A DNA stretch of 33,583 bases, taken from contig PKUV01000160.1 of the NCBI GenBank assembly GCA_003131315.1, positions 26,216 through 59,798 of the forward strand, read 5' to 3'. Under the pieces are notes generated by a model, which was not told where the DNA came from, did no database searches, and saw only the letters and a program-made list of their open reading frames with translations. Positions 1-33,583 of the stretch are shown here, piece by piece. The first letter of the stretch is position 1. Each line of letters begins with the position of its first letter. The position numbers and the translations under genes were made by a program. The DNA is from Acidobacteriaceae bacterium (GTDB taxonomy: Bacteria > Acidobacteriota > Terriglobia > Terriglobales > Acidobacteriaceae).

Positions 1-21
1 GGACGGGCGAGACGCCCGTCC
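1..21. repeat. GC-rich palindrome (9-bp arms)
   Basis: Perfect inverted repeat at the window edge: arm GGACGGGCG, three-base loop, arm CGCCCGTCC. It is one of several intergenic palindromes in this window and may be a REP-like element or act as a transcription stop for the gene to the left. There is no T-run after it, so a classical terminator is not supported. The rest of the stretch up to the first gene shows nothing recognisable. Confidence 0.6.
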
Positions 22-180
22 CTCCACTGGAAAACTTTCGTTTCCGCTTCAACACTTCGGGCAAGATGGGCCGCAGGTTAGAATACAGTTAACATTTCCA
101 GTAGCTTTCCAGGCCTATCGCAATCGCCGATTTCGATTCAGGCTGGGCCGGCTGTGTCTGCTGGCAGGAACTGAGGATTG

Positions 181-2154
181 ATGTTCGGCCGCGAAGAAAA
201 AGTTTCCGCCCTCCGGCTCACCGTCGTGCAGTACATCGTACTGTTCATTTTCCTGTTGCTGGCATACGGGCTGTGGCGCCTGCAGGTGATGCAAAGCGGC
301 AAGTACGCGCAACTGGCGGAACAGAACCGCGTTCGCAATGTGCCGATTCTGGCGCCGCGCGGCAAAATCCTGGATCGCGAAGGCCGGATCATTGTCGATA
401 ACTACCCCTCGTTTTCCGCGCTGCTGCTGCGCGATTCTTCGCGAGATCTGAACGCGGACGCGGACACCATCGCCAAGGGGCTGCACTTGAACGCCGACGA
501 AGTGCGGCAGCGCATCCGGCGCTCCTCCTGGATGCCGCAGTACCAGCCGATTTTCTTGAAGGAAGACATCACGCCCGACGAGCTGGCGTTTATCGAGGCG
601 CACAAGAACGAGCTTCCAGAACTGGAAACGATCATGGCGCACCGGCGGCTGTATCCGCGCAACGGCTTCATGGCGCACCTGATCGGTTACGTCGGCGAAG
701 TTAGTGAGGACATGCTCAACCAGCCGCAGTTCGAGCTCTATAACCCCGGCGACGTGGTCGGCGTGAGTGGAGTCGAGAAGCAATACAACAATATCCTGAT
801 GGGCAAGAACGGATCGCGGCGCACGATCGTAAATAGCCATGGGCGGGAAGTGAGCCGGCTGGATGAAACTCCGGCCGAGTCCGGCAAGCAGCTGAAGCTG
901 ACCCTGGATCTGGATTTGCAGATCGCGGCGGAACAGGCAATTGAAGGAAAGAACGGCGCCATCGTCGCGATGGATCCACACACCGGCGAAATCCTGGCGA
1001 TGGTGAGCCGGCCGACTTTCGATCCCAACGATTTCGCGGTGAAGATTTCACGGGACGAGTGGAACAAGCTGATCAACGATCCCGACAAGCCGCTGCTGAA
1101 CAAAGCGATTCAGGCCCAGCTCGCGCCCGGCTCGACGTTCAAGGTCATTATGGCGACCGCCGGGTGGCAGGAAGGGATTGCCCAAACCCTCCACGTGCAC
1201 TGCAACGGGGGCGCCACGTTCTATGGCCGGCGCTTCGGATGCTGGGTGAAAGGCGGCCATGGCGCGGTCGATTTTCCGAAAGCGATCTACCAGTCCTGCG
1301 ATGTCTTCTTCTACACGTTGGCGGAAAAGCTCGGCATCGATCGCATCGCAAAATACGCGACCGCCTTTGGATTGGGGCAGAAGACTGGTATCGACCTGCC
1401 CAACGAAGTGAGCGGCGTAATGCCCTCGGAAGAATGGAAAATCCGCAATTTCAAGCAGAAGTGGTTCGCCGGGGAAACGATTTCAGTCGGCATCGGCCAG
1501 GGCGCGGTGGCGATCACTCCCGTGCAATTGATGCGCGCCGTTGGCGCCATCTCGATGGATGGCCGCATGGTTGTCCCGCACGTGATCAATCCGACGAACC
1601 TGCCGCCGGGGTTCGTTGAGACCACGCACTCTACGGAAGTAAAAAACATTCCGATTGACCCGACGGGATGGAACACCATCACCGATGCGTTGGGCCGGGT
1701 CCTGTTGCCGGAAGGCACGGCTCCGTCAGCGCACATTCCGGGAATCGACATTGCCGGCAAGACCGGGTCGGCGCAGATTGTTTCACTCGCCACGCGCGCG
1801 AAGCATGCCAACAAAGAAGATTTCGCTCAGAACGGATGGTTTGTGGGATTCACGCCCAGGCGCAATCCGGACATCATTGTGTGTGTGCTGTTCGAAGGCG
1901 GCGAGCACGGGAAGCTGGCGGCGCGTTTGGCGACCCAGGTGATCAAGGCTTACGTCGATAAGCAGCGGCGCCAGCCCACCAAGATGGCGACGGGCTCGGG
2001 CAAAGTGGAAGTCGGCAGCCTGTGGACCGATGCCGGCGGCGAAGACGGCACGAACACGAATTCGGATGAAGACCGCTTGCAGGGTGGCCGCTTCCTCGTC
2101 GAAGTTGCGCGCAAGAAGGCTCCACTGGCCACAGCGGCCCCCGGGTTGCACTGA
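181..2154 (+). CDS. mrdA: Penicillin-binding protein 2 (peptidoglycan D,D-transpeptidase)
   Basis: Class B PBP that cross-links peptidoglycan in the periplasm during cell elongation, working with RodA and the Mre complex. A single N-terminal membrane anchor (about residues 14-32) is followed by the dimerisation domain and the transpeptidase domain. The catalytic motifs are visible: SxxK as S-T-F-K with Ser318, SxN-type as S-C-D at 372-374, and KTGS from Lys527. Length (657 aa) is normal for the family. The ATG at 181 is preceded by AGGA and GAGGA stretches; an in-frame TTG sits just before it. The last 60 residues are a charged, low-complexity tail that is likely variable. No mreC, mreD or rodA is in view, so operon membership cannot be judged. 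Confidence 0.95.
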   Translation: MFGREEKVSALRLTVVQYIVLFIFLLLAYGLWRLQVMQSGKYAQLAEQNRVRNVPILAPRGKILDREGRIIVDNYPSFSALLLRDSSRDLNADADTIAKGLHLNADEVRQRIRRSSWMPQYQPIFLKEDITPDELAFIEAHKNELPELETIMAHRRLYPRNGFMAHLIGYVGEVSEDMLNQPQFELYNPGDVVGVSGVEKQYNNILMGKNGSRRTIVNSHGREVSRLDETPAESGKQLKLTLDLDLQIAAEQAIEGKNGAIVAMDPHTGEILAMVSRPTFDPNDFAVKISRDEWNKLINDPDKPLLNKAIQAQLAPGSTFKVIMATAGWQEGIAQTLHVHCNGGATFYGRRFGCWVKGGHGAVDFPKAIYQSCDVFFYTLAEKLGIDRIAKYATAFGLGQKTGIDLPNEVSGVMPSEEWKIRNFKQKWFAGETISVGIGQGAVAITPVQLMRAVGAISMDGRMVVPHVINPTNLPPGFVETTHSTEVKNIPIDPTGWNTITDALGRVLLPEGTAPSAHIPGIDIAGKTGSAQIVSLATRAKHANKEDFAQNGWFVGFTPRRNPDIIVCVLFEGGEHGKLAARLATQVIKAYVDKQRRQPTKMATGSGKVEVGSLWTDAGGEDGTNTNSDEDRLQGGRFLVEVARKKAPLATAAPGLH

Positions 2155-2195
2155 GCCGGGATCATCCAGCAAGCAGGGGCGTTAGCGAATCTCTT

Positions 2196-2271
2196 GTGTG
2201 GCGCGGACACTCCTGTCCGCGTGTTTGCAGCGAACACGATGTCAACGCGGACAGGAGTGTCCGCGCCACAC
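2196..2271. repeat. 27-bp perfect inverted repeat (REP-like hairpin)
   Basis: The arms at 2196-2222 and 2245-2271 are exact reverse complements over 27 bases, with a 22-base loop that itself holds GTGTT/AACAC. Each arm carries the core GCGGACANGAGTGTCCGC, itself a palindrome. The unit sits between mrdA and tldD and fits a REP/BIME-type doublet. There is no downstream T-run. A near-identical single arm occurs inside the pmbA coding sequence at 4226-4252. Confidence 0.85.
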
Positions 2272-2306
2272 GAACCTAACACCGCTCGTGATACGTTAAA
2301 TCTGAG

Positions 2307-3773
2307 ATGAAGACTGCTGCCCACCGCGCTCTGGACGCGGCATCCGTGCGCGGAGTAACTTATGCCGACGCGCGCGTGGTGTCGATCCGCAACCGCTCGC
2401 TGACCGTCAAGAACGGACGGGTGGGACATGCCTCGGAGTCCGAGTCGCTCGGCATCGGCGTGCGCGTGATGGCGGGAGGCGCGTGGGGGTTTGCCGCGTC
2501 CGCGGATTTGAGCCGCGCGTCGGTGGAAGCGGCGGCCGCGCGGGCGGTCGAAATTGCGCAAGCCTCGGCGCGTGTGAAGCGGGAAGACGTTCGACTGGCT
2601 CCCGAACCTGCGGCGGTGGCGGAGTGGACGACGCCATACAAACTCGATCCGTTCGCCACGTCGGTGGAGCAGAATCTCGATCTGTTGCTGAAGGTTGACG
2701 CGGAGATGCGCGCCGTCGCCGGCGTCACACTCGCCGAAACCGGCATGAACTTCCAGCGCGAAGAGTCGTGGTTTCTTTCTTCCGAGGGCGCTCGAATCCA
2801 TCAGACAAAATATTCAACCGGCGCAGGATACACGGCGTATGCGTTTGCCGGTTCCGAGATTCAGAAGCGGTCTTATCCGAACTCGTTCGGCGGACAATGG
2901 CAGAACCGCGGCTATGAACAGATCGAAGAGATGAAATTGGTGGAGAATGCACGGCGCGTGGCGGAAGAAGCGGTCGCGTTGCACCACGCAGCGCAATGCC
3001 CGGAGGGGACGGCCACAATTATTTTGGATGGATCGCAACTGGGTTTGCAGATTCACGAATCCATCGGGCATCCGATTGAACTGGATCGCGTGCTGGGCAT
3101 GGAAGCAAATTTTGCGGGCACATCGTTCCTCACCCTGGAAAAACTGGGAAATCTGCGCTACGCGAGCGATCTGGTCAACGTCGTGGCCGACGCTCGGCAG
3201 GAACACGGGCCGGGCCTGGGAACCTTCGCCTACGACGACGAAGGTGTGGCCGCGCAGTCAACGCCCATTATTACCAATGGACGCTTTACCGGATATCTGA
3301 GTTCGCGCGAAACCGCCCACACCATCGGCGCCGCGCGATCGGGCGGCACGCTGCGCGCCGAAGGCTGGAACCGGCTGCCCATGATTCGCATGACCAACGT
3401 CAGCATTCTGCCCGGAGAGAAGCCGATGAGCTTGGAACAGCTCATTGCTGCGACCGACGATGGCATTTATATGGAGACCAACAAGTCCTGGTCGATTGAC
3501 GACAAACGCTACAACTTTCAGTTCGGATGCGAGATCGCGTGGGAGATCAAGAATGGCAAGCGGGTGCGGATGCTGAAGAATCCTTCTTATTCCGGGATCA
3601 CGACGGAGTTTTGGAATTCGATGGACGCGATCTGCTCGCGCGACGAGTGGACGCTGTGGGGAACGCCAAATTGCGGTAAAGGCCAGCCGCAGCAAGTCGT
3701 AGGCACGGGACATGGGGCGAGTCCGGCGCGGTTCCGGAATATTCGCGTCGGCTCGGCGTACCAGGGAAGTTGA
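2307..3773 (+). CDS. tldD: Metalloprotease TldD
   Basis: Catalytic subunit of the TldD/TldE heterodimeric zinc protease, a cytoplasmic enzyme known for processing peptide substrates (microcin B17, CcdA) and, in RiPP pathways, modified peptides. The metal-binding HExxxH motif is clear as H250-E-S-I-G-H255, followed by PIE, as typical for TldD. Length 488 aa is normal. It lies upstream of pmbA (TldE), with about 120 bp of repeat-rich sequence between them, so the two are probably co-transcribed despite the gap. The Shine-Dalgarno before the ATG at 2307 is weak (TGAG). Nothing suggests a dedicated peptide substrate next door. Confidence 0.95.
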   Translation: MKTAAHRALDAASVRGVTYADARVVSIRNRSLTVKNGRVGHASESESLGIGVRVMAGGAWGFAASADLSRASVEAAAARAVEIAQASARVKREDVRLAPEPAAVAEWTTPYKLDPFATSVEQNLDLLLKVDAEMRAVAGVTLAETGMNFQREESWFLSSEGARIHQTKYSTGAGYTAYAFAGSEIQKRSYPNSFGGQWQNRGYEQIEEMKLVENARRVAEEAVALHHAAQCPEGTATIILDGSQLGLQIHESIGHPIELDRVLGMEANFAGTSFLTLEKLGNLRYASDLVNVVADARQEHGPGLGTFAYDDEGVAAQSTPIITNGRFTGYLSSRETAHTIGAARSGGTLRAEGWNRLPMIRMTNVSILPGEKPMSLEQLIAATDDGIYMETNKSWSIDDKRYNFQFGCEIAWEIKNGKRVRMLKNPSYSGITTEFWNSMDAICSRDEWTLWGTPNCGKGQPQQVVGTGHGASPARFRNIRVGSAYQGS

Positions 3774-3803
3774 GGAGAGAAAGTTTGTAATGTGGTAATC
3801 GGA

Positions 3804-3865
3804 TAATTTGGTAATTGAGAACTCCCGATCAAGTGCATAGAGACCGGTTTCAAATTACCAAATTA
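3804..3865. repeat. AT-rich inverted repeat between tldD and pmbA
   Basis: A 13-base arm, TAATTTGGTAATT (3804-3816), is exactly reverse-complemented at 3853-3865. The right side continues with further near-copies (ATTACAAATTACC, CAATTACCAATTT) to the pmbA start. This is a low-GC island in GC-rich surroundings and looks like an interspersed repeat inserted between two co-functional genes. It leaves pmbA without an obvious Shine-Dalgarno. Confidence 0.75.
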
Positions 3866-3893
3866 CAAATTACCCAATTACCAATTTCCATCA

Positions 3894-5294
3894 ATGCTGA
3901 CCAAAGAAAAAGCCGCCAACATCTTCGACCGAATTCGCCGCTTCTCGTCCGCCGACGAGGTCGAAGCCATCTTCACCGGCTCCCGCTTCGCCCTGACCCG
4001 GTTCGCCAACAACGCCATTCATCAAAATGTGGAGGAAGAGAACTCCATCGTTTCCATCCGCACGAATTTTGCAGGCCGGACGGCGCGCGCGACTGCCAAT
4101 CAGTTTGACGACGAGAGTTTGCGGCGGGCAGTTGCGGTTTCGGAAAATCTCGCAAGAGTGCAGGCGCCGGACCCCGACTTGCTGCCGATGCCTACGGCAG
4201 ACGAGGCAAATTCCGGGGACAAGCTCGCGGACAAGAGTGTCCGCGCCACACGTTTTTTTGACGAGACCGCAGCCATCACTCCCGCCGATCGCGCCGAGGT
4301 GGTCAAGAGCATCGTGTCCGTTGCCGGCAAGCACAAGCTGACGACGGCGGGCATCTATTCGACCTCGGAATCACGGGAAGGAATCTTCAACTCGCGCGGC
4401 TTGGCGAATTGGCATCACCAGACGTTGGCGGAGATTTCCATCACCATGCTGGCCGAGGATTCTTCCGGCTGGCAGAAATTGAATTCGCCCGACGTGCGTA
4501 ACCTCAATCCTGCACGGTTGGCGGAGACGGCCGCGCAAAAGGCGGTCGATTCAGCCCATCCGCGGGAGATTGCGCCGGGGAAGTACACGGTCATTCTTGA
4601 ACCGGCCGCCGTCCTCGACATTGTTGGCTTCATGTTCTGGGACTACAGCGGCGTGGCGATTCTGGACCAGAGATCGTTTCTCAACGATCGGATCGGCGCC
4701 AAACTTTTTGGCGAGAACATCAACATCTGCGATGACGCCGAGCATCCGCTGCAGGCGGGTTCGCCATTCGATGGCGAGGGAATGCGGCGCCAGCGCGTGC
4801 AATTGGTCGAGAACGGCGTGGTGAAGCGCGTCGTGTATGCGCGCGCCACGGCACAGAAGATGAAAAATTCGGAGTACGCGGGCAAGGTTGGCCCGATCGA
4901 ACCCACCGGGCACGGATTCCCCTTGCCAAACGAGATGGGCGAGATGCCGCTGAACATTGTTTTCGGCGGCCCAGAAAATCCGCGAAGCGTCGAGGAAATG
5001 ATCGCCTCAACCGAGCGCGGCGTGCTAGTCACGCGCCTGTGGTACATCCGTGAAGTCGATCCGTACGAGAAGATCGTGACCGGCATGACCCGCGACGGGA
5101 CGTTCCTGGTTGAGAACGGCAAGATCCAGTGTGGTCTGCGCAATTTCCGCTTTAACCAAAGCCTGATCTCGATGCTATCGAATGTCGAGGCGATGAGCGC
5201 CCCGGTTCGCGCCAGCGGAGAGGAATCGTTCGACATGGTGGTGCCGGCGATGAAGGTGAAAAAGTTTAACTTCACGGAAGCGACAAAGTTCTGA
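3894..5294 (+). CDS. pmbA: TldE/PmbA family protein, partner of TldD
   Basis: Second subunit of the TldD/TldE protease. It shares the fold of TldD but, as expected for TldE, has no HExxxH motif. Length (466 aa) and the family's C-terminal glycine-rich segment (around VFGGPENPRSVEEMI) are normal. It directly follows tldD. Oddity: residues about 111-120 are encoded by a palindromic repeat (4226-4252) nearly identical to the arm of the intergenic hairpin at 2245-2271. It contributes LADKSVRATR followed by FF from a T-run, apparently an in-frame insertion in a surface region between conserved blocks. The ATG at 3894 has no clear ribosome binding site because the AT-rich repeat abuts it. Confidence 0.93.
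   Translation: MLTKEKAANIFDRIRRFSSADEVEAIFTGSRFALTRFANNAIHQNVEEENSIVSIRTNFAGRTARATANQFDDESLRRAVAVSENLARVQAPDPDLLPMPTADEANSGDKLADKSVRATRFFDETAAITPADRAEVVKSIVSVAGKHKLTTAGIYSTSESREGIFNSRGLANWHHQTLAEISITMLAEDSSGWQKLNSPDVRNLNPARLAETAAQKAVDSAHPREIAPGKYTVILEPAAVLDIVGFMFWDYSGVAILDQRSFLNDRIGAKLFGENINICDDAEHPLQAGSPFDGEGMRRQRVQLVENGVVKRVVYARATAQKMKNSEYAGKVGPIEPTGHGFPLPNEMGEMPLNIVFGGPENPRSVEEMIASTERGVLVTRLWYIREVDPYEKIVTGMTRDGTFLVENGKIQCGLRNFRFNQSLISMLSNVEAMSAPVRASGEESFDMVVPAMKVKKFNFTEATKF
4226..4252. repeat. REP-like palindrome inside the pmbA coding sequence
   Basis: The core GCGGACAAGAGTGTCCGC followed by GCCACACG matches the right arm of the hairpin at 2245-2271 at all but one or two positions, and is followed by seven T residues. 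It is read through in frame within pmbA. This shows that the repeat family can land in coding sequence without breaking it. It could also act as a weak intragenic terminator (hairpin plus T-run). Confidence 0.85.
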
Positions 5295-5324
5295 GCGAGC
5301 AGCCCAGTTCCCGTTTCGTATCAG

Positions 5325-5462
5325 GGTATCGCTTCAGCGATACCGCAGGTTCCTCGAAATCAGACGCCCCTTCAGGGCGTTGGGCATCCGCATTCCGCAG
5401 CCCTGCCCCCTTTACGACAAAAGCCAAGAGCCAAAAGCTAACAGCTAAAAGCTCCGGCCCCG
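5325..5462. repeat. Cluster of short palindromes and text-like repeats after pmbA
   Basis: This gap between pmbA and the PilZ gene holds a 9-bp perfect hairpin at 5325-5344 (arms GGTATCGCT / AGCGATACC), a second with arms ACGCCC/GGGCGT at 5364-5380, and then AGCCAAGAGCCAAAAGCTAA-type near-tandem repeats around 5420-5455. They resemble interspersed intergenic repeats rather than genes. One of the hairpins could end the tldD-pmbA transcript, but neither has a clean T-run. Confidence 0.6.
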
Positions 5463-5657
5463 AGTGCTGATGTCTCGGCCAACAAGTAATCATCCGCTAC
5501 GCCCCTAAGTCCCTGTACCACCGGCACTTCGCCGCCTTTGTTCCATGACTTCCGTAACTTTGCAATGCAGATGCTGGGGTGTAATCTCGCCCTGAAATGT
5601 GCACATGCTCACTCGGAGTGGTGCACGGCACGAACCGGAAGGAAGGTCGTCGCAAAC

Positions 5658-6029
5658 GTGTCTGAAGCCGCCAAGGGAACCGTTGCTGAAGTCAGCAAGA
5701 ATCGAAGGGGTTATACGGACGTGCAAGGCGCGCCGCGCTTTCCCATCAAACTGCCGGTGGCATTGAAGTCGGCAGTCAACCCGTCTGGAGTCACGGAAAA
5801 GACGGTCGAGACCGAGAACATTTCCGCCAATGGTGTCCTGTTCCGCATGGATGCCGATGTGCCCGTAGGTTCGGCTGTCGATTTTACGATTTCTCTTCCC
5901 GCCGATGTGGTGGGCGCAGAAGCCGACGTGCAGGTGGATTGTCGCGGACGAGTGGTGCGCAGTTTTGAAGATGGTGGCCGGCGTGGAGTCGGCGTGGTCA
6001 TTGACGAGTACCGTTTTGAGCGCAGGTAG
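5658..6029 (+). CDS. PilZ domain protein
   Basis: Small soluble protein with a PilZ-like beta-barrel, a family that often binds cyclic di-GMP and controls motility, polysaccharide or secretion. The core runs from RFPIKLPVAL to the end. The NxSxxG signature is present (ENISANGV), and the domain ends in a typical RRGVGVVIDEY strand. The N-terminal RxxxR motif of c-di-GMP binders is not clear: there is a single Arg near the start (APRF), so binding is uncertain. The start is ambiguous: GTG 5658 has a GGAAGGAAGG stretch upstream, while the frame stays open back to ATG 5565 and TTG 5538. The next gene encodes a NarL-type regulator. Confidence 0.75.
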   Translation: MSEAAKGTVAEVSKNRRGYTDVQGAPRFPIKLPVALKSAVNPSGVTEKTVETENISANGVLFRMDADVPVGSAVDFTISLPADVVGAEADVQVDCRGRVVRSFEDGGRRGVGVVIDEYRFERR

Positions 6030-6039
6030 TTTTGACGTA

Positions 6040-6061
6040 GAGACGCGGCTTGCCGCGTCTC
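6040..6061. repeat. 10-bp perfect palindrome
   Basis: Arms GAGACGCGGC and GCCGCGTCTC are separated by TT, between the PilZ gene and the response regulator. It is a compact GC-rich hairpin of the kind scattered through acidobacterial intergenic DNA. It could attenuate transcription; no T-run follows. Confidence 0.65.
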
Positions 6062-6099
6062 CCGGTCGGCCGCGCAGGTAGGGCGCGAAAAGAGGACGG

Positions 6100-6915
6100 A
6101 TGGGCAGCACTTCGGTCAACGTTGAGCCATGCGAAGGTATTCAGCCTGAGGACGGCAAAGGCACGATCCGCGTGATTGTGGCCGATACCCAAGCCATTTT
6201 CCGCGCCGGGCTGCGCAAGATCTTTGCCCTCGAGGATGACATACGGGTTGTCGGCCAGGCCGAGAGCCTCGATCAGACCGTTGCCGCCATGCAAAAATTT
6301 TCCGCCGACATTGTGATCTTAGAGGCGGCGCTGTCCCCGAATCCATCGGACGCTATTTCCGATCTTCTCCGGCAAAATACGAACTGCCGTTTGGTCGTCG
6401 TGCTGCAGGAGCCCGACCAGGAAATGACACTCGACTTGTTCCGGCGCGGCGCGCATGGCGTCGTTTCGCGCGAAATTGAGCCAGAAATGCTGGTGGAATG
6501 CCTGCGCAAAGTCGCCCAGGGTGAACCTTGGCTCGACAGCCGCGCGGTTGGGTGGGTGATGCAGGCCTATCGCACGCAAGGCTTGCGCCCAGCAGGGTCG
6601 CGTCCCAAAGTTTCGCTCACGCCCAAAGAGTCCCTCATCGTCTCCTGCGTCACCCAGGGGATGAAGAACAAAGAGATTGCTCTGCGGGTTGGCACCACCG
6701 AGCAGGTGGTCAAGAATTATCTCCGCAAAGTCTACGACAAGCTCGGAGTGGCCGACCGTTTGGAACTCGCGCTCTACTGCCTGAGTCACCGCGTGGTTGA
6801 GGGCGTGGGTCAGGCCAAGCCCGCCCAACCCGCCCAGCCAACGAACGGGCACGCTCCGGCGGCGCCGGAAAAGCCCAACGCCGCGGCCGCTGCTGCTTCG
6901 GGATCCCGCTCCTGA
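6100..6915 (+). CDS. NarL/LuxR-type regulator with degenerate receiver domain
   Basis: DNA-binding transcription factor of the NarL/FixJ layout. An N-terminal receiver-like domain (about residues 17-140) is followed by a LuxR helix-turn-helix (about 170-230) with the usual LTPKE...IVSCVTQGMKNKEIA...VKNYLRKVYDKLGV pattern. The receiver looks unable to accept a phosphate: the aspartate expected after the third strand is Glu75 (ILEAALSP), the second acidic residue after strand 1 is Thr (VADT), the switch Thr is Gln (VVVLQ), and the conserved Lys is Arg (VSREI). It may therefore act independently of phosphorylation or by ligand or protein contact. The last 35 residues are Pro/Ala-rich. A good AGAGGA ribosome site precedes the ATG. 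No histidine kinase is adjacent. Confidence 0.88.
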   Translation: MGSTSVNVEPCEGIQPEDGKGTIRVIVADTQAIFRAGLRKIFALEDDIRVVGQAESLDQTVAAMQKFSADIVILEAALSPNPSDAISDLLRQNTNCRLVVVLQEPDQEMTLDLFRRGAHGVVSREIEPEMLVECLRKVAQGEPWLDSRAVGWVMQAYRTQGLRPAGSRPKVSLTPKESLIVSCVTQGMKNKEIALRVGTTEQVVKNYLRKVYDKLGVADRLELALYCLSHRVVEGVGQAKPAQPAQPTNGHAPAAPEKPNAAAAAASGSRS

Positions 6916-6948
6916 TTCTTTTCTTCTAGTACAATTCTCTGTCGCAGA

Positions 6949-7024
6949 CAGTTCTCAGTTCTCAGTCAGAACTGCTGAGCTTTTCACTGAGAACCGGTTA
7001 CTGGGTACTGGGTACTGAGAACTG
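6949..7024. repeat. Inverted/direct repeat cluster before bfr
   Basis: The motif CAGTTCTCAGT (6949-6959, with overlapping partial copies) is reverse-complemented as ACTGAGAACTG at 7014-7024. A tandem CTGGGTACTGGGTACTG lies inside. It fills the bfr upstream region, so the bfr promoter must lie in or before it. It looks like an interspersed repeat rather than an operator. Confidence 0.6.
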
Positions 7025-7047
7025 CCCCATCCCAAGAGAGGCAAACT

Positions 7048-7530
7048 ATGAAAGGCGACGCAAAAGTCATTGCCATTCTGAACGAAATGCTCAAAGCCGA
7101 GCTCACCGCCATCAACCAGTATTTCCTTCACGCCGAGATGTGCGAAAACTGGGGCTATGAACGGATGGCCAAGCACACCCGCAAGGAATCCATCGAAGAA
7201 ATGCAGCATGCCGAAAAGCTGATGGAACGCATCCTGCTGCTCGATGGCGCTCCGAACATGGCCGACTATTTCAAGATCAATATCGGGCAAAACCTGAAGC
7301 AGCAACTGGAGAACGATCTGCAGCTCGAATACACGGCAGTGAAACGCCTAAACGACGGGATCAAGGCCAGTGTGGCCGCCGGCGACAACGGTTCGCGCGA
7401 GTTGATGGAGAAGATCCTGCTGGATGAAGAACACCACATCGACTGGCTGGAAGGCCAACTGCACGCGATTAAAGAGACGACCTACGAGAACTACCTGGCC
7501 CAGCAGTTGCACCAGCCCGAGGAAAGCTAG
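7048..7530 (+). CDS. bfr: Bacterioferritin
   Basis: Cytoplasmic 24-mer iron-storage protein that oxidises Fe(II) at a di-iron centre and stores it as a ferric mineral. All ferroxidase ligands of the Escherichia coli protein line up without gaps: Glu18, Glu51, His54, Glu94, Glu127, His130. The haem-ligand Met52 is also conserved, so this is a haem-containing Bfr rather than a plain ferritin. Length 160 aa is standard. The ribosome site AGAGAGG lies 6-8 bases before the ATG. No bacterioferritin-associated ferredoxin (bfd) is next to it, and no clear Fur box was seen. It is the last backbone gene before the tRNA used for island integration. Confidence 0.97.
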   Translation: MKGDAKVIAILNEMLKAELTAINQYFLHAEMCENWGYERMAKHTRKESIEEMQHAEKLMERILLLDGAPNMADYFKINIGQNLKQQLENDLQLEYTAVKRLNDGIKASVAAGDNGSRELMEKILLDEEHHIDWLEGQLHAIKETTYENYLAQQLHQPEES

Positions 7531-7569
7531 CAACAGCAGGCTAACGACAGCAGTCAGTCCTTTCAGTTG

Positions 7570-7612
7570 TCATACCGACCCCGAGCGAAGTCGAAGGGGA
7601 GGGATCTGCAGT
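7570..7612. repeat. Interspersed 'gagcgaagtcgaagg' type repeat
   Basis: The stretch GTCATACCGACCCCGAGCGA followed by AGTCGAAGGGG is typical of a family of short intergenic repeats with the core GAGCGAAGTCGAAGG found in many bacterial genomes. It sits in the 136-bp gap between bfr and the tRNA. No function is apparent. Confidence 0.45.
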
Positions 7613-7666
7613 TCGCGGGCAATCCGTAGCACTGTTAGAATCAAAACAACCGCTTCGCACGGTGCC

Positions 7667-7756
7667 GGAGAGATGGCCGAGTGGCTGAAGGCGCACGCTT
7701 GGAAAGCGTGTTTACTCGAAAGGGTAACGTGGGTTCGAATCCCACTCTCTCCGCCA
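7667..7756 (+). tRNA. tRNA-Ser(GGA)
   Basis: Complete class II tRNA with encoded CCA. The acceptor stem GGAGAGA (7667-7673) pairs with TCTCTCC (7746-7752). The anticodon stem CACGC/GCGTG encloses the loop TTGGAAA with anticodon GGA at 7701-7703 (reads UCC/UCU). A long variable arm and the T-arm GTGGG-TTCGAAT-CCCAC follow. Discriminator is G and CCA is at 7754-7756. Its 3' end faces an integrase gene 45 bp away, the classic target arrangement for tyrosine-integrase elements. Confidence 0.97.
7735..7756. other. Probable attachment site (attL) at the tRNA-Ser 3' end
   Basis: Integrases of this type usually recombine at the T-arm/acceptor end of a tRNA gene and rebuild it on insertion. The intact tRNA 3' end next to the integrase stop fits attL. 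ACACAAC direct repeats at 7782-7799 may be arm-type sites. Reading the window by eye I found no second copy of this tRNA 3' end, so the right boundary is either outside the window or lost. Confidence 0.45.
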
Positions 7757-7800
7757 TATTTTCAATGGGTTAGAGGCGGTCACACAACAGGTACACAACA

Positions 7801-8967
7801 CTAGACGGAACGAGGCGTAGAACCCGCGTTACTGTGATCTTCGGATCCCCGCTCGGATCTGCCTTTTTCAGGCGCAGTGCTCGTGAAAACTAGCGCCGCC
7901 ACCTTGCTGTGCGCTTCCTTCATCCGGTCATCAACGACATCGCCGTACACGTTCATCGTCGTCCTGATGTCGGAATGGCGCATGAGTTTCTGTTGCACCG
8001 CAATTGGCGTTCCTACGGAATCCATCCAAGAGCGGTAGGTATGCCGAAGCGTGTGTGTTCCGAGCGCTCCGACGCCTGCTTTGATCCCGGCGTCGTTGAA
8101 GCAGCGCCAGTACCACGGGTACGAGATGGGTAGTCGGCCTAGCTGTGTCGGGCTGGCCCACATCCAATCTTCTTCTCCACGGAACTGGGTAACTTGCCGC
8201 CAATCCTTCAATACTTGAAGGACAGAGGCGTCCAAGTTCAATTGGCCAGAAGATTCACGGGTTTTCGTATCATCCACCTGCTGGCGATAGATTCGCTGCT
8301 CAACTGACAACCTGCTGTTCAGCCAATCGACGTGCTTCCACTTCAGGCCGAGAAGCTCGCTGGCCCTCAGCCCGAGGCTTACGGCCATGATCGTCATCGA
8401 GCGGAGAGGTTCCTTCAGATGACCGAGAACCTTCTGGAACTCTTCCACCGTCAGGCTACGCGGCTTTCGGTGCTTGGTCGCGTGTTGGATCTTTACCAAC
8501 GAGATCGGATTGCGCTCTGTGGCTGGAGTAATTCCGGCCCATTGAGCGTAGTCATACAACTGCGACATCAAATTCCGAATGTGGACTTGGCTTTTCGGCG
8601 ACAGAGCCAAGCCCTTCAACCACAACTCTACCGGTCTCGGCTGCAAATTCGTGATTGGTATTTGCCCCCAGCGCGGGAGAACGTGGTTCCGCATCCAGGA
8701 GTCGTAGGCCAAACGGGTTGGCAACTTGGTTGGCATCTTCTCGTTTTTGTACATCTCCCACAAGTTGGCAATGAGGGGTTTTGCTTCCTCGTTGCCACTA
8801 TTGATCCGCGTCCGCACTGGCTCGGCAGCCTGCAACGCAGCCTTCTTGGTTGCAAACTTGCCTAGACGCACAGACTTCTGACGGCCTTCCGCGCGATACC
8901 GGAAGAACCATGTTCTTGTTCGCGAGTCGAGGACTACCGACCCTTGTTGATAGTGACTACGCTGCAT
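7801..8967 (-). CDS. Tyrosine site-specific integrase
   Basis: Phage/ICE-type recombinase that cuts and joins DNA at attachment sites through a 3'-phosphotyrosine. The N-terminal third has an SAM-like arm-binding region. The C-terminal catalytic domain shows the first Arg in SLGLRASELLGLKW, the HxLRH box as HTLRHTYRSW, a later His in KLMRHSDIRTT, and the nucleophile Tyr in NVYGD. The start is set at 8967 because AAGGAGAG lies directly upstream of that ATG on the minus strand; the frame stays open for 40 more codons. The gene overlaps the excisionase-like gene upstream by 11 bp, which indicates translational coupling, and it ends 45 bp from tRNA-Ser. Confidence 0.93.
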   Translation of the reverse strand: MQRSHYQQGSVVLDSRTRTWFFRYRAEGRQKSVRLGKFATKKAALQAAEPVRTRINSGNEEAKPLIANLWEMYKNEKMPTKLPTRLAYDSWMRNHVLPRWGQIPITNLQPRPVELWLKGLALSPKSQVHIRNLMSQLYDYAQWAGITPATERNPISLVKIQHATKHRKPRSLTVEEFQKVLGHLKEPLRSMTIMAVSLGLRASELLGLKWKHVDWLNSRLSVEQRIYRQQVDDTKTRESSGQLNLDASVLQVLKDWRQVTQFRGEEDWMWASPTQLGRLPISYPWYWRCFNDAGIKAGVGALGTHTLRHTYRSWMDSVGTPIAVQQKLMRHSDIRTTMNVYGDVVDDRMKEAHSKVAALVFTSTAPEKGRSERGSEDHSNAGSTPRSV

Positions 8968-9322
8968 TGGATCTCTCCTTTGCAGCGCACTGGCTGTGCC
9001 TGACGATTGTATCGTCAAGATCCGGCCTAAGGAATCGCCAAATGCGGCGCTCAGTACCCGATAGCGAGTAGGCTTTGACCTTGCCAAGGCGCACCCAGAA
9101 CAATAACGTTCGCTTCTTCACCTTGAGGTATTGAGCTGCTTCTGCGGCAGTGAGCCACTGTTGTGGTTCGTTAAAGGACTCGGGTGTCTGCTTCACCGCT
9201 GAGATTCCATCCGAGTGAGATCCGACAGAAGGGTCGTTTCGGAAACCCGAGTGGTCTGAAGGGACAACTGAGTGCCGGTCTTCGAGACCGTTTCTTTGTG
9301 GATCTACCACGGGCTGGGACAT
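8957..9322 (-). CDS. Excisionase-like helix-turn-helix protein
   Basis: Small DNA-binding protein of the excisionase/MerR-like HTH_17 type. The motif is at about residues 55-105: WLTAAEAAQYLKVKKRTLLF, then WVRLGKVKAYSLSG...RRIWRFLRPDLD, the usual helix-turn-helix plus beta-wing. Such proteins steer the integrase toward excision. It precedes and overlaps the integrase gene, which supports this role. The first 50 residues are low in recognisable features, so the true start may lie further in; a GGAG lies about 12 bases before ATG 9322. Confidence 0.75.
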   Translation of the reverse strand: MSQPVVDPQRNGLEDRHSVVPSDHSGFRNDPSVGSHSDGISAVKQTPESFNEPQQWLTAAEAAQYLKVKKRTLLFWVRLGKVKAYSLSGTERRIWRFLRPDLDDTIVRHSQCAAKERSNAA

Positions 9323-9951
9323 GGTTTTGTTTACTCCGAGTCTGGCTCCTGCGTCAGCTTAGGGGCAGGGCGGTTTCTGAACCCACCGCTATCGTCCTCA
9401 TCTGCCCGAGTCTCTGCGGAACCGACAATCTTTCCCAACCTGCTTCATTTCTGCCGCCCTGTCTAATGAAATCTCGGGAGTCTGTTATTCCTCCTGCGAC
9501 TAATAGCTTTTCGAAATACGTGGATTACGACAGATTTCCGTTGACCGGGCGGCTTTGAGGAAGTGTAGCTTAATGAAATAAGGGAACTTGCGGAAACGAC
9601 AACAATTCAACCTAAATGCCAAAAGGTCTTGATGCAGCGGTGGCAGACCATCTTTTCTCAGCCTTGTCCCGCAGATTCCGATACCAGTCAGAGCATTTCA
9701 GCGAAGCGTTTAGAGGAGTTGTGGACGAGCGAAGAACTAACGAAACTACATTGCCTATGTATCCCGTTACTAAGCAGATGGAAATTTCTTCTTTCTGCCT
9801 CGACTATGAGCTTGTCCGCTAAACCATAAACACAAAACGCTATTAGTCCTCCAGGGAATAACAGATTCCCGAACTTTCATTGGACAGCAAGATCGAGTGC
9901 GGTTAGTTTTGCGCCACACGCAGCAGATTCTAGCTGCTCTTGGAGGCGCAA
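9323..9951. other. Gene-poor stretch with a long inverted repeat
   Basis: No convincing gene is seen between the excisionase-like gene and virB2. A 68-codon frame at 9616-9822 (+) and an overlapping 66-codon frame have no recognisable family. The main structure is the imperfect inverted repeat pair at 9467-9507 and 9839-9879. The stretch may hold the promoter of the transfer genes. Confidence 0.5.
9467..9879. repeat. Imperfect 41-bp inverted repeats flanking about 330 bp
   Basis: The arm at 9467-9507 reverse-complements the arm at 9839-9879 at 32 of 41 positions by my count. The outer ten bases (GCTATTAGTC) and the stretch GGAATAACAGA are identical. Both arms, read on opposite strands, encode the same short peptide motif, M-K-x-R-E-S-V-I-P-x-x-T-N-S. 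This could be the two ends of a small non-autonomous element or two insertions of one repeat in opposite orientation. No transposase lies within it. Confidence 0.7.
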
Positions 9952-10293
9952 ATGTCATCGCGTTGGTTCCAAACCCATCTTATCCGTCCACTCCAACCCC
10001 TTCTTCGGTCGAAGTGGGCGCGTCCAACCGCCGCTGTTCTCACCCTGCTTTTTCTCCTGCCTGTGACCGCGCTAGCGCAGGGCGGGTCACCATTCGACAC
10101 CGGCTTCACCGCCATCCAAAGCCTTTTCACCGGCACCATTGCCAAGGTTGCCAGTCTGGTTGCCATCGTGATCGGCGGCTACGGCTTCGCCCACGGCGAA
10201 CCCGGCGCAAAGAAGGCGCTCGCCGGCGTTGCCGCCGGAACAGGCATTGCCGTTCTCGCCGTCAATGTCCTGAGTTGGCTCTGGGGCGTATAG
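9952..10293 (+). CDS. virB2: VirB2/TrbC-family pilin-like protein
   Basis: Small exported membrane protein expected to form the conjugative pilus of a type IV secretion system. An N-terminal signal segment (LTLLFLLPVTALAQ) is followed by two hydrophobic helices (IAKVASLVAIVIGGYGFA and the C-terminal VAAGTGIAVLAVNVLSWLW) around a short polar loop, the normal VirB2/TrbC layout. Length is 113 aa. The ATG at 9952 is chosen because GGAGG lies seven bases upstream. It is first in a row with virB3- and virB4-like genes, which confirms the assignment. Confidence 0.85.
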   Translation: MSSRWFQTHLIRPLQPLLRSKWARPTAAVLTLLFLLPVTALAQGGSPFDTGFTAIQSLFTGTIAKVASLVAIVIGGYGFAHGEPGAKKALAGVAAGTGIAVLAVNVLSWLWGV

Positions 10294-10350
10294 AGCCCTT
10301 CCCGCCCACCTTCCACCTTCACTCAACACGCTTTGTTAGGCGAGAGATTT

Positions 10351-10650
10351 ATGACAGACGAGAGACAAAACAAGCGGACGAATCGGGTGTTCAAGAGCCT
10401 GCATAAGCCTCTTACCTACCTGGGCGTGGAACGCACGCTGTTTTACTTCGTCTGTGTTGGCGCGGTGGGAGCCTTCAATCTCTTCAATTCCATCCTGGCC
10501 GGCATCGCCATTTTCATTGGCGGTTTCGCCTTCGGACATTGGGTGACGAACAGCGATCCGGCATTCCTTCGCATCCTGGCAAAATCCGAACGCTACAACG
10601 TGCGTTATGACGCAGCGAAACAGCAGGTCCCACGCGTGGAGGTGCTGTGA
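10351..10650 (+). CDS. virB3: VirB3/TrbD-family transfer protein
   Basis: Small inner-membrane component of a type IV secretion system, needed with VirB4 for pilus assembly. The N-terminus carries the characteristic VFKSLHKPLTYLGVERTLFY motif region, followed by two hydrophobic segments (FVCVGAVGAFNL and ILAGIAIFIGGFAFG). Length is 99 aa. The stop overlaps the start of virB4 (TGATG), so the two are translationally coupled. ATG 10351 is preceded by AGGCGAGAG. An upstream in-frame TTG at 10333 is less likely. Confidence 0.85.
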   Translation: MTDERQNKRTNRVFKSLHKPLTYLGVERTLFYFVCVGAVGAFNLFNSILAGIAIFIGGFAFGHWVTNSDPAFLRILAKSERYNVRYDAAKQQVPRVEVL

Positions 10651-12155
10651 TGCTGCGAGTCGATAAAGTCATCAAGCCCTGGAAGGACAGCGCGTGTCTC
10701 AACAATCACATCAACCTCTACGGTTTCTGGAACGAAACGGCCTTCCTTACGAAGTCCGGTGATGTCGGCATGGTCCTCAGTGTTCCCGGCGTGGACTACG
10801 AAAGTCTCGACCGCGCGGAGCAGGAGTATGCGGTGAAACGGTTGGAAGCGGCCCTGAAAGCCTTCGGCCCAGGCTTCCACGTTTACCAATATCTCTTCAA
10901 ATCAAACCGGCCTGACATACCGTTCGCCAAATATGACGACCCAATTGTGGCGGCGGCCATCGAGCAGCGGCGCAAGCTCTTTGAGGCAAAGCGCGACCAC
11001 CTTTATCAGGTCGAGATCTTCTACTGCATTATGCTCGAAGGTGCGAGATCGAAGACCGGAGTGGGCGCGGCGTTCAGCCAACTCTTTCGCGATCCTGCCG
11101 GGGCCATCGGCGAACTGAAAGCGCAGTTCACGAACGACAACATGAAAACTCTGCTGCGCAGCCAGATCGAGCGTGATGTTGCCTGCCTTGACCAGCGCGT
11201 GCAGGCATTCGCCCGGCAGCTCGCGGACTTCATGCAAATCGAGGTCTTGGATCGGCAGGGGCAGTTCACGTTTTTCCGCCGGTTGCTTAATTTCGACGAC
11301 TGGCGCGTAGCGGGCAAGCCGCAGTCCACGCAGTTCCTCGACTATCAAGTCGTCAACTCGAATATCGAAGCCGAGCGCGATCATCTACGCGTCGGCGATC
11401 ACATCGTCCGGGTGCTGACGATGAAAGAGGCGATCACCGAGACGCGGCCGTTGGCGCTCGATGCGCTGCTGAAGATCCCGGCCAACTTCCGAGTCATTAC
11501 CGAATGGACGCCGCTCGCGGCGGACAAAGCTCGCAAGGAAGTCAACAAGCGCCGCCGCCACTTCAACATGTCGAAAACCGGGTTTGTTTCGCAGATGGGC
11601 AACGACACAACGAAGACGAACCCACGCGACGTGCTGGTGGACGAGTCGAAGCAGGCCGACATTGAGAACCTTGGCGACTGCCTGCGGGCTCTCGGCGACG
11701 GTCAATCGCTCGGCGAGTTTTCGCTAACCATTGTTTTGTACGGACATTCAAGAAGTGAACTCGATCAGCTCGGGGCCGAGTTCGCCGGCGTCTTTACCAA
11801 CGCCGATGGCAGTCTGTTTTCGGAAACCTACAACCAGCTGAACGCGTACTTCGCCACCGTACCTGGCAACTATGCGTTCAACCTGCGCAAGCTGTATCTA
11901 CTCAATACGAACTATGCCGACCTGTCTTTTCTGTTCACGATCCTTCCGGGTGAGAAGACGAACGCCCATCTCGGCACGGAGTACCTGGCCGTGCTCGAAA
12001 CCGACAACAGCACACCGTACTTTCTGAACCTGCATAACGGCGAGGTCGCCCACACGCTGATCCTTGGGATGACGGGCAGTGGCAAGTCTTTCCTCCACAA
12101 ATATGCGCCCCAGCGCCTGCCCCCAAAGCAAATGGAATTGTGGCTGTCCGCCTGA
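10650..12155 (+). pseudogene. virB4: VirB4/TrbE conjugation ATPase, truncated after Walker A
   Basis: The VirB4 family powers type IV secretion and pilus assembly from the inner membrane. The first about 480 residues match the family: an N-terminal TrbE-like domain, then the nucleotide-binding site GMTGSGKS (Lys479). Full proteins run to about 800 aa with Walker B and other motifs. Here the recognisable sequence stops within a few residues of Walker A, replaced by an unrelated 20-residue tail (ending QMELWLSA) and a stop. Without Walker B the ATPase cannot work. The break point, near 12095, is a junction with unrelated DNA, from insertion or deletion. All later vir/trb genes are missing. Confidence 0.85.
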
Positions 12156-12455
12156 GTTGTCATCTTGAATACCGCAATGCCGGCGCTTCGGATTCAGGTC
12201 ATGCGGTCATGCGGAAGTGCGGGCCCGGCCAATGTTCCGGCGATCCTGAAATCAAACCGGCGTCTTTAGAACGATAGGCAGTCGTGACACGGTTGGTGGA
12301 ACCGTCAGCCGCGCCATTGTCCTCGTTGCAGATTGAGGACTCAGCCTCCGCTGTCCCTGATCGGCGAGCTCGGCGGCGAACGCTACTCGTTGTTGCGGCG
12401 GGAAAGTCACATCTATGATGATTACGGCTTCATAAAAACTGTTGTTCCCGTGTGA
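12156..12455. other. Unassigned stretch after the virB4 break
   Basis: No complete gene. One plus frame, open up to a stop at 12453, ends in the peptide RRESHIYDDYGFIKTVVPV, which looks protein-like but matches nothing I recognise. The same frame continues after the stop into the DUF4325 fragment. The sequence between 12100 and 12340 shows no motif that identifies the element that cut virB4. Confidence 0.4.
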
Positions 12456-12782
12456 CTCGCCCGATATGGAAATGACAGACTGATTTCGCGCTCTCAGGCA
12501 AAGAGAGTGCTTAGCAGGGTGGAATTATTTAAGACGGTGGTCTGCAACTTTGAGGGAGTGCCGACAATTGGGCAGCCATTCCCTGACGAGATTTTCAGAG
12601 TCTTCGCCAATACCCATCCTGCGATCGAAACCGCGGAGGCGATCTCCGGGAATTCGGTGCGTAGCACTTCCAGACTTTTGCTGAGAATGATATCGCACCC
12701 GTGCCGGTGGGACCGTTGGACCCGTAATCAATCGGCGCGAATGTTCAACCAACTGGTAACATTTTCTTCGCGATTGACGTAG
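12456..12782 (+). pseudogene. DUF4325 (STAS-like) domain fragment
   Basis: The reading frame contains ISRSQAKRVLSRVELFKTVV followed by CNFEGVPTIGQPFPDEIFRVFANTHPAIE, the conserved core of DUF4325. In known proteins this domain sits at the C-terminus of helix-turn-helix plus GHKL-ATPase regulators, or stands alone. Here there is no suitable start before it (a stop lies at 12453), and the sequence diverges after about 12640, so it is a remnant. The matching N-terminal part of such a protein occurs at 30880-31237 on the other strand. Translation from GTG 12507 is possible but unlikely to be meaningful. Confidence 0.65.
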
Positions 12783-12807
12783 GCCGCCGCCTGAGGGCTG
12801 CGCCCAC

Positions 12808-13626
12808 TCAGCGGAGGTCCACGGTCAGCCGGCAGCGGTCGCCGCGGATGACGCCCCGCGCGTATTCGAGCGGGGTTCCTTCGACGCTATATGCCAGGTG
12901 CTCCCACAGCATCCCCGGGCTCCCGGACCGCACTCTTAACAGCCGCGCGCTGCGCCGGTCCAGGAGAACGGGTTCAAACGTTTCGCAGCAGCGCACGGGT
13001 GCCAAATTATATTCTTGCGCAAGCAGGTCGTAGAGCGCAACGGACTTGTGATCCTGCCGATCGAGCCCGGGATACAACGATTGAGGCAGGTAGGAATTTG
13101 CGAGTAAAAACGGCTCGTCGTTCAGCAGCCTCAAACGCTCGATCCGGGTCACTTTATCGAGCGCCCGGATGCGCAGCGCCGCTGCGACATTGGGATCGGG
13201 CGTTACCACCCCGATGTGAAGATCGTTCCAGGTGGGCTGCATGCCCTGGGCGCGCATCTCCGTGGTGAACCGGTAGAAATGGTCCAGAACCTGGTTGACG
13301 CGGCGTTGAGCAACGTAGGTTCCACGCCCTCTTTGCCGCGCCAGCAACCCTTCGGCTTCCAGGTCGTCCAGCACGCGCTTGGCTGTGATCGTGCTCACGC
13401 CAAACCGCTGGCAAATGGCCTTTTCGGTGGTGAAAAAGTCGCCCGACTTCAGCGCGCCCTCCTGGACTTTGAGGACCAGGATTTCGCGCACTGCCTTCGT
13501 CAATTGCAGAAACAGCGGAACGCCGCTGTGGCGGTCTATTGCCAGCCGCCGCTCTTCGAGTCCGTCGAAAGGAGAATCGGCCCAGCGAGAAGCCGATCCC
13601 GGGATCCCAATGTCGGGATGAGACAT
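12808..13626 (-). CDS. GntR-family regulator with UTRA effector domain
   Basis: HutC/NagR-type repressor. The N-terminal winged helix is at about residues 35-110 (PLFLQLTKAVREIL, TTEKAICQRFGVSTITAKRV, LARQRGRGTYVA), and the UTRA ligand-binding domain is at about 125-270 (ending CRLTVDLR). UTRA regulators usually sense a phosphorylated sugar or another pathway intermediate; NagR senses GlcN6P/GlcNAc6P. It is divergent from the TonB receptor and the sugar genes and so probably controls them and itself. Palindromes of the form ATAT-N2-ATAT lie at both promoters. It has 30 extra N-terminal residues compared with short NagR proteins. Confidence 0.92.
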   Translation of the reverse strand: MSHPDIGIPGSASRWADSPFDGLEERRLAIDRHSGVPLFLQLTKAVREILVLKVQEGALKSGDFFTTEKAICQRFGVSTITAKRVLDDLEAEGLLARQRGRGTYVAQRRVNQVLDHFYRFTTEMRAQGMQPTWNDLHIGVVTPDPNVAAALRIRALDKVTRIERLRLLNDEPFLLANSYLPQSLYPGLDRQDHKSVALYDLLAQEYNLAPVRCCETFEPVLLDRRSARLLRVRSGSPGMLWEHLAYSVEGTPLEYARGVIRGDRCRLTVDLR

Positions 13627-13707
13627 CTAGTAACTCATGCACTTAAGAAACGGAGATAGAACGGACTGAGCTTGGAGCATTGCCCCCAGGCTCCCGAATG
13701 GCCGCCC

Positions 13708-13720
13708 GTGGTCTAGTCTC
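13708..13720. promoter_or_regulatory. NagR-like half-palindrome TGGTCTAG
   Basis: The stretch GTGGTCTAGTCT lies about 85 bp upstream of the GntR start. It resembles the TGGTCTAGACCA-type sites bound by NagR/YvoA regulators, but the second half is imperfect. Weak; may be chance. Confidence 0.25.
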
Positions 13721-13730
13721 CTTCTACGCT

Positions 13731-13759
13731 GATAAATCATTATCATATGTATATGTCAA
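13731..13759 (-). promoter_or_regulatory. Candidate gntR promoter with palindromic operator
   Basis: On the minus strand, TTGACA (13759-13754) is a consensus -35 box, with a TTATCA-like -10 about 18 bases on. The palindrome CATAT-GT-ATATG (13744-13755) overlaps the -35 box, where a repressor would act. A related palindrome lies at the receptor promoter. Confidence 0.5.
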
Positions 13760-13907
13760 GTTATGGAGCAGGAATTTACCTTTTTAGCCCAACCGCAGAC
13801 CCAGTATACACCCTTTCGCGGGGTTTCAGCGCCTTGTTTTTTCGTTTGCCTGAGTTCAGTGGCTAGGGGCAGGGCCGCGACTGTCACAACGCGAATCCCG
13901 AAACCAG

Positions 13908-14235
13908 TGCCCAAGCCGAGGATGCGCTGCAGGCCGAGCGCACTTCCCCCGCTCTTCTGGTTGGTCACGAAGCAGATCGCCTGAAACCAGGTTCGCAACG
14001 GCTTCCGCGTGCCCTCGAGAATCGTCTTTGCCGATCGACGATGTCTTCGGCTGACAGGCTGCGCATCGGGAGCAGGCCCCTTGCCATCATTCAGGCACTC
14101 CCTCCAACCACACACAGGGCACCGGAAGCCGTCCGGCCACCGAAGCCGCCGAAGATAGGTGGCGCAGGACGTCTCCGAAGAGAACCACTTGTCGAACTCC
14201 CGAATCGTCCGCGGGTAATCCACTCCTTCGACCGG
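13908..14235 (-). pseudogene. IS1595-family transposase remnant
   Basis: The minus-strand sequence gives VEGVDYPRTIREFDKWFSS, then a zinc-ribbon half RWPDGFRCPVCGW. In a shifted frame comes CSRCAACQPKTSS (the second CxxC and QTS-type motif), and in the first frame again ILEGTRKPLRTWFQAICFVT followed by NQKSGGSALGLQRILGLG. This is the N-terminal third of an IS1595-family transposase. Two compensating frameshifts and the lost C-terminal DDE domain make it dead. It lies between the divergent regulator and receptor genes. Sequence from about 13760 to 13905 is unrelated and unrecognised. Confidence 0.8.
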
Positions 14236-14266
14236 ATAAGGGCGATCCTGCCTCACCACCACACAT

Positions 14267-14310
14267 CTTGTGGTCAACTTGTGGTCAACAAAACTAAACC
14301 TGTGGTCAGG
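14267..14310. repeat. Three direct copies of TTGTGGTCAA-like motif
   Basis: CTTGTGGTCAA occurs twice back to back (14267-14277, 14278-14289), and CCTGTGGTCAGG follows at 14299-14310, about 45 bp upstream of the receptor -35 box. It could be a regulator binding array or debris of the IS end. The TGGTC core also occurs in the site at 13708. Confidence 0.5.
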
Positions 14311-14333
14311 TAAATAATCGCGAGATTTTCTTC

Positions 14334-14371
14334 TTGACAACGTATATGAATATAACGTATATGAATATACG
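14334..14371 (+). promoter_or_regulatory. Receptor promoter with tandem/palindromic operator
   Basis: A consensus TTGACA -35 box (14334-14339) is followed by two tandem copies of AACGTATATGAATATA at a 15-bp period (14339-14354, 14354-14369). The second forms an exact palindrome, CGTATAT-GA-ATATACG (14356-14371), covering the -10 region (TATATG). The position and the similarity to the palindrome at the gntR promoter suggest GntR binding and repression. Confidence 0.6.
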
Positions 14372-14470
14372 AACAGACAAGCCCTCAAGCGTTCGCTGCC
14401 CGTAACCGGCAAATGGAGTGGTCGCTATCTGTCAGTTCAAGGCGGAAATTTCGTGGTTCGGAGGTGCAAC

Positions 14471-17400
14471 GTGTTCATAGCTAGAGATAATTCTGGGGTG
14501 CGCTGGCAACTGATACGCTTCTGCTTGTTAGTACTGACCTTCACACTTGGATTGATTCCGTGTTACGGCCAGATTGTCAACGCGAGTCTTTTCGGAACTG
14601 TAGCAGATACGTCCGGTGCTGTAGTGCCTGACGCGACCGTTGCTGTGCGAGAGCAGAGCACTAGCTTTACCGCCAAGTCGACCACCGACTCGACAGGAAG
14701 TTACATCCTGCTTTCCCTGCGTCCCGGAGTTTACGACGTGACGGTGGGGAAGGCGGGCTTCAAGACTTCGGTGATTTCTGGAATTGCTCTCCTCGTGGAC
14801 CAAAAAGCGCAGCTTGACCTGCAATTGCAGGTTGGCGACGTGGCGACAAGGGTAGACGTTGTGGGTGTGTCGCCCATAGTGGACACCAGCACGGCGAGTA
14901 TCGGCAGTGTAATTGGCGAAAAAGACGTTACAGACCTTCCCCTAAACTTGCGCCGTTTTGGCGCACTGGCCGTTTTAGTCCCGGGCACGGTCCCGGATAA
15001 CGGCGGATTTGCTTCAGAAGCACTGGGGTCCCCATTTAGCGAAACTACATACTCTGCAGGCGGTTTGCGGTCCACTAGCAACAACTATTTGATCGACGGC
15101 GTGGACTCGAGAGGCATGAACTGGGGAGGATTCCAACTCCAGCCTCCTCCCGACGCGGTCCAAGAATTCAAGATCCAAACCAACGTCTATTCCGCCGCCT
15201 TCGGCAAAACTGCAGGTTCCACCGTTAACCTGGTGACGCGATCGGGCTCGAATGGCTTACATGGAAGCGTCTATGAGTTTCTCCGCAACGATATGCTAGA
15301 TGCGCGCAACTTCTTTGCGACGACGCAACCGAAATACCGCCGGAACCAATACGGCGCCGGTGTAGGTGGGCCGATTCGGAAGAACAAAACCTTCTTTTTC
15401 GTCAACTACGAGGGCTTGCGGCAAGTCCAGGGCAATACCCGGTTAGGTGTGATACCCACTCCCACAGAATTGACTGGGGACCTCAGTAGTTCCCTCACGG
15501 GGCAGACCGTTAATCTTTGCGGCACAGGTGGCCCGGCGAACCTCAACTTCGATAGCGGCCAACTCTTCGCCCCAGCGTCTCTTCAGCAGGTTACCTGTCC
15601 TGTCGGCAGTGCCAACGCGGGTTCCACGATTCTTGTAGGCAATCCCATCCCGGGTAATATCATCACGAATATAGACCCCGTCGCCCAGAAGGTTCTCGCG
15701 TCGTACCCTTCGCCTAACCGGACCGGGGCCGCGAACTTTGTGAACAACATACCCAACACGCGTTTCGACAGCTTGGGCGATGGGCGACTCGACGAAGTGA
15801 TCGGGCCCAAGGACCAGTTGTTCGCGCGTTACCTTTTTGGCCAGTCCAGCATCGTGCAACCGGGCCCAACAGCTGTTCCGGGCTTTCAAGACACCATTTA
15901 TTTTCGAGGTCAGAATTTTGCTCTGGGCTGGACGCACACCTTCGGTCCCCACCTTCTGAGTGAAGCCCGGTTCGGTTATCAGCGCGATTATGATATTCTC
16001 AACTGCGCTAGTTGTCCCCGCACACCAGGGTTCATGGCATCGTTTGGAATCAATGGACTGCAGGCCGCTGCCCCAAGCACAGAAGCTTACCCCCTGTTTG
16101 AATTTACTAACTACTCGTATATTGGGGATAATGACTATCGCCCCACCATCAATCCCGACACGGTTGAGAAGTACCAGGAAAATCTCACTTGGACGCGTGG
16201 ACGACACACCGTGGTCGTAGGGGTTGACCTAGAACCAGTACAGTTTCTCCATCAGCAGTCGCAGAACGGCACCCACGGCACAGTTACCTATAACGGTCAG
16301 TTTTCTGGCTTGGCAGGCGAACTCCCGGGAGTGGCCACAGTCAGCGACTTGGCTGACTTTCTGCAGGGGTATCCTTCGAATGCGGTGCGTAATTTCCGCT
16401 TCCAACCCGTCAACGATGTGGGAGGAGGCTTCTTTAATTTCTACGGTCAGGATGATATCCAAGTCCGGCGGAACATTAGCGTGAACCTCGGTCTTCGGTG
16501 GGAATATCGTCGCCAATGGGTGGATAATAACAACAACATCGTGACGTTCGTCCCTACGGGTCCGAAATTCTCGGGGTCGGGCAATGCCATACTTGTTACG
16601 GCCGCGGACAATAGCCTGAACGACTCGTTTTGTACCAATCCCGCCTATTCTTACCTGATTAGTGCCTCTGGCCAGTGCTTGGTGGCCTCTTCAGCCCGAC
16701 GCGCACAGCTTGGGTTCACAGGTAGAACGGGGAGGACACTAGTTTTCCCAAATTATAAGGACTTCGCCCCACGCCTAGGCATAAGCTGGAGGCCGACCAG
16801 TTCCGACAAGCTAATTATCCGAACGGGGTTTGGGATTTTCTATGACTTGGGAAATCACACTACGGAAGACTTCGTGGGGCAGAACCCAATCTTCTCGCCC
16901 GACGAGAACTACAGCACCGCGTTTGGTGTTCCCCCGCCACTTACCAATGGTGTTCCGACAACCGTAGAGAACGTTTTTGGCAGCGGCGCAGCAATTCCTA
17001 ACTTGAGTGCACTCCTTGGATATTACGGTGTCGATCCACACATGAAATCTCCGATGATCAAAGAGTATAGTTTTGGCATCGAGTCTCAATTGGCTAAGAA
17101 TTTAGGCCTCGAGGTGGGCTACGTTGGCAACAAGGGAACGCGCCTCTCTAACCTGCACCTATTTGGTAACCAACCTAACCCCGGGCTGGGCCCGCTTCAG
17201 CCGCGCCGTCCTTATCCCGATTTCGGGCTTATTGCTAATGCCACTGGTGATGCCATCTCCAACTACAACTCTTTGCAGGTGAAGCTGACCCAGCGACTTT
17301 CGGCTGGCGTTTCCTTCCTGGTCGCCTACACATTCGCCAAATCGTTGGATGACGCTGAAGGTGATGAAGGGTTCGTAGGTGGAGTCGGCAACGTCAATGC

Positions 17401-18001
17401 GCAAGATGACAACAACGTAAGAGCTAGCTATGGGCGCTCTTACAACGACGTGCGTCACCGGCTGGTCGCCAGCTACACTTGGGATTTGCCGGTCGGAAAG
17501 GGCAAGCGCTTCCTTAACCAGAGCGGCTTCGTAGATGCTGCGTTGGGAGGCTGGGAAATCTCGGGTATCACAAGTTGGCAATCCGGATACCCATTCACGG
17601 TGACCATTGGGAACGATTATCCTAACACAGGGTCGCTTGTCGAGACGCCCGACCGGTTGTGCAACGGTACCGGGCGGAAAACGATTAGCGACTGGTTTAA
17701 TCTAAGCTGCTTCACCGTAGCGCCTTTGCAGGCTGCTTTGGCCGCTGGGAATCCCCGCTTTGGCAATTCTGGCCGAAACATCCTCGATGCCCCGGGATTC
17801 TACGATTGGGACCTAAATTTCTCAAAACACTTCAAGCTCAACGAGCATTTCCAACTAGAATTCCGCGGAGAGATGTACAACGCTTTCAACCACCCAAATT
17901 TCGGAAATCCGTCGGCGAACATTCAAGCCAGCACTGCAGGGCAAATCTTAAGTGCGGCGACGCCAAGGGACATTCAGTTTGGGCTCAAGCTGTTGTTCTA
18001 G
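14471..18001 (+). CDS. Oar-type TonB-dependent receptor with carboxypeptidase-regulatory-like domain
   Basis: Outer-membrane transporter expected to bind and import a large or scarce substrate using TonB energy. A signal peptide (about residues 12-34, ending CYGQ) is followed by a carboxypeptidase-regulatory-like beta-sandwich (VADTSGAVVPDATVAV... GSYILLSLRPGVYDVTV), a plug domain (about 120-250, with YLIDGVDSRG), and a long beta-barrel ending in the outer-membrane signature LKLLF. The 1176-residue length and absence of a SusD partner are typical of acidobacterial receptors. GTG 14471 is chosen because GGAGGT lies just before it; the frame opens at GTG 14453. The gene opens the sugar locus and is divergent from the GntR regulator, so it is probably induced by the substrate. 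Its GC content looks lower than that of mrdA. Confidence 0.92.
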   Translation: MFIARDNSGVRWQLIRFCLLVLTFTLGLIPCYGQIVNASLFGTVADTSGAVVPDATVAVREQSTSFTAKSTTDSTGSYILLSLRPGVYDVTVGKAGFKTSVISGIALLVDQKAQLDLQLQVGDVATRVDVVGVSPIVDTSTASIGSVIGEKDVTDLPLNLRRFGALAVLVPGTVPDNGGFASEALGSPFSETTYSAGGLRSTSNNYLIDGVDSRGMNWGGFQLQPPPDAVQEFKIQTNVYSAAFGKTAGSTVNLVTRSGSNGLHGSVYEFLRNDMLDARNFFATTQPKYRRNQYGAGVGGPIRKNKTFFFVNYEGLRQVQGNTRLGVIPTPTELTGDLSSSLTGQTVNLCGTGGPANLNFDSGQLFAPASLQQVTCPVGSANAGSTILVGNPIPGNIITNIDPVAQKVLASYPSPNRTGAANFVNNIPNTRFDSLGDGRLDEVIGPKDQLFARYLFGQSSIVQPGPTAVPGFQDTIYFRGQNFALGWTHTFGPHLLSEARFGYQRDYDILNCASCPRTPGFMASFGINGLQAAAPSTEAYPLFEFTNYSYIGDNDYRPTINPDTVEKYQENLTWTRGRHTVVVGVDLEPVQFLHQQSQNGTHGTVTYNGQFSGLAGELPGVATVSDLADFLQGYPSNAVRNFRFQPVNDVGGGFFNFYGQDDIQVRRNISVNLGLRWEYRRQWVDNNNNIVTFVPTGPKFSGSGNAILVTAADNSLNDSFCTNPAYSYLISASGQCLVASSARRAQLGFTGRTGRTLVFPNYKDFAPRLGISWRPTSSDKLIIRTGFGIFYDLGNHTTEDFVGQNPIFSPDENYSTAFGVPPPLTNGVPTTVENVFGSGAAIPNLSALLGYYGVDPHMKSPMIKEYSFGIESQLAKNLGLEVGYVGNKGTRLSNLHLFGNQPNPGLGPLQPRRPYPDFGLIANATGDAISNYNSLQVKLTQRLSAGVSFLVAYTFAKSLDDAEGDEGFVGGVGNVNAQDDNNVRASYGRSYNDVRHRLVASYTWDLPVGKGKRFLNQSGFVDAALGGWEISGITSWQSGYPFTVTIGNDYPNTGSLVETPDRLCNGTGRKTISDWFNLSCFTVAPLQAALAAGNPRFGNSGRNILDAPGFYDWDLNFSKHFKLNEHFQLEFRGEMYNAFNHPNFGNPSANIQASTAGQILSAATPRDIQFGLKLLF

Positions 18002-18459
18002 TGGTGTGGCCTTGAAGGCGTGAGGAAATGCAGCCCGCAGCTGCGAAAATCAGGAGTACGGTAGTTTTCCCGGGACCTGAGCAGGTGGCCGATTCAACGA
18101 GTACCTGCTCCAAATGCCCCGGCAGGATCTGTCCTCCGAGTCGGGAACGATCCTGATCACATTGACTGAGGGCTCTCAAACCCACGTCGGGGAGTTTTCG
18201 ACGTGGCCAGAACAGGAACCATTGGAGCGCGTTCCGAGCATTCTGGACGACGCGTGCGAACGACCACACCGGTGGACGCACGAGCGCGACATCGAACTTG
18301 TAAACATGGGTGATCCTCATAAAGGCTGCGGCTGTCTCAACTTGCAACAGGTGTTCCGGTCGTACTGCGAACTTAAGTGACCATCAATATGCATTTCTGG
18401 CATCGTCTTTGGAGAGCCCTACGCTGGCGGCGGAATATTCTCGTGGGGGTTTGGACTCG
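18002..18459. other. Unassigned gap after the receptor gene
   Basis: Open frames exist on both strands (88 codons plus at 18114-18380; 120 codons minus at 17985-18347), but neither resembles a known family and they overlap each other. A hairpin with 8-bp arms GAGCAGGT/ACCTGCTC (18079-18086, 18103-18110) may help end the receptor transcript, without a T-run. Otherwise nothing is seen. Confidence 0.4.
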
Positions 18460-19422
18460 ATGAACGAAATTCGTTGTGCTGCTGTAATTGGTGCCGGCCT
18501 CATGGGGCACGGCATTGCACAATTGTTTGCGCAAGCCCAGATTCCTGTTTACCTCACAGATAGCCAACCCGAAAGCCTGGAAGCCGGCCTTCGCCATGTC
18601 GCCACGAACCTCAAGAAACTCGTCTCCCACGGGTTCCTCAAGGAGCATGAGGCAGATGAAATTCACTCGCGGGTCATGCCCGTGAGCACCATCCAAGAGG
18701 CTGTTAAGGATGCCGACTTCGTTACGGAGTGCGTCACTGAGGATTTAGCATTAAAGCAGAATCTCTTTGAGGAGCTTGAGGAGCTTTCGCCCCCATGGGC
18801 GATTCTTGCTTCGAACACGTCCTCGCTTATCTTGTCCGAAATAGGAGCAAGGGTTAAACAGAAGTCTCGGATGATTGTCACTCATTATTTCAACCCGCCG
18901 CACATCATTCCGACGGTGGAGATCGTACCGAGTGACTTCACTGATCCGGCCGTCACCGAAACCACACGAGGGCTGATCACTCGGATGGGGAAGTTTCCCA
19001 TCTGCTTGAAGAAGGCCCTTCCGGGATTCCTAGTCAACCGCGTTCAAGCGGCCATAGTCCGTGAAGTTTTATCGATCCTGGAGGATGATTTCACCACTGC
19101 CGAAGAGATGGATCAAGCTCTCAGAGGATCGATCGGCTTCCGAATGGCCGCCGTGGGACCGCTGGAGGTAATGGATTTCGGTGGGCTTGACACTTGGTTG
19201 GAACTTACCTCGAATCTACTGCCCACATTGAATAATCGGACGGATCCGCCGGCAATTCTGGTCGAGAAAGTCACGCGGGGCGACCTCGGTGTCAAATCGG
19301 GCAGGGGCTTTTACGATTGGGGTGGAGGATATACTTCCTCCACGTTCGCAGAAAGAGCCCGCACGCGCGATGACACCTTCTTGGATATGCTCAGGACTTT
19401 GTACGCCAAGTCATCATTGTAG
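18460..19422 (+). CDS. 3-hydroxyacyl-CoA / L-gulonate dehydrogenase family protein
   Basis: NAD-dependent 3-hydroxy-acid dehydrogenase of the HADH/lambda-crystallin family. The N-terminal Rossmann domain has GAGLMGHGIA. The central motif ILASNTSSLILSEI and HYFNPPHIIPTVEIV carry the usual Ser and His of the active site, and the C-terminal helical domain starts around GFLVNRVQAAIVREV. At 320 aa it has a single dehydrogenase unit with no hydratase. In fatty-acid oxidation it would be FadB-like; in this sugar locus L-gulonate 3-dehydrogenase or a similar sugar-acid role is more plausible. Start ATG 18460 is set by the homologous N-terminus; the frame remains open upstream to 18310 without family similarity. 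The ribosome site (GGGGG) is weak. Confidence 0.85.
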   Translation: MNEIRCAAVIGAGLMGHGIAQLFAQAQIPVYLTDSQPESLEAGLRHVATNLKKLVSHGFLKEHEADEIHSRVMPVSTIQEAVKDADFVTECVTEDLALKQNLFEELEELSPPWAILASNTSSLILSEIGARVKQKSRMIVTHYFNPPHIIPTVEIVPSDFTDPAVTETTRGLITRMGKFPICLKKALPGFLVNRVQAAIVREVLSILEDDFTTAEEMDQALRGSIGFRMAAVGPLEVMDFGGLDTWLELTSNLLPTLNNRTDPPAILVEKVTRGDLGVKSGRGFYDWGGGYTSSTFAERARTRDDTFLDMLRTLYAKSSL

Positions 19423-19487
19423 TCGCACATTGCACGTGTGCTCTTTGCTCGGACGGACAAGGGAGCCTGGAGATATAGGGAGGAGAG

Positions 19488-19706
19488 ATGGTTCGGACCC
19501 ATGAGGTAAAGGACCTGCGAATTGAGTTCTCGAACGCGAACTATCCGGCGGGCGAATACCAGGTAACTGATATCCCTGCCGCAACCGGATTAAGAGGAAC
19601 AACGTATAATGGAAGAACTAATGGAGGAACCAGTGGACATCAAAGAAGAACTAATGGAGGACTTAGTGGAAGTCAAAGCAAAAGAATATCTCGACCGATT
19701 GCGTGA
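19488..19706 (+). CDS. Possible small protein or leader before the SIS gene
   Basis: A 72-codon frame starting at an ATG with a strong ribosome site (GGGAGGAGAG). Residues 1-35 (KDLRIEFSNANYPAGEYQVT) look protein-like, but the end becomes Gly/Thr/Asn-rich where it runs into the tandem repeat of the next gene in another frame. It may be the remnant of a gene start, a translated leader, or chance. No family recognised. Confidence 0.2.
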   Translation: MVRTHEVKDLRIEFSNANYPAGEYQVTDIPAATGLRGTTYNGRTNGGTSGHQRRTNGGLSGSQSKRISRPIA

Positions 19707-20406
19707 TATTCTCACGTTTATCGAAACCGAACAGGCCGAGCCCATCTCGACCGCTGCCAAGAAGCTCGCCGATGTGATCCGGCAGGATGGCATCGTCTAC
19801 GTGTTCGGCACAGGTCATTCCCACTGCGCGGCGGAGGACCTCGTCTCGCGTGCGGGTGGCCTAGCGGCCATAGATCTGATCTACGATCCGGCGTCGGCGG
19901 GCGAATTCGGCATGGCCAAAGCGGGTTACATGGAGCGACTGGTCGGTGTCGGGCAGACCACCATGCGTTTCAGCGGCATCAGCGAGAAAGACGCGCTGGT
20001 CGTGGTCTCCAATTCCGGATTGAACAACGAGCCTGTCGAGGCTGCACTGTATGGTCGTGAGCTGGGCGTTCCGGTAATCGTCATTACCTCGGTATCATAT
20101 TCGAGCAGTCATCGGACACGGCATTCCGGCGGGAAGAAGCTTATGGATTTGGCTGACGTCGTCATTGACACGGGTGTGCCGTTCCCCGATGCGATGATCA
20201 AGATAAAGGGGCTTGAACAGCCAATGGGCCCTGCTTCGACTGCGGTCTCGATCATCGTGGGTCACGTGTTGTGCCTTTCGATTGCCTCCTCGCTGCTCCA
20301 ACAAGGTGCGCGGCCCGACGTGTACTTCAGCGGGAACCTGGATAGTGCGGAAGAACACAACCTGGGATTGTGGAAGAAGTACCGCGGACGGGTTCGCGCT
20401 CTTTGA
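19609..20406 (+). CDS. SIS-domain sugar-phosphate protein (UPF0309 type)
   Basis: Cytoplasmic sugar isomerase (SIS) domain protein. The nucleotide-like sugar-phosphate pocket is visible in YVFGTGHSHCAAEDLVSRAG (the GTGxS loop) and VVVSNSGLNNEPVEAA (the SNSG loop), with a conserved VISVSYSSSHRTRHSGGK-like segment typical of UPF0309. Members act on amino-sugar phosphates; one in Streptomyces is reported, as I recall it, to dehydrate GlcNAc-6-phosphate, but the role here is inferred. The ROK kinase gene follows after 19 bp. The start is ambiguous: the first 23 codons lie in a 33-bp tandem duplication that also duplicates GGAGGA plus GTG, so starts at 19609, 19633 or 19666 are possible. Confidence 0.88.
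   Translation: MEELMEEPVDIKEELMEDLVEVKAKEYLDRLRDILTFIETEQAEPISTAAKKLADVIRQDGIVYVFGTGHSHCAAEDLVSRAGGLAAIDLIYDPASAGEFGMAKAGYMERLVGVGQTTMRFSGISEKDALVVVSNSGLNNEPVEAALYGRELGVPVIVITSVSYSSSHRTRHSGGKKLMDLADVVIDTGVPFPDAMIKIKGLEQPMGPASTAVSIIVGHVLCLSIASSLLQQGARPDVYFSGNLDSAEEHNLGLWKKYRGRVRAL
19613..19678 (+). repeat. 33-bp tandem duplication carrying a ribosome site and start codon
   Basis: Unit 1 (19613-19645) and unit 2 (19646-19678) match at 28 of 33 positions by my count. Each contains ATGGAGGA, four or five bases, then GTG, all in frame with the SIS gene. The units encode EELMEEPVDIK and EELMEDLVEVK. The true start could be in either unit. Confidence 0.8.
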
Positions 20407-20425
20407 ACGCACACTGTGGCAGGCG

Positions 20426-21298
20426 ATGAGAAAGACAGCTTATTGGCTGGCGATCGACATCGGCGGCTCATCCGTCAAGGTTGCGCTCTGGGACGGCCAC
20501 CGCCTGTCGCGCGTGGATCGGACTGAATTCGGCAGCGCTATCGTAGATGGGGATTGGATCGCGCGACTCCTAGGCTTGAAACTCCAGGCATGGGGGGATC
20601 CCCCGATTCGGTCGGCCGCTGTGGGCGTGCCGTCACTTGTTGACGCGAAGCACCGGGTCGTCGTCGAGTCCGCCAACCTTGGCTGGCGCAACTATCCTCT
20701 CGCTTCGGTGCTGAGAAAGGCGCTCCGCATCCCCGTGTACCTGGAAACCGACGTCCTCCTTGCCGCGCGGGTGGAATCCGCGCTCGGCGCGGGCCGGAAC
20801 TCAACAGATTTCGTTTATATCAATCTAGGCACCGGCGTCAGCCACGTGCGGATGCTGCGCGGCGAACCACAACTCGGCGCGCACGGATTGGGAACGAACT
20901 TGGGTCATGCGCCCCTGTTCAGCGGCCGCAACCGCCGCGCGCGCAAGCTTTGCAGGTGCGACCGTCCGTACTGCGTCGAAACCGTCATCGGCGGACGTGT
21001 GATCGCGACGGCGTTGCGCCGCTGGCGCGGCGGCGAACGCCATCGCTTCTGGCGTGAGTACGGCGAGAACCTAGGGATTGTTCTCTCGTGCGTGACGAGT
21101 CTGCTGGACCCGGAGCGAATCGTCCTGAATGGTGGGGTGTGTGCATCACGCACACTCTTTGAATCCAGCATGCGCGCCGCCCTTCAGCGGCACACCGCGC
21201 ATCAAGGCGCATTGCCGAAGATACTCTTTTCACGCTTGGGCGATGCGGCGGGTCTGGTCGGAGCCGGGTTGGCCGCGCAACAGCGAGCGCATGAGTAA
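20426..21298 (+). CDS. ROK-family sugar kinase
   Basis: Cytoplasmic ATP-dependent hexose or N-acetylhexosamine kinase. The phosphate-1 motif IDIGGSSVKVALWDG lies at the N-terminus and the catalytic-base region at ETDVLLAARVES (the usual Asn before Asp is Thr). The ROK signature GVSHVRMLRGEPQLGAHGLG, then TNLGHAPL, is followed by a zinc site CRCDRPYCVE, and the adenosine loop is at RIVLNGGV. Length is 290 aa. The distal family (NagK, glucokinase, NanK) is clear but the sugar is not. The gene follows the SIS gene closely, and together with GntR/UTRA and PIG-L neighbours an N-acetylated sugar is a fair guess. ATG 20426 matches the family start; the ribosome site is poor. Confidence 0.9.
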   Translation: MRKTAYWLAIDIGGSSVKVALWDGHRLSRVDRTEFGSAIVDGDWIARLLGLKLQAWGDPPIRSAAVGVPSLVDAKHRVVVESANLGWRNYPLASVLRKALRIPVYLETDVLLAARVESALGAGRNSTDFVYINLGTGVSHVRMLRGEPQLGAHGLGTNLGHAPLFSGRNRRARKLCRCDRPYCVETVIGGRVIATALRRWRGGERHRFWREYGENLGIVLSCVTSLLDPERIVLNGGVCASRTLFESSMRAALQRHTAHQGALPKILFSRLGDAAGLVGAGLAAQQRAHE

Positions 21299-21422
21299 TG
21301 GAGAGACTGTCACCGATTTCATTTACTGCCTAACACGGAAGTGTGGCGTCATGTCACTCCGATCCAGCGGCCAGTGACTCTCGTGGACGTCTTGCCTTGA
21401 CTAGAAGCGAAGCAGGACCAGC

Positions 21423-21450
21423 GTCAATTAATACTCGTCATTAAATTGAC
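21423..21450. promoter_or_regulatory. Imperfect palindrome before the glycosidase gene
   Basis: GTCAATTAAT and ATTAAATTGAC are reverse complements but for one extra A, around ACTCGTC. The element lies 27 bp before the start of the glycosidase-like gene and could be an operator or a 5' hairpin. Confidence 0.4.
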
Positions 21451-21476
21451 TGCAGTTGAGTTTTAGTGGAGGGGGC

Positions 21477-24400
21477 ATGGAACGCAGGACAGCTCTTAGA
21501 ATTCTCGCTCTCGGCGCACTTATGCCAAAGGTTCCCGCCCTAATGGTGGCCAAGAGTCCAATGCAAACAAAGACTACATCGAACACCAAGGTTGTCTCGA
21601 AGAACACCGGCGTTCTAGCGACCATTCGACTCTATAACCCAACCCAGTGGACTTATCAAACCTTTGTTGAAGTCCCCGCAGGGCAGTTGGCGGCGCCAGG
21701 ACTCATTGACTGGCGGAAGGTCCGCTTGGTTTGCGATGGGCGAGACGTATCTTTTTCGCTGCGGGAGGGGCGAGCGCACTGGAGGGCCAGCTTAGTGCCC
21801 GTCACGGACCCTCGTGCTGAGGACTTGGTCGTTTTCACTATCAATGTTCCTCCCGGCACTTGGTCACAAGTCGATGTAGTGAGCGGCCAGCGGAACGAGA
21901 AGAGTGCGCTTACTCGGGCGGACGGTCAGCTGGTGGTGTCATACCCAAATCTCAAAGTGGTTATTAATCAACTGACAGCGATGTTGGTCCAAGTTAAGGC
22001 TTTTTCTGCGGAACTACTTGCCACACCGATGAGTGCAGATGGTTTTCAGGTAGAGGAGGGAGTCATTGAGCACTCGGAGGCCTCTGCCCTTGGCTTCGAA
22101 CGGCTCTTGACTTACTCTCATCAAAGAGTAAGGCTCAAGAAAGACCTGCCCATAAGTTCATTCCAGGCCAAGCTCGTGTCCTCCTTCTCGGATCCTGCAT
22201 TGACCGAGCTGAACTTCATTCTAGAACATGCGAAAGCTCCAGCCATGGCTCTCACCTACCGGGTGCATACCGGCGGGCTAGTAGAGATTTTGGCAGATGA
22301 GCGACCTTGGGAAGGCGCGTCACCATGGCTGAATTACGGAGTCGAGTACAGACTTAGCCTGAAGTGCGAAGGGCAGCCAGTGCCCGATTTCGAAACCCAA
22401 TTTCCATTTTTCGGATTCCAGGACTATGACGCGGTGGTAAAAAACACCGGAACACTGCATCGGACGGAAAACCTTGCAGTGCTTGAAGTCGGAGAAGAAT
22501 CGATCAACGGGCGCCGCTGGCATCGACGCTTATACATTGCGGGCCAAAATCAACTGACACATATACACGACATGTTTCAGGTTGTCGACAAGGGGTTGGT
22601 TGTCGATGTCATACCCGCATCTCTTCGTTTAGATAGGGGTCCCATCCAGGTTTCATATCCCGATGGCTGCAAGACTATAGCTGAGACCTTAGTGCAAGCG
22701 CTCGGCAAAGCTGGCATCCGGGCGGAATCTGTGTCCGGACCCGGAAACCGTCAAGTCAGTGCGATTATTTTAAAGCGCCTTGAACGGCCTGAAGAAGCCG
22801 GCCTGGAAGGAGACGGGTTTGCGATCCTCCCGCTCCAGGATGGAAACGGCGCATCTATCGTCTCGGGAACACAATTCGGGCTGATGCACGGAACACTGAA
22901 GCTCGCCGAGCAGGTTCTCAGAAACCAAGGCGCAGTGTCGGTCCCCTTGATGGCCAGCAACCCAGGTAGTGGCCTACGGGCCGGGGGCTTCGGAGGAGGA
23001 ACCCACGAAGTAGATTTTCCATACGGAAACGACGCCGAGTGGATTAAGGTTTTCGACGATCTGGTCGCCTCCGGAATGAACACAATGATTTGCATGGGCA
23101 TGTGGGGTAACTGGAAAATGCCCGTGACCTATAAGTACATGCCGGAGCTCAGATCTGATTCACCCGACGCTTATGACGAAATCTCGGGAGCCAAGTTCTC
23201 GGAATACGAATCATCCCGCGAGCAAGCTCTGAAGCTCTTGAATTACTTGCACGAGCGCGGAGTGAAAGTTTGGCTGGAGATACCCGTGGGAGCTATCCCC
23301 ACGACTTTTGCCGGCAAGTTTCCCGATGCCGTCCTACCCGGGAACCCGAAAGTTCCTCTCGTTTTGCATCCAAAATACCAACAGTATCTGCAGGCATTCT
23401 TCAAGGAACTTCTGGAGACGTATCCCATCGAGGGATTCATGATGGTTCGGGATGACAACGGCGGCATGGATACCAGCGAGGAGTTTACGAAACATGTCGC
23501 GGTCTCGCACACCAAAAATCCGGCGTGGGAGCAGGAACTGCTGATCTACGACATGCTGCGATCCACTGGTTTCCGAGGCGATATTGCCATTTATCCGTAT
23601 CGGGATCTTTATGAACCTCAACTCGAGTCCGCTCTGCCCAAAGACCTTTTCATTGTCGGACACGGCAGTGGTTTCGGACCTCTGAGCCGCAGCTACAAGA
23701 CGCTAGGCCTTATGCCCGACACCTGGCTGGACAATATCTATGCAGGTTTTCGCCTGCCTCCGACGTCGAGAATGAAGCGGCTGATCTCCGATCGAGGAAT
23801 CCTCTGGGTCGGCGGAGCCTTTCGTGGCACTGAACTGCCCTGGGAATCACTCGGCACTTTTACCTGGCAACCCGCTACCACGGTCAACACGCTGCGTAGC
23901 GATTGGGGTTCTCGGGCATTCGGAAAGAAAAATGGAGTTCCCTTTCTCCGATTCAGCGATGCCTACGAGCAGTTATGGAATCTCATGAATGGTCCCCTGT
24001 TGCCGTATACCTGGCTCGAAATGACTTCCCCAATGAAACAGCAAGTCGAGCAAGAGAGCGATGCAGGTCTAAAACTCTACCAGGACCGGCTTGCGGACCT
24101 CCTCTCCACGGCGGGCAACGCAGATAACAAGGATTGGTTCGTTCAAGCCAAACTGTATGGGCCCTTTTTCGAATACTGCCTGCGCCGGCTGAAATTGTTC
24201 GACCAGCTTTACGAGATTGTGCTGCCGTACAAAGATGCCCTCGAGACGTCCAAACCCCTGCCGGCTGACATCCGCCACCGTGTGACTTCCGTTTATCGCG
24301 AACTGCTTGAGACCGCTGTACCGTATGCGAACGCGATCAAGAAGGTGCCGGGCGGAATGATGCGCGCAACTGAGCCGTCGGCTCATCCTTACCGCGAGTG

Positions 24401-24785
24401 GCATCAGGGCGGCTACGGTCAAGCGCTCGATAAAATGCTAAAGCTGCCAGAATTTGGCGGCACATTGAACGTATCTCACCAAGAGCTCAAAGCCGGAGGG
24501 CCCTTCACGATCACGATTGAACTCCAAAACAACGGGATCTGTCCTTGGGTGCCAAGGGAAGGTCAAAAACTTGAGCTTGACCCGCCCGCAAAGCTTTTGG
24601 GCCTCCCCCTTTCATGGGATTTAAACGGAGAATGGGTCCTTCCCGGAGACCTCCGAGTGGTGAATCTGTCTGGGACCGCGCCGGAGGAACCGGGCACGAC
24701 AAAGATTGGGATGAAGTTCTGGTCCCCCGCAGGCCCGCTGACGTTCCCGTTTATTGATCGCGAACTTCTGCTGAAATGGGAATAA
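21477..24785 (+). CDS. Large exported glycoside hydrolase-like protein with Ig-like tail
   Basis: Predicted periplasmic or secreted enzyme of 1102 aa acting on the locus substrate. A Tat-like leader (MERRTALRILALGAL) is followed by an N-terminal beta-rich region (about 40-380). A GH20b/GH67N-type alpha/beta domain comes next (about 385-480, GFAILPLQDGNGASIVSGTQ), and a probable (beta/alpha)8 barrel begins near residue 520. In the barrel, EGFMMVRDDNGGMD (Asp659, Asp660) and VWLEIPVG are candidate catalytic strands. The last about 110 residues resemble an NBR1-type Ig domain (NNGICPWVP... VLPGD... APEEPGT). The two-domain layout recalls alpha-glucuronidases and beta-hexosaminidases, but I cannot place it in a named GH family. 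The ATG at 21477 has GGAGGGGG before it. Confidence 0.75.
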   Translation: MERRTALRILALGALMPKVPALMVAKSPMQTKTTSNTKVVSKNTGVLATIRLYNPTQWTYQTFVEVPAGQLAAPGLIDWRKVRLVCDGRDVSFSLREGRAHWRASLVPVTDPRAEDLVVFTINVPPGTWSQVDVVSGQRNEKSALTRADGQLVVSYPNLKVVINQLTAMLVQVKAFSAELLATPMSADGFQVEEGVIEHSEASALGFERLLTYSHQRVRLKKDLPISSFQAKLVSSFSDPALTELNFILEHAKAPAMALTYRVHTGGLVEILADERPWEGASPWLNYGVEYRLSLKCEGQPVPDFETQFPFFGFQDYDAVVKNTGTLHRTENLAVLEVGEESINGRRWHRRLYIAGQNQLTHIHDMFQVVDKGLVVDVIPASLRLDRGPIQVSYPDGCKTIAETLVQALGKAGIRAESVSGPGNRQVSAIILKRLERPEEAGLEGDGFAILPLQDGNGASIVSGTQFGLMHGTLKLAEQVLRNQGAVSVPLMASNPGSGLRAGGFGGGTHEVDFPYGNDAEWIKVFDDLVASGMNTMICMGMWGNWKMPVTYKYMPELRSDSPDAYDEISGAKFSEYESSREQALKLLNYLHERGVKVWLEIPVGAIPTTFAGKFPDAVLPGNPKVPLVLHPKYQQYLQAFFKELLETYPIEGFMMVRDDNGGMDTSEEFTKHVAVSHTKNPAWEQELLIYDMLRSTGFRGDIAIYPYRDLYEPQLESALPKDLFIVGHGSGFGPLSRSYKTLGLMPDTWLDNIYAGFRLPPTSRMKRLISDRGILWVGGAFRGTELPWESLGTFTWQPATTVNTLRSDWGSRAFGKKNGVPFLRFSDAYEQLWNLMNGPLLPYTWLEMTSPMKQQVEQESDAGLKLYQDRLADLLSTAGNADNKDWFVQAKLYGPFFEYCLRRLKLFDQLYEIVLPYKDALETSKPLPADIRHRVTSVYRELLETAVPYANAIKKVPGGMMRATEPSAHPYREWHQGGYGQALDKMLKLPEFGGTLNVSHQELKAGGPFTITIELQNNGICPWVPREGQKLELDPPAKLLGLPLSWDLNGEWVLPGDLRVVNLSGTAPEEPGTTKIGMKFWSPAGPLTFPFIDRELLLKWE

Positions 24786-24810
24786 AAATCCGTCACAAGG
24801 GAGTAGCCGC

Positions 24811-25628
24811 ATGAGTGCACGGCTGAAAGACAAAGTAGCGATCATAACTGGTGCCGGCTCAAGCGGCCCTGGATGGGGCAACGGCAAAGCGACAGCCGTC
24901 TTGTATGCGCGCGAGGGCGCGAAAGTGTTTGCCGTGGACATCCGTCAAGAGGCTGCGGACGAAACCGTAGCCATTATTAAAGGTGAGGGTGGAGAAGCGG
25001 GAAGCTTTGCCGCCGACGTCTCCAAGTCCGCGGAGGTTAGAGCACTGGTCGAAAGGTGTCATAAGATTTTTGGACGTGTCGATGTCCTGCACAACAACGT
25101 TGGAGTTCTGGCGGTGGGTGGACCAGAAGAACTCTCCGAAGAAATTTGGGATCGCCATATGGCGATCAATGTAAAAGGTGTGTTTCTCGCGTGCAAGTAC
25201 GCCTTGCCGATCATGGTGCAACAGGGACAAGGGGCGATCGTCAATACCTCCTCAATTGCGTCCATCCGATATACAGGCTATCCCTCCGCGGTCTACCGCG
25301 TCCAAAGGCGCGGTGAACCAACTGACCCAAAACATCGCCGTGCAGTATGCCCGCAAGGGTATACGCGCCAACTGCGTGCTCCCGGGATTGATGAACACTC
25401 CCATGATTCGAGAGCCACTGAAGGATACGTATGGTGCAGGCGGCGTAGACGAAATGATCCATCGACCGGATGCGCAGGGCCGATGGGGAGGATGGGCGAT
25501 GCGTAGGACGTCGCCTATGCGTCACTATTTCTGGCGTCCGACGACTCGAAGTGAAGTGGAGCGTAGGCGAAAACCTCTGTACGCACAGGCAGCGCTGGTC
25601 TGGAGCCCCACTGGGGGCAGTTTCCCGA
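24811..25628 (+). pseudogene. SDR-family oxidoreductase, frameshifted
   Basis: Classical short-chain dehydrogenase, normally an NAD(P)-dependent sugar or alcohol oxidoreductase. The first frame gives the cofactor motif (ITGAGSSGPGWGNGKA), NNVG, and NTSSIASIRYTGYPSAVY. Between the Tyr (25294-25296) and the Lys of the YxxxK motif the frame shifts, and continues as ASKGAVNQLTQNIAVQYARK to about 25460. It then returns to the first frame (MGRMGDA), meets TAG at 25504 where Trp is expected, and goes on as DVAYASLFLASDDSK before another stop. The final VDGG segment is scrambled. At least two indels and one nonsense change: a pseudogene, or a low-quality assembly patch. A good ribosome site (GGGAG) precedes the ATG. 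Confidence 0.85.
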
Positions 25629-27398
25629 ATGCGTGACGAAAAAGCTGACTACAACCATTTTCTTCTTTTAGTAGCGGGGCTCGGCGGCCTGCTATACGGG
25701 GTGGACGTCGGCATCATTGCTGGGGCCTTACCCTACTTGGAGGCTACTTCCGGCTTGAACGCAGGCCAGCTTTCTATCGTTGTCGCGGCCGTGCTCCTCG
25801 GGAGCGTGATCTCATGCATCTTCGCGGGCGCGCTAGCGGACTGGATTGGGCGGAAGCCTTTGATGACGGTCAGCGGCGTGCTGTTTGTCATCAGCATTCC
25901 AGTCATTGCTCTCTCGCACGACTATCAACTATTGGTTCTTGGCCGGGTGCTACAGGGCATCAGCGCTGGCTTGATCGGTGTGGTTGTCCCGCTGTACTTG
26001 GCGGAGTGTTTGGCGGCATCGAATCGAGGCAAAGGCACGGGCATTTTCCAGTGGCTGTTAACCCTTGGGATCGTGACGGCCGCCATTGTCGGCATGTTTT
26101 TCAGTCTTCGCGTTGAACAGGTGGCTAGGCTCGGCGATCCTGCGGCGCTCTTCGCCTTCAAAGATGCGACCTGGCGCCATATTTTCTGGGTTTCGCTGCC
26201 ACCCGGCATACTGTTTGTGGTCGGAAGTCTTATGGTGACGGAATCGCCGCGCTGGCTGTTTCGCCGTGGCGAAAGGGCTGCAGCCTACGCCGCGCTTCTC
26301 CGCTCTCGCACAACCCAGCAGGCAGACTACGAGCTTGAGGAAATGGAACAAGCGGCTGCCGCTGAGAAACACAAAACCTCAAACGGAGCCAGGCTCAGGG
26401 AATCACTTTGGCAGCGCAAATACGTGGTTCCGTTTGTGCTGGCCTGTGTAATTCTCGTATGTAACCAGGCCACCGGCGTCAACTCCATCATCGGCTACAA
26501 CATCGACATCCTTTTCCAGAGTGGTCTCTCCGATCTTCAAGCTCACTGGGGCTATGTAATTTTCACGATGGTGAACTTTCTGATGACAATTGGCGGCGTC
26601 CTGCTGGTGGATCGCAAGGGGCGCAAGTTCCTGTTGTCGGTGGGCGCCGCGGGCATTATCGTGTCGCTCCTATGCACCGGCCTGCTGTTCCGCCGGACGG
26701 AAAGGCTGCGCGCGGATTCCCGGGCCACCGTTCAATCCATGGTTAGTGCGAACCAAAAGGTCACGCTTCTTTACGACCAGAATTCTGCCGATAAGCTTCT
26801 TTCCGCGGACGGGGATGCTGGCAAGGCCATCAGTCATCAGCCCACCTCGCTGATCGTGATCTATTCGTGCGGAGATTTCCACGCCGCAAGCAAGGTCGTG
26901 CGTTCCGACGACAATTCGGCAGGGCCCATTGAGATCACGCGCGAAAGTTGCCTGCCTGCAAATAAAGTGGTGGCGTTCTTCTCGAATCCATTCGGCAATC
27001 TCGATCGGTCGCGCCAGACTCCGCTAAGAATTGACAATGCCTTGAGTACCCTTGTGCCCAGTGAGGAGAATGGCTGGTTAGTAGCTACCAGCCTTTTCCT
27101 GTTTATGGCATTTTTCGCCATCGGTCCCGGCGTGTGCGTGTGGTTGGCACTTTCGGAGTTGATGCCGACTCGGATTCGCTCCAACGGTATGAGCATAGCG
27201 GTGTTGATGAACCAGGTGGTCTCAACGGCCATCGCCGCCATTTTCCTGCCGACCGTCGGCAAGTATGGCTATTCCATCATGTTTTTTGGCTTCGCTGGCG
27301 GCGCCGTGATCTACCTCATTACCGCCGTGTGGTTCTTGCCGGAAACGAAGGGTAAGACTTTGGAGGAAATCGAAGCGCATTTTGGCGGCACACAATGA
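25629..27398 (+). CDS. MFS sugar porter with a large extracytoplasmic loop
   Basis: Inner-membrane sugar symporter of the sugar-porter family. All signatures are present: GGLLYGVDVGIIAGALPYL in TM1, DWIGRKP, ESPRWLFRRGE, NQATGVNSIIGYN in TM7, DRKGRKFLL, and PETKGKTLEEIEAHF at the C-terminus. It should import the mono- or disaccharide released outside. Unusual: about 120 residues (356-478) lie between TM9 (GIIVSLLCTGLLF) and TM10 (WLVATSLFLFMAFFAIG), where the family normally has a short periplasmic loop. The insert has two Cys and looks like a small soluble domain. ATG 25629 gives the family N-terminus; the frame also opens upstream into the broken SDR. There is no strong ribosome site, so it may have been coupled to the SDR gene. 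Confidence 0.9.
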   Translation: MRDEKADYNHFLLLVAGLGGLLYGVDVGIIAGALPYLEATSGLNAGQLSIVVAAVLLGSVISCIFAGALADWIGRKPLMTVSGVLFVISIPVIALSHDYQLLVLGRVLQGISAGLIGVVVPLYLAECLAASNRGKGTGIFQWLLTLGIVTAAIVGMFFSLRVEQVARLGDPAALFAFKDATWRHIFWVSLPPGILFVVGSLMVTESPRWLFRRGERAAAYAALLRSRTTQQADYELEEMEQAAAAEKHKTSNGARLRESLWQRKYVVPFVLACVILVCNQATGVNSIIGYNIDILFQSGLSDLQAHWGYVIFTMVNFLMTIGGVLLVDRKGRKFLLSVGAAGIIVSLLCTGLLFRRTERLRADSRATVQSMVSANQKVTLLYDQNSADKLLSADGDAGKAISHQPTSLIVIYSCGDFHAASKVVRSDDNSAGPIEITRESCLPANKVVAFFSNPFGNLDRSRQTPLRIDNALSTLVPSEENGWLVATSLFLFMAFFAIGPGVCVWLALSELMPTRIRSNGMSIAVLMNQVVSTAIAAIFLPTVGKYGYSIMFFGFAGGAVIYLITAVWFLPETKGKTLEEIEAHFGGTQ

Positions 27399-27472
27399 GC
27401 GCCCGCCGCAGGGATTTGTCGTTCGGATTACGAACGCCGGTTGAGTAAACAATTTCTTTGGAGAGTGACGTT

Positions 27473-28429
27473 ATGACTGATAAATCTTCTAACGCGTGGG
27501 CAGCGAACTACCGGTCGTGGCTGGATTACGTGGCGGATGTGGTGCGGACCTACGAGAGCGGAAAGGATATTCCGATCGGGCCTAGCCCCGAGCCTCTGGC
27601 GTTGCCCGCTGATTCGGCACCGCCGGCGAAAGGTTTCAAAGTGGTGATTTGCGCTCCGCACCCCGACGACGAAACTCTGAGCGGGGCACTGCCCCTGCGC
27701 TGGCGCCTGGAGGCCGGCGCGCAGGTCACCGACTGCGCCATAACCCTGGGCAGCGACCACGGGCAGCGCGAGCGGCGCCGCCGCGAACTGGCATCGGCTT
27801 GCCGCGTTCTCGGATTCGAGATGGCGATTCTACCAACTGCCCAGGGAGCGACCGGCCTCGATGACGTCAATCCCGCCTCGCACCGGCAGCATCCCAAAGC
27901 CTGGGCGGAGAAGGTGAACACCCTGGCGGAATTTTTCGATCAGGCCCAGCCGGACGTGGTTCAGGCGCCCCACGCCGAGGATTTCAACACCACCCACCTC
28001 GGGACGCGCGAACTCGTGGTCGAGGCGCTGGGGATGCATTTGGAGCACCGCGGCGGCGGAGCCTCGCTCCCGCTGATCGAGTCGGAATCCTGGCACCAAC
28101 TGGCTGCGCCCAATCTAATGCTGGCGTTGACGCCGGAGGTGGTGGCCTTGCAATTAATGGCGGCAGCGGAACACGGCGGAGAAATGGTTCGAAACCCTTA
28201 CCACCTCCGCCATTGCCCGCGCCTGATGCATAACGTCCAGCGAGGCTCGGAAGTGGTCCTGGGGCAAGGAGGGCCAGCCCTGCCGTATGTTTTCGCTGAG
28301 CTTTATCGCGTCACCTTTATGCGAGGCCGTGAGTTCCTTGAGCCGCGTCCCGGCGGTTGCATCGTGGCGCCACGCGAGCATTTCGGGCTCGAGGAACTGA
28401 TGACCCAATTTGGGCCGCAAGGAAACTAG
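27473..28429 (+). CDS. PIG-L/LmbE-family deacetylase
   Basis: Zinc-dependent N-deacetylase of the LmbE fold, members of which deacetylate GlcNAc-containing substrates (GlcNAc-PI, MshB, BshB, chito-oligosaccharides). The zinc motif is APHPDDETLSG, and the distal His lies in APHAEDFNTTHLGTRELV. Length 318 aa is at the long end, with about 50 extra N-terminal residues. The start ATG 27473 has GGAGAG seven bases upstream. The preceding gene is the sugar porter, 74 bp away. In this locus it would remove an acetyl group from an N-acetylated sugar after uptake; there is no signal peptide, so a cytoplasmic role is inferred. Confidence 0.9.
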   Translation: MTDKSSNAWAANYRSWLDYVADVVRTYESGKDIPIGPSPEPLALPADSAPPAKGFKVVICAPHPDDETLSGALPLRWRLEAGAQVTDCAITLGSDHGQRERRRRELASACRVLGFEMAILPTAQGATGLDDVNPASHRQHPKAWAEKVNTLAEFFDQAQPDVVQAPHAEDFNTTHLGTRELVVEALGMHLEHRGGGASLPLIESESWHQLAAPNLMLALTPEVVALQLMAAAEHGGEMVRNPYHLRHCPRLMHNVQRGSEVVLGQGGPALPYVFAELYRVTFMRGREFLEPRPGGCIVAPREHFGLEELMTQFGPQGN

Positions 28430-28655
28430 GCCGCAAGACAAGATGCGATCAGCGAGAATCACAGATCCTGGACATCGATTTCTGCGCTGAGACGGGCTAG
28501 AATGATTAAATTGACGGGTTACCAGCCTCAAGGTGTTCAATGGCGCTACCCGCAATTGGTGACCTGTCTCTGACGGCGTGCCCACTGAGATTTAAATCGG
28601 TAGTTTCGTTCGCGGCGATTCACGTTGCGGCTGCAGGACGCCTCGAAACCGTTCT

Positions 28656-30776
28656 ATGGATCTGAGTTTTAAAATGAAGCAGTGGGCATGCATCTCGGCG
28701 GTCGCTATCTTGAGCCCACTTCTCGCCTGGGCCGGGCATACCTCTCCGGTTACTCCGCAGAAGGCTCCCCCGATCATTTTGATTTCCATTGACACCTTGC
28801 GCGCCGACCACCTGAGTTGCTATGGCTACCGTCGCGTTGAAACTCCTCACCTTTGTGCACTAACGAAAGGGGGCACATTATTCTCTGCAGTTAGTTCTCA
28901 GGTGCCTCTCACCTTCCCTTCCCATGTGTCCCTGTTTACTTCCACCTATCCGTTCGCCAATGGCATCGAGGACAACGGTGAAGTTCTCCCGCCCCATGCT
29001 GTAACGCTTGCCACCGTCTTGAAAGCGCATGGCTACCGCACCGGTGCAGTGGTTGGTGGTTTTGCAATGGACCGCCGGTTCGGACTGAACCAGGGTTTCG
29101 ACGAGTACGACAGCACCTTCGATCTGCATCGCGAAAAGGAACCCGATTCGGGAGACGTAAAACGTCTGGGTGCCGACGTGGTCGCAGCCGCGAGCCAGTG
29201 GCTCGACCCAAACTCCAACCCCTCGTTCTTTCTCTTCCTTCATCTTTACGACCTGCACACCCCCTACAACCTTCCGGCAACTTACAGCGCGCGCTTCGGC
29301 ACGGGATACGACGCTGAACTCCGCTATGTGGACGAACAGGTGGGCGTCTTCTGCGATTATCTGCGGCAGCACAATCTTCTCGATCGGAGCCTCGTCATTC
29401 TCACCTCCGACCACGGTGAGAGCTTGGGCGACCACGGAGAGACAACGCACGGCTACTTCATCTATCAAAGCACCCTTTGGGTGCCGCTGATCGTGCACTG
29501 GCCGGCGGGCAGCGCAAGCTTCCCTGCGAAGATCGCCGAACCGGCCAGCCTGATGGACCTTGCTCCGACTATCCTGCACTTCGCCGGCATTTCCCCGCCG
29601 CCGGAGTTTAAGGGGCGCAGTTTAATGGAATCGTTGCGTTCGGGCGCGTCGAAAACGGCGCGAGACGTTTACAGCGAAAGTCTTTACGCCCACAACCACT
29701 TCGGATGTAGTCCGTTGCGCAGCCTGCGCTCAGGCCGATACAAGTACATCCAGGCCCCAAAACCCGAACTCTACGATCTGGCCACTGACCCGGGTGAGAC
29801 GCGGAATCTCTACGCGCAGAAACGCTCGCTGGCGCTGGCCTGGCAGGAGAAACTGGCATCCCTGCATCCGGAGCTTCGAAACGAACATCCCGCGGGGAAA
29901 AAGGCGCTCGATCCGCACACCGTCGCTCTCCTGAATTCTCTGGGATATGTCGCGGGAGCCTCCGAACACTCGGAATCACCCGATGGCGAGGCTGATCCCA
30001 AAGACCGCATTGGAGAATTTGAGAACTTTGGACGCGCTATCGTCCTCGCCTCCACCGGCCATATCGACGAATCGAGTGCTCTCCTCGAGCGGCTACTCAC
30101 CGTGCTTCCGGAAATCATCGATCTGCGTATGAGTCTGGGATTGAACGATCAGCGGCTGCGGCGGAATTCCGAGGCGGCTCGTGAGTTCCAGCAGGTTCTC
30201 AAGACGGATCCCCAGAACGTGCGAGCGCATTTTAACCTGGCGCTAAGCCTTTTTGAGATGAGGAAACTGGACGAAGCCACGCGAGAATTGCAGACCGTTC
30301 TCACGAACGCTCCTTATTACACGCGCGCCGAGGATCTGTTGGGCACCATCGCGCTCCAGCAGGACGATTACGGCCGGGCCCGCGAGCGGTTTGAGCACGT
30401 TCTGACCATCGATCCGCACGACTACATCGCGCATTACAATCTGGGGGCACTGGGGGCGCTCCAAGGGCAATGGGACACAGGCGAGCAGCACCTTCGAGCT
30501 GCCCTGAGCCTCGGTCCCCTCGATCCCCAGGCTCATAACACTCTGGGAAGCCTCTACCTCCGGAAGGGTGATCTCGACAAGGCGGAGGTGGAATTCCGCG
30601 AAGCGCTTCGTCTCCAACCGAAGTCAGTCTCCACGCATTACAATCTTGGACTGGTCCTCCGCAAGCAAAACAGAGAGGCTGACGCCGCCGATGAATTTCG
30701 CCAGGCGTTGGCTATCGACCCGCAGTTTCGCCCGGCGCGCGACGCACTGAGCGGCTTGGCGACGACACCGAATTGA
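28656..30776 (+). CDS. Sulfatase-like hydrolase fused to TPR repeats
   Basis: Alkaline-phosphatase-superfamily enzyme. The signal peptide is MKQWACISAVAILSPLLAWA. The catalytic domain spans about residues 35-400, with metal ligands in ISIDTLRADHLSCYGY and TSDHGESLGDHGE. The C-terminal third (about 450-700) has six or so TPRs (NVRAHFNLALSLFEMRKLDE, YIAHYNLGALGALQGQWDTG). The nucleophile segment reads QVPLTFPSHVSLFTS: Thr stands where sulfatases have the Cys/Ser that becomes formylglycine (CxPxR). So this is more likely a phosphatase, phosphodiesterase or phosphotransferase than a true sulfatase. The start is ATG 28656 or 28674; neither has a clear ribosome site. Its link to the sugar locus is by position only. 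Confidence 0.88.
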   Translation: MDLSFKMKQWACISAVAILSPLLAWAGHTSPVTPQKAPPIILISIDTLRADHLSCYGYRRVETPHLCALTKGGTLFSAVSSQVPLTFPSHVSLFTSTYPFANGIEDNGEVLPPHAVTLATVLKAHGYRTGAVVGGFAMDRRFGLNQGFDEYDSTFDLHREKEPDSGDVKRLGADVVAAASQWLDPNSNPSFFLFLHLYDLHTPYNLPATYSARFGTGYDAELRYVDEQVGVFCDYLRQHNLLDRSLVILTSDHGESLGDHGETTHGYFIYQSTLWVPLIVHWPAGSASFPAKIAEPASLMDLAPTILHFAGISPPPEFKGRSLMESLRSGASKTARDVYSESLYAHNHFGCSPLRSLRSGRYKYIQAPKPELYDLATDPGETRNLYAQKRSLALAWQEKLASLHPELRNEHPAGKKALDPHTVALLNSLGYVAGASEHSESPDGEADPKDRIGEFENFGRAIVLASTGHIDESSALLERLLTVLPEIIDLRMSLGLNDQRLRRNSEAAREFQQVLKTDPQNVRAHFNLALSLFEMRKLDEATRELQTVLTNAPYYTRAEDLLGTIALQQDDYGRARERFEHVLTIDPHDYIAHYNLGALGALQGQWDTGEQHLRAALSLGPLDPQAHNTLGSLYLRKGDLDKAEVEFREALRLQPKSVSTHYNLGLVLRKQNREADAADEFRQALAIDPQFRPARDALSGLATTPN

Positions 30777-30879
30777 TCTTGAATTTCTGGTAATACTTAT
30801 GGACGATCAACTTCATCGTGGCAGGCAGCGCCTTCGCGTTCATGGCCCTCGTTGTCGGTGGTTGCACGGCCGCAAAGAC
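30777..30879 (+). other. Unassigned fragment encoding a hydrophobic helix
   Basis: A plus-strand frame here reads WTINFIVAGSAFAFMALVV, a likely transmembrane helix, but has no start or family context. It may be debris of a transporter gene. Nothing else is seen between the TPR protein and the pseudogene. Confidence 0.25.
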
Positions 30880-31237
30880 AGAAATCATGGACCCGGCTGA
30901 GTGGTCGATTGCGTTGTTAACCATTTCAGTGAAAGCATAGTGCCCAAATCTCTAGAACGTTGTCAGGTTGTGCCCCAAAAACAGGCGCGACATCTTGGGT
31001 CCAAACAATGTCCTCCGCCAACGGACGGTCGAGTTGGTAAACCCCCCTCCATTCCTTCAGGGATGCCAAAGCGTAGGAGCGGCTCACGGTATTTCCCGTC
31101 GGTACTACTGAGCCCTCTTTTACTAGGCGCTGAAGATGTTTATTCACGGCTTGCCGTGTAATCCCGAACTCAGTAGCCGCCAGATTGCTAATTTCCTTCG
31201 GGTGCTTCCCGATGTTTTCAATTATGTAGTGCCGATT
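30880..31237 (-). pseudogene. HTH-GHKL ATPase regulator, N-terminal half, frameshifted
   Basis: Read on the minus strand: VENRHYIIENIGKHPKEISN, then LAATEFGITRQAVNKHLQRL (a winged-helix), a linker, and EDIVWTQDVAPVFGAQPDNV, then LEIWA. A one-base shift at about 30945 is needed to continue into YAFTEMVNNAIDHSAGS, the N-box of a GHKL ATPase. This layout belongs to regulators that end in a DUF4325 domain. There is no start codon in place (the frame merges with the end of the oxidoreductase gene), and the ATPase breaks off after the N-box. The missing DUF4325-type half occurs at 12456-12782 on the other strand. Confidence 0.75.
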
Positions 31238-31239
31238 CT

Positions 31240-32379
31240 CTACGCTATGCTAGACGCACCAGGCGTCGGCAGGCTGCTCGTGGATCCCCATGCCGTTGAG
31301 GAGTTGGCCGCCTTGGTCAGGTCCTCTTCCGGCTCCTCGGTCCAATCGCAAGAAATCTCGCGATGCTGTTCTGAACTCATCGCGGCCCACTCCAGTAGGC
31401 GCGCAACATGCCACGCCGCCAGGGCCGTCACCGGAGCGGGCGACTTGCCCAAGAGTGCGTCGCGGATGCCCTCATAGTAGAGCCGGTAGTCGCCAGGGAT
31501 GGGCGTGACGGGCCGTGTGACCATGCTGCCATCTATGTCCACGCTGAGCGTGCCCCAGTCGGCGGTTGGCTCCTGTCCCCTTGCCGGACTGCCGATACGG
31601 GTGACTTTGTTGAGCGCGGCCTCCTGCGGGTCAAGGCCCCATTTCCAGAAGTTTCCCCTGGTTCCGCGCAGGTGGAAGCGGGGCCGCGCTAGCGAAGAGA
31701 GGCGATTGGCGCCCAACGTGACCGAAAAGCCCGGATAACGCAACCGCAGCGTAAAAGAATCGTCGGAGCCCACACCGTCGCGCTCGCGGAGCACCTCGGC
31801 ACCCACCGATTCGGGCTTGCCGAAGAGCACCAGGGCCTGGTCGACGAGATGAGTTCCTATATCCTGCAGAAGCCCCCCGCCCAGCGCCGGGTCTTCTTTC
31901 CAGGCTGCCCTTGTTACCGGTCGCCAGCGGTCTAAGTTTGACTCGAGGTGGACCAGGCGACCCAGAGGGCCTTCGTGCAGCAGTTTCTGAACGGTTCGGA
32001 AATCCGAGTCCCAGCGGCAGTTATGGAAAGGCGCTAGGAGCGCGTTTCTGGCTGAGGCTAGCCAAATCAACTCTGCCACCTCGGCTGATGCGAGGGCCAA
32101 CGGCTTGTCCACCACCACGTTTTTGCCGGCTTCGAGAATCTGCCGGGCCACGTGAAAGTGGCTTCCGCTGGGCGTGGCCACGACGAGAAGGCCGAGTGTC
32201 TTGTCTTCGAGAATGGCCTCGAGCGAACGGTAAGTAGTGATGCCGGGATAGCGTTCCGCGGCATTGTCTGTGTGACGCTCGACCACAGCGGCCAGGTCCA
32301 ATCCTTCGACGGACGAGAGCACCGGAGCGTGAAAGACGCGCGCGCCCATGCCGAAGCCTACCAAACCCACTCGAATCAT
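31240..32379 (-). CDS. Gfo/Idh/MocA-family oxidoreductase
   Basis: NAD(P)-dependent sugar or inositol dehydrogenase-like enzyme. The N-terminal Rossmann motif is GLVGFGMGARVFHAP, the EKP-type motif is VVDKPLA (Asp replaces Glu), and the catalytic segment is GGGLLQDIGTHLVDQAL with the conserved Asp and His. Length is 379 aa. ATG 32379 is chosen for the GGGAGA upstream on the minus strand; the frame extends 15 codons further. The last 30 residues (after CDWTEEPEED) look unlike the family, and the stop is at the junction with the broken HTH-ATPase gene, so the C-terminus may be recombinant. It faces the sugar locus from the other strand and could act on the same sugar. Confidence 0.9.
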   Translation of the reverse strand: MIRVGLVGFGMGARVFHAPVLSSVEGLDLAAVVERHTDNAAERYPGITTYRSLEAILEDKTLGLLVVATPSGSHFHVARQILEAGKNVVVDKPLALASAEVAELIWLASARNALLAPFHNCRWDSDFRTVQKLLHEGPLGRLVHLESNLDRWRPVTRAAWKEDPALGGGLLQDIGTHLVDQALVLFGKPESVGAEVLRERDGVGSDDSFTLRLRYPGFSVTLGANRLSSLARPRFHLRGTRGNFWKWGLDPQEAALNKVTRIGSPARGQEPTADWGTLSVDIDGSMVTRPVTPIPGDYRLYYEGIRDALLGKSPAPVTALAAWHVARLLEWAAMSSEQHREISCDWTEEPEEDLTKAANSSTAWGSTSSLPTPGASSIA

Positions 32380-32504
32380 CTTTTGTCTCCCGGGAGTCGG
32401 CGCAGGCGCAGCGTAAAGATTCATGAAAAAGCGAACACGGGCACCAACAAACCCTTATATACCAACAGCGGGATATTCAAAAGAGTAGTCTTTTTCAATC
32501 GAAG

Positions 32505-33009
32505 GATGATCTCCTGGTCGCGCGAACGATCCGCACGGCTGGCGCCGATAGTAGAGGCTCGACCGGCTGATCGCCAGCGTCTCGGCCACCAGCTTCGCTT
32601 CGTTCCCTTGGGCCACTAACTCCCGTGCCGACGAATGCGCTGGCCCGCAGCTCACTCGCCCAGCACGTTTTTTAGGATCTCGATCTGCAAGTGTGATCGG
32701 CCCAGCGCCCGCTCCAACTGCTTGATCCGCTTCTCCTGCTCGGCATCGGGCCGCGCGGCTGCGCTTCTCCCCCCAAGCGCAGCCTTGGCTCCCGCTTCCA
32801 CTTCATCTTTCCAGCGGTAATAGAGGTTGGGAGCAATCTCGTACTTGCGGCAGGTCTCAGCCACATTGCCGCTCTTCAAACCTTCCAACACAATCTGCCA
32901 CTTCTCTTCCCGGGTTCTCTGCACTCTGGCTTTCTCGACATTCTCGCCTCCTGGCGGAGGCCCCAAGCCTAACTAACTTCCGTGTCCAGTTCTACTGGGG
33001 TGCACTACA
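32505..33009 (-). mobile_element. IS3-family insertion sequence, 3' truncated
   Basis: Left part of an IS3-family element on the minus strand. The probable terminal repeat TGTAGTGCACCCCAGTAGAA starts at 33009, followed by orfA (32966-32652) and the beginning of orfB (from GTG 32655, overlapping orfA by GTGA). The orfB frame keeps only ARELVAQGNEAKLVAETLAI and SRSSLYYRRQP, then loses similarity near 32505. The DDE integrase core is missing, so it is not autonomous. The frame continues to 32455 in unrelated sequence. The next gene is the oxidoreductase. Confidence 0.8.
32652..32966 (-). CDS. IS3-family transposase OrfA
   Basis: DNA-binding subunit of an IS3-type transposase. The helix-turn-helix is in REEKWQIVLEGLKSGNVAET followed by CRKYEIAPNLYYRWKDE, and a leucine-zipper-like helix, RIKQLERALGRSHLQIEILK, lies at the C-terminus. 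Length 104 aa is normal. OrfA alone cannot transpose. In intact elements a -1 frameshift joins it to OrfB; here OrfB is a stub. Confidence 0.88.
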   Translation of the reverse strand: MGPPPGGENVEKARVQRTREEKWQIVLEGLKSGNVAETCRKYEIAPNLYYRWKDEVEAGAKAALGGRSAAARPDAEQEKRIKQLERALGRSHLQIEILKNVLGE

Positions 33010-33017
33010 TGGGTGAC

Positions 33018-33251
33018 CTATTTCGCGAAGTATTTCTCAAACAGATCTTGCGACCGCTTCGCACCCTCCTCAGTCAGCAATACAGATTTCGCTTTCGTTG
33101 CGGGATCCGAGATGTAACCCTTGTGATGGAGACGATCGAGGGAGTCCCAATTGTGACCTTTCCACGCTCTCCAATTTGGCTTGTCTTTAAATGTAGTCAG
33201 GTACAGCAGAGCCAGTACCGCCTCGTCAACCTTTTCTTCATCTATTTGCAT
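33018..33251 (-). CDS. DUF6429 family protein
   Basis: Small protein of unknown function. The sequence IDEEKVDEAVLALLYLTTF followed by AWKGHNWDSLDRLHHKGYIS and KAKSVLLTEEGAKR matches the DUF6429 family, which looks like a small winged-helix fold (this last is inference). ATG 33251 gives the family N-terminus (77 aa). The frame opens 17 codons earlier at 33302, with GGAG upstream, but those residues (MDVVLSEFVAGF) belong better to the end of the preceding broken gene. It lies next to the IS3 end, nine bases away. Confidence 0.75.
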   Translation of the reverse strand: MQIDEEKVDEAVLALLYLTTFKDKPNWRAWKGHNWDSLDRLHHKGYISDPATKAKSVLLTEEGAKRSQDLFEKYFAK

Positions 33252-33289
33252 GAAGCACCCGGTGTTGAAACCTGCAACAAACTCGGAAA

Positions 33290-33583
33290 GGACAACATCC
33301 ATGTCATCTCCGAAGCCATAGCCGGCTCATGGCTAGTACCCCACACACGGTCTAGCCTGCTGAGAAGGACGTCCTGGACGTTGCCTGCCAGCGTGTTTGT
33401 GGTTCTAAGGCCTGTTCGAACATGCGCACCAGTGCGTCGAAGTATCCTGCATCCTCATGGGCAACCTCTTTACAGAATCCGGTGGCCCTCTCGCAGTACA
33501 AAACCATCAACTCGCTACCCCCTCGAAGCCCCACATTGCGGAGATGAAGAGGAACGTGTCAAGGGCGGAGCAAAACTAGGCCA
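33290..33583 (-). pseudogene. Frameshifted gene upstream of the DUF6429 gene, partial
   Basis: On the minus strand three frames read in succession give one plausible protein: HLRNVGLRGGSELMVLYCER, then YFDALVRMFEQAL, then in another frame LLSRLDRVWGTSHE, and in a third GYGFGDDMDVVLSEFV. Each switch needs an indel, near 33370 and 33325. The 5' end runs off or breaks near the window edge. I recognise no named family; its position suggests a partner of the DUF6429 gene. Confidence 0.45.

Follow-up and report, generated by a model that had tools for sequence, protein, structure and literature searches.

Which pathway, if any, is served by a run of sugar-related genes whose combination fits no familiar scheme? 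The question comes from an earlier note on a 33,583-nucleotide stretch of DNA from an Acidobacteriaceae bacterium (the window throughout this text), which described an uncharacterized amino-sugar or glycoconjugate utilization locus. We scanned 20 open reading frames (ORFs) of the window against Pfam, also using NCBIfam for family calls, and found the following in and beside the locus:

12808..13626, minus strand: GntR/UTRA regulator (Pfam)
14453..18001, plus strand: large Oar-type TonB-dependent outer-membrane receptor (OMP_b-brl_4, 776.7 bits)
18460..19422, plus strand: 3HCDH-type NAD dehydrogenase (Pfam/NCBIfam) with an HYFNPP...VE motif
19609..20406, plus strand: SIS protein (UPF0309/PRK02947) of the NagS clade, here clade I (NF002805, 260 bits against a cut-off of 135)
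20426..21298, plus strand: ROK sugar kinase (Pfam) with DIGG, the Asp of TD, and a zinc-type CRCDRPYC motif
21477..24785, plus strand: orphan 1102-aa protein with a Tat-like RRxxL start, by profile comparison probably a divergent TIM-barrel glycosidase
24811..25636, plus strand: SDR pseudogene, with frame changes and an in-frame stop relative to its best homologue
25629..27398, plus strand: MFS sugar porter (Pfam), 63% identical to the porter beside a clade-I SIS gene in a relative (G136, locus L043)
27473..28429, plus strand: PIG-L deacetylase-type protein (Pfam) with HPDDE and HAEDFNTTH motifs
28656..30776, plus strand: sulfatase-fold protein with a TPR tail (Pfam)
31240..32424, minus strand: Gfo/Idh/MocA oxidoreductase (Pfam), on the strand opposite to the main gene set

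The GntR/UTRA, TonB receptor, SIS/UPF0309, ROK, sugar porter, and PIG-L calls of the earlier note were all borne out by Pfam and NCBIfam. The same is true of its remark that SusD and a NagA/NagB pair are absent, as none of these three families had a Pfam match among the 20 ORFs. With SusD missing from the ORFs scanned, there is no SusC/SusD pair of the kind that marks a Bacteroidota-type polysaccharide utilization locus, nor does the locus hold the deacetylase and deaminase of a nagA/nagB operon; a nagA gene (match above cut-off) adjoins a GlmS-like double-SIS gene on contig C190 of the same genome. The best explanation, which we hold tentatively and at slightly less than an even chance, is that the locus is a mosaic, was acquired horizontally, and serves the use of a glycoside or oligosaccharide containing N-acetyl-hexosamine.

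By its NF002805 match, the SIS protein is a member of the UPF0309/PRK02947 subfamily, and it groups with NagS and with the SIS genes of nagA/nagB operons (split support of 0.991 SH-like and 99 UFBoot). NagS is SCO4393, the GlcNAc-6-phosphate dehydratase of Streptomyces (PDB 9eol, 9f7o, and 9f7v; PMC12680351). Ten of the 11 ligand or catalytic residues of the NagS pocket are kept in the window protein (H53, S54, R64, A65, E94, S119, S121, D179, G227, and N228), among them all four whose alanine variants are inactive in NagS (PMC12680351). The catalytic residues given for NagS in that report, H53, R64, E94, and D179, are all present, but they are conserved in 39/39 aligned SIS sequences (the window's and 38 of relatives) and therefore do not discriminate a NagS type. 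The substrate-contacting Ser91 of NagS is not kept, its place being taken by a gap or Gly, and identity to NagS is 36%, below the level within Streptomycetaceae NagS, which is at least 58.7% (PMC12680351). Three NagS homologues at 26 to 36% identity had absent or negligible activity, and the published NagS activity is placed in Streptomycetaceae only and described as part of a toxicity checkpoint (PMC12680351). The window protein shares subfamily and clade with NagS but lacks Ser91 and adjoins a kinase and transporters, whereas NagS adjoins dmdR1; its activity is a prediction.

Clade-I SIS genes are found inside nag operons of Bacillota and Pseudomonadota, in the contexts nagE-nagA-nagB-GntR-SIS (Planococcus), GntR-SIS-nagA-SIS (Rhizobium), and NagB-SIS-amidohydrolase (Devosia). 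The plasmid nag operon of Planococcus lenghuensis (nine of 41 plasmid records were read) resembles our locus in combining a GntR-type regulator with a clade-I SIS gene, but it has a PTS and nagA/nagB where the window has a ROK kinase and an MFS porter and lacks nagA/nagB. The amino-sugar use that the earlier note proposed is backed, at the level of sequence, by the SIS clade, the pocket residues, and these clade members in nag operons, with the substrate itself putative.

The 1102-aa protein had been called an unclassified hydrolase, and it indeed matched no Pfam family at E 0.01 or at E 10 (GH20, GH42, GH67, and GH163 included). No full relative turned up in 200 genomes or in 396 genomes of the phylum, overlapping samples that each include its own genome, and none was found in plasmids, genome contigs, or viral contigs. 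The phylum search at E 10 gave weak partial matches in 46 other genomes (best 9.9e-4), and 19 fetched loci of such matches were read. Eight of these we take to be tryptophanyl-tRNA synthetases, among them the best match (L073), which Pfam confirms as tRNA-synt_1b. Of the others, one (L074) is DUF885, and in another (L079) the segment aligned with the C terminus of the orphan matches N_BRCA1_IG below its cut-off. A further weak match, over residues 581-676 at E 0.027, is to a GH20 hexosaminidase (L083). The catalytic motif region of this enzyme lines up with RDDNGG of the orphan (at residue 659 in the 1103-aa reading), which thereby takes the position of the GH20 catalytic pair; in blastp, the Asp-Glu pair faces Asp-Asn, not two acids. 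In profile comparison, GH42 reached 43.2 to 58.8% probability (orphan residues 521-619) and GH20, a set of 24 sequences added after L083 was read, 33.9 to 48.4% (residues 581-727); 14 other sets stayed at or below 6.4%. Inclusion of L083 raises GH20 to 68.5 to 78.6%, a circular figure because L083 was itself found with the orphan as query. From the partial GH42 and GH20 matches, we conclude that the orphan is probably a divergent TIM-barrel glycosidase; the signals behind the hydrolase assignment are partial and weak. A GH67-like fold, expected at first from the sequence, was rejected on profile probabilities of 0.2% for GH67 and at most 1.4% for GH163. Two single-sequence structure predictions were poor (mean pLDDT of 34.9 and 38.9), and Foldseek with the second, low-confidence model returned no match at E ≤ 0.001 (best E 7.3e-3).

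Gene families, the clade and pocket residues of SIS, nagA on another contig, and the island are established here; the substrate, every reaction, and the order of steps, given next, are inferred. The TonB receptor would bring the substrate into the periplasm, where the Tat-exported orphan would cleave it; the porter would take in the released sugar, and the ROK kinase would phosphorylate it. The NagS-clade SIS protein might then open the ring and carry out chemistry near C1-C3 of the N-acetylated 6-phosphate (dehydration or a related rearrangement), and its product, or GlcNAc-6P in parallel, could be handed on to NagA and to the GlmS-like protein, possibly a deaminase, whose genes lie on C190. 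PIG-L would be an add-on that deacylates a side product or glycoside. In weighing this explanation we counted in its favor the SIS clade and pocket, the nag operons, the kinase-SIS pairing, the C190 nagA, the hydrolase profiles, and the L083 alignment, and against it the three NagS homologues with absent or negligible activity, the loss of Ser91, the chimeric gene set, the dead SDR, the weak hydrolase signals with their poor structure models, the Asp-Asn in the L083 alignment, and the kinase specificity. For the last of these, the best PDB match of the ROK kinase is a glucokinase, and its sequence does not reveal specificity.

The gene neighborhoods were compared with those in other genomes. 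We fetched 38 of the 42 SIS matches outside the window, excluding four partial ones, and as a control 18 of 20 GH67 loci, excluding two on contigs under 3.5 kb. Sugar kinases lay near SIS in 25/38 loci against 4/18 GH67 neighborhoods, GntR/UTRA in 14/38 against 0/18, and PIG-L in 8/38 against 0/18; SDR (11/38 against 5/18) and Gfo/Idh (8/38 against 4/18) were not enriched. In these counts many loci are cut off by the end of a contig and several belong to related genomes, and the same SIS and control loci were used to iterate the family profiles. Co-occurrence exceeds chance for part of the gene set. On the earlier note's question of whether homologues keep company elsewhere, kinase, GntR, and SIS do, but the hydrolase was not found elsewhere.

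All 21 ROK loci and all 14 GntR loci of the relatives carry a SIS gene of clade II and none of clade I, including the loci that combine ROK and GntR with a GH42-like enzyme; four clade-I loci of relatives have a BadF-type kinase. Since ROK and GntR go with clade II elsewhere and the window SIS is of clade I, the window set is chimeric. Loci of the type GntR-SIS(clade II)-GH42-ROK-PIG-L-TonB (L045, L047, L126, and others) offer the same functional slots as the window, and in six of them the regulator is 50 to 59% identical to ours; they differ in SIS clade, their PIG-L has no blastp match to that of the window, and the slot of their GH42 enzyme is filled here by the orphan. Searches for literature on PIG-L/ROK/SIS or on an acidobacterial locus of this kind surfaced, in the search listings, only the NagS work, sialic acid, agaS, and unrelated subjects.

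Four further features lie in or beside the locus:

7667..7756, plus strand: tRNA-Ser(GGA), left attachment site of an island; an exact copy of the last 23 bases of the tRNA gene lies 81 kb downstream, beyond the window
7801..9087, minus strand: tyrosine recombinase (integrase) adjoining the tRNA gene (Phage_integrase, 77.7 bits)
9940..12155, plus strand: what is left of a set of type IV secretion genes, with a truncated VirB4-type ATPase (CagE_TrbE_VirB on 10647-12155)
13756..14412, minus strand: IS1595-type transposase remnant in the gap between regulator and receptor (Pfam/NCBIfam)

The locus lies in a tRNA-integrated genomic island of about 81 kb at tRNA-Ser: an integrase gene adjoins the tRNA, the tRNA 3' end is directly repeated (23 bp), and one relative has the site empty. 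Two small ORFs preceding the truncated ATPase are presumably VirB2 and VirB3.

The strongest rival, unlikely but a real contender, is that no single pathway exists and that catabolic genes of mixed origins have piled up opportunistically on an integrated island, partly inactivated and without a coherent joint function. The truncated conjugation gene, the IS1595 remnant, and the SDR pseudogene fit this; of the two plus-strand NAD-dependent dehydrogenases described earlier, the 3HCDH-type one is intact but the SDR is disrupted, so the locus may be decaying. Origins also look mixed among the fetched loci: the nearest relatives of GntR (59%), porter (63%), and PIG-L (50 to 55%) occupy separate loci within family f5, that of the broken SDR (52%) is in f9, and those of the 3HCDH-type dehydrogenase are in f1 (47%) and f9 (46%). 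The contexts of the PIG-L relatives vary, and ROK/GntR and the window-type SIS belong to different locus types elsewhere. Against a mere pile, the ROK start codon lies 19 bases past the SIS gene in the same direction, the kinase-SIS pairing recurs in relatives, and the SIS, ROK, hydrolase, porter, and PIG-L ORFs are long and uninterrupted. Our verdict is that the locus is a mosaic, partly decayed version of an already familiar type of sugar locus, and the gene set on this imported DNA probably serves uptake and breakdown of an amino-sugar-containing compound.

It is improbable that the locus instead serves glycosides of uronate or another sugar acid, the 3HCDH-type dehydrogenase, the former SDR, and Gfo/Idh oxidizing a non-amino sugar and the SIS protein acting as its isomerase. 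We read the HYFNPP...VE motif as that of the free-hydroxy-acid subtype, and the 46% relative of this dehydrogenase (at L143) lies with the SDR that is 52% identical to the broken one and with what we take to be HpcH-like aldolases; yet the SDR partner here is dead, Gfo/Idh is on the opposite strand, and the SIS clade and pocket indicate N-acetyl-hexosamine 6-phosphates.

The earlier note had proposed that PIG-L deacetylates the free amino sugar in place of NagA, that ROK phosphorylates it, and that SIS deaminates or isomerizes it in place of NagB, a route that we consider very improbable: PIG-L, kinase, and SIS do occur together here and in 6/38 SIS loci of relatives, and PIG-L has its HPDDE and HAEDFNTTH motifs, but the PIG-L proteins of those six loci are not close to that of the window (no blastp match at 1e-3), the genome encodes NagA, clade-I SIS genes coexist with nagB and adjoin it in Planococcus and Devosia, and in ITC the GlcNAc-6P dehydratase NagS did not bind GlcN-6P significantly (PMC12680351). 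The note had itself named nagA/nagB-type genes co-regulated at another site as evidence against its proposal, and nagA and the double-SIS gene on C190 supply half of this. Six PIG-L relatives at 50 to 55% identity have no SIS, ROK, BadF, or GntR within the fetched stretches, for which reason we doubt that PIG-L is a core part. A TonB receptor adjoins two of them (L229 and L231), and near a third (L233) we presume LacI, Gfo/Idh, and sugar-isomerase genes; given these varied contexts, we do not claim that PIG-L is placed outside sugar metabolism.

On the preferred N-acetyl-hexosamine reading, UPF0309 is no longer just an "unknown isomerase" but carries a prediction that can be tested: most of the NagS pocket is shared by a clade that has nag-operon members in two phyla, although NagS activity has been published for Streptomycetaceae only. 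The orphan, for which no full relative was found, occupies the slot of the GH42-like enzyme in sister loci and may represent a new family of glycosidases. A further claim, that the orphan founds a new, distantly GH20-like family acting on an N-acetyl-hexosamine glycoside and that NagS-type dehydration is a catabolic step outside Streptomycetaceae, strikes us as rather improbable when both parts are taken together.

An operator common to the GntR regulators was looked for and none was found, and promoter and terminator counts were close to those in shuffled sequence. The last ORF of the range covered by the earlier note is corrected here to the sulfatase-fold protein with TPR tail, which, given the 226-bp gap before it, is perhaps a separate unit.

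The best single account of the locus is that it serves amino-sugar utilization, a reading we hold tentatively and at a little under an even chance. Of 42 matches to the SIS protein outside the window, 38 were analyzed as loci; ROK kinases were found at 21 of these, BadF kinases at 4, GH42-like genes at 16, GntR/UTRA regulators at 14, receptors at 17, and PIG-L genes at 8, compared with 4, 0, 0, 0, 4, and 0 of 18 GH67 loci, respectively, and with a single receptor and none of the other five at 11 housekeeping or own-flank loci. Fisher P values for SIS versus GH67 loci, uncorrected and ignoring relatedness of the loci, were 0.001 for GH42, 0.002 for GntR, 0.024 for ROK, and 0.044 for PIG-L, versus 0.14 for the receptor and 1.0 for both SDR and Gfo/Idh. 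We conclude that this type of locus recurs among relatives. A tree of 50 SIS proteins, made up of the window protein, NagS, 3cvj, 38 proteins of relatives, and 9 plasmid-encoded ones, showed one split of 15 versus 35, with support of 0.991 (FastTree) and 99 (UFBoot). Every GH42 (16), ROK (21), and GntR (14) locus falls in the group of 35 (clade II); the group of 15 (clade I) contains the window protein, NagS, SIS genes of nag operons, and four relatives' loci with a BadF-type kinase (L042, L043, L046, and L050). The placement of the window protein beside an immediate sister has low support (0.435 and 65). Clade-II loci with a GH42-like gene, mostly with GntR/UTRA and ROK and sometimes with a TonB receptor or PIG-L, recur at L045, L047, L049, L126, L127, L129, L131, L132, and L134. 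The nine plasmid records carry the same two types: five of clade I (Planococcus, Rhizobium, Devosia, Microvirga, and Ponticoccus), with nagA/nagB-like neighbors, and four of clade II (Spirosoma, Persicobacter, and Haliscomenobacter with an SDR, two of the three with ROK, and Agrobacterium with another sugar kinase).

The window locus itself is a chimera of this recurrent type, since its SIS protein is of clade I, its GntR regulator resembles those of clade-II loci (59% identity to that of L047), its sugar porter is 63% identical to one adjoining a clade-I SIS gene in the relative G136, and its PIG-L protein had no blastp match among the PIG-L proteins of other SIS loci. At an E value of 1e-10, PIG-L was matched in 7 of 200 genomes, host included; the six non-host relatives (50 to 55% identity) all belong to one family, f5. 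No SIS, ROK, BadF, or GntR gene was found in any of the six stretches around them; a TonB receptor adjoins PIG-L in two, and the neighborhood of another includes ORFs resembling LacI, Gfo/Idh, and sugar-isomerase genes. The HPDDE motif is kept in the window protein.

The two solved relatives of the window SIS protein are 3cvj and the UPF0309 protein SCO4393, which is described as NagS, a GlcNAc-6P dehydratase also accepting ManNAc-6P and, by ITC, without significant binding of GlcN-6P or GalNAc-6P (PMC12680351). The window protein keeps 10 of 11 NagS pocket positions, ranking joint top with L042 among 39, and action on an amino-sugar 6-phosphate is reasonably supported. That it is a dehydratase is a lead: the NagS study reports no or negligible activity for three homologues at 26 to 36% identity and a 40-fold cost of changing Ser91 to alanine (PMC12680351), Ser91 is missing in the window protein, and H53, R64, E94, and D179, kept in all 39 aligned sequences, do not discriminate. 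The Planococcus protein keeps all 11 pocket residues, although NagS activity is described as restricted to Streptomycetaceae (PMC12680351). In Bacillota and Alphaproteobacteria, NagS-clade SIS genes are found in or next to genes of the nagA/nagB type (L243, L162, L240, L241, and L163). Clade-I SIS genes are also accompanied by a gene resembling those of neutral ceramidases, together with genes for an amidohydrolase or a BadF kinase (L042, L043, L046, L050, L163, L240, and L241); an N-acyl sugar may be the target of the ceramidase-like protein.

The 1102-aa hydrolase had no match in Pfam, even at an E value of 10, or in NCBIfam and PADLOC. Searches of 199 other genomes, the phylum sample, and plasmids yielded no full relative, nor did two motif scans of genome contigs, which are blind to relatives without the chosen motifs. 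Against PDB sequences it gave two weak matches, the better being 5e9a (E value of 0.023), a GH42 beta-galactosidase. GH42 profiles scored 43.2% (whole protein) to 58.8% (core) at residues 521 to 619 and GH20 profiles 33.9 to 48.4% at residues 581 to 727, versus at most 6.4% for 14 other profile sets (GH67, 0.2%; GH163, at most 1.4%). As the GH20 and GH42 profiles score just 0.5% against each other, the two matches speak for a barrel largely independently of each other; both structure models were too poor for use by themselves. A phylum search with this protein as query picked up a single GH20 protein, L083 (Pfam GH20, 190.6 bits). The two share 28% identity across an alignment of 103 columns, in which RDDNGG falls on the Asp-Glu motif of GH20, but with the GH20 Glu opposite Asn. 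GH20 enzymes are hexosaminidases, so this likeness fits the amino-sugar reading; two GH20 matches lie elsewhere in the host genome. At the C terminus of the orphan, residues 1005 to 1070 (21474-24785 reading) align with a stretch of L079 weakly matching an NBR1-type Ig domain (23.8 bits; cutoff, 28).

The ORFs and families of the earlier note stood in family scans, with corrections. The SDR at 24811 is a pseudogene, since its alignment with the best homologue (L143) is split between two frames and runs into an in-frame stop. At 18460-19422 lies a dehydrogenase of the 3HCDH type, with relatives at 37 to 47% identity in 11 genomes; most other 3HCDH matches are near 35%. OMP_b-brl_4 receptors are typical of acidobacteria. 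The usual sulfatase motif is C/S-x-P-x-R, which the sulfatase-fold/TPR protein (28656-30776) has only at residues 351 and 505, with PLTFPSH near the N terminus instead; lacking it there, this protein may not be a sulfatase. On the right side of the locus, ORFs at 32455-32966 resemble an IS3-type transposase. The pseudogene, the IS1595-type remnant between regulator and receptor, and the mixed ancestry of the genes make a pile of unrelated cargo genes the strongest rival to the amino-sugar reading, at a lower probability than that reading. A sugar-acid route is less probable still, and the route proposed in the earlier note, with PIG-L replacing NagA, a kinase, and the SIS protein replacing the deaminase NagB, is the least probable of all.

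The host cell has its own nagA in any case, on contig C190 (314 bits; cutoff, 225.65). It adjoins, within L239 8229-10616, the gene of a 375-aa double-SIS protein corresponding to the GlmS isomerase part without the glutaminase part, above the GlmS subfamily cutoff (414.9 versus 381) and far under those of NagB-II (120.8 versus 430) and GlmD (90 versus 580); with nagA as its neighbor and no glutaminase part, it is a possible deaminase.

The window (G000:C125:26216-59798; host genome of 6.0 Mb in 194 contigs) contains the left end of an island:

7667-7756, tRNA-Ser gene, left end of the island
7801-9087, integrase, next to tRNA-Ser

An exact second copy of the last 23 bases of tRNA-Ser lies at 115129-115151 of the same contig (L236), where no tRNA gene was found. 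The segment between the repeats is about 81.2 kb, with a G+C content of 55.5% (left flank, 59.5%; right flank, 56.9%). In G004, of the same genus, the site is empty (L249): immediately after the tRNA comes sequence matching the far repeat and about 190 bases past it (220 columns, 69% identity). As these features mark an island, the catabolic genes of the locus are most likely its cargo. Among 14 relatives' loci compared, some of which stop at a contig end, only L249 matched the right flank over more than 36 bases. L256 and L260 carry DNA similar to the window integrase region after the tRNA, and L254 has a 52-base match. Judging from ORF starts, the remainder of this island of about 81 kb seems to hold many amidohydrolase genes along with RidA-like and hydantoinase-like ones.
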